A stretch of 64,000 nucleotides of DNA. Origin: Chaetoderma sp. LZ-2023a (Eukaryota; Mollusca; Caudofoveata; Chaetodermatida; Chaetodermatidae). Positions within the stretch are counted from its first letter, which is position 1. Every line of letters starts with the position of its first letter. Below are positions 1 to 64,000 of this stretch, in pieces. The notes beneath the pieces are model-generated. The model saw only the letters and a list, made by a program, of their open reading frames with translations, did no database searches and was not told the DNA's origin. The position numbers and the translations under genes were made by a program. The DNA is taken from the NCBI GenBank assembly GCA_034401795.1, contig CM067366.1, positions 69,556,514 to 69,620,513 on the forward strand. The letters are read 5' to 3'.

Positions 1-54
1 CAGCCTACACGTCACGTAGTAGATTATGACGTCATATGATCGACTGAGAAACTG
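1..54 (+). mobile_element. Pal-A right end, cut by window edge
   Basis: The sequence matches the distal right flank of the Pal-A family: the CACGTCACGTAG stretch followed by ATTATGACGTCATATGAT with an exact TGACGTCA at 27-34. The rest of the copy lies outside the window, and the terminal CTGGAAAGGT is decayed here. Confidence 0.75.
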
Positions 55-450
55 CATTCGTCGGAAAATTTTTGTGAAGCCGGAAAGCTCACGAAGCGTT
101 GTGTATGTATTCGTGTGTATTCGACTGGGCAATCTTCGCGAAACAGTTTTTGTACACTGTGTATATATGGGCCCTGACTTAATAACTGCTGTACGAAAAC
201 TGCCATCCGAATACGCCCAATCCGCTTTCACTTAGAATTACAGTTTTCAGCAATAGCACATAATTCTACCTAAAGTATAGACTTCTTGTTATCATAATTA
301 TCATTTCCACGTTCTTTTGCACGATTATCAAGCATGTGTAAATATTTGAGAACATTTGAAATGAGTACTTCAACGATGCCCATGCGCACTAGCCATTTCC
401 TCTCAGACTCCGTAATATGTACCTCAATTTCAAATGAACCTTGCACGTAG
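55..450. other. No recognisable feature
   Basis: Unique AT-rich sequence. Short open frames of 60-69 codons on both strands show no domain or composition that suggests a protein. Confidence 0.5.
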
Positions 451-530
451 CCTGTTGAATATTTTGAAATTTGTTTTGACTGTACCCTGATGTTGCTGGA
501 GACCGCTTCAGGTTAAATTATTTAAAAAAA
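451..530. mobile_element. Pal relic, left arm of core only
   Basis: CCTGTTGAATATTTTGAAAT followed by a decayed TTTGACTG and TGTTGCTGG matches the left arm of the Pal core palindrome. The right arm is not present, so this is an old truncated copy. Confidence 0.55.
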
Positions 531-1180
531 TTCATCAAAATATTTGTTGCATCGGCGCACAATTCGATGGCCGTCGTCTGTAGCATCGATATGGTTTATC
601 TGGTCAATGCGATAAATGACCATCGACTTCTTGACCGACTGACCACATTTACGTGTTTACGAACATCGGCCACTACGAAGGAGTACCCAGCCATCATCAA
701 AATGATATTTATCACCTTACATTTGTCATTCATTTCAGTCTTTATTGAATGTTTAACGCACGTTTTGATTTCCACCATTGTCAAGTTAATGATTCTGTCT
801 GATGGCGTGATTAATGCTGACAGCTATAACCGGCCAATGATGGATGGCTTCACAGTACGGTGTCCAGTTTGTTTGCAGGTGTGCATGAGTTGCTGGACAA
901 TTGGACGCATTTACCAGGTAACCAAATAAAATTTGAACGTCTCCTTCGCGTTGACTGGGCATCCAGGTCTCTGGTGGATATAGTCTATGTTCACACAGCA
1001 AAGATAGCAATTCATTATACCTGGCATAAATGGGACCTATTTAAATAGGGACGTGATAAATATCAACCAACAACTACTACTAGATTTAATATGAGCGTGT
1101 CATTTGACACTTGACAACAAACATCAAACAACTATAGACATATCGTAAGTTGTCAATACGCATCACTATCCATATAGCAC
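531..1180. other. No recognisable feature
   Basis: A 120-codon frame at 567-929 (+) is hydrophobic but is overlapped by other frames on both strands, has no motif I recognise and lacks exon-intron signals. I regard it as non-coding. Confidence 0.5.
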
Positions 1181-1288
1181 CCCTGATAGCGCAGGTTACT
1201 GGGTTTGTGCTGGGCCAATACCGGACCAAATACGGCCAGACATTGGGCCAGTACCGGCCCCAGAACCTGCATTATCAGGGGCATCATG
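1181..1288. mobile_element. CCCTGATA-type foldback MITE
   Basis: The ends form an inverted repeat: CCCCTGATAGCGCAGGTT on the left, and the complement of AACCTGCATTATCAGGGG on the right. The interior is built of GGGCCAGTACCGG-like blocks. Other copies of the same design lie at 52347-52444 and 56101-56212. The flanking nonamers match at only six of nine positions, so a target-site duplication is uncertain. Confidence 0.65.
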
Positions 1289-1586
1289 CATATTTGTGAC
1301 TTACTAAAGCTAAGATAGGATAAGATAGGTTACTAAAACCTATCTTCTGTCCGAGAAATGAAGAGAAATGTGATATTTTTCACCTTTAATATTTGTCTAA
1401 GCTTTCACTTTCAATCGTTTTCCATACACACAGAAACAACGCTTCCAGAAGCTTTACTCTGTGGATAATGACAAGTTTTGGAAATAGCGCGCTTGTAAAA
1501 CACTCTAAAGCACAATTTTGTTAAGAGCCGAAACCTTCTTGATGGGTAAAGGGATCTATTTCTCGCTGTGTAGTTAAGCTCCTCCA
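1289..1586. other. No recognisable feature
   Basis: Unique sequence apart from a short direct repeat of AAGATAGG at about 1311-1345. No coding signal. Confidence 0.45.
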
Positions 1587-2240
1587 GCTTTGGACACACA
1601 TTTGAATTTGGATGTCTTTGGTGTATATACAATTTTAAGGTAGGCCTACACATTCACACCAAAATGCGTGAAAATAAAATTGTCAAAATTGTATGCTCTT
1701 AGATGCTTAATTTGTTGGCCTAGATGTAATGAAACAAAATAAATCTTAGCATATGGTGATTTCATTCCACACAAATTATTTAAAAAATTTTTATTTCGAA
1801 TTTGAATTAGGGACTCGTGTCTCTAATTTTAATTTAAACGTAATGAAATCATCTAATGTTAAGACTAATTTCGCTTCATTTGATTTAGCCAGCAGTTTAA
1901 GCCTCTAAAAGAGTACAATTTTGAAAACTTTATTTTCAAGCATTCACCTTTGAATGTGCACAGAATAAATATTCTGCTGACTATTTTGAAACTAATTTGA
2001 CGAGGAGCTGTTACACTTCTAGTCAAATTAGTCTTAAAACATTCAACATAATGGTTTTTAATTATATATTCAACAAAGACATACAATTCAAAGTAGCGAG
2101 CCGTTACTGTCGGATCTTTTCCCATTTTCGTGAAGGACCTACGTCATTTGATTGTGAGGTCAGCTAACAAGTGACGTATTTTGACAGAGACGTCAAATAC
2201 TCGAGTGACGGATCGGATCACTTTAGAGAGGGATCTGTAA
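1587..2240. mobile_element. Pal-B-like copy, interrupted by a TTAA foldback element
   Basis: The core palindrome is at about 1970-2052. Unusually, both flanks resemble the same Pal-B side: 1605-1634 is the reverse complement of a motif that recurs at 2066-2095 (AAAGACATACAATTC-like). The copy may therefore be a nearly complete inverted repeat rather than the usual asymmetric element. The right flank runs through TGACGTATTTTGAC-like sequence to about 2240. A second element fills 1635-1960. Confidence 0.6.
1635..1960. mobile_element. TTAA foldback MITE, copy 1
   Basis: Two ~130-bp imperfect inverted arms surround a short AT-rich centre; ATGAAATCATC-like and CATTCACACC/GGTGTGAATG-like segments pair across the element. 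TTAA lies at the left edge (1635-1638) and the right edge is decayed. The sequence is clearly related to 27871-28207. It interrupts a Pal-B copy, so it is the younger insertion. Confidence 0.7.
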
Positions 2241-2370
2241 GATATGTAGTCCTAGTTTTATAACGAGTAGCATTCACTCTTGCTATTTCCATCATATGAA
2301 ACCGAAAGCGTAAAACGGTATTACAAAAATAATATATTCATATTAGTGCACATATTGTATAGGAAGGCAC

Positions 2371-2592
2371 TATCCATTTAATGGCGAAATTCGGTCACTA
2401 AAAATATTTGCTTTTTGAATGTTGTTGCAGGCGAAGAGAAAACTATTTTTGGAAACTTACCACTGGAATGATTATCGAGCCAGTCATTCCAGGGGTAAGT
2501 TTTCAAAGATAGTCTTCTCCTAGCCTGCAAATGGATATCCCTGAATATCACTGCAGAGGTCGATCTTTACCGGATTCGCCATGAAAACGTCA
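2371..2592. mobile_element. HP hairpin MITE, worn copy
   Basis: The hairpin core pairs ACTTACCACTGGAATGA with TCATTCCAGGGGTAAGT. The flanks CATTTAATGGCGAAATTCGGTC and GGTCGATC..CGCCATGAAAACG match the ends of better copies at 11930-12177 and 26999-27231. Terminal TTAA is not preserved. Confidence 0.7.
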
Positions 2593-3184
2593 ATCCCAGA
2601 AATCTCAGTACCTCAATTTAAAGCAAGTATATGTGCAATCTATTGCAGAAAAGGCGAACCATTCTTAAGAAATGCTGAAATAATAAACATTGGGAAAGTC
2701 GACATATGCAGGCCCTCAACGGAATATATTAAGTACAATGCCATGAACACGTGAAATTGGAAAGATATTATAATACTCCAATACGCTTGGAGTACGAAAT
2801 GTTAAGTGGAAGATGGGTGTAATATATTAAATAAATGGCATTCTATTTCTTTGACAAATATAGGCTAACTATTTGTTATGAAGAAAATGCCAATATAAGG
2901 TCCCCGTGAAAGAGAGAAAATTAGAAAATTACCAAAACAAAATCACTGATGCCATTGCTTTGTTAACGGTATCACGTCTAATGCGCGTGCGATCCTTCGC
3001 TTGCTGAGAATGCTGCTGCTGGAAGATGTCTAAGAGGATGTCTAAGACAATAACAATGTTCAATCTTCAGGTACTGTTTAACTTTTCCGGATTAGACATA
3101 TTCATGATCAATCTATCCACTTGGGCTCAAAAGCACTAATATACATGGGGAGGGGTGCATATATAAGGGAGATGGGGGTGGGGG
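2593..3184. other. No recognisable feature
   Basis: Unique sequence with no repeat family or coding signal that I can recognise. Confidence 0.45.
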
Positions 3185-3215
<31 letters not shown>

Positions 3216-3368
3216 GGAGGGAGGGATGGCGTGCGCGGGCGGGCGTGCGGGCGGGGCGGGAGGGGGGAGGGAGGGAGGGAGAGAGAGAAAGGGAGGGGGA
3301 GGGGTTGGAGAGAGAGAGAGAGAGGTGGGGGTGGAGGTGGGGTGGGTGTGGGGTGTGTGGGGGGTGTT
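3185..3368. repeat. GA/GGGA purine-rich simple repeat
   Basis: Runs of GA alternate with GGGA, GGGCGGGC and GGTGGG blocks. The open frame across it is a by-product of the repeat. The tract abuts the truncated left arm of a Pal core. Confidence 0.9.
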
Positions 3369-3612
3369 ACTTTAAGACTAATTTAACTAGGAGCTATTGA
3401 TGCCTAATGGTAACAACAGATTCTAATCAAATTAGTTTCAAAACATTCAACAAAAAAAGTTTATGAAATTGGAATTTCATCAAAGGCACACATTTCCTTA
3501 GCTTTCGTTAACAACTTTTCGAATTTCATGACAGAGCTACGTAGTAGCGTAGGATACGTCATTTTGACTGTGACGTCATCTGACATATGATACGTTGCTC
3601 ATTCATACCTAT
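3369..3612 (+). mobile_element. Pal-B copy, left part lost
   Basis: The core starts abruptly as ACTAATTTAACTAGGAGCT and continues to CAAATTAGTTTCAAAACATT. The right flank follows, with ACTGTGACGTCATCTGACAT and an exact TGACGTCA at 3571-3578. The GCTAAGCTCC side is replaced by the purine repeat upstream. Confidence 0.75.
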
Positions 3613-3904
3613 ATATGGCCCACATAAGTCACCATATGTAGAAGTAATAACTTTCATAACTGTCAGTCTACTTACCTTGTATTGGACGAAGGTCTTAGTA
3701 GCTTTTCTATTAACAAAGAGACAGACATTGTCCCGTGAGCATCTAGAGCGCTGTCTTTTACATTCTATGTGAGATTGCTCTATCCGAGAGCATCACATAT
3801 CCGTCCTTTGTTAGAGTTCATCGGTTTATTTTGCTAACAAGCGGTGCCCAATTAGCGCCATTCTATGCCACCTGTGCTCCCTCCCTTACCCAGACTGGCG
3901 AAAC
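3613..3904. other. Unique sequence ending in an 8-bp target duplication
   Basis: No gene is visible. The last eight bases, GGCGAAAC at 3897-3904, recur exactly at 7077-7084 and flank the composite element between them. Confidence 0.6.
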
Positions 3905-3950
3905 CATAGACATAGTATATATTGGCTAGACCACTCATGCGCTTGGCTTA

Positions 3951-4257
3951 TGCATGGGATCGTATGGAGAGGGGACACGTAACAGCAATGGAGATGCACT
4001 GGTGGCATACCTTAGTTCCAATGGCCTATTTGCCCCAAAAACGGCTTTTAATCACCCATGCCGTCACCGGACAACATGGACCGGACACATTGCTGATCGC
4101 AAAGCCCCAAAAGGTTCTACGGCTACAACAGCTGTCTTCAATCAGATAGACTTCATACTACGCAAGACAGAGGAAAAAAACCCTACTTCGGAATTCTCGT
4201 TCATATGGAGGTACAAACCTCAATTCTGACCATAAGCCAGTCATTACACACCTTCAG
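3951..4257 (+). pseudogene. LINE endonuclease C-terminal part
   Basis: The frame beginning near 3954 reads GTRNSNGDALV, then NGLFA, TAFNHPCRHRTTWTG and NQIDFIL, a pattern typical of the second half of the exonuclease-endonuclease-phosphatase fold in LINEs. After a frameshift near 4190-4215 the reading continues as RSYGGTNLNSDHKPVITHL. The SDH triad at 4226-4234 contains the catalytic Asp-His pair of this family. The N-terminal catalytic residues are absent because the copy is truncated. Confidence 0.8.
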
Positions 4258-4803
4258 ATGAACGATCTCTACCTGATGTATACACGCCATACCAGGCAAG
4301 ATGGTAGACTCACCTACAACCTACCCAAGCTCATCAGCGACACTGACACTCAAATGTCATACAGAAAGGCCCTCGGGGAGCAGATAGCTGACATCGACGT
4401 CAGATCCGATCTGAACGAAGCCCTAACCAAGCTACTGAAATCTATGGAATCATCAGCTACCAGCACCATATGTGCTCTTAAAAACAACCGAACTAGGTAT
4501 ACTGACAACTCTCTAGTAGTAAAACTGTCAGCAGAGCAGAAAGCGTTATGGCTGCGCATCTATCAAAGTGGCCAAATTAAAGACCGCACCAAACTACGCC
4601 GGGAGCGCAATGACATTCTGCACCACATTAGTAAATGCTTAAAAGATCTTGCTATTCAACAAGCAGATTCCCTAGCAGATGAAATCACTGCCACGGATGA
4701 CTGTCACAAAATGTTTCGGGCAGCCCGGGCCCTGAGAGTTACTGGCTACACAGCACCACTCACTGTACACAACTCTGAAAGACACTTTATCGGGACTGAC
4801 TAG
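4258..4803 (+). pseudogene. LINE linker between endonuclease and reverse transcriptase
   Basis: This 181-codon open stretch continues the endonuclease reading frame after SDHKPV and carries a charged, helical region (for example LRRERNDILHHISKCLK). Such linkers are typical between the endonuclease and reverse transcriptase domains. It ends at an in-frame TAG (4801-4803), after which the same frame continues to be protein-like until about 4905, so the stop is a disabling mutation. Confidence 0.7.
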
Positions 4804-4855
4804 GGCAAAGCCGAGGCGATTCGAGAATGGTTCAAGGAACAGTTCACTGACTACG

Positions 4856-5690
4856 ATGATGAGCCCTTGCACCCGTTCTCAGGAGACCCCATCACTAACA
4901 CCAATTAACACAGCAGAAGTTGAGAAGGCACTTAAAGCCCTGAAAAATGGATGTGCATCTGGACCTGATGGCATGAGCAATGAACTATTCAAATATGCAA
5001 GTGACATTATGCACCACCTTCCCATCGACGCTGTAGGCCAAGGCACCCTTATCGCACTACCCAAGCCCAAGAAGCCACATGCCCCCACCCCAGCCAATCT
5101 GCAGCCCATTGTGCTCCTAAACCGCATACGGAACATCCTATCCAATGTTACTCTATGCCGCATCTGAGACAAGATCGATGACTTCACTGGATCATGTCAA
5201 AGTGGCTTCAAACGTGGACGCAGCTGCGCAAACAGTGTATGGGCTCAATGCATGCTTGTGTCGGTAGTCATTTCCAAACACTGGGATTTCCACAAAATGG
5301 GCATTGACATGTCACGAGACTTCGACACATTTAAACGTTCGAAGATCCTAGATGTACTACGCCAGGCCAGTTGCAATGAATATGAACTATGACTAGTGAG
5401 ACTCCAAGCTGAGAGTACGAGTCAAGTCAGTGAAGTCTGTAGAGTTTGAGACATCAATCGACTCCCCACAGTGAGATGGTCTATCTCCGGTTCTTTTCAC
5501 CTGTTACCTTGCTGCTGCATTGACATCCGTACGGGAAATTCCACAAGACCACCTCACCCACCCCACCCCCTCCCAGTGTCAATACTGGGTATGCCACTAA
5601 AGATGGAATATGCCGATGATGTGGACTTCATAGATGAGGAAAAGAAACCCCTGACGAACTTCTCCCAATATCTGCAAGCAAACTAAAAAT
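4856..5690 (+). pseudogene. LINE reverse transcriptase, frameshifted
   Basis: The frame from 4856 gives ALKNGCASGPDGMSNELFKY and then ANLQPIVLLNRIRNILS, matching the first conserved blocks of LINE reverse transcriptase. After a stop near 5167 the sequence reads QSGFKRGRSC and then KMGIDMSRDFDTF, the block holding the first catalytic Asp. A further shift leads to LGMPLKMEYADDVDFIDEE; the YADD codons are at 5609-5620. The order is correct but no continuous frame remains, and the segment between 5400 and 5580 looks shortened. Confidence 0.82.
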
Positions 5691-6415
5691 TGAGAATCTC
5701 TTTAAGAATGAATCCAAAACAGAGTTCACCCACATATACCTATCGACAAAGCATGAAACTAAGGAAAATGACGACCCACTTCGTGGCGGCGAACCATGGA
5801 GGAAAAGTAAAGTCCTAGGCTCACTGCTTTGCAGTACTGCTGACATTGCTGCACGCTGCGTCATGGAGAACGTGGCTTTCCAGTCCTTCTGGAAGCTATG
5901 GATTCATAGATCAAAGATGCCCTTGATTAAAAGGCTACGTTTATACAATGCAACCTGTGTATCCTTGATGCTGTATAACTGTAACAGCTGGGCGGCTCCA
6001 AAGGCAGCTCTAGACAAACTCGATGCCTGCCACCACAAACACCTATGCACCATCGCTGGACACTGATGGACAGACAGCATAATTTCCATTGATGCACTAT
6101 ACAAGATGTGTAATACGTCTCTGCTGTCTGTAAAAGTCGCCCAGCAAAGATGCTCCATATTTAGTCATGTGCTAAGGATGCTAGAAGAGACACCAGCATA
6201 GCGAGCCTTGGAATTCCCCCTACTCGGAGCCAGCAAATACAAAGCCAGGAGAAGACGTCATTGCATAAATCTGGTTAGCGTGCTACGAGGTGACCTCAGG
6301 AAAGCAAAACTCGGTACACTCAAGTCAAGAATGGACCTAAGGAAGCTAAGAATTACGGCTGAGGCCGAGACACAATGGGCAAAAATGAAGAAGGACCAAT
6401 TGCAGCTGTAGGATG
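5691..6415 (+). pseudogene. LINE C-terminal region
   Basis: Pieces continue past the polymerase: FTHIYLSTKHETKENDDPL, a conserved WRKSKVLGSLL block, SLMLYNCNSWA and LDKLDACHHKHLCTIAGH before a TGA at about 6064. Further on, KVAQQRCSIFSHVLRM and RALEF are followed by an Arg/Lys-rich tail (6208-6411). A related segment occurs at 21030-21315. Stops at 6064 and about 6199 confirm that it is inactive. Confidence 0.78.
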
Positions 6416-6464
6416 TTTCTACTACTACAGCCGCAGAATACAGTAATCATACATGCTCATGCGC

Positions 6465-7076
6465 ATTCCCTCGCTATGGAGCTGGTTGTCCTGACCGCCA
6501 ATGACTTGAGATCAGTAAATCAGTGCCTCTGACCGGATATTTTCAGATTTTGACACGTCGACAAAGCTGTCAGCAACAGCTGTTTAGCTGATGTTTCATT
6601 TCATGTTTCATCTCATCGTGGCAACTTGTCAAGAACTACCATTCAATTGTGACGTTTATCAGTACTTTTCTCATTCTTCTGGCTACTTACCCGGTCCAAA
6701 TACCATGGTCCATAAAACGCCATAATAATTCCGCCTCTTTAATGGGGTTTTTGTAATCAGAAGAGAGACCGAACAAAAATGATTCTGACGTTCGTTGAGG
6801 ATAGATATATAGTCTATATGTATCCGCCATGTAAGAAGCAGACACTCAGTCATGACCTGAATCTATATATTTTACCGCAAATAAAATTTGGTTGGAAGTA
6901 TTAATCTGACAATTTATTCGACTAGGAATTGGAATTTGCAACAAAAATACGATTCTGATAGTATAATTAATATGCTATTCTCATATATAAACGAGATCGG
7001 CGAGAAAATACTGAACTCTGAAATGCCGCTTTTGAGAGGGCCATGCGTAGTCTAACCAATATATACCATGTCTATG
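6465..7076. other. Interior of the hAT-like element, non-coding
   Basis: This is the body of the element right of the LINE insertion, ending in the right terminal repeat at 7041-7076. No transposase-like frame is visible. Confidence 0.6.
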
Positions 7077-7084
7077 GGCGAAAC

Positions 7085-7231
7085 TATTGACATTATATAG
7101 AAATCGATAGATAACGCGAGAAAACAAACTTTTTCGGATTGCAGTTTTACGTTGCTAACTTGTTATTCATCTACCAAAATACGAGAATACAAAACCATTT
7201 GCCAAATTACCCTGCGTATTTGTATTGCACC
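7085..7231. other. No recognisable feature
   Basis: Unique AT-rich sequence. Confidence 0.4.
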
Positions 7232-7322
7232 TAGGCCGTGTTCTCACCAGAGTGTTAATCAGGAATAACGCCATATACTTCAGTATGGCGCTATTCCTGA
7301 TTAAGTCCCTTAGCGAGAAGAC
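7232..7322. repeat. Hairpin with ~40-bp arms
   Basis: TTAATCAGGAATA and CGCCATA pair with TATGGCG and TATTCCTGATTAA around a short loop, and outer segments GTTCTC/GAGAAG extend the stem. It resembles a small MITE, but no second copy was found in the window. Confidence 0.6.
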
Positions 7323-8100
7323 GGATTTAGACTCATGCCAAGCCCAAGGAATGACATTGGCAAATTAAAATATTCAAGTCCCCGCCTTTATTATTAATGA
7401 TATAGGCTACCGATTATTTACCGTGTATCATTTGTTGTGCTATAACGCTTCCAAGTGCTGGACAGTTTAAACAGCATTTCTTACACCGTGTTAAAAATTA
7501 TGTTTCTGTTTTTGTACTGAATATATATGATGCAATCTGCCAATATAACGGCTCTAAGTGTCTGCGCTCCAAAATGGTCGCCAGAACATTAGGTGAAGGT
7601 TTTCCTACTTGCCATTTCTTGAACAACTGTATGCACACTTCTTCCTCGTAAAGTCAAAACAGATTATATACGCTTAGACTATTATAGAGTGCCTTCCAAA
7701 ATGCACTGCAAAATACGGATCCAGATATTTAACCAATGTGAACAGTGCTGTGAAGAAAACACACATCAGATTTATACGCATCCAGATGGACTACAGAATA
7801 AGATGAAGGTTTCTGGAGGACTGATTGGCCTGGCATGGCATGAAAAACAACAAACGTTGACACGTATCTTTCATGTAGACCCTTGTAAACATCAGAAGAC
7901 ATGGGTAAAGTTCGACTGCTAACCATAGTTAGTTATAGCTAACTAGATTCCCAGCTGAACTTGAAACAAAACTCTACTGTATTCTGCACATATAGCTCGA
8001 ATAACCCTGATTCAAGTGAATCAAATAGTAAATGTAATGTCAAAAAAATTCGCTGTTAAATTGCTTACTAAACATGTGGTTACAATGCAACCATGAAGAT
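7323..8100. other. No recognisable feature
   Basis: Unique sequence. A 77-codon frame at 7689-7922 (+) has several Cys residues but matches nothing I recognise and overlaps an equally long antisense frame. Confidence 0.4.
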
Positions 8101-8109
8101 CGGCTTTGC

Positions 8110-8440
8110 GACTTCGTCATGAACTAGGAAGCTCACGTGATTGTGCCATCGTCTCTCATAATAAGGAAGCATGTGCCCAAATCTGGGCCCTATAAGCTTA
8201 ACCCAACACGCGATATAAACTGCCAAGTTGAACTAAACACAAAATGTCAATGCTAAAAAAACTCTAAGATTTTCCAAGGCCCCAGTAACCTTGACATTTG
8301 ACCTTTTGACTCCAAAGTGGCATGTGTCATTGCCTCTCAGTATAAAGACGCATGCGCCTATGTTTGAATTCAGTATGAATAAGCAATCATGAGATATAAG
8401 CGGCGAAACTGAGCTAATTACGTTTAAGCGTTTAAGACGG
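8110..8440. repeat. Diverged ~183-bp tandem repeat, under two monomers
   Basis: The block around 8143-8240 (TGCCATCGTCTCTCATAATA, GCATGTGCCCA, GATATAAACTGCCAA) recurs 183 bp later at about 8326-8420 (TGCCTCTCAGTATAA, GCATGCGCCTA, GATATAAGCGGCGAA). It resembles a tandem satellite containing TTTGACCTTTTGACTCCAAA that I have seen in marine invertebrates. Confidence 0.6.
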
Positions 8441-8475
8441 ACTAAATCGAGTCATTCGTGACGTCATCTCACATG
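8425..8475 (+). mobile_element. Pal-A fragment
   Basis: AAGCGTTTAAGACGGACTAA followed by ATCGAGTCATTCGTGACGTCA is an internal part of the Pal-A right flank, with TGACGTCA at 8459-8466. No core is attached, and the fragment abuts the satellite block. Confidence 0.7.
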
Positions 8476-9540
8476 TCAAAACTCCATTGAATGACGACGA
8501 CGCTGCCACCGTCGCCATCATCATCGCCGTCGCTGCAGTCGGAGGATGACTTGGAGTGTATCACAATAGCTCATTGATGCTGCACGCATATTGACAATGC
8601 AAAGGGAGATAAATGCGATGATTTTTGGCACGCATTGTATATTGCATACAATATAGACCTACTGTCACATAGGTCTGTCTCCAAATACAATATGTGTTTG
8701 TCCTGCCATTGTATCATCTGGGACGGTGAGAAACGTGAGACACATTTTATCATTTAAAAGGCCACAAGTTGATGCGACTGGATCCATGATGTGAAACTCG
8801 GTGTGATTGTTTCCCTGATATCTTTCACACTTTCTCAGATTTACAGGCATATGGCAAACACGATTCTAACGATCTGATGATGATAAGATTAACTGCTGGA
8901 ATATAATACTCACACTAAACTGGGGTCAATACACCATTGTTCTGAAATTTCGAAATGCACGACGTACATGTTTGCCATATGTATTCCCCAGTAAGAGGAA
9001 CCACCGACATCGGTCGTAATCTTTTCAAGAATTCAAGTTGCCACCCAGGTATCTGATCTGCAGCACCATATATCCCACACATATTGCCAGACATATGACA
9101 TCATGCAAAAATAATAATGACAATAAAGACGTTTCCAATTATTATGTTATATATCTGAGATTTCGAATGCCATCTTGTCTTTCTTGAATTTCTTCCTCAC
9201 CGTCGTGTCTACGCTGTCAAGTCTGCCATGTTGCTTTATTTCGGCAAGATATGGCCCCACATATATAGACTCGCGTGCCGATAAGTTATTCATAATGAGT
9301 TCAATACTATTATATATGCTCTGAATCTAATGTCTTGCTCGGAGAATATACGTAATTTAAAGCGACGTGTATCAACCGTATGTTACCAAATGTGATCATA
9401 GGATGGTGGGTACTTTTTACGGTACATGAGTCGTAAATTCACAGAAGGTATAGGCAGATGTGGTATGGTAAGATGAATATGAAGAGAAACGTTTTGATCC
9501 GTAACCCCTAAAGCTGTGATGTCAAAATTTTTAATTTTAA
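8476..9540. other. No recognisable feature
   Basis: A short GAC/GCC-rich cluster lies at 8491-8545. The rest is unique AT-rich DNA with only short overlapping frames. Confidence 0.4.
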
Positions 9541-9639
9541 AATTAAGTTAAAGTTTAACTGGTGTTCATTTTTCAACAAAGACAGCAGATTCTGGTGTCT
9601 TTGTTGAAAAATGAACACCAGTTAAACTTTAGCTTAATT
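9541..9639. repeat. 44-bp-arm hairpin
   Basis: 9541-9584 and 9596-9639 are inverted copies with only one or two mismatches, separated by 11 bp. The arms contain AACTGGTGTTCATTTTTCAA. The near identity suggests a recent or conserved foldback. No other copy is visible here. Confidence 0.85.
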
Positions 9640-10689
9640 TGAAAATCTATGAAAAATTAACACCAATTTCTTTACTATTGTCATTGGTAAAAGATAGAAT
9701 ATTGACATCAGAGTGGTAAGAGTTAAAATGGCGATTGCTATTTTCTTCAACGTTTCTCAATAAATGGGCGTGTGCGTTTACCTCTGTGTATGCCCACAGT
9801 ATGGGTGGATGTGTTTCATTTATGTGCCCTAAATTCACGTCTTGGTGTTTGCTGATGCTAAGGGCAGAAGTTTATCTGGACCTTCCCCCATTCTAACACC
9901 ACCTTGACGTATATTTTGTTCTAATAATCTCAAACCGGCCTGAATGTCTCGTTTCGTTGGGTGGGCATAGCTGCTATCTAGATGAAAGGTTTGAAGTTGC
10001 AAGGTATTTATTTTGATAACAAAGCGGTGGCGAGGGAAACGTGCGTGTCTGAATGATACACCTGCCGTGCAACGTGCTGGTCAGTCTGGATGGACAGTCA
10101 CTGGACACCACACATGCAGCTGAACAATGTAAAGGATAATTAAATTAAAGTCAACCTGTATAAAACGGCCACCTTAGAAAGCACCAGCAGCGATTAACAA
10201 AAGCCATGCATATAGTTACTAAATACAAATTAATTTATGTATGAACAGATTTTGGGTCCACGCGATAGTGGCTCTATAAGACTGGTGTACAACCACCTGT
10301 ATAAAGAAACACCATCGCCTGAACCTACAAGAGAGGTGGTCGTTTAACTACACAATTCCAAAGTTGTATGAATACATGCGACGCTTGACAATTTGATGAG
10401 GCCTCTGGCAGGGAGAACGTGGGATTGTTTGGAGAGAATTCTTATTCTGTGTTTAAACTCCTGACATTGTAATGTACCTGATTACACGATGTGCATTGTC
10501 GTAACACGTTTACGGCTGAATTACCAATTGACAATATTCAGTACACTGGTGACTTGTGTACACTTTGAATATGGCGGTACTGGAAGCTGGTGACTTCTAA
10601 AATAGCACCGATGCTAACAGCTTTCAGTAACTGTATACGTTTTACATCTACATTCGTGTACCCCGGTGTTCTGGAACCATCTAGTACAG
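9640..10689. other. Mostly unique; possible old MITE at 10140-10350
   Basis: Between 10145 and 10345 the motifs CCTGTATAAA..GGCCACC and GGTGTACAACCACCTGTATAAA face each other, reminiscent of CACCTGTCTT hairpins at 13155-13290 and 49728-49800. Beyond that nothing was recognised. Confidence 0.35.
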
Positions 10690-10770
10690 ACTATTGACAT
10701 CTGGGGGTGGGGCAGGGGTGGGGGTGGGGGATGGAGTGTGGGTGGTAGGGGGTAGGGAGGGGGTGGAAAC
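10690..10770 (+). repeat. G-rich tract with quadruplex potential
   Basis: Many closely spaced runs of three to five G (GGGGTGGGGCAGGGG type) lie on the plus strand. Confidence 0.8.
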
Positions 10771-10944
10771 GGACACTGGTAATGGCAGATACCGGTGGCT
10801 TATATCGCCAACAATAAAACCACAATTCATTTAATGGCGTTATCCTCGGCATCCTAGTTGTCATAATTATAATCGCTGTTGTTTGACCATCACCTTCATT
10901 ATCGCTGTCGGCGGCGGCAGTGGGCGTGCCATCGTCGTTATTGA

Positions 10945-11085
10945 TGGTGATGTAACGCGCCAATGTCGAATTTGCGCCGGTGATATTGATCCCTGCGCCG
11001 TTGACCATCGGGCGCGCCGACATCAAATTCTATATTGGTCCCAGCGCTGTTGGTTAACGACGTAAATTTAATATTGGCACGGCTC
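10945..11085. mobile_element. Fragment of a TAACGCGCCAAT-type repeat
   Basis: GTAACGCGCCAATGTCGAAT, GCGCCGTTGACC, CGGGCGCGCCGACATC and AATTTAATATTGG relate this segment to 27490-27700 and to the 48-bp array at 49150-49495. The repeated GCGCC/GACC blocks suggest a MITE with an internal tandem repeat. Confidence 0.5.
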
Positions 11086-11134
11086 GGGAGACATCCGCGG
11101 TAGTCAAGTTGGAATTATCGTTGTCATAACTGTC

Positions 11135-11311
11135 TTATTCATTGTCCTCGCCTTTCTCCTCGTCATCACCGTCATCGAAGTTGTGATTTTCCCACTCCGT
11201 CTCGTCGTCGTCGTCGCCGCCGTCGTCGTCGCCGCCGTTTATGTCATTTTCCTCCTCCTCTACCTCTAATATACCAATGTAGATGAGATTCTCTAGGGAT
11301 GTTATGCTCGT
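11135..11311 (-). CDS. Candidate acidic 3'-terminal exon, unknown protein
   Basis: Read on the minus strand, this segment gives 58 codons and then TAA (11135-11137). It begins TSITSLENLIYIGILEVEEE and becomes strongly acidic (NDINGGDDD, DDETEWENHNFDDGDEEKG). A possible splice acceptor, CTCTGTAG, lies immediately upstream on that strand. The mix of GAG/GAA/GAC codons with Trp, Asn, His and Phe is less monotonous than a pure triplet repeat. The centre is nevertheless a (GAC)n-like run, so the reading could be accidental. No upstream exon was identified. Confidence 0.25.
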   Translation of the reverse strand, partial: TSITSLENLIYIGILEVEEEENDINGGDDDGGDDDDETEWENHNFDDGDDEEKGEDNE

Positions 11312-11319
11312 CTACAGAG

Positions 11320-11740
11320 GTCACTGTAAGCGCAGATTGCTACCTCAGGCTTTTATTTGCGAGGCTTTTGAAAACCTGAGGTTAAAGTAATGCCTGATCG
11401 ACCTCCACCAAAGACAATCATCTCTGTGTAATTACTGACTGTCAGGCATATAGCTGGCGGGTGATGCAGAGGGTGGGGGTGCATGGGGTGTCTTTAATAA
11501 ATAATAGCTCGAAAGTACCACCCAATATTCCTCTAATAATGTACTCAATGAGCGCAATGCATGTCGGGTGATTGTTCAATTCCTTCCGGTTAATTATTCA
11601 TCGCTAGCAACTATTACACAGCTACGTGAGGATTTTATGACTTGGTAGGACGACCTGGAGAAAGGAAAATTAATGAAGATTCTTAAAAGTGTCTTGGTGA
11701 ATGCTGTCGTTGCCATGGAGAATAAGAATGAACAACATTT
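11320..11740. other. No recognisable feature
   Basis: Unique sequence without repeats or coding signals that I can support. Confidence 0.4.
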
Positions 11741-11851
11741 CGAGTTATCGAGTCAGTCATTACAGGGGTAAATTTACAAAAATAGCCTTAAATGGACATT
11801 CAGTAAGCAAATACCATTATTTTCGGGACCAAATTTCGCCATTAAAGCGTT
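11741..11851. mobile_element. HP hairpin MITE, right half only
   Basis: GTTATCGAGTCAGTCATTAC, GGTAAATTTACAAAAATAGCC, AAATGGACATTCAGTAAGC and ATTTCGCCATTAAAG match the right half of the HP family. The left arm is missing. Confidence 0.65.
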
Positions 11852-11929
11852 AAGACGATGACTGGTAATTAATAATTCCAAAGGAGCAATCTTTGGGTTA
11901 AAGCTACTTGCCATTGCAAATTGCCAGAT

Positions 11930-12177
11930 TTAACCATTTAATGACTAAATTTGGTAAAAAATTAAAAATATTTACTTATAGATTGGCCATTTGCAAGCCA
12001 AGAGAAGACTACTTTTGAAAATTTACCACTGGAATGACTGGCTCGGTTATCGAGCCAGTCATTCCAGTGGTAAATTTTCAAAAATAGTCTTCTCTTGGCC
12101 TGCAAATGGACATTTCTCAGAGACCACTACAGAGGCCGAGAGGCCGGTGTTGGTTGGCTTCGTCGTGAAAGGGTTAA
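11930..12177. mobile_element. HP hairpin MITE, intact reference copy
   Basis: The element is bounded by TTAA at 11930-11933 and 12174-12177. Its ends are TTAACCATTTAATGAC and GTCGTGAAAGGGTTAA. The centre is a perfect stem: GACTGGCTCGGTTATCGAGC with its partner, extended by TTACCACTGGAATGA and TAGTCTTCTCTTGGC. About 90 of 248 bases lie in the hairpin. TTAA boundaries with CCC/GGG next to them are characteristic of piggyBac-type elements; no coding capacity is present. Confidence 0.88.
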
Positions 12178-12589
12178 CCCATTTTTATCTGTGAAATATC
12201 AGTCTCGCTGTATCGTTGCATCCATGACGAAAGGGTAGTGAATATTTTGAAAATGATTTAACTTGAAGAGGTTGCTACCGAAGTTTTCGAATCTAATCAA
12301 TGCCGGAATACTCAGTATGGTTTTTCTAATTTGTTAAATCTGGGAGGTCAGGTTGAAAGAGTGAATGAATGATTGGCTCGTTATGAATTGCTATTAAGAA
12401 AGGCATCATAAAACCATTCGGCAAAGTATGACTGATATATGATACCTTGAATACATTTGATTGAGCAAAACCATTCGATACGGTACAGCGAATGACGCGC
12501 GATAGTGGTTATGATTGTGATGGGAATGACATGTGTCATAGCAAATAGCCACAACGTTAGCTGCCTTCGTCATTGTCGTCGTCAACGAC

Positions 12590-12590
12590 G

Positions 12591-12645
<55 letters not shown>

Positions 12646-12650
12646 GAGGA

Positions 12651-12726
<76 letters not shown>

Positions 12727-12792
12727 CAGCAGCAGTACCAGTAGCAGCAGTAGTAACAGCAGCGCAGCAGTAGCAACAACAGCAGCAGTAGG
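12590..12792. repeat. (GTA)n/(GCA)n triplet array
   Basis: About 60 GTA units are interrupted by GGA and GCA blocks. Frames read through it as poly-Val, poly-Ala or poly-Ser in either strand, which marks them as artefacts. Confidence 0.95.
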
Positions 12793-13154
12793 CCTGCAGT
12801 AGGCCTGCTTGAGAATGTAATCGCATTACCTACAGCAGCAATGATAACGTCAATGCTAGAAAATAGTAACATCGACAACAATCTTAGCAACACCACCAAC
12901 AGTAGCTGTAATAATTATAAAGCAGCAACAGCAGCAGCCGCAGCCTGAACCCAACCACAGTCACAGCCGCAGCCCTGGCCTCGCAACTAACTCACAAAAC
13001 GCGAACTTGTTTTTATCAATATGAACAGTGCAAGGGAGAGAACCCTGTAAGCTAGGGTTTGAACAGAAAAATGGGAGAAAACCGTGCGAAGCCTATATAT
13101 TTAGCCAAGCCTGACTGAGAGTTAAGAGACATATTTACCTCTCGAGTATAAAAG
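12793..13154. other. No recognisable feature
   Basis: CAG/CAA-rich residues of the neighbouring array are followed by unique sequence. Confidence 0.4.
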
Positions 13155-13290
13155 ATGATTCTTTAAAGACAGGTGGTCAAAGGACCACCGCTCTTACGGA
13201 ACCATCATTCTTATTCTTGATCTGAGTGTTTCCATATGAGTTTATAACGACTGGCTTTTATTTGGTGACCACCTGTCCTATACTAGCCCC
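13155..13290. mobile_element. Possible CACCTGTCTT-type foldback
   Basis: TTTAAAGACAGGTGGTC at 13160 faces GGTGACCACCTGTCCTA at 13265. Similar facing motifs occur at 31404-31440 and 49728-49800. Confidence 0.4.
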
Positions 13291-13317
13291 GATTCTGTGC
13301 CTCCTTCAGAAGTCCTT

Positions 13318-13558
13318 TTAACCCTTTAACACTCATAACAGCCAAAAAAGACTTCTACATTGGTCTTGAGAAATATCAATTTGTAGACCTAGAGAAGACA
13401 ATTTGTGAAAATTTACCACTGGTATGACTGGCTTGAAAACCGATCCAGTCATAAAATTGTTAAAATTTAAAAAATGGTCTTCCCTTTGTCTGCAAATTGA
13501 CAGTTTCGTTGAGCAAATTGACATTTTCTTGAACAAATTTAAGGCTAAAAGGGTCAAA
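13318..13558. mobile_element. HP hairpin MITE, subfamily with TTAACACTC ends
   Basis: The left edge is TTAACCCTTTAACACTC and the right edge, AGGCTAAAAGGGTCAAA, is slightly decayed. The stem has lost its tip symmetry (GACTGGCTTGAAAACCGATC). It is closer to the copy at 33481-33718 than to that at 11930. Confidence 0.78.
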
Positions 13559-13789
13559 CAGATTTAGCTCTGGTGCAATGGTATTACCTTTTCACTCTTA
13601 AGCGGAGGTCTGAACTCAATGAAAGATAGAGACACATTGCCATATCCTAATACTCTTGAAAGTTTCGTCCTCTCATCAATGGCATCCAAGAATCACTACG
13701 CCAATTTACCATGTTGAAGATACGCATTTCCTACATCATCTGTAAACAATCCGAACGCAGAACGACATAAACAACAACAGAGAATGAAG

Positions 13790-13862
13790 AACGACGAAGA
13801 CGACGACGAAGGCGACGACGGAGGCGACGATGGCGGAGGCGACGACGGCGGCGGCGACGCCG
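13790..13862. repeat. GACGAC/GGCGAC-rich triplet tract
   Basis: An imperfect GAC/GGC triplet run precedes a long AC-rich simple-sequence region. Confidence 0.8.
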
Positions 13863-13934
13863 AGCTAATATGAATCAGCTAAGAGCCAACCAACCTACCA
13901 ACTATCCACAAAAACAAGCAACCAAAGAACCATT

Positions 13935-13990
<56 letters not shown>

Positions 13991-14465
13991 TCAACAACAC
14001 ACAACAACAACAACAACAACAACAATAATCACCGACCAACTAACCAACCGATCAACAAACCAAACAACCAATTAACCAGCCGGACAGCCAGCCAGCCAAA
14101 CAACCAACTAACCAATCAAGAACAGCCACCACCGCCAGCAGCAGCAGCAACAATAACAACAACAACCGACCGACCGACCGACCGACCGACCGACCGACCG
14201 ACCGACTGAACGACCGATCAGCCAATCAACCAAACACAACCATGAACCAACCCACTGGCTGACTCACCAACCAAATGACCGATCGATCTACCAACCGACC
14301 GAGCAACTGACTGAACGACCGACCGACTGAACAAACAACCAGCCAACCGACAACCTACCAGCCAGCCATACACCAACAACTAACCAAACAAACAAACAAA
14401 CAACCAGCCAACCAACTAACCAACCTATCAACCAATCAACCGACAACCAAGCATCCAAGCAAGCA
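13863..14465. repeat. AAC, ACCA and ACCG cryptic simple-sequence region
   Basis: (AAC)n is found at about 13935-14030 and (CCGA)n at about 14164-14210, embedded in AACC/ACCA/GCCA-rich DNA. Its complement (GGTT/TGGC-rich) resembles the array at 42440-43560. Confidence 0.9.
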
Positions 14466-17190
14466 CGCAAGAAAGCAAGTAGGCCCAACGGATGGCAGTA
14501 CGAGCGCACAGGCAAGGAAAAAGTCTAAGGGATTGCCTCCCCTTGCTCGTGCTTCGGGCCACTGGGAGTATCCCCGTAATAAAACAGGTTTTCTTCATAG
14601 GGTAGGACATGGCCACGTGATATTATTGACTGGGTGGACCTTTTTGGGCTGTAAATACCATTTATGCACGACTTCCTCTTCGGATTATTGCCGATTGATC
14701 ACACTGCCTCCATACGTATTTAATATTGATGGAAAGCTGAAGATGTCCGCTTTTCAGAGACGGTACCCAGAGAATTAATTTGAAACCGCCAACCGAGAAA
14801 ACTACCCCTAAGTGCAGTTGAACCCTCAAAGAAACAAGAACTCGGACACGCCATAGCTCTGCTAGCCTTTCTCGCGCAGATGGTGCTAGAGCTCTCACTC
14901 TCGCATTGCCGACCCCTGATTAGCCATGGCCGTTTATAAGATTCTAGCCAATCTCCGAAAGATAATGGGATGCAAAGCCAGCCAGTATAAACGTAGCCGA
15001 TTCGGCTCAGATGATACGAAGATTTTTCCGCCGACCTCACTGCTGACTGTTAGTTATCTGCTCCAACAAACGGTCATTCCGCTCCTATCTGGTCCACTGT
15101 GTTAACTCCAGTGATGCATTAACAAGAGAACTTTCCTTTTGGCCGCCCCCCCCCCCCCCTGAGAACCTTTCTGCTCCCTTTGAGCTGCTTGGTCTCTTGT
15201 GCACGTAACTTCGTATTCTCGCCTCCATGGATTGAAATATAGACTGTGTAACCCTAATGTACGGACCTGTGTACACTTACTTCCATGGAACTTTGTGACC
15301 ATGCTTGGACACCGTGTACCGCTTATATACCGCGGAAGAAACAGACGCACTCTCTGAACTCGCTACTCATCTCTGACTGAGGAATCCCACTCCCGCATGT
15401 GTTCATGTCCGTGCTTCCATCTGAAGGACCTGTGATGCGACATCCCATGGAACTATACTTTTGCTGTTCGAGTCAAGAGGGGCACTCCTGCTGTCGAAAT
15501 CTCTCTAACACTACCTCCGGCTCTGATGTTTCGTAGACACGTCTGTTAACGGTTGTTTCACCCCCGTTCTAGCAGAAACTTTCTGCTCGAATTTTTACGG
15601 TTATCTTATTGACATTGCGATCATCAACTGCCGAGGACACCGTATTACATTACGACTTGGGAACATACCTACCGAGGCTGGTTCAAAGCCAGTAACGTCC
15701 TCAATCGCAGAACCTAGACCCTGTGTGACAGACTTTCCTGTGTGGATCGTGTTAAATCTTAAATGCACTAAGCTCTAGAAGTTTACTGATTTAATGATAT
15801 TATGCTGTTGATGTTTTCCACCCAATACTTAACATCCAGCGAAGCAAAAAAACTTCTTAATTATCTTTTTTCCACTACCTGTTTCCACTTTAGGAGACCG
15901 CCCGTCTTAGCTGCCAATTCCGACAATGATCTCGTGCTCCACTCGACGAGAAGACTTTCAGATAGTTACCGGGATGTTCGCCTTAGCTGCCAAATTTGCG
16001 GGCGACATTCTACATGCTCCACACAAGCGTGAAGAAATATAGCCATGCTGTGATCGGAGATGCTTCTTTCCACCAAAAAGCACTCCTCATGCTTACAAGT
16101 TAGGCCCACCACACTTCATTTGGAACGTCTCTAAATCGAAAGTCGCTGGTGAATGTTTTCCCTGATAGCTCCTGCCTAGGTCAGCGATGACCGCTGTGTG
16201 TCTTGGACACTGTGAACTGCGGTACGAGCTCATCCTGGCGGGCCCAAGAGCCTCTATTGAGTAGCCAGTACTCTTAGGTTAAGGAAAGCTGAGCCTCTGG
16301 TTTGCCACTTTCCTCAGCTCGCCTTTTCCGCACCGTCTTCGAAGTGCCGCCTCCCTGCGCCCGCTGCTAACTATCTTAATGTCGTGTTCGATTCGAACTG
16401 CTGAGACAGCTCCCCGTGGGCGTGTTCCTTGCAGACACTATGCTGCTTCATATGCTTAAGCTCTCACTGGGTCCTGTGACACCTTGCCTCCTTTTATCAT
16501 TCCTTTTTCTGCCTGGCTAGAGAAGACGTTGCCGCTCAAACTTCGCATCAGCCACTAGCCTCCCTTCAGTGCGACCCTAATTGGAGTTCGCCACTCCACA
16601 CTCTCCGTTGACTAACGACAATTCTTTTCGACTGCGCGGCCAGGATAAACTTGCTTAATTACTCGATCCTGTGATTATTGCCTTTGATTTGCGACGGAAC
16701 CTGATAACAGCCGCATCACCCAGATTTCTTTTCGAATTGATGGCACCTTCCACTGCCAGCTGTTGAATTAGACTGCTACAGTGCCTAGACTCGACAGGGA
16801 TTCTTCAAACTCTTTCCTTTTAGTTACACAAGCTGTTTGCCGCATCTTTCTTGATGCCGCTCAAGCTGATCTTCGTCTTGGATTGATAGAGTCTGTAAGA
16901 ATGTCTATTGCGCATGTGCGCCAATAAGGGATAGGCTACCCACGCTGTGCAGAGTGTGGGGAATGGCATTCCTATGTATAAAGTTGCATGCATTTCTGGA
17001 ATCCTTAATACTAGGCCTTTTTCATTGATCCTGGTATGAGTCATTACCAGGATTCGTTGAGAAAAACGAATCCTTTTACAGAACTGAAATCGGTCCAGGA
17101 ATGGCAGAGATATCAGAAAAATAAGAGTTGGCCTTTTAATTCTTCTAAGTTGATTTAGATGGCCATTGTGCATGTGTTGATAGGGTGAAG
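14466..17190. other. Unassigned stretch, pyrimidine-rich, no long frame
   Basis: This region has fewer MITEs and less simple sequence than its surroundings, and is relatively rich in C and T (for example 15350-16820). The longest frame, 134 codons at 16820-17224 on the minus strand, shows no domain. It might be untranslated or decayed retroelement sequence, but I find no long terminal repeats or protein motifs. A run of 14 C lies near 15147-15160. Confidence 0.35.
17028..17073. repeat. Two overlapping small hairpins
   Basis: ATCCTGGTA (17028-17036) pairs with TACCAGGAT (17045-17053), and GGATTCGTT (17050-17058) pairs with AACGAATCC (17065-17073). The two stems share GGAT, so they cannot both form fully. 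Confidence 0.7.
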
Positions 17191-17196
17191 GTAGCG

Positions 17197-17332
17197 TGAC
17201 GTCACAAACACGTGTTCCTCTCATGCGATACCCTCCATGAAGTGAGCAATGATTGGTTGAGCCCTGCTATGGTGACTGTTGATTGGTCACCATATAGTAT
17301 ATAAGGAGTCACACTGGCAATATTCCTCAGTC
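17197..17332 (+). promoter_or_regulatory. Promoter-like module: CRE, two CCAAT boxes, TATA, initiator
   Basis: TGACGTCA lies at 17197-17204. Inverted CCAAT boxes (ATTGG) lie at 17252-17256 and 17282-17286. TATATAAGG is at 17298-17306, and TCAGTC, a match to the metazoan initiator, is at 17327-17332 with its A about 31 bases downstream of the TATA box. That spacing is canonical for RNA polymerase II. The first ATG downstream is at 17370 and opens a 71-codon frame (to 17585) of no recognised family. The promoter could belong to a host gene or a retroelement. Confidence 0.45.
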
Positions 17333-17369
17333 GGGTCGGGGACATTTGCCCAGTGCAGAAGACATTCCA

Positions 17370-17585
17370 ATGGTCTTACTATGCAGAGCTCGCCAAATAC
17401 AATCTACACTAGCAGAATCTGCACCAGCCGTTGAAACTGGGCTGGGAAGATGCGCTCGAAGGAACGTCGCCAACGAAATTTGTGGGACCCATTTTCAGGG
17501 GTCGATAAAACAACTGAAAATCAAGTTACCCCCGCCAACTAAATCGCCGGGACCTGTTGGTGACGCTGTCTCTTTTGGTCGATAA
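17370..17585 (+). CDS. Small open frame downstream of the promoter-like module
   Basis: The frame runs from ATG at 17370 for 71 codons to a stop at 17583-17585. It contains a Pro-rich end (LPPPTKSPGPVGDAV) and a few Cys residues but no domain I recognise. Its only support is its position about 40 bases after the predicted transcription start. It could equally be the first exon of a longer gene or chance. Confidence 0.15.
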   Translation: MVLLCRARQIQSTLAESAPAVETGLGRCARRNVANEICGTHFQGSIKQLKIKLPPPTKSPGPVGDAVSFGR

Positions 17586-17949
17586 CATCTGAATCACCAT
17601 GTCAAACGATTGGCCAACTCTGATATCTCGCCAAACCTGGCATACCACGCCAATAAGTGGTAAATAGAACTGCGCACGTATCTAGTGCCTCTTCAATGTT
17701 TTGACTGCTGTTCTTACTGCGAGCAATGCTTTGGACGCCGCTACTGAGCTAAGTGGCGCTGATCGTCTTGTGCTGTAACTATTATAAACTTAGCCTCCTC
17801 ACCAACAGAGACAACTTCACCACCGCACCAAGTTCTCGCGTGCATCAAACACTGCAGCAAATTTGAGAGCGTAACTTTTATGTTATTATTTTGGTGCCAA
17901 TGACTAGGAAGCGCCAACAACATCGAATACAGCACTGCTTCCTGAGTAC
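17586..17949. other. No recognisable feature
   Basis: Unique sequence with several CGCCAA motifs related to the short tandem repeat that follows. Confidence 0.35.
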
Positions 17950-18095
17950 CGCGCCAACAGACACCTGTGCCAACATGCACTGATGACTAACAGGTGCCAA
18001 CAGACTACTGGCCAACATGCGCTGATGACGAACAGGCGCCAACAAACTACTGTGCCATAAACGAACATTGGGCTGATGACGAATAGGCGCTAATT
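17950..18095. repeat. ~42-bp tandem repeat, about three units
   Basis: GCCAACATGCACTGATGAC at 17969 recurs at 18011 and, more decayed, at about 18054. Each unit contains ACAGGCGCCAACARACTACT. Confidence 0.75.
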
Positions 18096-20009
18096 TTTAT
18101 TGAAATATAGCCATTTTCCTTTTCTCTAGCGCTGATTACAAGTAAGTGCAGTAGGTCAACTTGACCTCACTGTATTGTATAAATTGTAGTATGGCTAGCG
18201 AGGTTTAGACTTTGCTAAATACTTTTTCCTTTTGGTACGTTCAATAGTTTTATATATTAAACCACGCAACGCTTAAACTATACTAGACAGCTTCAGTAAC
18301 TGCACCACTTACTTTACTAAATACAGCAACACGTTTTCACTAGAGCCTTCTCTCGTGTCTGCGCCAATGGACTCGCGATTCGACGACTAATCCTAACTAG
18401 TATTAACTCAGATATCTTGCTAGAAAAAAGTAGTTAGGGACAACTGCTCGAATGAAGGGGTGCTGTTTATTGTAAAGCCTTTTTCACGGCTTTGCTGCCA
18501 TCAACATAACCGCATTTCCATAATTGGCCACTGACTTTACGACCTTCTAATTTACTTCTAGAGCTGCTGTCTCTTTCTGCGACACTCCGGTCTTCTGGCC
18601 AACTAATTGTTTCTATAAGTCAAAGCAGGATTCACCGCACACACATTAATTATAGTAGGAACGGCCTAGCTGTGAGCCTCAGGGCAATTATGTAATCCTA
18701 AAGCAGGTAAACGTTAGCTCCGAGGGAACAAATCTGATATTTTTCATTCTCGACACGATTGGCAACGGTAAAAGACGCGGTCGCAGACTAACTCTATGGT
18801 GACTGGGAGAAGCCAATCAGCTCTCCACGTCTTTCAGGAAGGTCTCCATAGGTTGCCATCTGCTTCTTCAACCACACCGTAAATAGATACACTGCTTAAT
18901 CAATGCTTCTGTGTGTTATTTTGTCCTTGTCTTGTTATTTGTGTTTGTACTGACACGTGGTTAGAAGTCACTCATCAGCTTCGGACTCATCGTCCAGGCA
19001 ACATTTATGGCATTGTATGCACCGTCGCCTTGAGGGAGTACTCCAATGGATATGTGCCAAGGTGGTTACCAGGCTCATCCGCCAGGAAGCCAATATGTTA
19101 TCAAAGCTAAGTAGGCATAAGCCATTCGAGGCATAAAACCATATGTGTCTCGCCTCAATAACTAAAGGTTAGCCTAGCTCCTCAAGAGAGACTGCCAAAA
19201 CAACGTGGTGCCAACTAAACCAACGACTAGCATAGGAGACGACTGTGCCGGATTCTGTTGAAGCTGGCTCACCACCTCCGCGCAAACCAGTTTACATCCA
19301 ATTATATAAATAATTACACATCTATAATTTAACACCCTTATAGCATTGTTCTAGGTAAGGAGTGCGGTCTTGGCCATTTCTCCTCCTCCGCTTTGGCATG
19401 GTAGGTATTTTCCTGTGATGGAGGCCCGCACGAGGCACTTTTCTCTCGCAAAACCAATTTATTGGCCCGCTTGAGGCATTAGTTTATATTAAACTAGTTA
19501 GCCATGCTAGGGCTCCTCCTTTACAGGGGTACCTATCATATAAATAAGGATAGATTAGGTATCTTTCGCGAGATACAAAACAGACGACACCAACGTCAAC
19601 GCGTCACTTTATTATATTATTGCAGGAAATGAATTATATTGTTAAACCGGCATTATATTTTACAGGAAACCGGCTTCGACTCGCTGTGTCAAAATATATA
19701 CATATATTGTAAATTAACGAACTAATAATGCAGAGACATACAAGTTACACAAATAGTCGTGATGACACTCTAGTGTTCACTGTGAACGTTCCATAGCCTC
19801 TACAGGTCGGTCTTTGCAGTCACCGACTTCCTGCAGTCTCCCTTCTCCATCCTGGAGGCAAGCTAACCAGCATCGCCAGGCCGGCGAGTACCTAGAGTAT
19901 GAGCATTAGGAACCCGTACCAGTACCAACGCCTCTATGATGACCGATTAACACCTTATAGACATACCCGATGATTAGCGATGGTTAGCGACCTAACGACC
20001 GCAGGGAGC
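18096..20009. other. No recognisable gene
   Basis: Unique AT-rich DNA. TATAAATAAGG at about 19532 looks TATA-like but has no supporting elements. A 65-codon frame at 18913-19110 is featureless. Confidence 0.35.
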
Positions 20010-20645
20010 ATTTCCGCTGTCGCTGCCCCCTTTCGGCTTATGAAATACTAAAAATATTAGTTTTCCGCACTTTTTTCGCAGTCTTTAAAGATATTCTACT
20101 GAGAATTGCTACATTATTTTATTATGAGAAGTTACATACCAAGCTCGAGTTTCAGGTGTATGCGTCAATTTTTGATGGAGTTATGCCCCCTTTCAACTTG
20201 AGAAATAAAAAAATATCAGCTTTCCACACTTTTTTCACACTCCTTCGAGATACTTAAGGGAAAATCGGTAGATCGCTTTAGTATAAGGAGTTACAGAGCA
20301 AGTTAAGTTTCACACATTTTCGTAAATTTTTCATGGAGTTATGTCCCAATTCGACTTATGAAACGCAACAAATATAGTTTTCCCGCACTTTTTCCGAGAT
20401 ACTCAACTGAGAATTGATACATTGCTTTGTTATCAGAAATTACAGAGCAAGTTCGAGCTTCAGGTGTTTGCGTCAATTTTGATGGCGTTACGCCCCATTT
20501 CAACTTATGAAATTAAAACATATCAGCTTTCAACACTTTTTCGTTCTCCTTCACCATATATAACTCAAACTTGGTTTATTGCTTTGTTATAAGAAGTTAC
20601 AGATCAAGTTCGAGTTTCAGACGCTTCTGTCATTTTTAAATAAAG
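20010..20645. repeat. ~150-160-bp satellite, four diverged monomers
   Basis: The marker TGCCCCCTTTC..CTTATGAAAT recurs at 20024, 20184, 20342 and 20491, giving periods of 160, 158 and 149. Each monomer also holds CAGCTTTCCACACTTTTT-like and AGTTACAGAGCAAGTTCGAG-like segments. The monomers are clearly diverged from one another. The length is typical of animal satellite DNA, but the array is short. Confidence 0.85.
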
Positions 20646-20866
20646 ATTTTGACTGTCAATCTCTAAAGATTTATATCAATATGAAGAAATGAGTAGACGT
20701 ATTATTGCCCGATTTTGCAGCTTTACACTAATATAGGAAAGGTAATTTATGTGAAATGCATTGTATTTGAATACAGAAAATTACTTCTAAGTGGAATTGT
20801 CTAAATTAACTATTCACCATTGGACATCACAATATGTAATTGAATAACGGACCTTGCCAATCAGAC
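20646..20866. other. No recognisable feature
   Basis: Unique AT-rich sequence. Confidence 0.35.
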
Positions 20867-20930
20867 AGCAACAGCTCCAAGTCAAATTAGTTTCAAAATA
20901 TTCAACAGAATATTCCTTACATCAGAAAGA
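20867..20930 (+). mobile_element. Pal fragment, right core arm
   Basis: CAGCAACAGCTCCAAGTCAA followed by ATTAGTTTCAAAATATTCAAC is the right arm of the core without its partner. Confidence 0.7.
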
Positions 20931-21029
20931 ATGTGTCGTTTTTCGTCTGAAGGTGTTAATGGGTTAATACATTTGTGGCCGCAGGACCAGAAACCGTCCT
21001 TGTATGAGTCCATGGTACATCTCTGATGC

Positions 21030-21315
21030 TGTACAACCCCAAGCTCCAAGGGCAGTTTCTAGATAAGCTTGATGCCTCTCACTGCAAAAAACACCCCATT
21101 CGTATTATCATCCGACATTCGATAGTGTGACAACCTAATCTCTGTCGAACGGGACCGCATTTGACGGTATGTATAACGTGTCGCTAGAGATTAAGTTGTC
21201 AGACTAGAACGGGACTCCCATTGTAAGTGCATGTGGCCCAACAAAGATGCGCTATGTTTGTTCATGTTCTGATGTTACCACCTAGAAACCCATGCACAGA
21301 GAGTCTCAGAATTCG
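21030..21315 (+). pseudogene. LINE C-terminal fragment, related to 5940-6220
   Basis: The segment encodes, in broken frames, SLMLYN, LDKLDASHCKK and QQRCAMFVHVLML, colinear with the C-terminal region of the LINE at 3943-6455 (SLMLYN, LDKLDACHHKH, QQRCSIFSHVLRM). It ends where the homologous LINE codes for RALEF, and the purine minisatellite begins there. A 15-bp near-perfect inverted repeat (GACAACCTAATCTCT) lies inside at about 21128 and 21187. Confidence 0.7.
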
Positions 21316-22128
21316 AAGAAGAAGAGGAAGCGCAGAAAGTCTCAGAATTCGAAGAAGAATAGGAAGGCGGATGAGGAGGAGGAGGAGGAGGAGGAACAGG
21401 AGGAGGAGGAGGAGAAGGGGGCGGATGAGGAGGAGGAGGAGGAACAGGAGGAGGAGGAGAAGGGGGCGGATGAGGAGGAGGAGGAGGAGGAGGAGGAACA
21501 GGAGGAGGAGGAGAAGGGGGCGGATGAGGAGGAGGAGGAGGAGGAGGAAGAGGAGGAGGAGGAGAAGGGGGCGGATGAGGAGGAGGAGGAGGAGGAACAG
21601 GAGGAGGAGGAGAAGGGGGCGGATGAGGAGGAGGAGGAGGAACAGGAGGAGGAGGAGAAGGGGGCGGATGAGGAGGAGGAGGAGGATGAGGAGGAGGAGG
21701 AGGAGGAGGAGGAGGAGGAGGAGGAGGAGGAGGAGGTGGAGGAGGAGGAGGAGGAGGAGGAACAGGAGGAGGAGGAGAAGGGGGCGGATGAGGAGGAGGA
21801 GGAGGAACAGGAGGAGGAGGAGAAGGGGGCGGATGAGGAGGAGGAGGAGGAGGAGGAACAGGAGGAGGAGGAGAAGGGGGCGGATGAGGAGGAGGAGGAG
21901 GAACAGGAGGAGGAGGAGAAGGGGGCGGATGAGGAGGAGGAGGAGGAGGAGGAACAGGAGGAGGAGGAGAAGGGGGCGGATGAGGAGGAGGGGGAGGAGG
22001 AGGAACAGGAGGAGGAGGAGAAGGGGGCGGATGAGGAGGAGGAGGAGGAGGAGGAGGAACAGGAGGAGGAGGAGAAGGGGGCGGATGAGGAGGAGGAGGA
22101 GGAGGAGGAGGAGGAGGAGGAGGAGGAT
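21305..22128. repeat. GAGGAG minisatellite with a 42-48-bp higher unit
   Basis: An almost pure purine strand carries repeated units of the form (GAG)n GAACAG (GAG)n AAGGGGGCGGAT, about fourteen times. Three frames stay open; one reads as EEEEEQEEEEKGAD repeats, another as Arg-rich and the minus strand as Leu-rich. A 36-bp duplication at 21300-21370 (AGTCTCAGAATTCGAAG) links the array to the LINE fragment. I do not regard it as a gene, although the Glu-repeat frame (21292-22242) is open for 316 codons. Confidence 0.93.
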
Positions 22129-22331
22129 AATGTTTTTATATTTCGGCAGCCGCAGACTATGGTACCCCATCAGCATAATCATCATATATCGAGTGCATTC
22201 GGACAACAAACCTATTTTGCTTACTGCTCAATTCATACATAACTTTTTGGGGCCCTCCCTGCCCTGCATAATTTGATGGAGGGTTGTAGTAGAGAGTATG
22301 ATATATTTGCAATGGTTTGGGTGAGGGGTGG

Positions 22332-22650
<319 letters not shown>

Positions 22651-22660
22651 TCCTGTGATA

Positions 22661-23057
22661 ATAGACCTTTCCAGTTTTAGCTATGCCCCGCCCAACTCTA
22701 GCTAAGCTCCACCCACACCTCGCTCGTGTTGGGATCGATCGATCACTGAACTCCTTGACTATCAATTTCCAGAAATTTCTCTATGCAGGTAAGCTGTTGA
22801 ATATTTTAAAACTAATTCGACTGGGTGCTGTTGCTGCTTATGGCAGCAACAGCACCCAGTCAAATTAGTTTCAAAAATATTAAACAGCTTGTTTATAAAA
22901 TAACAAGGACATACAATTCGTACAACATGTTGGACTGTTAAGCGTTAAAGAGGGCTATATCGAATCATTCATGGAGTCATGATTATGACGGCCGCCTATC
23001 CGTCACTTATTTGATTATGACGTCATGTGATGGATGGATACACTGGAAAGGTGAATT
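22661..23057 (+). mobile_element. Pal-A element, full length
   Basis: The copy runs from ATAGACCTTTCCAG to CACTGGAAAGGTGAATT. The core is at 22793-22890 and its arms match exactly around the tip (GGGTGCTGTTGCTGC). The left flank has GCCCCGCCC and GCTAAGCTCCACCC; the right flank keeps only one TGACGTCA (23018-23025) because others are mutated. The left end lies a few bases from the GTGC array. Confidence 0.88.
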
Positions 23058-24555
23058 GATAATCGTTCGAAGGGATCAACTAATCACAAACATAAATAGA
23101 CACAATCGTGCTTCCCATAGAACAATGAATGGGCATAACTCTTAATCTTGAATCTCCTAATCGAACATCAGACATATTAAATTTCTATCCTCAACGGAAG
23201 TTGTGTTTCTATGTAAGGCTTTTGAGAAAACAGAACCACTAGATAAAACATCCAGTATTTATTTTAACAAAAAAATCGACAACACAAACGTGCTTTTTAC
23301 CAAATGACCTACCGCAATATCCGTTCTGTAAAAACGAATCCGTCTTTTCATTGCCCACATTAGAAGACTGGGTGTCAGTTCGCTTACAAGGGCCGCAGTC
23401 TTACTTCTACCCGATTTTCCTTAACGATATATTTACCCATCATCTCAATCGGTGGAAAGAATTCTATCTTAACAATAGACTCGCATGCTCTATTGAAATT
23501 TATCCGCGATCACCGGGATAGATGAAGGTGGGCGATTACTGAGCTAATGACCCAAACAGGTGTTAAGGGCATTTTGGACCCATTCCATCCTGACAATTCA
23601 ATTCTGAAGCGTAGATTGCTGGTGCACACCCACCCCTGGTTAAAACCATGCTTATTATTTGCCAAGAACATTTTATTGTGCGCCGCTACAACAACGATTT
23701 CCAGTCATATCATCTTCAAAATAACTAGTAGGCCTATCATATATTAGACTTTATCTATAAAACTATATTTCTGGCGGCTATAGTGATAAACGTGTTTATC
23801 AAACACTCACGCACGCGCGTAGGGAGGGATGTTATTCCCTATCCACATCAGCCTAATTGGCACGCCCGTTAATGATATTTATTTTAATCTGTTCTCGGCA
23901 GGTAAGCCACAGACTCACCCTGACGTGCACGTCCGTGTCACAATGACCCGTTGCGTCATATCGGAAGTATCGAATTGACCCAGCTATACAGCTAATGATA
24001 GGCAAATAGGATGCACATTTTCTGGCATTCTAGTGATGTTTTTTTAGTCTGCCTCACTAAAGGATCGAGAGCCTTCAAGAATGCGTCACTCAAGTATAGG
24101 TGGGATGTGTACGGTGGGCTATATTGGAAGGCATGTGGGGGCGGTGGGGGGGGGGAGGGGTGGAAATACCCACCAAGTTACCAACCCATCCTGAAACGAA
24201 CAGTAAACATAGGCTTTATGCTTTCCAAAGGCAGTTAAATTTTATTAACATCTATTGACATACATACAGTCTACCGGGGTGGTGGTGGTGGGGGTGGGGG
24301 TTGGCTATGGCCAAGTTTTCTGTGTGGTGAGATTAATTAAGCAGTATGCCGTCTATTCACGCGCTGAAGTTATATTTGGTCACACTAATTGGACCAAAAT
24401 AGTTGCTGCGATTGAATCACATGATCTCTTGTGACCTCATCCATCACATTTTCCCTAGTAAGTTCTCTGTCACGCGTCACCCCAACCCCTGCCACTCATG
24501 TGTATGATTATATACACGTATCACATCCTCAAAATATAACAAGTGTACACATTTC
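23058..24555. other. No recognisable gene; G-rich tracts at 24136-24167 and 24277-24302
   Basis: Mostly unique AT-rich DNA. Two plus-strand G-rich tracts could form quadruplexes. Confidence 0.4.
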
Positions 24556-24870
24556 GTATACCCTGATAACACACTCTACTGGACAGGTAGTGGGCCAATA
24601 CATATGCGTAGGAACCGAGAGGGGGTGTGTGCAAGGGGGTGATATCCACCTCCAGGCTTTTCATCTCCCATAGTGTATCCCATAGCGCCCCCTAGGGTTT
24701 GGCTCCCGCCATGATACAGCACACGCACGCACGCACTCACTCACGCACGCACGCACGCACGCACACCTCCTCCAGGTCCACCTACGTTCCCATATCCGCA
24801 ATACCGGGTCGATACGTCCGATATTTCTCCGGTGCCGGCCCAGTAAGCCGTGTTGTCAGGCCAAATGTCC
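24556..24870. mobile_element. Possible decayed CCCTGATA-type element with ACGC microsatellite
   Basis: ACCCTGATAACACAC at 24562 and GGCCCAGTAAGCCGTGTTGTCAGG at about 24837 resemble the two ends of the family seen at 1181-1288. (ACGC)n/(ACTC)n at 24720-24767 lies between them. Confidence 0.35.
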
Positions 24871-25830
<960 letters not shown>

Positions 25831-26194
25831 GCGAGGAATAAGATCAAATGGAAGAATAGCAGAGGTGCTGCCTTCGCCCCGACCTGTACGTGTTGGACTG
25901 CTGTCCATTTACCCCTTAAACTATAAGTTCGCGAACGGGAAGCTACTGAAAGCGGTTGGTGTTAATTATGTATTGACATACCGTATTACAGATCAGTTTG
26001 TTCATTTCCAAGTTGGCAGTGTAAGTCCCGTATAGAAGCTGGTTGACCGTAAGATTAGCAAGAGAAATATCGTTCAAGGCAAGCTGATTTTTGAAAACGA
26101 CTCTTTGCTCGTTAAAAAGGGCACAATGTAAGTTGGACCACGATGATCAGTCAAATTGGTTCAAAATTGCACCTTAGGCTGTAAGAATATTCTG
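25831..26194. other. No recognisable feature
   Basis: Unique sequence. Confidence 0.35.
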
Positions 26195-26290
26195 TTGAAA
26201 ATTCCGAAAATAATTTGATTGGAAGTCGTTATTGCGGTATGTAACAACAGCTTACATTCAAAGCATTTTCAAAATATCCAAAATCGTTTC
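26185..26290. mobile_element. Ancient Pal-like relic
   Basis: TTCTGTTGAAAATTCCGAAA, AATTTGATTGGAAGTCGTTA, GTAACAACAGCTT and TTTTCAAAATATCC follow the order of the Pal core with many changes. Confidence 0.4.
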
Positions 26291-26458
26291 TCTATGAGTT
26301 CCACGAAATTGGTATATAAGGACCTCAGGATTGACAGGTTCAATAACGGAGGACAACTAAAATTAAGTCAAGGATAAGGAAATCATTCAATTCGATTTAC
26401 AAAACATTGCATTAAAAGAAATAAAATGTAGGACACAAACCTAAAAAGAAGAGGAAAT

Positions 26459-26566
26459 CCCAGCAGGCACGTGACGTTGTTTCAACGTTGAATCCACGTT
26501 GAAATCACGTCATGACGTGATTTCAACGTGGAGTCAACGTTGAAACAACGTCATGTGCCTGCTGGG
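26459..26566. repeat. 108-bp near-perfect palindrome (CCCAGCAGG type)
   Basis: The arms are 54 bp with two mismatches and no loop; the axis is at 26512/26513 within CACGTCATGACGTG. The ends are CCCAGCAGGCAC and GTGCCTGCTGGG, and the arms repeat CAACGTTGA units. Palindromes of this kind are dispersed in many animal genomes. The superfamily is not certain and no clear target duplication is visible (AAAT against AAGT). Confidence 0.9.
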
Positions 26567-26998
26567 AAGTATGGGACCAATGTTTAAAAAGTATGTAAAT
26601 ATTGACCACTGAGATGCATGAATATAAAACCACTGGTGATTATCTTTACACGGTGCTATAGAAATCGGTTGCTCTAATATAAATTGCAAAATTACCACCT
26701 AACGTTCCACTGCTACCTATCCCATGATCTTGACATTCACAGCAGTTAGTAGTAGCCTATATACCTTATAGTTCACAATCCCGAGAAATCCATTATAGGT
26801 TAAAAGAGCATCTATCAACCTATATGTCGAAGCATAATCCCCAATTGCCATCGAACCCGATTACTGCGACATTGTCGATATAGGAAGCCATTCTGGACGA
26901 TTACCTCTAAGCACATACACCGGATACATAGGGGAATGTGCTAGCAGTCACGCGGTTAGCATCAAGACATGGCAGGTTACATACAGGCCGCAAGATCT
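26567..26998. other. No recognisable feature
   Basis: Unique sequence. Confidence 0.35.
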
Positions 26999-27231
26999 TT
27001 AAACCTTTTACAACGAAGCCGACCAAAACAGGCCTCTGTAGTGGTCTTGATGATTGTCCATTGGCAGGCCAAGAGAAGACTATTTTTTGAAAATTTACCA
27101 CTCTAATGACTGGCTCGGTTACAGTATTAAATTTAGTCAAAATCAAAAATAGTCTTCTCTTGGCCTGTCAATGGATCATCAATAAGTAAATATTTTAATT
27201 TTGATAACAAATTTAGTCATTAACTGGTTAA
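26999..27231. mobile_element. HP hairpin MITE
   Basis: TTAA bounds both ends (26999-27002 and 27228-27231). The left end AACCTTTTACAACGAAGCCG and the right end TTTAGTCATTAACTGGTT match the copy at 11930 in the opposite orientation. The stem AAGAGAAGACTATTTTT pairs with AAAAATAGTCTTCTCTT, but the hairpin tip is disrupted. Confidence 0.85.
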
Positions 27232-27489
27232 ACGGCATCGGTAACCTGAACCATCAGGGATTGTAGACCCTCACCCTCCCGTTTCGGATTTGATTGATTA
27301 GTCGGATTTTCCGGATCTTTTTATCGCGACCGAAGCATAATATTAATGCATGTATGGTCACGTTCTTTCTTGTACCAATAGCACCAGCAGTTTCCAAAAT
27401 ATCCATAGATCCAGAATTTGATCCGATCCAGGTCCAATTTGACTAATGTGAATCACGGCGAATCTGGAAATACTCTTGCACGGTAAGAT
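27232..27489. other. No recognisable feature
   Basis: Unique sequence. Confidence 0.35.
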
Positions 27490-27705
27490 CAACGGGCGCG
27501 CCAAAATGTATTCGATATTGGCCCCATGCACTATTGACCAACTGGAGCGTGAATAACGAATTCTAGCCTACATTGGTTCGTGTGCAGTTAACCAACGGAT
27601 TGTCGAATTCGACATTGCTTCATGCATGGGCCGTTGACAAACGGGCTGGCCAATATCGAATTGGCCGTTAACCAATGCCATATTTAATATTGGCGCGTTA
27701 TACAC
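27490..27705. mobile_element. TAACGCGCCAAT-type repeat with internal degenerate units
   Basis: ACGGGCGCGCCAAAATG, CGTTGACAAACGGGC, CCGTTAACCAATGCC and a terminal AATATTGGCGCGTTA recur in related form at 10945-11085 and 49150-49495. Confidence 0.5.
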
Positions 27706-27870
27706 ACGCACGCGCTCACAGCTTATTTATTCTGGAAACCGATTTAAAGCAATCTTCCATCAACTGATCAAAGCAGCCATTTATAGTTCATGGGAGGTAA
27801 CTCTGCCAGGATCTAAATTATAGTAGACTACACGCGAAGAAGACTAATTTAGGCCCCAAACCGTTTAAAG

Positions 27871-28207
27871 GTGCATATTCACAGCAAAATGGACCAAAAT
27901 AAATTTGGTTAAGTTGTATACTTTTAAAGGCTTAAAGTGTGTGTCTAGATGGAATGAAACGAAATAAATCTTAAACTATGATGATTTCATTACGTATAAA
28001 TTAATATAATTTTTCAGCTGTGAATTTGAATTAGGGACTCGTTCGTGCCTCTATTTCAACTAAAAATACGAAATATTTTTATACGGAATGAAATCATCAT
28101 ATGTTAAGATTTATTTCGTTTCATTCCATCAAGGCACACAATTTAATGCTATAAAAGTATACAATTTTAACACTTATTTTCAAGCATTTTGGTGTGAATA
28201 TACACCT
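27871..28207. mobile_element. TTAA foldback MITE, copy 2
   Basis: TTAA directly precedes AGGTGCATATTCAC on the left and directly follows GTGAATATACACCT on the right, so the element has terminal inverted repeats and a TTAA duplication. The arms pair for about 130 bp (GATGATTTCATTACGTATAAA against TTTATACGGAATGAAATCATC, for example). The right boundary is the TTTAATAAA motif of an adjoining Pal-A core flank, so this copy inserted into Pal. Confidence 0.82.
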
Positions 28208-28439
28208 TTAATAAAGATGCGCTTGAATATTTTGAAACTAAGTTGACTGGGCGCTGTTGCTGCCAACAGCGTCCAGGCAAATTAGTTTCAAAATATTTAA
28301 CAGCTTAACAGTATAGCCTTCTGGAAATTGATAGTCAATTCACCACTAACGTGTTCACGGATCGATCGATCCTTACACGAGCCTGCTGTGTGTGGAGCTT
28401 AGCTAGAGATGGGCTGAACATAGTTAAACCTGGAAAGGT
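28207..28439 (-). mobile_element. Pal-A, core and GC-box side
   Basis: The core at 28217-28306 has a shortened tip. It is followed by TTGATAGTCAATTC, GATCGATCGATCC, GTGTGGAGCTTAGCTAG and the terminal CCTGGAAAGGT. The CRE side is missing, apparently because of the TTAA element to its left. Confidence 0.78.
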
Positions 28440-28499
28440 TCTTTGTCTACACATTTTTGCATATAGAGTCCCTTCATCACACATATTCATGACAGCATG

Positions 28500-28684
28500 T
28501 TAGATTGCATCTAGTTATTCTTAAATACACACAATTCGTACAACAACGCTTAGTCTGTCACCAATTATGCGTTCGTGACGTACTTAATTACGTCATTCAT
28601 GACGTCATAATCCTAAACGTCACGTGCTTGGTTATGTCGTCATATGATAGAAGGATAAACTGGAAAGGTAAATTAATAACGACT
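28500..28684 (+). mobile_element. Pal-A right flank only
   Basis: ACACAATTCGTACAACAACG through TGACGTCA at 28600-28607 to AAACTGGAAAGGTAAATT. No core precedes it. Confidence 0.75.
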
Positions 28685-28939
28685 AGGCTACCCGTCCACC
28701 TTTGCTGCTTTCTTGTGACAGTCCCGATAAAGTCCACACAACGGACGCCATGATATTTTTTATTACCAGACTAATGCGGTTACATAAGTACACAATTTCA
28801 GCTTGGATTCCTAGACATATTAATTCGAGAAGATAAATAAGAAATCTGCTCAATAATTTAAAAAAAATAATTTCCTTAAAACTTGTTGTCTTGTGTAAAA
28901 ACAAATTCCCGTGAGAATAATTTCACGATAATTAACCAA

Positions 28940-29302
28940 CAATGGACCTTTCCAATTTTAGCCATGCCAGGCCCATCTCTAGCTAAAGTCCACCCACACA
29001 TTGCTCGTGTTGGGATCAATCGATCTCTGACCTCTCTGACCATCATCTTCCAGAAAACTATGCAGGCAAGCTGTTGAATATTTAGAAATTAGGTTAGTTT
29101 CAAGATATTCAACAGCGTGTTTATTAAACAACAACGACATCGGTCTACAATTCGTGCACCGTGTCGGGTTATTAAGCGTTTAAGTCGGACTAAATCAAGT
29201 CATTCATGACGTCATGATAATGACGTCATCCTACACGTCACGTAATTGATTATGACGTAATATGATGTCATTTGATGGATGGATTAAATGGAAAGGTCAA
29301 TT
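28940..29302 (+). mobile_element. Pal-A with a collapsed core
   Basis: The ends are CAATGGACCTTTCCA and TGGAAAGGTCAATTA. The core has lost its inner part: GTTGAATATTTAGAAATTAG joins directly to GTTAGTTTCAAGATATTCAAC. Two exact TGACGTCA sites remain (29207-29214 and 29221-29228). Confidence 0.85.
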
Positions 29303-30664
29303 ATAGGACTATTCGCCATTATTAACCATATATTGAAATCGTATTACGTGTTGGTGATATTTATTATGTAGCCGAACATAATTATAAGCAACTGTCTTTC
29401 CGTTTGAAAACAAAATAACTAAATGTTGTTCCTGAATATGACAATCACCATGTTTGAATAAAATTGTGCTAAGATATTCAACAAGTTCCGTAATGTTTTT
29501 CATTTAATCCTAGCAAAGCAAAATAAAATGGACCGCTGTTATTAAATTATTTCTGGATTTGGTGTGAATTTTCTATTATTATCATCTGCTAATCCCGATG
29601 GTTATTATTTTCGCCGTCTGTTTCTCAGAATCCTAACCATTTTGATGCAGACAAGGAGAAGGGGCAGACGACAATTTCATTACGATATAGCACAAGATCG
29701 GTCGAATATCCAGAAAATAATTTGAATGGAAGTTGTTATTGGTGATGTCATCAGTAAGATTCAATCAAGAACATTTTTAAACATTCGGTAAGTATCCGCC
29801 TTTAAAACTGCCAAGGAGTTTAACTTGGCGGTACAATTTATGGTTGATATGGGAAAGACTAGGCCTATATAAGAGGATTAAGTATCATTGTTACCATGGA
29901 TTTGTGAATTAAAATATCTTGTCGCAATTCTAGACGTTCTAGCGTCCATACACGAGTTTGTTTCATCGTCAGAATTAATGACATTTTAGCTCGCGAATTC
30001 CAAACCATTCCTCGCACTATTATTGTTTGGATGATATTATTGTCGGATAATTAGTTGCCGAGGAAGATACCAAATCCCCCTCACAACAATAAGAAGATCG
30101 ACTCAATCACCGGTTCTAAGTCCTTGACAATGTACAATCCCACTTTCACCATTACAAGTGCAGAAGTGAGTTTCAAAACAACGATACATGGAAAACTTAT
30201 TTAATATTTTACAAATAATTTGTCTGAATATCTGTACTGCCCTTTGTAGCAACGACCTTCAACCAAATTATATTCTAAATATTCAACAGAAGTTATACGT
30301 TGTTTAGTTAAGGAATTTCAGCGGCCGACCACTTGTTACTCGGTTGCGCTTTCAGGTTTAAAAGGTTACATCGAGATTCTGTGCAGGGTTAAAACGAGAA
30401 TCTGAGCTTAGGCACTTCAAAGCCAAGACCGAACCTTTGAATAATCACAGATTGCTATGGACGGACACTTGTTTGGCAGGTGTTAATATAGTCCGGGCGA
30501 CCACACTCCATAAGCAATCCACTTAATTCCATTGTCTGACCGACAATTGTTGATATTGGATGTTGGGATCGTACTGCCGATAGAACCTGGCTCTAAACAA
30601 ATACAAGTATCATATGGATTTATTTAATGGTCTCGGTGTGGCATTGTTCCGGCAGACATTCTGA
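29303..30664. other. Unique DNA with two faint Pal relics
   Basis: Near 29702-29795 (TCGAATATCCAGAAAATAATTT) and 30205-30298 (AGCAACGACCTTCAACCAAATT..AAATATTCAACAGAAG) weak Pal-like order is visible. There is no coding signal. Confidence 0.35.
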
Positions 30665-30780
30665 CAACACCCCTCCCCAATCGCCACTGCCACCTCCACC
30701 ACCGCCAACACAGCCGCCGCCGCCACCGCCCGCGCCACCAGCATCACCGCCCACCCACCACGACCCCACCACCACCAATG
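30665..30780. repeat. CCACCG/CCGCCG-rich tract
   Basis: A C-rich imperfect triplet tract reads as poly-Pro on the plus strand and poly-Gly on the minus strand. Confidence 0.8.
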
Positions 30781-31457
30781 CCATTTCAAATATTCTAATG
30801 CCCATCACACCCTAGTCCATCTCCATATCTCCCTGCCTTCTCTAGTCCTCCATCGTCCGTCTCCAGCGTCCGTCCCCCCCCCCACCTCTCCCCGCACTCC
30901 TAACCTGTCATCTCGTCACCGCCCACCCTTTCTCTATTGTCTTCATCCTATCATCATTTTAGCCGCAGATTGTACTCATGTAGCTGTGGAATAGAGGAAT
31001 AAATCGGTTATATATATATATATATATATAAATATATCTTTATACTCTGCAATATGGCCATACTTCCTAGTATGCAGACACACCTCACAGAGTCATAAAT
31101 TCCATCACGAAGTCCGAACTCAGCAATTCAATACAAATCACAGTTGTAATTCATATTCTACTCGGTAAAGAACCTTCCAGATAATTAAATGATTTCAGAG
31201 AGATCAAGGCTGGGGGAAAATTGTCAAACCGGTTTAAGCCACCACCATGCAGCATATAGAATTGCAGGGCCATGAAAAATGGCGAATACGATACTTAACG
31301 ACACAATGTAATAGTGTCTTCAATCAAGGCCAGTGGTCACACGATTATGGACCCGTGTATACGTCAGTGGTTTCTGTCTTTTGATCGCCTGTTCGTACCA
31401 CAAGATGGTGTTTTAAAGACAGGTGGCTTTGACCACCCGTCTTTTGTGGCCCGCGAG
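30781..31457. other. Unique DNA, (TA)n at 31008-31031, short foldback at 31404-31440
   Basis: The (TA)n tract is about 24 bp. AAAGACAGGTGGC..ACCACCCGTCTTT at about 31415-31440 is a short hairpin. The segment 31115-31228 shares a diverged direct repeat with 32038-32150 (GATAATTAAATGATTTC). Confidence 0.5.
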
Positions 31458-31768
31458 TGATCCGATCTGTCGCTCAAGTATTTAACGTCATAATCAAATA
31501 CGTGACATGTTAGCTGACGTCACAATCAAAATGACGTAGCACCGTCACGAAAATCTAAAAACCCGTCACTAAGGTGTACGAATTGTATGTCTTTGATGAA
31601 TTTTCAATTTAATAAATATTCTGTTGACTATTCTCCAGCAAATCTGGCTGAAAGCTGAAGCTGAAGGCAGCAACAGCCCCAAGTCAAATAGACAACAACT
31701 CGCTTAAAATGGGCGGAGCTTAACTAGAAATGGGCGGGGCATAGCTAGAAATGGATTAGTCTATTGAG
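31458..31768 (-). mobile_element. Pal-B with a damaged core
   Basis: The CRE side begins near GATCTGTCGCTCAAG and keeps one TGACGTCA (31515-31522). The left core arm is scrambled (TTGACTATTCTCCAGC). The GC-box side carries GGGCGGAGCTTAACTAG and GGGCGGGGCATAGCTAG. Confidence 0.8.
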
Positions 31769-31914
31769 GACATATTTTCTTGAGCCGGTTTGACTGAAGA
31801 TGTATATTTACTGTATTATTGTAAAAAAACCCAATTCAACATCTCTATTTACACAAGCAGTTAGCGTACCAGTACAGCTAAAAATAACTTTAAATGTTTC
31901 CAAAGCAAAATAAA

Positions 31915-31995
31915 TCATACTGTTGAATATTTTGGACATAATTGGATTAGAAGAAGGCAGCAATGGTTTCCAATCCATTTATGTTCAAAATCTTC
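31915..31995. mobile_element. Pal core, variant C
   Basis: TGTTGAATATTTTGGACATA, GGATTAGAAGAAGGCAGCAA and TTATGTTCAAAATCTTC form a core-like inverted repeat. It is closest to 61243-61325 and lacks the flanks of Pal-A or Pal-B. Confidence 0.55.
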
Positions 31996-33047
31996 ATCTA
32001 AATATTTCTTACTAACTAACGTTCCTACATCAGCCTCGAGCAGTACTGTACACACCGCGACACAGTTGCATTTCATATTCCGCCCTGTGACGAATTTTCC
32101 GGATAATTAAATGATTTCGGCGGCACCAACTCGGCTGGAAAATTGTTCGCCTACAATAATTTATCTTCTCTTGAGAAGTGCCATTGAGCGTAATGCAGAA
32201 AGCCGCATATTGCAATCTGACAATGAACATATCGAACGATGAACGATGATACAAGTGTGTCGGCGCTCGCCTCCTTATCCAATAACCACATTTGGGGGAT
32301 GTCTGTTGTCCCCGTGACAGGCATAATTACAGACACTCTGATCGTCTGTGATGGAGGTCGACATGATATTTGGCCCATAACCGTTTTAGTTCGCGGCAGA
32401 ACTGATATCTATCAAGTTCCTGATTTAGTGTAATTATTGCTGTCCGCGGCAGATTGGTTAACTACGATATGACCCCGAGGAGCATTGACAGGGTTCATAG
32501 AGAGGTCTGGGCAGGCAAAGTGGCATATTAAGATGGATTCTTGCATTAAAATGCAAATATATGCGGCATGCCCTTACTCTCACCATTGTATGTAATGCGA
32601 TACAGATAACGATGCAAGGTCGAGTTATCGTTATCGTCATTGTTGTCAATAATATCATCGACATGTTAGTCTAGTTATTTCAATTTACGCCATCGCGGTC
32701 ATCGATTAATATTTAACCACCATATAGACATGTGGTAAATCGTGCATTTCAGTGTAATGGCGCCCGACAGGTTCTGGATAAAACAATGGTTCCGCATAGC
32801 CATCTGTATATACCAACCCACCCCACCCCACCACCACCCGTCCCACACCTTACTTCATTTCTTCACATGTTTCATTCCGCCTCTTTCACTCTCACGCACC
32901 CCCTCTCCATCATCCTCTCACGTTCTGCATAGAAACGTCTCTCGTGTGATCTCTTCCCATCCTTCCTATGCTCACGTGTGTATGGCATACGTGTTCGTCA
33001 AAGACACGCAGCCGTTTAAATGGAATTCAATGGAAGAATCCGGCCTG
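31996..33047. other. No recognisable gene
   Basis: A 64-codon frame at 32239-32433 (+) has hydrophobic beta-like stretches but no family I recognise. The repeat at 32038-32150 pairs with 31115-31228. Confidence 0.35.
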
Positions 33048-33425
33048 CCACTCAAGTATCGGATGTCATAATCAAAACCTGTCACTCTTGTTAGCTGACG
33101 GCGCGATCAACTGACGTAGGTCCGTCACGAAAGTGGTACATGTCCGACAGTAACCATCTTGAATTGCATGTCCTTGGTGCATTTACAATTTAATAAACAT
33201 TTACAATTTAATAACATTCTTTGAATATTTTGAAAGCTAATTTGGTTGTGACTGTTGCTGCGATAGACAGCAACAGCTCCCAATCAAATTAGCTTCAAAA
33301 TATTAAATAGATTGCAGCTTGCTTATATAGTCATAGTGAATTGAGATTATGGGAATTCAGTGTTCTAAGTGTTAAAATGTGGGCGGAACTTAGCTCGGAA
33401 TGGGCGGGGCATAGCTAGGAATGAG
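33048..33425 (-). mobile_element. Pal-B, nearly full length
   Basis: CACTCAAGTATCGGATGTCATAA opens the CRE side, where the CREs are mutated. ACAATTTAATAAACATTT is followed by a repeat of TTACAATTTAATAA. The core is at about 33212-33307 with TGTTGCTGCGATAGACAGCAACA at its tip. GGGCGGAACTTAGC and GGGCGGGGCATAGC close the element. Confidence 0.83.
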
Positions 33426-33480
33426 CTCTCCTTCTATTACAACCAGCTATGCCTTGCCATGGTAACGCGATGGCGTTTCT

Positions 33481-33718
33481 TTAACCCTTTAACACAGGAA
33501 TTTGTTCAAGAAAAATTCAACTTTCTCATAGAAAATAACCATTTGCAGACCAAGAGAAGACTATTTATGAAAATGTAATACTGGAATGACTGGCTCGGTT
33601 ATCGAGCCAGTCATTCCAGTAGTAAATTTTCAAAAAATAGTCTTCTCTATGTCTGCAAATGGACATTTCTCAAGACCACTGCAGACGTTTTTGGCTGATA
33701 TGAGTGTTAAAGGGTTAA
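33481..33718. mobile_element. HP hairpin MITE with perfect ends
   Basis: TTAACCCTTTAACAC at 33481 is exactly mirrored by GTGTTAAAGGGTTAA ending at 33718. The 238-bp copy has the full stem GACTGGCTCGGTTATCGAGC and partner. This is the clearest evidence that the family has TTAA target duplications and CCCTTTAACAC-type terminal repeats. Confidence 0.9.
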
Positions 33719-34440
33719 GAATCGCGCTCTTTCGACCAGATATTTCGACCATGTTTCATAAGTAAATGCCGTCTATTGATGCCTCCCTTGAAAGCATAAC
33801 GGTATCTAGATGAGGGATACCTATCGATGCACAATTAATGTTTTTGTCTGGTGTCCCTGAGTAGATAGCCTCACATCGCGTGACCATTCTTTCCGTGCAT
33901 ATGCATAAATAATGCAAACACATTCCAGATGAACTGTTACGGCTAAATTTAGATTGCTCTCTGCTATTAGCGATACAGTGTGAATGCTAATAGAAAGGGG
34001 AATCTGAAAGAAATTCTGATGGCAATATTCCACGATAGAAACTACCTGTGTTAAATTTGTGCGAGTCCATGCCTGATGGATGAGGTTTACGTTTTAGAAA
34101 GTCACTTATGTCATTGTAGGATCACTTTCTACAGAAAATGTGCTCTGTTAACACTATTAGCATCAAAGTAAACTGACTGGCTTTTGATTTTAAAGTATAA
34201 TAAATCTCATCACCGACTAATGTCATAGGCATTCATTTGTTTATCTTAGGCGACAATTTCCTACTTTTACAGCTAAAGAGCGGGTGATATGTCTTGTCCG
34301 CGTAATACATTTTGCTGGTTTAGCAAATGTGAAATATTCAATGTTTTGCGGAGAACAATGGGTCTCGTACGAAAGTCATGTCGTGTTTTGTGATAAACGA
34401 AGGGCAAGTTAGCAGAAAACTGGGACAACTACACGACTCA
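33719..34440. other. No recognisable feature
   Basis: Unique AT-rich sequence. Confidence 0.35.
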
Positions 34441-34483
34441 ACTAAGCTAACGTTTTACAAAGTTATTAAATTCACATACCCGT

Positions 34484-34789
34484 TTGAAAGGTTTAAAATT
34501 ACTCCAATGCGGCTATGCTTTAAGACTGTGTCACTTCAGGACACTTAATCATAAACTGGCAATAGAGCCACAAAGATGGACGGACATCGACATAAATGAA
34601 AGACTATGCAATACACGCAATATCATAGATGAAATTCACTTCCTTTTTTACTGTAGCAAATATCAGAGTGAAAGAGAGTCATTTATCCCGGATTACTATA
34701 CAAGAGACAATAATACAGAAAGGATACATGTTTTATTTGGAATGTGCAACAGGCCAGTCCTCAGCAACTATGTAGATTTTCAAGGTTAG
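34484..34789 (+). pseudogene. LINE 3' fragment, C-terminal Cys/His-type domain
   Basis: The 101-codon frame reads HFRTLNHKLAIEPQRW, NERLCNTRNIIDEIHFLFYC and SKYQSERESFIP. Order and spacing resemble the C-terminal zinc-ribbon-like region found after reverse transcriptase in some invertebrate LINEs (LRxSxHxLxIExGR..R.C..C..xxDExHFLxxCxxY). Here the first Cys pair is incomplete. The frame ends just before an AAC array, as expected for LINEs ending in short tandem repeats. It is a different LINE type from that at 3943-6455. Confidence 0.6.
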
Positions 34790-34794
34790 CAAAG

Positions 34795-35448
<654 letters not shown>

Positions 35449-35455
35449 GATTTCT

Positions 35456-35660
35456 AAATATGCCCGCCAATTTCTAGATAAGCTGTTGAATAATTTGAAA
35501 CTAATTTGACTGTGGGCTGTTGCTGCCTATGCAAACAGACTGTTTATGAAATAGTAAAAACTTACAATTCGTACATTTGACGGACATGTCACCATTCAAT
35601 ACGGAGTTAGATACGCCTACGTCACTATGTATTGCGAGGTCAGCCTACACATTACGTAAT
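35456..35660 (+). mobile_element. Pal-B, internally deleted
   Basis: TATGCCCGCCAATTTCTAGATAAGCTG joins the GC-box side directly to the core. The core has lost most of its right arm (TGCCTATGCAAACAGACTG). The right flank continues to CCTACACATTACGTAATT, where a Pal-A copy in the opposite orientation begins. Confidence 0.72.
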
Positions 35661-36052
35661 TCACCTTTCCACAGTATCCACCCATCATATGACGTCATAA
35701 TGAACTGCGTGATGTGTAGAATGACATCATAATGAATGACGTCATAAATGACGTCGATAAGTACGTCACGAACGCATATTTGAAGACGGTCTATGCGTTG
35801 TTGTACAAATTGTTTGCTTTTATATTTAATAAATATTCTGTTGAATATTTTGAAACTAATTTTACTGGGCGCTGTTGCTGCCATAGGCAGCAACAGCACC
35901 CAGTCAAATTAGTTACAAAACATTCAACAGCTTCCCTGTATAGTTTTCAGGAAATTGATAGCTAGGGAATCGATCAATCCCAACACGGCGAGGTGTGGGT
36001 GGAGCTTAGCTAGTGATGGGCGGGGCATAGCTAAAAATGAAAAGGTCCATTG
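35659..36052 (-). mobile_element. Pal-A, full length
   Basis: The ends are AATTCACCTTTCCACAG and GAAAAGGTCCATTG. TGACGTCA occurs at 35690-35697 and 35737-35744. The core (35836-35931) has arms pairing through GGGCGCTGTTGCTGCC with one C/A mismatch that is shared with the copies at 40151 and 63035. GTGTGGGTGGAGCTTAGCTAG and GGGCGGGGCATAGC form the GC-box side. Confidence 0.9.
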
Positions 36053-36148
36053 CCTATGAGGTCATATGCTTGAGTGACAGATCTAAATCCTCCCTTAAAA
36101 TTTGTTTCTTCACGTGCGGCCTCACATATCTGTCATGGGCTGGTACAC

Positions 36149-36380
36149 GGCCTATGGCGACAACAGCGCCCAGTCAAATTAGTTTCTAAATATTCAACAC
36201 CATGTTTATTAAATAGCAAAGACATACAATTCGGACAACGTGTCGGACAATCAAGCGTTTAAGACAAACTAAATCGAGTCATTCATGACGTCATGATTAT
36301 GACGTCATCATACACGCCATGTAGTTTACTATGATGCCACATGACGTCATACAATGGATGGATAATCTGCAACGGTCTAT
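36149..36380 (+). mobile_element. Pal-A, right core arm and CRE side
   Basis: It starts at the hairpin tip (CCTATGGCGACAACAGCGCCC) and retains three TGACGTCA sites (36286-36293, 36300-36307 and 36342-36349). The left half is absent. Confidence 0.82.
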
Positions 36381-37639
36381 TTTTATAAAGTGCAAAGAAG
36401 TTATTTCAAAAGAGAATATTTATTTTGCTTTTTGACTTTTCTGTTTTATTTAGACTTTGGACCTTGAGGTACCAGATATCATTTCAATATCACAATAATC
36501 ATTAAGGTAAGGTGTTGAATAATTTGAAACTAAACAGGCTGTAATGGAATAAATTTTAGTTTTACAATGTTGATATTAGTCGAATCTCGGAAGATTTGAA
36601 AAATCCGTTTGCAATTAGAAATACCACACCTCCAACAGTTGATATCTGGCAAGGGAACATAGGTGTGGATACAACACGCTGACAGAGGTGTGGTCACCGA
36701 TGTACCTGGACAGTGTTTTCCATGACATCTATGTTTTGAAAGTCACGTGGTCCCACCACACCTAGAAATATAGCAGTCCCAACTTGAAATCTGGGGTCCC
36801 AAACGGGAATCTGGGATTCCCATGTAGTTTGAAAATTAGAGGGTGCCACGGACTTACACCTCTGCATTAATGGCGTCTCATTCTAGATTTTGTGGATATT
36901 TTTGTGCAAAAGCCTATAAAACTAATTAGTATTTATCAATAATACATGGCTTTCAGGGGTTCCATGGGACCCACTGCCATTGGGGGGGGGGGGGGGCGCA
37001 AGTTGCATTTTTGGGGCTATATACCCTCAAAAGGACCCGTATGAGAAACTTGGACTTGAGCCAAAAGAAATTCTAAAGACGAAAACCACGAATCACACTA
37101 AATCTAATTTCTCTTGCACCCGATAACAACCGGTCAGTAAAATTATTATAAACTTGATAAAAACCGCGAATAATCCTCAAAAAGCATTCGTCTGTAAAAT
37201 CGGTTTGCTCGAACACTCCTCCTCGACTAACAGGATCAATCGACTCCAGTTTTTGTAATCGCGATTTAATTGATCAGGGGACCGCATAGTTAGCAAAAGC
37301 AAGGTTCGTAAAGTACCACTTCTCGACCCGTCCATCTGTCCAGTGTACGATTTTATCGCCGGGGTGAGTTTCTAAGACAGAATTGTGTTTTAATATAGAA
37401 TTAACCAAGAATGATGGCTAAAAGATACTCGACTCTTAAAGACGATTTTATGCTTGCGTGAGTTTTATTATTGTAGCTCCCTACAATCAGATATCATTAC
37501 AAACGGACAGAAAGCAGATCTGATAATAAGAGTTTAGCCATATCAGTAGACAGCAAAGCAATGTCAATTCCTGACTCTTCGGGAGTACATCCTTTAATTC
37601 ATCCAACCAGATGGATAAATTCTTTATCCTTACAATGTA
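36381..37639. other. Unique DNA, G-run at 36978-36996
   Basis: A Pal core left-arm scrap lies at 36510-36535 (GTGTTGAATAATTTGAAACT). The G-run is about 18 bases. No coding signal was recognised. Confidence 0.4.
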
Positions 37640-37726
37640 AGAAATGTTCTATTGAAGATTTAGAAACTAGTTTAACTGGCAGCTGTTCAGCAACATCTTC
37701 CATTCTAACTAGACTTCAACAGCTTA
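37640..37726. mobile_element. Old Pal core relic
   Basis: TCTATTGAAGATTTAGAAAC, AGTTTAACTGGCAGCTGTTC and ACTAGACTTCAACAGC follow core order with heavy decay. Confidence 0.45.
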
Positions 37727-37741
37727 GCAGAATGTTGACAC

Positions 37742-37802
37742 TGGGTGGGGGGGGGGTGGTGGGGGGGTGGTTGGGGTGGAGTGGGTGGGTGAATTTGGTG
37801 TG
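37742..37802 (+). repeat. G-rich tract with quadruplex potential
   Basis: Several runs of four to ten G are separated by single T or TGG. Confidence 0.8.
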
Positions 37803-37983
37803 GAAAGGACTAATAGCTATAGGCATGTTGCTGTTTACCGCGTTCTTCAGTTCATGCTTGAAAGAGTATCTGTTGGATGACCTTGCTGCCTACTATTATA
37901 TGCCATAGTGATAAATGGCACAAATAGAAGTACTACTCCAACAACTATATTGCCGAAGAACAAAGGGTTGTGGCGCTTTAGCG

Positions 37984-38357
37984 AAAATTGACCTTTCCAC
38001 TTTTAGCTATGCCCCGCCCATCTCAATCTAAGCTCCACCCACACCACGTCCACGTTGGGATCGATCTCTGAACTCCCTGACGATCAATTTCCAGAAAACT
38101 ATACATGTAAGCTGTTGAATATTTTGAAATTAATTTAACTGGGCACTGTTGCTGCCTATGCCAGCAACAGCGCCTAATCAAATTATTTTCAAAACATTCG
38201 ACAGAATGTTTATTAAATAGTAGACATACAATTCGTACAACGTGTCGGACAATTAAGCGTTAAAGGCGGACCGTATCGAATCATTCATGACGTAATAATT
38301 ATGACATCATCATACGCGGCAGTTAGTCAATTATGACGTCATACGACGTCATATGAT
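37984..38357 (+). mobile_element. Pal-A, right end lost
   Basis: The left end TTGACCTTTCCAC and GCCCCGCCCATCTC are intact, as is the core (38112-38204). The CRE side keeps TGACGTCA at 38334-38341 and near matches. After ATATGATCAG the similarity stops, so the terminal CTGGAAAGGT is missing. Confidence 0.85.
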
Positions 38358-39625
38358 CAGATTTGGGGTGCAAGAGAAATTTCATGGCAAGCACAGATGC
38401 TTGCTTTCCAAGATGGTAAGCAGGCCATATTCACTTCCATGAAACTTGTAAGCTGTGAAGAGGAAGCCCTTGGTTTTGGCTAAAGTAGTCAAAATAGTTC
38501 GGTCCATATATGTTTAAAATTGAAAATAAATTCAACGGTGCATTCCTTGCACAATGCTAAGAAAACTGTCCTAACATAAAATGTCGACTCTGGAGCTGTA
38601 AATTGTTTACAACATGGTTTGGCAATTTCACTGACGTTCATACATAGCTCTGGTCGCAGAATGGAAACAGTAAACAAGCGACATTCATTAAAGTGTGAAC
38701 CGCCACAAAACTGGACCATGGAACTAATTGAGCATCTCCCCTTAATGGGATCGTGTTTGCATAACATACAGACGTGTTGTTGAACCCGAAGGTGACATGG
38801 ATCCTGCTATGTACAGACAGTTTAAAATTATCAATTTCTTTCCACCACTGCTGTCCTCGTCGGCGTTTCCACTCTCGCTGTGCTGCCACCCAGCCGCTGC
38901 CGCTTTTCGTGCCGCCGCTTTTCGTGCCGCCACACCCTCACCACCACCTCCACCGCCGTCGCCGCCGCACTACCACCACCACCACCACCACCAGCACCAC
39001 GAAAGAAGGGATCATAAACAGAAAAATGTTTGAAACAACAGGCACCCAGTTTGATAAACACTTTCGGAGATTATGAAATCTCGTTCCGTGAGAAGTGTCC
39101 TGGGTTGTTTGTTAGTTCTTCAACTTTGGCCATCAAATCTTAAAACAGGTATTTTTACCTGAACTGCAGCGAGCTGTGATTCAATTTCCAACGAAGGAAA
39201 CTCGTAGAGATATATGTTCCCTTTGATGAAATGAGAGTGGCCTTATATCCCCATATCGTACATTGTGGTTCTCTCCGTTTCACACACATCTTCTACATCG
39301 CCTTCGCCTATCTACAACTGATGGTCCTGGGCAACTAACTCAAGATAGTCTATAAGAAGAAATAGGGATCCAATGTACCGCCGAATCTTTCGAGCCCGAA
39401 AAGCTTGCTAAGGATGAAACAATTTCATGGGCAACATACATCGCATCCTAGCAATCTCACACATAGTCGAACCGGTTGCTATAATCACATGTGAGAATTA
39501 TCCACCCCGTTACCGAGAATGCTGATACACCAAGTATGGTTCAGCAAGGGTGACATATTAAGGATTTTGACTTATCATATTTATCAGTGCCAGATCTTTC
39601 TTCTAGCCGATGACTCTCCGCTCTT
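38358..39625. other. Unassigned; CCACCG tract at 38935-39000
   Basis: A 92-codon minus-strand frame at 38489-38767 has eight Cys residues, but I recognise no family and it has no clear splice signals. A C-rich triplet tract follows. Confidence 0.35.
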
Positions 39626-39884
39626 GACAGCATGGACTGGTAGACTGCTGGTATACGGTAGCCCTCGTCTCTGTTCATGGTTGGTTGATGCTTGTAGATT
39701 TCTATGGCCTCTTTAACCTTCCGTTTGAATAAGTCATCCCCGCCAGCAGTGCCTCGGTCATCAACATTGAGACCAACTTATTCAAACGGAAGGTTAAAGA
39801 GGCCATAGAAATCTACAAGCATCAACCAACCATGAACAGAGACGAGGGCTACCGTATACCAGCAGTCTACCAGTCCATGCTGTC
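39626..39884. repeat. Perfect 108-bp inverted repeat made from a Penelope-like element
   Basis: 39626-39733 and 39777-39884 are exact inverted copies, as far as I can tell base by base, around a 43-bp spacer. The arm encodes part of a GIY-YIG-type domain on the plus strand of the right copy. Identity of both arms implies a recent event or ongoing gene conversion. Partial inverted copies are typical for Penelope-like elements. Confidence 0.92.
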
Positions 39885-40022
39885 ACGTGACTCCACAAGA
39901 ACTGACCAGAGTGACGTTGCCAGCGACGTCAGTTAGTGCTGGAGAAGTGATCGAGATGGTCACGAAAGCTACACTCAAAACAATCTCTACATCCCGGAGA
40001 GGTGACTAATTTTTCCTTATTA
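39733..40022 (+). pseudogene. Penelope-like element, GIY-YIG C-terminal fragment and 3' end
   Basis: From 39733 the frame reads SVINIETNLFKRKVKEAIEI and then KHQPTMNRDEGYRIPAVYQS before a TAG at 39934-39936. KEAIxIxKHxPTMNRDEGY is characteristic of the end of the GIY-YIG endonuclease in Penelope-like and related retroelements. In another frame the sequence continues DRDGHESYTQNNLYIPER and stops, which is probably the original C-terminus after a frameshift. CATCCCGGAGAGGTGACTAA and TTTTTCCTTATTAT after it recur at 44654-44690. Confidence 0.65.
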
Positions 40023-40150
40023 TCAGACAACACGATTTGTAAAAAACCATCGGACATTACAGAAACCCATCAAGTAGTAACTGTTTAAAGTCACTGGGAA
40101 TACAGAAACCCATTCAGTAAGAACTGTAGTGAGTTGTTAAATCTTCCAGG
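40023..40150. other. No recognisable feature
   Basis: AGAAACCCATCAAGTAGTAACTG and AGAAACCCATTCAGTAAGAACTG form a short direct repeat about 50 bp apart. Confidence 0.5.
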
Positions 40151-40550
40151 AATTCACCTTTCCAGAGTATCCATCCATCATCAGACCTCGTATGACGTCA
40201 TAATAGTTCAACGCGTGTATGATGACGTCATACTCATTAAGTCACAAAGGGTTCCAGACCGTCATCAAATCTCAAATGATCCGACACGTTGTATGAATTG
40301 TATTTCTTTGCTATTTAATACACATGCTGTTGAATATTTTGGAACTAATTTGACTGGGCGCTGTTGCTGCTTTAGGCAGCAACAGCACCCAGTCAAATTA
40401 GTTTCAAAATATTCAACAGCTTACCTGTGTAGTTTTTTGGAAATTGATAGTCAGGATGTTCAGAGATCGATCAATCCCAACACGAGCGAGGTGTGGGTGG
40501 AGCTTAGCCAGAGATGGGCGGGGCATAGCTAAAACCGGAAAGGTCCATTG
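40151..40550 (-). mobile_element. Pal-A, best full-length copy (family reference)
   Basis: Read from its GC-box end, the 400-bp element starts CAATGGACCTTTCC. Then come GCCCCGCCCATCTC and GCTAAGCTCCACCCACACC, GTTGGGATCGATCGATCTCTG, CTATCAATTTCCAAAAAACTAC and ACAGGTAAGCTGTTGAATAT. The 94-bp core (40327-40420) follows, then GTTGTACGAATTG and TGACGTCA twice (40193-40200 and 40223-40230), and a terminal GGAAAGGTGAATT. The first and last ~15 bases are imperfect inverted repeats (CAATGGACCTTTCC/AATTCACCTTTCC). I see no convincing target-site duplication in any copy. It encodes no protein and could be a DNA-transposon MITE or another foldback. Confidence 0.92.
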
Positions 40551-40555
40551 CGTGG

Positions 40556-40878
40556 ATGAGTCGGTACCCGTCTTATTTAACAAATCAGACACGAACGTTA
40601 AAATAGCTTCTAAATGTCAGACATTTTTGCTAACAGAACCCAAACCAATTGGCAATGTTGTCCAGAAAGATTCGCGTTCCTTGTTGAAGACTCTCAAGCG
40701 AAACGCAAAGCTAAGGATCTTATTATTTGCAAGCATGCGAAATGACGTAGGCCTCTTTAGAAGTTTCTACATATCTAATCAAAAACGCGATTGTGATCCT
40801 GCTGTCTTCTCTCACGAAAATAAGGTTTATCCACTCGTTCTGTCACATCAAGAAATCCAAGCCAGGCTCTGGTCATAG
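40556..40878 (+). CDS. Open stretch of ~107 codons, possible mobile-element protein fragment
   Basis: Directly after a Pal-A end, the plus-strand frame stays open through NVVQKDSRSLLKTLKRNAKL, LFASMRNDVGLFRSF, RDCDPAVFSHENKVYPLVLS and ends at TAG (40876-40878). The F-x-HEN-x-x-x-P-x-x-LS pattern reminds me of a motif in uncharacterised invertebrate proteins that often accompany mobile DNA. That is memory, not a search result. The nominal ATG at 40444 lies in Pal sequence, so the true start or splice acceptor is unknown. It may be an internal exon or a pseudogene. Confidence 0.3.
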
Positions 40879-41479
40879 CGTGATAATGAAATGCCTCATA
40901 TTCTAACACCAGCTATTTTGGTATATCCGTGTGAGTGAAGAAGACTTACACGTGATCATGAGATGGTCTAGCCGTGTCAAGTCCTGACATCTCTATCGAC
41001 GCGGAGTCTTGTAATGGGATAAATAACTCACCATGCTAATTCCAGAGAAATGGCGATATATTAGACCGCTTTTCCGCGTCCTTGCCTTATAGCGAACACT
41101 GGAGTGTCTAAAAGCTATGTTACGTTATCTATGTGCACCGGAGGAGTATAGATCTGACATTTGCCATTTGTCGCCAAGATGATACCGACAGAGTATTCAC
41201 CTGATACCATAGCATTAACGACTAGCTTAGAAGCAAGATTTATGTCATGGCAACATAAATATGTAAAGGATCGGTTACATTAAAAACCAGAGATAGGTGG
41301 TGGTTTTGATTCAGCTTTCTGAACCATAACCATTACCGGTTACTTAGTAAGACAGACCCTACTTCATTTTGCCTCTATGTAAACTCCAGACCGGCCTGTT
41401 AACAAGATCATGTTTGTGAACAGATGCTTATTTCAGAGTTAAGATCTCTGAGCTATGGAACTCTGGCATATCCACGCGA
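40879..41479. other. No recognisable feature
   Basis: Unique sequence. Confidence 0.35.
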
Positions 41480-41484
41480 GAGAG

Positions 41485-41536
<52 letters not shown>

Positions 41537-41643
41537 GGGGAGGGGGAGAGGGAGAGGGAGGGAGGGAGGGGTGGAAGGGAGTGGGAGGGAGGGAGGGCGA
41601 GGAAGGGAGGGAGAGAGAGAGGGGGAAGGGAGGGAGGGAGGGA

Positions 41644-41716
<73 letters not shown>
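41480..41716. repeat. (GA)n and GGGA compound microsatellite
   Basis: Two (GA)n runs flank a GGGA/GGAA-rich centre. Frames are artefacts of the repeat. Confidence 0.96.
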
Positions 41717-41717
<1 letters not shown>

Positions 41718-42440
41718 CCAGTCGCTGCAGTGACGTAGATTACTGGGTCTGTACTGGGGCAACCTAGATCACCAAGTTCAGTGGAGCACACACCTGGTTG
41801 AGTAAACTGACAATAGCTTGGAGAAATGGCCCGGTCTGACTTCAGCCTCACAAGCAAAAGACCATACCACAACACCGCGGAAAGAAAGCAACTGGTATTG
41901 GAGAGTGTGGTCCAACCACTACTTTCTTGTGACAGTATATAGGGGCGAGAGACGACCATTTTGTATTTCTCAAATTAGTCCCACAACGGCGGCAGATTGA
42001 CTGGTTTATCATCCTATACATCTCAAAGAGTTCAAATCAGCTGAAACAATTACGCATCATATAATTCCGGGTACGTCTCTTTTTCCGCTTTCCCAATCTA
42101 CATCGTAAATAGGAACATTTTATTGTGATTTCGAGTCGATGTATGTTGCCTTCAGTTCAGTTTCACGACGCATTAAACACTCTTGCGATTTCCTAATGTT
42201 TCAACAGTATCATATTCATCCAAGCTACGCACATCATACGCGAAACTGGGTTTCAAATAACTGTATCCTCTTTGAAGAGACTCATTTTCTAATAATGACG
42301 GTAAGTAGTCCTTTAGATGCTTTAATTCCTGGCTTCTTGTGGTGATTGATACACAAGGTAGGTAAACTAAATATGTCATATATCCCATTTTCAGCCGCGT
42401 GAAGTAGTTCAATAAACCGCCATATCCCTTAGTTAGTTGG
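41717..42440. other. No recognisable feature; CCCTGATA-family scrap at 41738-41765
   Basis: ATTACTGGGTCTGTACTGGGGC resembles the inside of the family seen at 1181-1288. Confidence 0.35.
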
Positions 42441-42496
42441 TTGCTTGGCTGGCTGGCTGACTGGTTTGCTGGCTGGCTGGCTGACTGACTGGCTGA

Positions 42497-42535
<39 letters not shown>

Positions 42536-43566
42536 TCTATCTGTCTGTCTGGCTGGCTGGCTGTCTGGCTGTCTGGCTGGCTAGGCAGACAATCATGTTG
42601 GTTGTTTTTGGTTATTTGGTTTGCTGCTTGGTTGCTTGGTGGTTGTTTGGCTAGCTGGTTGTTTGTTTGGTTATTTGGTTGGATGATTGGTTGGTTGGTT
42701 GGTTGGTTGGTTGGTTGGTTGGTTGGTTGGTTGGTTGGTTGGTTTGATTTGTTGGTTGTTTGCTTGGTTACTTATTTAGTTAGTTAGTTGGTTGGGTGTT
42801 TGGTTGGTTGGTTGGTTGGTTGGTTGGCTAGTTGGTTCTGTGGTTGGTTAGTTCGTTAGTTGGTTGTTTGTCTGGTTGATTGGTTGGATATTTGGTTGGT
42901 TGGTTGTTTGGTTGGATGTTTGGTTTGTTGGTTGGTTATTTGGTTGGTTATTTGGTTGGTTGTGTGGTTGGATGGTTGGTTGGTTGGTTGGTTGGTTGGT
43001 TGGTTGGTTGGTTTGATTTGTTGGTTGTTTGCTTGGTTACTTATTTAGTTAGTTAGTTGGTTGGGTGTTTGGTTGGTTGGTTGGTTGGTTGGTTGGTTGG
43101 TTGGTTGGTTGGTTGGTTGGTTAGTTGGTTGGCTGGTTGGTTGGTTGGTTACTTATTTAGTCAGTTGGTTGTTTGGTTATTTGGTTGGTTGTTTGGTTTG
43201 TTGGTTGGTTATTTGGTTGGTTGGTTATTTGATTGGTTGTTTGGTTGGTTGGTTTGTTGGTTGTTTGGTTGGTTGGTTGGTTGGTTGGTTGGTTGGTTGG
43301 TTGGTTGGTTGGTTGGTTGGTTGGTTGGTTGGTTGGTTTGGTGGTTGTTTGGTTGGTTACTTATTTAGTTAGTTGGTTGGTTGGTTGGTTGGTTGGTTGG
43401 TTGGTTGGTTGGTTGGTTGGTTGGTTGGTTGGTTGGTTGGTTGGTTGGTTGGTTAGTTGGTTGATTGGTTGATTGGTTGATTGGTTGATTGGTTGATTGG
43501 TTGATTGGTTGGTTAGTTGGTTAGTTGTTTGTTTGTTTGTTTGTTTGTTTGTTTGGTTGGTTGGTT
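42441..43566. repeat. (TTGG)n/(TGGC)n cryptic tetranucleotide region
   Basis: More than 1.1 kb of TTGG, with blocks of GGCT, GGTA and GTTT. A segment of about 95 bp (GGTTTGATTTGTTGGTTGTTTGC) is repeated about 300 bp apart (42739 and 43010). Frames encode Trp-Leu-Val-Gly repeats and are not genes. Confidence 0.96.
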
Positions 43567-43649
43567 AGTGGGAACAGCAGTTATCATGGCGCAAGGAATT
43601 GAATGACAGAAGCTGGCGCTGTTTTGTAACAGGGGTATGTATTTGTAGC
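43567..43649. other. Short unique spacer
   Basis: No feature was seen between the tetranucleotide array and the next Pal copy. Confidence 0.4.
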
Positions 43650-44062
43650 TAAGCTCCGCCCATTTCTAAGTAAGCTCCGCCCATTTCTAGCTAAGCTCCG
43701 CCAACTTTTTACGTATCTTGGAATCACTTTATATGCTTTGAAACCTGAATTCTCGGAATTTAATTTTTAAGGTAATAATACAGGTACGCTGTGGAATATT
43801 TTGAGTCTAGCCTGACTGGGGGCTGTTGCTGTCATAGTCAAAGTAATTTCAAAACATTCAACAAAAGGTTTATTAAATTGTAAATCTATTACAGAGATAC
43901 AATTCGTACACTTGACGGACTTTTCTAGCTTCGTGCTGGGATTTATAATAAGTCGTTATGATTGTGATATCAGCCTACAATGTGACGTAATTGATCATTA
44001 CGCCACATACGTGAGCGACAGATTGGATCCATCTGTTGCACAGGCCCATGGAAAGGTATTAA
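43650..44062 (+). mobile_element. Pal-B, full length, damaged core
   Basis: GCTAAGCTCCGCCCATTTCTA is present as nearly three tandem copies at the left end. The Pal-B-specific TTGGAATCACTTTATATGCTTTGAA follows. The core (43789-43863) has lost part of its right arm. The right flank ends in CATGGAAAGGTATT. Confidence 0.84.
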
Positions 44063-44439
44063 ATGGTTAAGGAATCGGTGTGACTGGATTATCAGATATG
44101 GTTCTTATTTGCGAATAAATAAACAAACCTACAATTAAATAATCAACAATATATCAATCAATCAAATACACAAAAACATTTCTATACGGTGCAACATGCC
44201 ATGCACTATGCAGCGAATTGTTACCCATTACCCCGGAATATCTATAGGGGAGACGATAATTACATATTAAATACATGTTGTCATCGGTTAATTTTAGATT
44301 TAATACAAAAGTCATTGTATTTTGTGAGGGCATGCGCCGGTGGATGTATCGACAACACATGTACCGCACCTGCAGGTATTAGCTAGGGTGAATTGTTTCT
44401 ATATATGCTCGTTTCAGGATGGCATGATGGACACACATA
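44063..44439. other. No recognisable feature
   Basis: Unique AT-rich sequence. Confidence 0.35.
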
Positions 44440-44914
44440 ACACTTTTGATTATGCCACGCCCACCTCTAGCTAAGCTCCACCCACACCGCGCTGGTGTTG
44501 GGATCGATCGATTTCTGAACTCTCCGACTATCAATTTCCGGAAAACTATACAGGTAAACTATTGAATATTTTGGAACTAATTTGCCTGGCCGTTGTTGCT
44601 GCCTATGGCAGCAACAGCGTCCAGTCAAATTAGTTTCAAAATATTCAACATACATCCCGGAGAGGTAACTAATTTTTCCTTATTATGAATCATCCTGGGA
44701 TCGGGACTAACTTTTTCGGAAATACTCAACATACTGTTTATTAAATAGTAGGGACATTCAATTCGTACAACGTGTCAGACTATTAAGAGTTAAAAACTGG
44801 ATAAATAGAATCATTTATGACGTAATGATTATGACGTCATCCCACACGCCGCTTAGCTGATTATGACGTCATATGACGTCAGATTGATAGATGGGTACTC
44901 TGGAAAGGTGAAAC
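44440..44914 (+). mobile_element. Pal-A interrupted by a retroelement scrap
   Basis: The GC-box side (GCCACGCCCACCTC, GCTAAGCTCCACCC) and core (44561-44650) are present. The right flank is split at 44653/44722 and carries three TGACGTCA sites (44832-44839, 44864-44871 and 44874-44881) before CTGGAAAGGTGAAAC. Confidence 0.87.
44654..44721 (+). mobile_element. Penelope-like 3' end fragment with 13-bp target duplication
   Basis: ATCCCGGAGAGGTAACTAAT and TTTTCCTTATTAT match 40003-40022 next to the Penelope-like fragment. The insert is flanked by ATATTCAACATAC (44641-44653) and ATACTCAACATAC (44722-44734), a 13-bp duplication with one difference. Confidence 0.78.
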
Positions 44915-45114
44915 AGGACAAGCATAAATAACAGGACAAGCATAATTATTGTTAACATTCCAAGTGACACGAATTATGCACATTAATGTGATTAGCTCCC
45001 TCCCTGTACCGCCATTACGGAAATAGATTTCACGCTGTAACATTTCTTATAAACATGTTACCATGGAGAAAAAGACATCTGTAGTGGCTTTATGGAGTTA
45101 GAACAACTGAGACA
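44915..45114. other. No recognisable feature
   Basis: Unique sequence. Confidence 0.4.
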
Positions 45115-45575
45115 TTTACAGTAACCACAGGTAGATCTACAGTAACCACGGGTAGATTTACAGTAATCACGGGTAGAATTACAGTAACCACGGGTAGATT
45201 TACAGTAACTACGGGTAGATTTACAGTAACCACGGGTAGATTTACTGTAACTACGGGTAGATTTACACTAACCACGTGTAGATTTACAGTAACCACGAGT
45301 AGATTTACAATAACCACAGGTAGATTTACAGTAACCACAGGTAGATTTACAGTAACCACGCGTAGATTTACAGTAACCACGGGTAGATTTACACTAACCA
45401 CGTGTAGATTTACAGTAACCACGAGTAGATTTACAATAACCACAGGTAGATTTACAGTAACCACAGGTAGATTTACAGTAACCACGCGTAGATTTACAGT
45501 AACCACGGGTAGATTTACAGTAACCACGGGTAGATTTAGAGTAACCATGGGTAGATTTACAATAACCACAGGTAG
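45115..45575. repeat. 21-bp minisatellite with a 126-bp higher-order unit
   Basis: GTAGATTTACAGTAACCACGG repeats about 22 times. The variant ACACTAACCACGTG occurs at 45265 and 45391, exactly 126 bp (six units) apart, with matching variants between, so a block of six units has been duplicated. Three minus-strand frames stay open for long stretches; one reads as GYCKSTR heptads and is interrupted by the TAG created in the ACACTAAC variant. Confidence 0.95.
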
Positions 45576-46892
45576 ATGTGCTATCAAGTCCATGTGTCTT
45601 GCAGCTGCAGCTCTTTGGGTCATAGCCAGTCGTGCTGTAGCATCGGAATGAATGATGCTGTTGCATCAGTAAGCGCTTACGTTTTGCTGACATGGCAGAT
45701 TTTACAGGCAACTGCTGGCAGCATCTGTTGGTTGATCACTTTTCACCACATTCCACTGGATTCAGATGTCCAGTGTCTCCCCGCCAAATTTGAATTTGGT
45801 CACACACCTGAAGAGTGTCGAGCCTCGCGGATACAGGTGTTGGTGGTACATCATGCACAGAACAAATCAGCCGACGGAAATTATGTTGCCATTTTGACAA
45901 TCCTTAGCTCGACTTAACTATAATATACAATCCATTTTAAAATGGAGCGGAGACGGATTATGTCCCAGAAGAGACTTTAGATCAGGTGACGAATTCAATA
46001 TTTGGCACAACCCTTTTATAGTAACTGCAATTGCGCTGAATCATTCACGTAGTCCGTTTCTTAAATGATTCGGGTTTTGGTTATTTCAGACGATTTGTTG
46101 AGGACTTTTTTGGTGAAAGGAATACATATCAGCTGTTTGTTTCAAATAATTACTTTTTATGGTTTTATATATAATCTTACTAGGTTCATTAAACCAGTGA
46201 TCTTAAAGAAGCACCATCGTTGTGTGCTCAAGCAGGTGCCAATCGTACGCAAGTCTAACTGCAGTTTTTCTAATAGGGTTACAGAGCAAATCTAAATTAC
46301 ATACGACTGTTGCAGCTTGACGCGTAAACAGAAAAAATAGATCTCGGATGCGGAAAACCAACTCCCCCAGTTAATCAATATGTTGAATGTTTAACTTAAA
46401 TGTCTTGATCATTCCAGCATAGTATATAGGCCTAAGGGCGGTTACGGGTATGATTGAATCTGTGAACGTACCCATGATTTCCTGGCCCTACGTGGTTTCA
46501 TAATTAACTTACAGAAGGCAAGATACGAAACTTAAGAATTGTCACATACAAGAGCGAGTGTGTGAAAGCAATTAAAACGGCCTGCAGGACATTGGGATTA
46601 GTAATATGGGCGTGTGACGTCATCTCATATGGTCATGGGCGTCATCGTGTGAATTAACTTATCCAAATACATAGACATCACAGAGCTATAGCCAAAAGCC
46701 ATAGATATACAGGTAAGCCTAGTCCTAACTGCAACATTCCTGTCGATGACGCATAGATAGTGGCCACAAAGCCTGGACAAAAGACCACCTGTCTAGTAAC
46801 CAGGACAATATTTTTTATGGCAATAGAATGTATCGGTCTAATACATTTTGACACCGACAAACCAGGTGCAATAAATCATTTATAATGTCTAA
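45576..46892. other. No recognisable gene
   Basis: Unique sequence. An isolated TGACGTCA at 46615-46622 lies outside any Pal copy. Frames of up to 113 codons show no domain. Confidence 0.35.
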
Positions 46893-46955
46893 TAAGTTTT
46901 GAATATTTTGAAACTAATTTGACTGTAATCCAGTCTAATTAGTTTCAAGATATTC
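46893..46955. mobile_element. Minimal Pal core
   Basis: TTTTGAATATTTTGAAACTA and TTTGACTG are followed directly by CAGTCTAATTAGTTTCAAGA. Only the outer 28-bp arms of the palindrome remain. Confidence 0.7.
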
Positions 46956-48800
46956 ACCACCTCACCTGTATAAATTCTCTTGATAATAAGACCCTAGTAC
47001 CTTGGGGCTGAAATGGTTAATAGATAATATTCGTGGTCCTATCTTATGTGATCGGTTTAGTCAGGTTTCACTGGACGTAAATCTTCCTTTAATCAATGAG
47101 CTGTAAAGACAATTAAGATGGAATAGCTTTCCTGAAAATGCTCTTAACCAATCTAGCGTAAATGGATTTCAACATTGTCTAGACCACCTTCCCTTAAGAA
47201 CATGCATATGTCTGCAAAACATGGAAAATGGCTACTCCTAGCCCACAAGATTACAAACGTGATCCTATTATTATCCGAGACCGTTTCGTAATACCCTTGG
47301 AAAGAAACGATAGATGTTTATATGAAGACCATGTCCTCTTCTTATAATCCTAGCCTCAGAACATTCCTGAACAGACAAGTTATAATCCTATATAACTAAG
47401 CGACTTCACATTCGTCCAGGGACAGCGCATTCAGGTCGATATATCCAGAACCTAGAAACGTCAATATATAAAAGAGCAAGATTGGTTTACATTTCAGTTG
47501 TCAGTTGATCTATAAAACTGCAAACAACAACAACGACGACGACGACGCACTAGCGTAAGCGCTAGCGTACGCGCTATCGTACGCTACGCGCAAAGGTTGC
47601 GCACAAACACTAATAGGTGCTTTTGTTGATGCCATGCGATTGTCTTCCCATCATCTTTCCTGCCAAATAGTTTGTATCTTGGCAAGCTGCGAGATAGAGC
47701 TCTTGATCGGATGTTACCAGGGCAGTCTTGCGACATTCAAGTCATGCCTCGCGACTGTTGAACTATGGGTAATTAATCATTTAGTGTCAAACACTAATTC
47801 TTCATTGAAATAAATAATTCAAGCATGTACACACCCTGGCACCACACCCTAGTACCACAGAACAGAAGTAATAATGAAGCAACAACAACAAAACATTCGC
47901 GCCATCTCTGCCTCAATGACTCCATTTCCAAACCAGAGTGCCTATAGATACCTGCTATATATACATGGTGCTTGACTTAAGCTCCAGCTACTATAGACTA
48001 TTGTTGTTTTGTTGCTGTGAAATGAAACATATCCCCATCTTCAAAATAAATGTATATGCAACCACCGCAACCAACCAACCCCCCAGCCAAACCGCCCGCA
48101 CGACACACACCCCCCTCAAACACTCGAATTGCTCGAACAGGAAGTGTGTGATTGAAATGGCAGGGTTTGTGTGACACCACTCCATGGCATGCTAAAGGGT
48201 TTCATCCTTGGATTAACTCGAAATCAATCCACTAATTATTGTAACATCGATTTTCATCAAGATTGCAATTAATCAAAACAACGTCAAGATTTAATATTGA
48301 AATAATCACGCCTCGTTAATCAGGATTAATAAAAACTGGTGTAAGAACTCCGGACAAGGAGTCGAGATTGTTTACAGGATTGTTTTGGAGATTGAACCAA
48401 CAGGAAACTGTATCAGTCTCGAGTTGCATTGAAGGGGAGCTACACGTGGTCAGAGGTCAAGCGAGAAGAGTGACCATCAGCGCTGTTGTCCGGCTATTAA
48501 TCATAAACTGTCAAAAATCTCGAGTAATACACTTGCGAATGTCACCCCGTAACAAGGACGAGATCTGTTCACTTTGGTTAAGATGGTTTTTAACCATTTC
48601 ACATCTGTACTTCCAGGGAAATGGTTCCATCATCCCATGTTCAAAAAAATAATTTGGCTGGAATATGTTTGCGGCAAGGACAACAACGATAAACAAGAGC
48701 AACTGCAATCATCAACATCTCCTCCGTCAGCACCAGCACTAATACCACTCCCACCATGTATCCCAAACATTGGCCTTGCCGGTGCCACCGCGACACTACC
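46956..48800. other. Unique DNA with a 12-bp CpG-rich repeat at 47548-47590
   Basis: CACTAGCGTAAG, CGCTAGCGTACG and CGCTATCGTACG are three tandem 12-bp units, followed by CTACGCGC. They follow an (AAC)/(GAC) microsatellite. No gene was recognised in the rest. Confidence 0.5.
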
Positions 48801-48804
48801 GCAA

Positions 48805-49134
<330 letters not shown>

Positions 49135-49149
49135 GATATTGATATTGAC

Positions 49150-49495
49150 ATATGGGCAGTGCGCAGTTTACAAACGGGCTCGCCAATAACAAATTGTCAC
49201 ATGGGCCATGCCCCGTTTACACACGGGTGCGCCGATAACAAATTGTCATATGGGTCTGCGCCATTTACAAACGGGCGCGTCAATAACAAATTGTCACACG
49301 GGTCTGCGCCGTTTAAACGGGCGCGTCAATAACAAATTGTCATACGGGTCGGCGCCGTTTATACACGTTTGCGCCGATAACAAATTGGTATATGGGCCTG
49401 TACCGTTTACAAACGGGCGCCCCCATAACAAATTGATGTATGGGCCTTCGCCGTTTACAAACGGGCCAAATTGGTTATTGGCGCGTTACAACGAT
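49150..49495. repeat. 48-bp tandem repeat, seven units, TAACGCGCCAAT family
   Basis: ATAACAAATTGTCATATGGG marks the unit at about 49187, 49237, 49285, 49331, 49379 and 49427. Each unit also holds GCGCCGTTTACAAACGGGCG, in which CCGTTTA..AAACGG forms a short hairpin. The array ends in ATTGGCGCGTTA, the same terminus as at 27490-27705. Confidence 0.88.
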
Positions 49496-50984
49496 ACCAA
49501 TAACATGAGGCAAGTAAATAAATACAAACACATAGAGACGCACGCCCATCTATTCAGACACGCACGCACACATCTATCTATCCGCTTGAGCACCCACCAC
49601 CAGTTACACTCAATTTCTGTTATTTCGGATATATCAATGCGGACAAACGATAAACACCGGCGCTACTGCGACTCTGCTGCAATTGTTTGTCTGTAGCATC
49701 AGAATGATTGATTAGTGAGACACCCTGTCTTAAGTGACCACCTGAGTGAGCGCCAAATACTGGTCACTAAAGACAGGTGGTCGCTTAACACAAGTCAGGT
49801 GATATAGGAATTGTCATTTGGGAGAGCAAATGATGGCGGTTCACTGAGACTGCTGGTTTTTACCACCTGTTTTAAAGCGCAGCCAACGTTTGGTGTACAA
49901 AAGGTAGGCCATGTCTCGAACAGGTCTGATTGTAATTAAAGACTCGTCCATCACGTGGCGGGATTATCAAATAAAGATGTTCATTATTGATGCGTCAAAA
50001 ACTCAGCTACAAATTCCTTCCAGTGTACTAACTTTTGAGATATGTTCTGATTACTAACTAAAGAACGAACCGACGCGGACAAATCAATAACCGCGCTATG
50101 CTTAGGCTGTCCGAAGATAAACATTGCATACAATTACTTCATTTTAGATAATAAAAAAAGAAACGTCAAAAGGAAACAACATACGCATAAATGGAAAATA
50201 ATGTCCACGCTTTGCAAACGAGTACCCGGTTAATCGACCATTGATTTGCTTTGAATGCTCCTCTATTGTCTACACTTGACAGTTCATTACGAGAGGAGCG
50301 ACAGCTATCTAGAGTACGGCACCTAGTCATGAGGGAGGGAGGGGGAGATGATGAAAGACGACACAATTAGTTCGAGCTACCTCTTGTTCAATGACCTCGA
50401 TGATCAGTGGAATTATCTCAAACCTAATTTATGTAGCACGTTACAAAGCGACCGGTACTCGGAGCGAATGACCCGAGGCCAGAACTGTACACATTGTGCG
50501 TGGACTCGGGTACAATACGTGCGATCTTTCGATAGTTAACTTTGTTCGTTACTGTTCTAGGCATTATGTACCGGGAGGAGAAATGTCGTAACAATTGCCT
50601 CGAGGTTGTGTTGGTGTGTACAACGGACCAGTCGTCACTCATAATGAAAACCAAACTTAATTTATCTTCTAACGAACATACTGATCAACATCGCAGTGCG
50701 ACTGGAGGCGAAGTGATAGGCATTCTTTAATCTACCATTGATTAGGAATCGTTTTATCTTTCTTCGGCTTGACTGGTTCAATATGGCCGAAAGAAAGGAA
50801 GAATCGGCAAGGCTATGTGCGGTTCGTATGAATGAACCCACAATCAGTTTATTGATCAAAGCGAGTCTGTTACAAAGTTACAATACTCCTTCCTATGACG
50901 GGATACTGCTGACCTTAGGATGCCTACTTCAGCCAGTAGAGTACTATTCATCCCTCCCCACAACGAATGTTTCAAAGGATGTGC
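49496..50984. other. Mostly unique; CACCTGTCTT-type foldback at 49728-49800
   Basis: CCTGTCTTAAGTGACCACCTG faces CAGGTGGTCGCTTAAC at 49773-49795. Frames at 50348-50539 and 50738-50998 are not recognised. Confidence 0.4.
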
Positions 50985-51062
50985 CATTCTGGATATGATA
51001 AAAATTATATGACTGAAAGTCGTTGCTGCCTTAGGCGTTACTGTCATATGATCTTCAACATA
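50985..51062. mobile_element. Ancient Pal-like relic
   Basis: GGATATGATAAAAATTATATGACTGAAAG, TCGTTGCTGCCTTAGGCG and GATCTTCAACATAATC keep core order only faintly. Confidence 0.35.
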
Positions 51063-51599
51063 ATCAGCTCAGTATTGTATATATTTAAGTGACTATAGTG
51101 CTAAAAGAGTGTTCGGTACCAATATCCTCATTACGAGAGCCCTGGACCTCAGCGTGAATGAAGCCTCGGGGAGTCCACAAATACGTCTAAGAAACTTTGT
51201 TATTAGATTAGTTTGTCCTGATAATTTACAATTAAATTTGGAAAGATGTGATTAATTACAGACCTACGACAGCTAGTAGCACACACGCGCACAACACACA
51301 CGGTGACAAATGTGTGATTAAGCGTGCCACTATACGTGCGTGATGGGCAAGCGTAGATAAGGTGGGTGGATATCTAAGTAAATGAGTAAATTAGGTGGCC
51401 GGATAGCTTGACTGACTAATAGATGTTGTGTGTATTTGGTTTTGGTGGTTGCGTAGATCACAAATACACGTTCTCTCGTCTAGACACCACTGGTTTCGTC
51501 TTTAATTATAGCTACTATACCTGTTAAAAAGCCGTCACAAATATTGTGCGCTCGACAGAGGTATTACAAAACTGGGAAGCCGTTTCAAGAATCCACAAA
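51063..51599. other. No recognisable feature
   Basis: Unique sequence. Confidence 0.35.
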
Positions 51600-51955
51600 A
51601 GAGTGAGTGAGGGTGTGAGGGAGAGGGAGAGGGAGTGGGAGAAGGAGGTGAGAGAGAGAGAGAGAGAAAAAGAGAAGAGGAGAGAGAGGGAGGGAGACAG
51701 AGGAAATGAGAGGGAGAGGGAGTGGTAGAGGGAGAGGGAGAGGGAGGGGAGGGGGGGGGAGGGGAGAGGGAGAGGGAGGGAGAGAGAGAGAGAGAGGGGG
51801 GAGGGCGGGAGTGAGGGAGGGAGGGAGGGAGTGAGGGAGGGAGGGAGGGAGGGAGGGAGGGAGAGAGAGATATGCAGTGAGAAAGGGAGGAAGGAAGGGA
51901 GAGGGATAGAGTGAGGGGAAGGAGGGATGGGAGGGAGGATGGGAGGTAAAGAGAG
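51600..51955. repeat. GA/GGGA purine-rich simple repeat
   Basis: Imperfect GA, GAGG and GGGA runs; the minus-strand Ser/Pro/Leu frame is an artefact. Confidence 0.93.
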
Positions 51956-52346
51956 CCTTATGACTGATGTAAAGTTTAAAGACGAGGTTGTAAGCTTACA
52001 AAACAACATTTTCATCACATCAAAAGGAGTTGACGCAGAGGTAGACTACAACCACGAGATTTATGGCTCTAACAGGCTACAAACAGTCAACTGCTAACAG
52101 TATGCAGTGGCTGGTTGAAGAACAATTCTAAGTAATGGATGGCAAGAATGTAACAACGCCGTGAATTGATGAATTCTTCATTAGCATTGCGAGAACAGCG
52201 AAGAGCGGGCGTCGTGTAATTTGTTTAGTGGACTCCTAGAGTTGATATTTGAGAACCCACCGCGGGTATTCGCGTCGGGAATGACCTCATACACTGTTGG
52301 AACACATTGGATATTTGCATAGGCACTGCTTGTGCTAGAAACTGCC
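51956..52346. other. No recognisable feature
   Basis: Unique sequence. Confidence 0.35.
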
Positions 52347-52444
52347 CTGATAATGCAGATTACTGGGCCAATACTGGGTCGGTGCAGGGCCAAAAGAGCC
52401 CAAAATTGGCTTACTACCGGCTCGGTAACCCGCATTATCAGGGT
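52347..52444. mobile_element. CCCTGATA-type foldback MITE
   Basis: The ends CCCTGATAATGCAGATTACTGGG and CTCGGTAACCCGCATTATCAGGG are inverted repeats. The interior has GGGCCAATACTGGG-like blocks. Confidence 0.7.
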
Positions 52445-52524
52445 AGATATGATAGATCCAATTAACCGTACGTCGACGTGCATGTGTTAGATTTATTAGA
52501 TAGTTGATTATTTTTGATATTGTT

Positions 52525-52907
52525 CAATAGACATGTCCAGAGTATCCATCTACCATCTGACGTCATATGACGTCATAATCAGCTAAGCGGCGTGTAGGAT
52601 GACATCATAATCATTACGTCATATATGATTCTATTTGGCCTGTCTTTAACCCTTAATAGACCGACACGTTGCACGAATTGTATGCCTCTATTATTTAATA
52701 AACATGCTGTTGAATATTATGAAACTAATTATTATACACTGTTGCTGCCATAGGACGCAACAGCGCCCAGTCAAATTAGTTCCAAAATATTCAATAGCTT
52801 ACCCGTATAGTTTTCTAAAAATTAATAGTCAGGGAGTTCAGAGATAAATTGATCCCAACACGAGCGAGGTGTGGGTGGAGCTTATCTAGGGATGGAAAGG
52901 TCCATTG
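52525..52907 (-). mobile_element. Pal-A, full length
   Basis: The ends are CAATAGACATGTCCAG and GGATGGAAAGGTCCATTG. TGACGTCA occurs at 52558-52565 and 52568-52575. The core left arm is shortened (AACTAATTATTATACACTG). GTGTGGGTGGAGCTTATC lies near the right end, but the GGGCGGGGC box is deleted. Confidence 0.85.
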
Positions 52908-52984
52908 AGAAATTTGAATAATTAAATAACAGAACATACTTCTAACATGATGATCGGGACAACAGGATATGTATCATGGTATTT

Positions 52985-53692
52985 AATAGCATAGGCTATC
53001 GTATCTAGCATAGGCTATCGTATCTAGCATAGGCTATCGTATCTAGCATAGGCTACCGTATCTAGCATATGGTATCGTATCTAGCACATGCTATCGTATC
53101 TAGCACAGGCTATCGTATCTAGCACAGGCTATCGTATCTAGCACAGGCTATCGTATCTAGCATAGGCTATCGTATCTAGCACAGGCTATCGTATCTAGCA
53201 TAGGCTATCGTATCTAGCACTGGCTATCATATCTAACACAGGCTACGTATCTAGCATAGGCTATCGTATCTAGCATAGGCTATCGTATCTAGCACTGGCT
53301 ATCGTATCTAGCATAGGCTATCGTATCTAGCACATGCTATCGTATCTAGCACAGGCTATCGTATCTAGCACAGGCTATCGTATCTAGCAGAGGCTATCGT
53401 ATCTAGCACAGGCTATCGTATCTAGCATATGCTATCGTATCTAGCACAGGCTATCGTATCTAGCACAGGCTATCGTATCTAGCACAGGCTATCGTATCTA
53501 GCACAGGCTATCGTATCTAGCACAGGCTATCGTATCTAGCACAGGCTATCGTATCTAGCACAGGCTATCGTATCTAGCATATGCTATCGTATCTAGCATA
53601 GGCTATCGTATCTAGCACAGGCTATCGTATCTAGCACAGGCTATCGTATCTAGCACAGGCTATCGTATCTAGCATAGGCTATTGTATCTGTC
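52985..53692. repeat. 19-bp minisatellite, about 37 units
   Basis: CTATCGTATCTAGCACAGG repeats in register, with C/T and A/T variation in the CACAGG/CATAGG/CATATG part. The unit contains no spacer, so it is not a CRISPR array. Confidence 0.96.
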
Positions 53693-54559
53693 ATGTTCAC
53701 TTTCATGTTCACTTTATTTACATTCAGGCTATTACAATAGCATATGGAGGTAACAATATGTAATTATACTGTTCTTGGCAGTGGAGTTTGTTATACTAAT
53801 TAAATCATTAAGACTAATATTATACAACAATCAAAGTCCTATTAACGATTTGACTGCACTCATTGTGTATAGCATCCTTCAGTATTTTAGCATTGTGATC
53901 AATAATTTGAGCAGCTACAGTCAATGTGGTGATATGATTTTCGGGTTGAATAGTCAGAACTATATTTACATGTTGTGGACAAGTTGTTGTCATATTACGG
54001 CTATGTAAATTATCACCACTATCAAATATATCAGATATAAGAAGACCCTTATTTATTAATATCATGAGCTATTCTGCATTATTTCATTATCTTGAAACAC
54101 ATCGCGGTAAAAAATGTATTGCGTTTATAATGCAAACATGAACCATTGCTAAAAAAACTTTCATTGGCGCGGTTTAGACTACAAGTACGCAACTCAGCAC
54201 TTATATTAGGGTTGTATTAGTCATCGACATCAACGTGTACAATCGGCTGTGATATACTGCACAGTATTGACATGGTACACCTGCCCCAGTCCAAAATTAC
54301 CAAAGTTCACCAAATCTGTCAACAGTGCTCTACCTTCGCTGAAAATGCATCATCGTAAACAGCCTCAAGTGAGGTAGTTGATCCTCTCCATATCATCTGT
54401 TATCGTATCTGATGAATAGAGTCGTTTTAAGGACAGTGGGCAGTGTCTTGAGAAACAGGTTGCAGACAATTTGAGGAGAATAAAGATTTTAGTGGTACAT
54501 ATGGAACTTATAATACTAACTCGATCATTATCCAGCAAAAGATGTTGGTAATAACTAAC
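53693..54559. other. No recognisable feature
   Basis: Unique AT-rich sequence; TCATGTTCACTT is duplicated in tandem at 53692-53715. Confidence 0.35.
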
Positions 54560-54606
54560 AACTGATAATCACATTGACCATTATATGTTCAATGTGATTA
54601 TCAGTT
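54560..54606. repeat. 18-bp-arm perfect hairpin
   Basis: AACTGATAATCACATTGA (54560-54577) and its exact complement (54589-54606) flank an 11-bp loop. Outer TAATAAC/GTTATTA adds to the stem. Confidence 0.85.
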
Positions 54607-56100
54607 ATTACTTATGACCGACTGGCATACGGATCGTGTGTTCATAGTGCATCGTGGCTACAGTTTCAAGCGAGAAGAGCACCACTCTTCCATTCAGTAG
54701 ATACACATGGTGATTTGTTGAAGTACATCCCTGGAAAGACCTTCGATTGGGTGAAATGTTGCAAGAAAAATAATGGCACATAAAACCAGACTCTGACTGT
54801 ATCAGCATAGATGAAATGACGTTACCTCACCACAACAGAGTACGCACCAGGTCAATTGCTTGCAACAACTGTGCTTGCTATGCTGACCTGCGCGCCATGT
54901 TATCCGTTATGAACAAAACCCGGCTGCTTACGGGAAGACTAGCTATATATCTAGCATTCACTTCAGCCTGAAAAGTCTTCCCGTAAACAGAGCAAGCAAT
55001 ATACGAGCTCATACAAACAGGTATTGCAAGTATTGTTCAAGTTCAAACAATGCGTATCTACTAACTTCGACGATACACATGGCTTCGATATCATAATGGG
55101 CGTCATGAAAACAATCTATGGAAGATCCAAAGCTTCCGGAATAACTGGACTTTTGTCCATAGCCGATGTCGGAGCAGAAGGGACGTCTAGGATGGCTAGA
55201 ATGAGAATGTCAGTATGCAAGGTACCCGCTATTAATGGTTGTTATTCGAGACACTCCTGAGATCAGATCAGAAGCAATGTGTGATGGCACTAAAATGATG
55301 GTGATAGAAGCTTCTGCCATCCAAGGATAAGACAAACTGAATGCCTGAACACGATACGACCAGACCACATGGCAAATGACAATGCCTACCTGGAATGACT
55401 TTAACAATATTGTGGAAGGTGTGGTGATATCTATAGAAATATCAATTAAATGTCTGAGACATGAACACACGTAGGATCTATTTGCCTAGGAGTGGGCTCA
55501 TGAAGGTACTCCTTCATTGGAATGGCTGACCTTTTCCTAAACATGACCCTTTTCAATGTACATGAAACTGGGAATGATTCCTGTCAACGGTGTAGCAGTT
55601 CATGTCTTAGTGCTTTGGTCGAACCGCCAGAACTATGCCCACAATAGGAGTCCCTTCTACGCAGCTATAAGACATGTGAGTAATTAGGGAAATCCTGCTG
55701 CCTACCATTGCATTTTGGTGTAGGTTTTCCTGGTTGTCTGAGTGACTGACCATCAATATCCTCTCCCAGGAGATGGGTGGTCTATCAGGGAAACCTGAAA
55801 ATGTGAGTACCAGTGAGAGGCGGATACGGATAAATCATCTCTTAAGAAACACGTGGGGCTGCGCACAAAGGGCACAAGCTAGACACTCGTGTTAAGTCTG
55901 GTGCAAAGTCCGTGCAGAAGGATTAGAATGCTGCTGAGAGGACTATGGCTGAGATGCTAACATGGTCACCAGAAGTAGTACTGCTCAACTGTGAAACTGG
56001 GCGATGCAGTGGTGGATACATGAATTCATTAAGGGTGCGTATAACACCTGAAGAGGTCCTGGAATGAGTAGCCTATGTAGTCTCATTATTCAGGAGATAC
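54607..56100. other. Unassigned; short hairpin at 54932-54990
   Basis: GCTTACGGGAAGACT and AGTCTTCCCGTAAAC form an inverted repeat about 30 bp apart. Frames at 55024-55260 (+) and 55210-55470 (-) are not recognised. Confidence 0.35.
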
Positions 56101-56212
56101 ATCCCCGATAGCGCAGGCTACAGGGCCGGGACTCGGCCAATACCGCGCTGTATTGTCGGGTTGTAGCTCGAGTACCGGCCAAGTAAGCTGCATTATCAGG
56201 GATGTGTTCTAC
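56101..56212. mobile_element. CCCTGATA-type foldback MITE, worn
   Basis: ATCCCCGATAGCGCAGGCTAC and AAGCTGCATTATCAGGGAT are the ends; GGGCCGGGACTCGGCC-like blocks fill the interior. Confidence 0.6.
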
Positions 56213-56286
56213 TGCTGTTTCCAAAGAAATCCTTTAGCCTTTGAATTTTGACATACCCCAATTTCACAGTATTCGTGCAGTTAAAC

Positions 56287-56378
56287 TGTTGAAAACTGTG
56301 AAACTAATTTGACTAGAAATTGCTGCTGCCTTGTGCAGTAGCAGCTTGCAGTAAAATTAGTTTCAAAATATCCAGTAG
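56287..56378. mobile_element. Pal core without recognisable flanks
   Basis: CTGTTGAAAACTGTGAAACT and TTGACTAGAAATTGCTGCTGCC pair with AGTAGCAGCTTGCAGTAAAATT and TTTCAAAATATCCAGTAG. The right flank GCGTTTAAG-like box is absent. Confidence 0.65.
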
Positions 56379-56502
56379 CACATTTCTAACGCCTTTAAGA
56401 AGTGATTGTATCGGCAAAATTATCATTTGTAACTTAAACATCTTCGGAGCAAAGGGGTGGGGTGGGAGGTTGTCCGTGACACGTTGGCCACCGCCTTAAA
56501 TT

Positions 56503-57044
56503 TAGGGGTGTCACAATACGCAATACGTATCGTGTATCGTGAATACTCAAGCTTGGCAATGCATCTATCGTATCGGCACCTCTGTAACGCAATACGGAGG
56601 TACACCATGGTTAGCCATTAGATTTTAAAATTAAACACTGACATGACTTAATAGCATGCATTATTGCATTATTTTCATCTTATTTTAGCACAAATTTTAG
56701 TTTACACCAAAATATCTTGGCAAACACATGGAGATTGAGATTTTTGCTTGCCAGTACTTTATCAAACTGTTAACTATGCCAAAATATTGACAGAATGTTT
56801 TGTTTCACATTTTACTTTGCTGGAAGTGATTACTTATATAACTTTTAATATGCAAATTTTTATATTTAATACAAGTCATCACCGTATCATTTTTATCAGG
56901 ACAGACAAGATGTAAGTCATCACTATTCACTAGGTTGTGTCAATTTAGTCATTTGCTGATACGTATAGTGATACTTATTGTATCGGCATGGGAGTATCAC
57001 GATACGTATTATATCGCGAGGTCCTTGGCAATACACACCCCCTA
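56503..57044. mobile_element. hAT-like MITE, 542 bp, exact 8-bp target duplication
   Basis: CTTAAATT occurs at 56495-56502 and 57045-57052. The element between starts TAGGGGTGT and ends ACACCCCCTA, resembling hAT terminal repeats. Subterminal regions are full of GTATCG/ATACG motifs in both orientations (for example CAATACGTATCGTG and CACGATACGTATT). There is no transposase frame. Confidence 0.85.
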
Positions 57045-57256
57045 CTTAAATTCACACGCATCCTGGCACCTACTGATACATGTAGGAATGCCATGACTGC
57101 CAATGAACATGGAAAACATACCGGAGAGGAGTTTTTCATCAGGTTCCCAAAGAACACCACGAAGCTCCCTCTTCCAATATTTAGCAGGCTTAAGTAGACT
57201 CAGAGCCACCACAAAACGTAATGACAATATGATCCGAGAAATGTAGCTCGAGTAGC

Positions 57257-59165
<1,909 letters not shown>

Positions 59166-59256
59166 TTTCACATATAATATACACACAACACATACAGTTA
59201 AAGCTGTCAATAGCACCAACTTGAACTAGAAGATGTTGGCTACTAGGAACACTTGT

Positions 59257-59929
59257 CTTAGGAAACCGCCATTATGGTAATGAATTTCTGTAGTAACTAA
59301 TGTTTGTTGGGCTATAACGTGCCCGTTATATACAGGGAAATAAGATCAGTCTGATTTCGGCGAGGAAGTGAAACATGTAGGGTGAAATGATAAGGAAGAG
59401 AACATATATATATAGAATATTATTTATGTATATATTATTTGTTTAGGAAATGATAACATATATAGTCAGTATAAACGTATATACAGCGTGTTCATATATT
59501 TCTTCTAGACAAGACTTATATACATACATGGCTACCACACGACAGCATAAATCCTGATATGTTCGTATTATAATAAGTTATGGCTCATTATGTAATATTA
59601 AGGTTAACAATGCCAAATAAATTATATGTAGACAATTTCATTCGAGCATTTAAACAAGAGTGTAGTTATACATTATCACTGATATTTAAACAGTATTGAT
59701 TGCGTAACTTTGAGATTAGAACAATAGTCAGTTACACTTCTTTAAATTCGATCGAATATCTTAATAATTCGACTGAAAGTTGTAACTCGTATAACAGCAA
59801 CAACCGAGTGAAATCGTATTCAAATTATGAGAAAACGTATTTTGTGTACTGAATTAAACTGCAATTAAACTCCATATTATGGAGCGCAATCACTTAGTCA
59901 CTATAAACAGGTGCCTCTTCATATACGGA
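59257..59929. other. Unique AT-rich DNA, faint Pal relic at 59750-59825
   Basis: ATCGAATATCTTAATAATTCGACTGAAAG and AACAGCAACAACCGAGTGAAATC keep the order of the core arms. Confidence 0.35.
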
Positions 59930-60326
59930 TCCATTTCTAGCTATGCCACGCCCATTTCTAGCTAAGCTACGCCCATTTTGCCTTGTGTTGGAATCGATTT
60001 ATATACTCTGAAGCCTAAACTACTAGAATCACAATTTATTTAAAGGTAAACTATGCAGTTAAGATGTTGAATATGTTGAAAACTAATTTGACTGGTGTCT
60101 ATTGCTGCCTATGGCAGCAACAGCTTCCAGTCAAATTAGTTTCAAAATATTCAATAAAATGTTTATTAAATACTAATTCCATAAAAGATATACAATTCGT
60201 ACACCTGACAGACTTTTCGAACTTCATGACTGAGAGCCCTATGCCATTTTGATTGTGACGTCAGGTAATGTGTCGTATTTAATGATTGATGACGTAACAC
60301 ACATGAGTGACAGATCTCTTTATAGA
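59930..60326 (+). mobile_element. Pal-B, full length
   Basis: GCTATGCCACGCCCATTTCTA and GCTAAGCTACGCCC open the element. The core (60064-60156) has TATTGCTGCCTATGGCAGCAACA at its tip. The CRE side keeps TGACGTCA at 60256-60263 and ends near GTGACAGATCTCTTTATAG. Confidence 0.87.
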
Positions 60327-60628
60327 ATGAACTTGTTACATGATATGCCTTTTGGAGCCATAATTTGGTGGTTTTTCAAAACAGGTGGTAAAAAATCACA
60401 TGCCTCAAAGAAGCTCCAAAAGCCACGTGGTCTCATGGGCATGTTTAGTTGTAAATTATATTGTGTTGTGAAAGACGTAATTAACATACATTTTATAATA
60501 CAAGTAACACTGATTATTGGAAGAAAGTTGGATTCATAGCACAATTCATGTATTACGTATTTTATATAATTATATGAGTATTTAAAATTGACGATAAGAA
60601 TATAATTAGATTTTGTCGTCCGATTCTA
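60327..60628. other. No recognisable feature
   Basis: Unique AT-rich sequence. A 96-codon frame at 60249-60539 (+) overlaps Pal-B and is not recognised. Confidence 0.35.
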
Positions 60629-60769
60629 CTACTCGTCAAACTCCTCTGTTCCCGAGTCCAACGATCCCAGAATCGCCACGGGGATTTGCCCGTCGCCATT
60701 ACTGCTACGATCATCTCTAGCAGAGATATTGTGGCTGGGTAAAACGTCATTGGAAGTGTCAGATATCCC
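60629..60769 (-). CDS. Candidate 3'-terminal exon, unknown protein
   Basis: On the minus strand, TCTATGTGTTCGCAG, a good splice acceptor, is followed by 46 codons and TAG (60629-60631). The peptide begins GISDTSNDVLPSHNIS and ends GQIPVAILGSLDSGTEEFDE, with mixed composition, no repeats and an acidic C-terminus. The upstream candidate exon at 62475-62524 ends in phase 0 and this one can start in phase 0. No AATAAA was found shortly downstream on that strand. I recognise no family. Confidence 0.3.
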   Translation of the reverse strand, partial: GISDTSNDVLPSHNISARDDRSSNGDGQIPVAILGSLDSGTEEFDE

Positions 60770-60771
60770 CT

Positions 60772-61242
60772 GCGAACACATAGACATAATCGTGTTAAAA
60801 ACTTAACCGCCATAGCAGTTTTTGAATTTTAAATTAAGTTTGCGTAAAATTTAAACATTTTCGAATTGAAATTGTTCCCATTTGTCTGTTACAATGTAGT
60901 GTTACTTTTTGTAACCTATTCCATTAATTGTAATTAATTCTTGTAATCATATGTGAATCAGTTTCATGATTCGAACTTAGATTGCAATTACAACATTCTA
61001 TAGACGAAATCATAATGATTATATGAAAAACAATTTGACTGAAAGTAGTTGATGTTATAAATAGCTTTTCTACTTAGCTACCTTCGTTGAAATGGCACCG
61101 TAGGCTAATGTATATGGTGAAACTGAAATCATCTTCTTAAGCGACACCTTAGCGATAGACCACAATTGCAGTAAGGCTAATAAATAAATTAAAACTTTGC
61201 AAAACTAAAACAGAAACATGTTAGTTAGTAGGAAATGTACTG
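60772..61242. other. No recognisable feature; faint Pal-like scrap at 61022-61070
   Basis: ATATGAAAAACAATTTGACTGAAAG may be a Pal arm. The rest is unique. Confidence 0.3.
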
Positions 61243-61325
61243 GTGAATATTTTGAAACATAATTGGATTTGGAAGACATTGTTTCCTTAGGCAGCAAATT
61301 ACGTTCAAAATATTCAACAGAACAT
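61243..61325. mobile_element. Pal core, variant C
   Basis: GTGAATATTTTGAAACATAA and TTGGATTTGGAAGACATTGTT pair loosely with AAATTACGTTCAAAATATTCAAC. It is the counterpart of 31915-31995. Confidence 0.6.
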
Positions 61326-61454
61326 TTTATTTTGCTTTGCAAACAGCCTAAGTTATTCTGAGCTATCCTGTAATTAGCCACCGTGACAGATGCATCTTTA
61401 TAGATGTGATTCTCTATAGAATATAGCGTTTTAGAGTCAACACTTTGTTGTTCT

Positions 61455-61667
61455 TTAACCATTTCATGACGAAGCCGGCCAAAACAGGACTCTGCAGTGG
61501 TCTTAAGTAACGTACATTTGCAGGAAAAATAAAAACCCTTTTAATAGTAACAGAGCCAGTCATTCTAGTAGTAAATTCCCAAAAATTGCCTTCTCTTGGC
61601 CTGTAGGTGGACATTTAATAAGTAAATATTTTGATTTTCCTTACAAAAATCGGCCGTTAAAGGTTAA
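61455..61667. mobile_element. HP hairpin MITE, one stem arm rearranged
   Basis: TTAA bounds both ends (61455-61458 and 61664-61667). The ends AACCATTTCATGACGAAGCCG and CGGCCGTTAAAGGTTAA match the family. The left stem arm is replaced by AAAATAAAAACCCTTTTAATAG. Confidence 0.8.
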
Positions 61668-62187
61668 GACTGGTGGTTGAAAACGCGCCTGTCTTAAAGA
61701 ACCACAATCGTTTGGTCCCAAAATGGAGGTGGTCTCTTGAGAAGGGCTGACTTACAGAGTATTTCCGTTCAAATTATTTTCTAAATACAGTTTATTTTTA
61801 GTTAGGCATTGTGAAGCTATAAGATTGAAAGTCAAAACTGGTCTTAAAACCTATTGAATTTTGCGTATCCTATTCAAAATAGCCATGGTTAGCAAGGCCT
61901 AGGCATATAATTAGTGACCCGCATCGTACAACGAACATGTGCGCACAAGTAATCAAGCGTATGAGAATCATTACAAAGATTAAATTGATAAAGATTTTAT
62001 TTATCTTGAACAAAACCAGCAGTGACGCCAGCATTCTGAACGCCTGTGGTAAGATCAAATTTGTACAGAAAAGTATGACTCAATCAATCCTTTTCAATTC
62101 AACTTTTTAAATATATTATGATGCATAGAAGGCATCGCCCGTGTTTTCTATTGAAGGCTACGGTACATTTTGAGCAATTATATACAT
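61668..62187. other. No recognisable gene; possible short foldback at 61668-61740
   Basis: AAGACTGGTGGTTGAAAACG and GGAGGTGGTCTCTTGAGAAG resemble parts of CACCTGTCTT-type repeats. Confidence 0.3.
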
Positions 62188-62397
62188 TTAACTCAAGCCG
62201 GTCAAAATAGCTTCTGTAGTGGTCTTGAGAAAAATCCATTTGCAGCCAAGAGAAGACTTTTTGAAAATTATACCACTGGAACGAAGGTCATTGCAGTGGT
62301 GAATTTTCAAAAATTGTCTCCTCTTGGGCTGCAAATGGGCATTTTCTATGAAATTTTTTTTATTTTCATGAACAAATTTGAGGGGGAAATGGTTACT
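62188..62397. mobile_element. HP hairpin MITE, worn ends
   Basis: TTAACTCAAGCCGGTCAAAATAG begins the copy. The stem CAAGAGAAGACTTTTTGAAAA pairs with TTTTCAAAAATTGTCTCCTCTTG. The hairpin tip is reduced and the right end is decayed (AATGGTTACTATT). Confidence 0.75.
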
Positions 62398-62474
62398 ATT
62401 AAAATTAAGTCAAGCCACGTGCCAACTAGGTGTGTATAGAAAGATAACTCCTCCAAATTGGTCGTGATACTCAC

Positions 62475-62524
62475 GCTCCAACACGAATCGGGTTTTAAAA
62501 TCAAGCAATTTTCAGCAGTAATTC
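62475..62524 (-). CDS. Candidate 50-bp internal exon, unknown protein
   Basis: On the minus strand, TGCGTTTCTTTTTTAG, a pyrimidine-rich acceptor, precedes the segment, and GTGAGTATC, a strong donor, follows it. One frame is open (ITAENCLILKPDSCWS) and ends in phase 0, which is compatible with the candidate terminal exon at 60629-60769. The intervening 1.7 kb would be an intron holding one Pal core and two HP MITEs. Alternatively the longer unspliced frame (62346-62762) is read through by chance. Confidence 0.25.
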
Positions 62525-62894
62525 CTAAAAAAGAAACGCATTTCTCCTTCTCCATCTCGAACATAATCCATAATTCTTTAAATTTCCCAATACAATATGC
62601 AAACAATATTAGTATCACGCAATAACCCGCGAGCTCACGTGGAAATAAAACTATACCGAGGAAGCTGTTTCCATCGACTAAAGATCGATGGCCACGCGGG
62701 CCAGAATCTATTTTTCCATGCGGGCTTTCGGAATTTTTGAATGATGTGCAAACATCCGACATTATCTTTCTTCACAACACCATAAGAGAAATCAGAATTC
62801 TGAGTAAATCCTGTGAATTGACACGCGTGGATGATCAGAATACAATCATACAGCAGGCTGTTTGATATCTCAAACCTAATGAGCCTTAGGCTGC
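62525..62894. other. No recognisable feature beyond open frames on the minus strand
   Basis: Minus-strand frames cover the interval (62346-62762 and 62635-62898). An acceptor-like TTCACAG near 62816 and a donor-like GTATAG near 62656 could delimit another exon, but the phases do not match the neighbour at 62475-62524. Confidence 0.25.
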
Positions 62895-62940
62895 ACAAGA
62901 TTCCAGTTAAATTAGTTTAAAAATAAATATTTAACATGCT
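62895..62940. mobile_element. Pal fragment, right core arm
   Basis: GATTCCAGTTAAATTAGTTT followed by AAAAATAAATATTTAACATG. Confidence 0.5.
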
Positions 62941-63034
62941 ATTTCCTACAGCGTAAATAATTGATTACATTTGGTCTGTAGATTTTAATGTGTTGCTGCA
63001 CACCAGCCATGGAACCAATCTCGCACGTGACCTC

Positions 63035-63405
63035 CAATGGACCTTTCCAGTCTAATCATCCATCATATGATGTCATAATCAATTACATGACGTGTTGGGT
63101 CACGTCATAATTATGACGGCATGAATGACTCGATTTAGTCTGTCTTAAATGCTTAATAGTCCGACGCGTTGTACGAATTGTATGTGGTTGCTATTTAATA
63201 GACATGCTGTTGAATATTTTGAAACTAATTTGACTGAGCGTTGTTGCTACCCTGGGCAGCAACAGCACCCAGTCAAATTGGTTTCGAAATATTCAGCAGT
63301 TTGCCTGTATAGTTTTCCTGGAAATTGATAGTCAGGGAGATCAGGGATCGATCTCAACACGAGCGTGGCGTAGGTGGAGCTTAGCTAGCGATGAGCGGTC
63401 TATTG
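63035..63405 (-). mobile_element. Pal-A, full length
   Basis: The ends are CAATGGACCTTTCCAG and GAGCGGTCTATTG. The core (63207-63300) pairs through TTGTTGCTACCCTGGGCAGCAACA. CREs are mutated to TGATGTCA and TGACGGCA. A ~22-bp direct repeat (GGTCYATTGGATGGTTAA) follows at 63398-63435. Confidence 0.88.
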
Positions 63406-63522
63406 GATGGTTAAACTGGTCCATTGGATGGTTAAGTGATGACGTAATTCAGGTCCACCTGTTTGTTTTTCATTGAGCGCTTGTAATTTTCGTTGCTCAG
63501 TTTCAAGACAGGTAAGTATATA

Positions 63523-63562
63523 GGAAAGCTGTTGAATATTTTGAAACTAATTTGACTGGAAC
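63523..63562 (+). mobile_element. Pal half core with splice-donor-like start
   Basis: GGAAAGCTGTTGAATATTTT and GAAACTAATTTGACTGGAAC end abruptly before the next HP element. Confidence 0.7.
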
Positions 63563-63581
63563 TAGCTATTAGACAAATTCT

Positions 63582-63786
63582 TTAACCCTTTAATTCCCAA
63601 ATTTAGCCAATAAAGAACTGTTTTCTCATCAAAATGCCAATTTATAGACCAAGAGAAGAATGGTTCTCGAGCCCAGCATTCCAGTGGTTTAACTTTCAAA
63701 ATGAGTCTTCCCTTTGTCTGCAAATGGGCATTCCTCAAGACAACGGAGAAGGCCGGTTATTGTAGGTTTCTTCATGAAATGGTTAA
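63582..63786. mobile_element. HP hairpin MITE, tip partly deleted
   Basis: TTAA bounds both ends (63582-63585 and 63783-63786), with TTAACCCTTTAATTCCC on the left and TTCATGAAATGGTTAA on the right. The stem has lost the left half of the GACTGGCTCGG tip. Confidence 0.83.
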
Positions 63787-63862
63787 GAATAATCAACAGA
63801 GATTTCTTAATGATAATGACTTTGACATTTCTGGTCTTTAACTGTGAAATGGCTAAATCAGT

Positions 63863-63905
63863 GTTAACCCTTTCACTGACAAATCTATGAAAAAGGTAAA
63901 TTTTT
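63863..63905. mobile_element. HP left-end scrap
   Basis: TTAACCCTTTCACTGACAAA matches the HP terminus, but no stem follows. Confidence 0.4.
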
Positions 63906-63928
63906 TACGGTATAAAACCTTTTCCGTT

Positions 63929-63983
63929 GAATATTTTGAAATTAATTTCACTGGAGTTGAAATTAATTTCAAAAATATTCAAC
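63929..63983. mobile_element. Minimal Pal core
   Basis: CCGTTGAATATTTTGAAATT and AATTTCACTGGAGTTGAAAT form a 55-bp palindrome lacking the GCTGTTGCTGCC part. Confidence 0.7.
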
Positions 63984-64000
63984 AGTTTTCATGCATGGCT

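Follow-up and report, generated by a model that had tools for sequence, protein, structure and literature searches.

The piggyBac and piggyBat transposons insert at TTAA target sites. They carry asymmetric subterminal palindromic repeats that are bound by the transposase (PMC11707139), a layout resembling that of the Pal-A family described here; their motif is a different one, and Pal-A shows no target-site duplication. In the bivalve Lucina pectinata, MITE-like consensus sequence 1 resembles Pal-A in having imperfect 30-bp terminal inverted repeats and, at its center, a near-perfect palindrome of 77 bp; its target-site duplications, too, could not be identified (PMC4732748). It differs in its length of 210 bp, and the description consulted mentions no CRE/GC-box array and places CREB only among predicted promoter sites (PMC4732748); the likeness between the two elements is one of described layout. 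The foldback elements Tetris and Galileo are hairpin-forming and nonautonomous and contain internal tandem repeats, as Pal-A does; the Galileo repeats are reported as extra transposase sites, and elements of this type have been linked to satellite formation (PMC4079207). Their arms are terminal, however, and Tetris has 8- to 10-bp duplications, whereas the Pal-A palindrome is central and no duplication was seen (PMC4079207). Mouse IAP long terminal repeats (LTRs) are, like Pal-A, mobile sequences with the exact CRE TGACGTCA, which CREB1 binds when it is unmethylated, and in mouse neurons free of methylation, leaving the CRE out of an LTR reporter halved its activity (PMC9729108). The IAP CRE lies in the promoter of a coding retroelement (PMC9729108), whereas Pal-A is a short hairpin element with its CREs in a subterminal array. 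A literature search pairing TGACGTCA with miniature inverted-repeat elements found nothing.

The window (the whole 64,000-nucleotide stretch analyzed here) contains 24 exact CREs. A chance origin was rejected, as 100 dinucleotide-preserving shuffles gave a mean of 0.77 sites and a maximum of 4. In the tandem-masked window TGACGTCA ranked third among all 8-mers, and the top 8-mer, ATGACGTC, overlaps it. A profile built from 7 copies (E up to 0.01) defined 33 Pal-A-family loci, which together occupy 7,580 bp (11.8% of the window), and 22 of the 24 CREs lie inside these loci or at most 10 bp from them; the other two are at 17197 and 46615. With the caveat that the profile itself includes the CRE columns, CRE density is 2.9 per kb within the loci versus 0.035 per kb elsewhere. 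At least one exact CRE is found in 14 of the 33 loci. The principal copies, located by the profile, and the hairpin of one of them, located by self-match and folding, are the following:

40151 to 40550, plus strand: full-length Pal-A copy, CREs at 40193 and 40223, GC box at 40516 (profile columns 2 to 405, 428 bits)
40326 to 40420, plus strand: 95-bp central hairpin of the preceding copy (opposite-strand self-match, 92.6% identity; fold)
35658 to 36052, plus strand: full-length Pal-A copy, CREs at 35690 and 35737, GC box at 36018
52526 to 52907, plus strand: Pal-A copy without a GC-box unit adjoining its right end, CREs at 52558 and 52568
63035 to 63405, plus strand: Pal-A copy without an exact CRE or exact GC box
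22660 to 23058, minus strand: full-length Pal-A copy, CRE at 23018, GC box at 22685
37986 to 38362, minus strand: Pal-A copy with unmatched left end, CRE at 38334, GC box at 38011
28940 to 29302, minus strand: Pal-A copy lacking the hairpin center, CREs at 29207 and 29221
36147 to 36381, minus strand: partial Pal-A copy (left arm and part of the hairpin), CREs at 36286, 36300, and 36342
44440 to 44911, minus strand: Pal-A copy with about 80 bp extra beside the hairpin, CREs at 44832, 44864, and 44874
28207 to 28674, mixed strand: rearranged Pal-A copy, right half on the plus and left half on the minus strand, CRE at 28600
59930 to 60298, minus strand: second-subfamily copy (more divergent), CRE at 60256
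43660 to 44044, minus strand: second-subfamily copy with extra GC-box units, no exact CRE
33062 to 33422, plus strand: second-subfamily copy, GC box at 33402, no exact CRE
31483 to 31766, plus strand: second-subfamily copy, CRE at 31515, GC box at 31732
1964 to 2198, minus strand: second-subfamily copy, no exact CRE
3369 to 3585, minus strand: second-subfamily copy, CRE at 3571

An earlier note on this DNA had counted the same 24 CREs by eye, with about one expected by chance, and had assigned 22 of them to copies of a dispersed, amplified element. Both counts were recovered, and the family is present genome-wide. The six copies that it named lie at roughly the coordinates it gave, with 1, 2, 1, 2, 2, and 0 exact CREs in order of position (8 of the 24); the copy at 63035 to 63405 has none. 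The GC box GGGCGGGGC that it described for full copies is present in four of these six (at 22685, 36018, 38011, and 40516) and absent from those at 52525 and 63035.

Pal-A is about 405 bp long (404 to 406 columns in the profile and consensuses) and consists, in order, of an imperfect terminal inverted repeat of about 14 bp, a CRE array, a conserved GTACGAATTGTATG block, the 95-bp hairpin, a 21-bp GC-box pair, and the opposite terminal repeat; CREs on one side of the hairpin and GC boxes on the other, as had been claimed, are seen in the consensus. Comparison of the ends of 19 copies gave CAATTCACCTTTCC on the left and CAATGGACCTTTCC (reverse complement) on the right, with 2 differences, and the terminal sequences vary in other copies. 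Up to four CREs occupy consensus columns 33, 43, 75, and 89, and the occurrence of TGACGTCATAATCA at both 43 and 75 places those two in a longer common unit. The consensus of 46 copies has exact CREs at 43 and 75 only, with the GC box at 371. The second subfamily (7 copies, aligned separately) has an outer left region unlike that of the Pal-A consensus but contains TGACGTCATAATCA, TGACGTCA 32 bp further on, and two 21-bp GC-box units. The 32-bp CRE pair is accordingly present in two subfamilies, and exact pairs at this spacing number 24,712 in the genome, against 12 for a reversed-pattern control and about 65 by a chance estimate.

The common unit around columns 43 and 75 bears on the possibility that the CRE array has no role, the source element having happened to hold a duplicated TGACGTCATAAT unit that then underwent drift and amplification. 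The loss of exactness at columns 33 and 89 in the 46-copy consensus is in keeping with such hitchhiking. However, both subfamily consensuses preserve an exact CRE at 43 and at 75 (16 of 16 bases versus 23 of 30 for those between or just after them, a by-eye count that is not significant alone), and these two sites are among the most conserved blocks of the 46 copies; we regard hitchhiking as unlikely.

The whole genome (2.44 Gb) contains 398,896 exact TGACGTCA sites, about 12.7 times the expectation, whereas the composition-matched palindrome AGTCGACT occurs 18,597 times, close to the expected value of about 17,071; a simple composition effect was rejected on this basis. In a 200-kb sample of the genome, 17 of 33 CREs were inside the family and 16 were outside the detected family. 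By this small sample, about half of the genomic CRE excess is explained by the spread of an element in which the CRE array was already present.

To judge from its sequence, Pal-A looks like a nonautonomous, MITE-like DNA transposon. Its length falls below the MITE limit of about 800 bp, it has terminal inverted repeats, and it is abundant (190 kb of genome sampled outside one satellite stretch contain 45 loci). No transposase gene was apparent, the 8 open frames in or across copies giving no Pfam match above the cutoff; none was obtained for 27 frames of the window either, and a PDB sequence search returned nothing below E 0.6. Scans of viral and prokaryote contig collections gave 0 matches and, concerning the wrong kind of DNA, are little informative. 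No target-site duplication was seen in 19 copies at k = 3 to 10, a set in which the right end of the 63035 copy is misplaced: in a descriptive comparison, mean best flank matches were 2.74 to 5.89 for a copy's own ends and 2.67 to 5.81 for ends of different copies. With no duplication seen, cut-and-paste is at most a putative mode of integration. The flanks of the 22660 copy have a 7-mer in common. Pal-A does not fit a foldback element, as its terminal repeat is short (about 14 bp), its long palindrome is central, and no 8- to 10-bp duplication was seen. A SINE-type retroposon was rejected, since the ends are inverted repeats and the window yielded no tRNA and no Rfam match at the gathering score.

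Conservation was measured in 46 copies (15 from the window, 14 from random stretches, and 17 of 20 anchored copies), taken as the best nonoverlapping profile matches spanning from column 60 or lower to column 150 or higher, with others dropped; mismatch counts exclude the anchored stretch (columns 225 to 282) and the outermost 15 columns on both sides. Exact CREs were found at columns 33, 43, 75, and 89 in 4 of 17, 18 of 38, 21 of 44, and 9 of 41 copies. At the fourth site, one of the nine is interrupted by inserted letters and is no true CRE. The CREs mismatch less than the average column, both outside CpGs (27/528, 5.1%, versus 1620/10505, 15.4%, for the rest; p = 4.7e-13) and in CpG losses (33/180 versus 360/1209 for all other columns; p = 0.0013), although the aligner may have picked the best among tandem CREs, above all at site 43. 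The difference recurs in the 28 copies with a ACCTTTCC end (p = 1.1e-7 for non-CpG and 0.0075 for CpG positions), and among 285 windows of columns sites 75 and 43 rank in the lowest 2.8% and 6.7% for mismatch.

Other constant blocks are conserved to about the same degree. These blocks were chosen post hoc, with 0.11 as the highest flank mismatch allowed (the CRE at 75, at 0.149, would not qualify), and their non-CpG mismatch is 30/604 (5.0%; p = 1.0 against the CREs) for columns 145 to 160, 40/662 (6.0%; p = 0.53) for a hairpin-arm block, and 24/400 (6.0%) for columns 168 to 176. The GC-box block is slightly less conserved (41/493, 8.3%; p = 0.045, uncorrected). CpG loss likewise does not distinguish the CREs (33/180) from three other well-conserved places (47/237; p = 0.80). 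The losses go mostly to TG or CA, in 28 of 32 losses among 89 dinucleotides of the CREs and 37 of 45 among 117 elsewhere, which suggests germ-line methylation. The two core CREs are retained or lost without visible linkage: among 36 copies, 9 have both, 9 the first only, 8 the second only, and 10 neither. No exact CRE is left in 15 of the 46 copies, including 7 of the 14 randomly sampled ones. With the 12 copies of the window alone, the CREs did not differ significantly from background (p = 0.087 and 0.19). Enlarging the set from 12 to 46 copies changed the result, the CREs now standing clearly above the average column and about level with the other constant blocks.

These figures address the proposal of the earlier note, that Pal-A copies are host regulatory units, either CREB-responsive enhancers or jointly a CREB sink, which neutral decay of the CREs would speak against. 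The check came out divided, with fewer mismatches than in the average column but decay like that of other constant blocks. The genome-wide supply of exact CREs is huge, the CRE bases are conserved above the average column, and the exact motif expected of a CREB-responsive element occurs in the 14 window loci counted above. Against this, the CRE CpGs decay as those of other conserved blocks do, the apparent germ-line methylation would matter because a methylated CRE abrogates CREB1 binding in mouse (PMC9729108), the core sites are lost with no visible linkage, and some copies have no exact CRE left. This comparison does not support the idea of a working regulatory unit, and we consider a host-regulatory role highly improbable. 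Since the CREs decay about like the other constant blocks, they look as if they belonged to the machinery of the element itself and not to a working gene network, and we read the pattern as constraint on source elements rather than maintenance by the host. Some protection after insertion may nevertheless exist, because conservation of the CRE bases exceeds that of most of Pal-A.

Our best guess is that the CRE and GC-box repeats serve the element's own mobilization or transcription. We hypothesize, with roughly even confidence, that Pal-A is a noncoding MITE-like family whose CREs and GC boxes act in cis as subterminal sites that source copies preserve and that decay after insertion. Pal-A would be moved by proteins supplied in trans; a putative binder, either the transposase or a host bZIP/zinc-finger partner, would recognize the sites, which would be retained in source copies because amplification needs them and would be free to decay once inserted. 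The anatomy, the copy number, the layout common to two subfamilies, and conservation at the level of other constant blocks are what the sequences show, and DNA-mediated transposition, the binding proteins, and the need for the sites are what we infer from them. A more specific version, which we think rather doubtful, would make a CREB/ATF-type host factor the cofactor: the 32-bp CRE pair and the 21-bp GC-box pair would bring host factors together in a complex to either side of the hairpin, licensing transposition or transcription under cAMP or stress signaling. Together with other CRE-bearing repeats, the spread of Pal-A would then have raised exact CREs about thirteen-fold, so that CREB would work against hundreds of thousands of sites. 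One short family and other CRE-bearing sequence have lifted the number of exact CREs to about 400,000 in 2.4 Gb of genome. If this is so, a CRE by itself is a poor guide to regulation in the species, and it becomes a testable question how CREB locates its targets there. The Pal-A copies also offer a large natural collection of CRE insertions in which the decay of transcription factor sites can be measured.

CREs and GC boxes are canonical activator sites, and both occur in both subfamily consensuses. The arrays could be a promoter from which an RNA, perhaps a hairpin RNA, is made in germ-line or other cells under the control of two host proteins, a bZIP of the CREB/ATF type and a factor of the Sp/KLF type, and this would aid spread. 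The 32- and 21-bp spacings would be near whole helical turns, and CRE-driven transcription of mobile elements is known from mouse IAP LTRs (PMC9729108). The stable 95-bp hairpin of the earlier note is real, a 400-base copy folding at z = -10.3 against 100 shuffles. In 17 of the 25 listed cores pairing is 84.5%, above the 82.9% in shuffles (0 of 500 as high), and cells changed on both sides number 19 versus 11.5 (3 of 500 as high), values that related sequences can yield without selection. Pairing exceeds the shuffles by a small margin, there is no surplus of pairs changed on both sides (10 versus 7.9; 104 of 500 shuffles), and the window lacks an Rfam match at the gathering score; a promoter role seems to us improbable, and selection on the hairpin may be entertained as a weak possibility. 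A hairpin can do without CREs, as a second hairpin family, Pal-B, shows: its 8 examined loci have zero exact CREs, which speaks against the regulatory unit of the earlier note. A 26-base arm of the Pal-A hairpin has 75,354 exact matches on both strands of the genome, a figure in which both arms of one element can count.

The count of 24 exact TGACGTCA sites (CREs) in the window that was given in the earlier note was reproduced (shuffle mean, 0.77). A family profile built from seven aligned copies of Pal-A, a dispersed palindromic repeat, marks 33 loci in the window with a total length of 7,580 bp; of the 24 CREs, 22 lie in these loci or no more than 10 bp from them, in agreement with the claim that 22 fall inside Pal copies. 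The six Pal-A copies named in that note are all present as described; the GC box (GGGCGGGGC) ascribed to them was found in four and was absent from the other two. These six hold only 8 of the 24 window CREs, and one of them, at 63035, has no exact CRE. The CpG observed/expected ratio of the window is 0.81, a mild depletion. The Pal-A consensus is approximately 405 bp long and is arranged as follows from the CRE side.

Terminus CAATTCACCTTTCC, then CREs at consensus columns 33, 43, 75, and 89
Conserved block GTACGAATTGTATG, near columns 145-160, after the CREs
Central palindrome, 95 bp, after the GTACGAATTGTATG block
GC-box region, two 21-bp units (TGGGTGGAGCTTAGCTAGAGA and TGGGCGGGGCATAGCTAAAAC), after the palindrome
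Terminus on the GC-box side, GGAAAGGTCCATTG, last part

The termini are not uniform from copy to copy. A more divergent subfamily (seven copies, aligned separately) has the same order of parts, including the GC-box pair and a CRE pair at 32-bp spacing, and differs in its left-hand outer sequence and in a portion of the right arm.

The assembly that includes the window (2,438,752,110 bases, 2,753 contigs), probably that of an animal to judge from its repeats, contains 398,896 exact TGACGTCA sites, 12.7-fold above the ∼31,460 predicted from the dinucleotides of twenty 10-kb stretches, sampled at round positions on C1-C8 only. The control AGTCGACT, a palindrome of the same composition, was found 18,597 times, near the ∼17,071 expected. 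CRE pairs spaced 32 bp number 24,712 in the genome and the reversed pattern 12. Exact matches to a 26-base segment of the hairpin arm total 75,354 over both strands, a count to which the two arms of one element may each contribute. Family loci (E up to 0.001) hold 17 of the 33 CREs in the 200-kb sample and occupy 8.0% of it, or 5.0% of the 190 kb left without the satellite stretch L018. For 9 of the 16 remaining CREs, no match was found elsewhere in the 200-kb sample; the sequence surrounding the other 7, listed by sampled stretch, has matches there.

L014, one CRE, in a weak relative of the Pal-A left arm
L017, one CRE
L024, one CRE
L026, two CREs
L027, two CREs

A second CRE carrier, present at L024:6421-6660 and L026:4065-4304, is a promoter-like repeat whose CCAAT-type boxes, CRE, and TATA box keep a constant order.

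Among 12 window copies, the decay of CRE and non-CRE bases was indistinguishable. The comparison was also made in 46 copies (15 from the window, 14 from the sample, and 17 anchored on the exact hairpin stretch), whose consensus has exact CREs left only at columns 43 and 75, the majority reading being TGACATCA at column 33 and TTACGTCA at column 89. The exact CRE is kept at site 43 in 18 of 38 copies and at site 75 in 21 of 44, the two being lost without visible linkage (counts 9, 9, 8, and 10; 36 copies), and 15 of the 46 copies are without any exact CRE. Non-CpG bases of the CREs mismatch the consensus at 27/528 positions (5.1%) versus 1620/10505 (15.4%) for the rest (p = 4.7e-13), and CpG positions at 33/180 (18.3%) versus 360/1209 (29.8%) for the others (p = 0.0013). 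The CREs were again more conserved in the 28 copies with a common ACCTTTCC end (p = 1.1e-7 and 0.0075). This lower mismatch indicates that the CREs are not average Pal-A sequence. Relative to the other constant blocks, they are not special: mismatch is 5.0% at columns 145-160 (p = 1.0 against the CREs), 6.0% in the hairpin-arm block (p = 0.53), 6.0% at 168-176, and 8.3% in the GC-box block (p = 0.045). Loss at three conserved non-CRE CpGs (47/237) likewise matches that of the CRE CpGs (p = 0.80), of which 28 of the 32 lost are now TG or CA. We conclude, with reservations, that source elements hold the CREs constant and that there is no clear added protection once a copy is inserted.

Pal-A is most simply read as a non-autonomous DNA transposon, given its inverted ends, its copy number, and the lack of recognized coding domains in its copies. 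Analyzed as a set, 19 copies showed no target-site duplication of 3 to 10 bp, and a single copy has a 7-mer common to both its ends. The nearest published structure met, a MITE-like repeat of Lucina pectinata, compared by structure alone, likewise has a palindrome at its center and lacks detectable duplications (PMC4732748). The literature searched, which mostly did not reach subscription journals, yielded no account of a MITE that carries a CRE array. Transposase-bound palindromic or tandem sites internal to the ends are known (PMC11707139, PMC4079207), as is, in mouse, a mobile element transcribed under CRE control (PMC9729108). Because both Pal-A arrays are subterminal and asymmetrical, we favor putative transposase-binding sites ahead of CRE-driven transcription, but sequence cannot separate binding by transposase from binding by a host factor.

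The fold of one Pal-A copy is very stable (z = -10.3). Across 17 of the 25 listed cores, hairpin pairing is 84.5% versus 82.9% when shuffled (0/500 shuffles as high), and cells with both sides changed number 19 versus 11.5 (3/500 shuffles); pairs with both sides changed show no excess over shuffles (104/500). This pairing signal is small, and the relatedness of the copies could also produce it.

Stretch L018 (C4:13000001-13010000) is filled by a 51-bp satellite repeated in tandem ∼196 times, in which no exact CRE was found. Its unit resembles one Pal-A hairpin arm, which suggests that the satellite grew from the Pal-A palindrome or the palindrome from the satellite. At L021:3716-4204, adjoining a Pal-A copy, a segment of ∼70 bp from the right (GC-box) arm occurs seven times in tandem, a GC-box repeat expanded locally. 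Pal-B, a second hairpin family in the window with ends like TTAACC...GGTTAA and a long central palindrome, has no exact CRE in any of the eight loci examined.

2351-2606, Pal-B
11900-12200, Pal-B
13290-13520, Pal-B
26970-27260, Pal-B
33450-33740, Pal-B
61430-61700, Pal-B
62170-62410, Pal-B
63560-63810, Pal-B

Broken reading frames at window positions 3916-6446 look by eye like a non-LTR retrotransposon reverse transcriptase; four of them gave nothing above the cut-off against Pfam. An inverted frame pair at 39544-39933, with KRKVKEAIEIYKHQPTMNRDEGYRIPAVYQSMLSR common to both frames, had no Pfam match and presumably resembles the end of a retroelement protein. The window also carries very long micro- and minisatellite arrays.

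57251-59164, satellite array
21365-22127, satellite array
42597-43566, satellite array
52987-53689, satellite array
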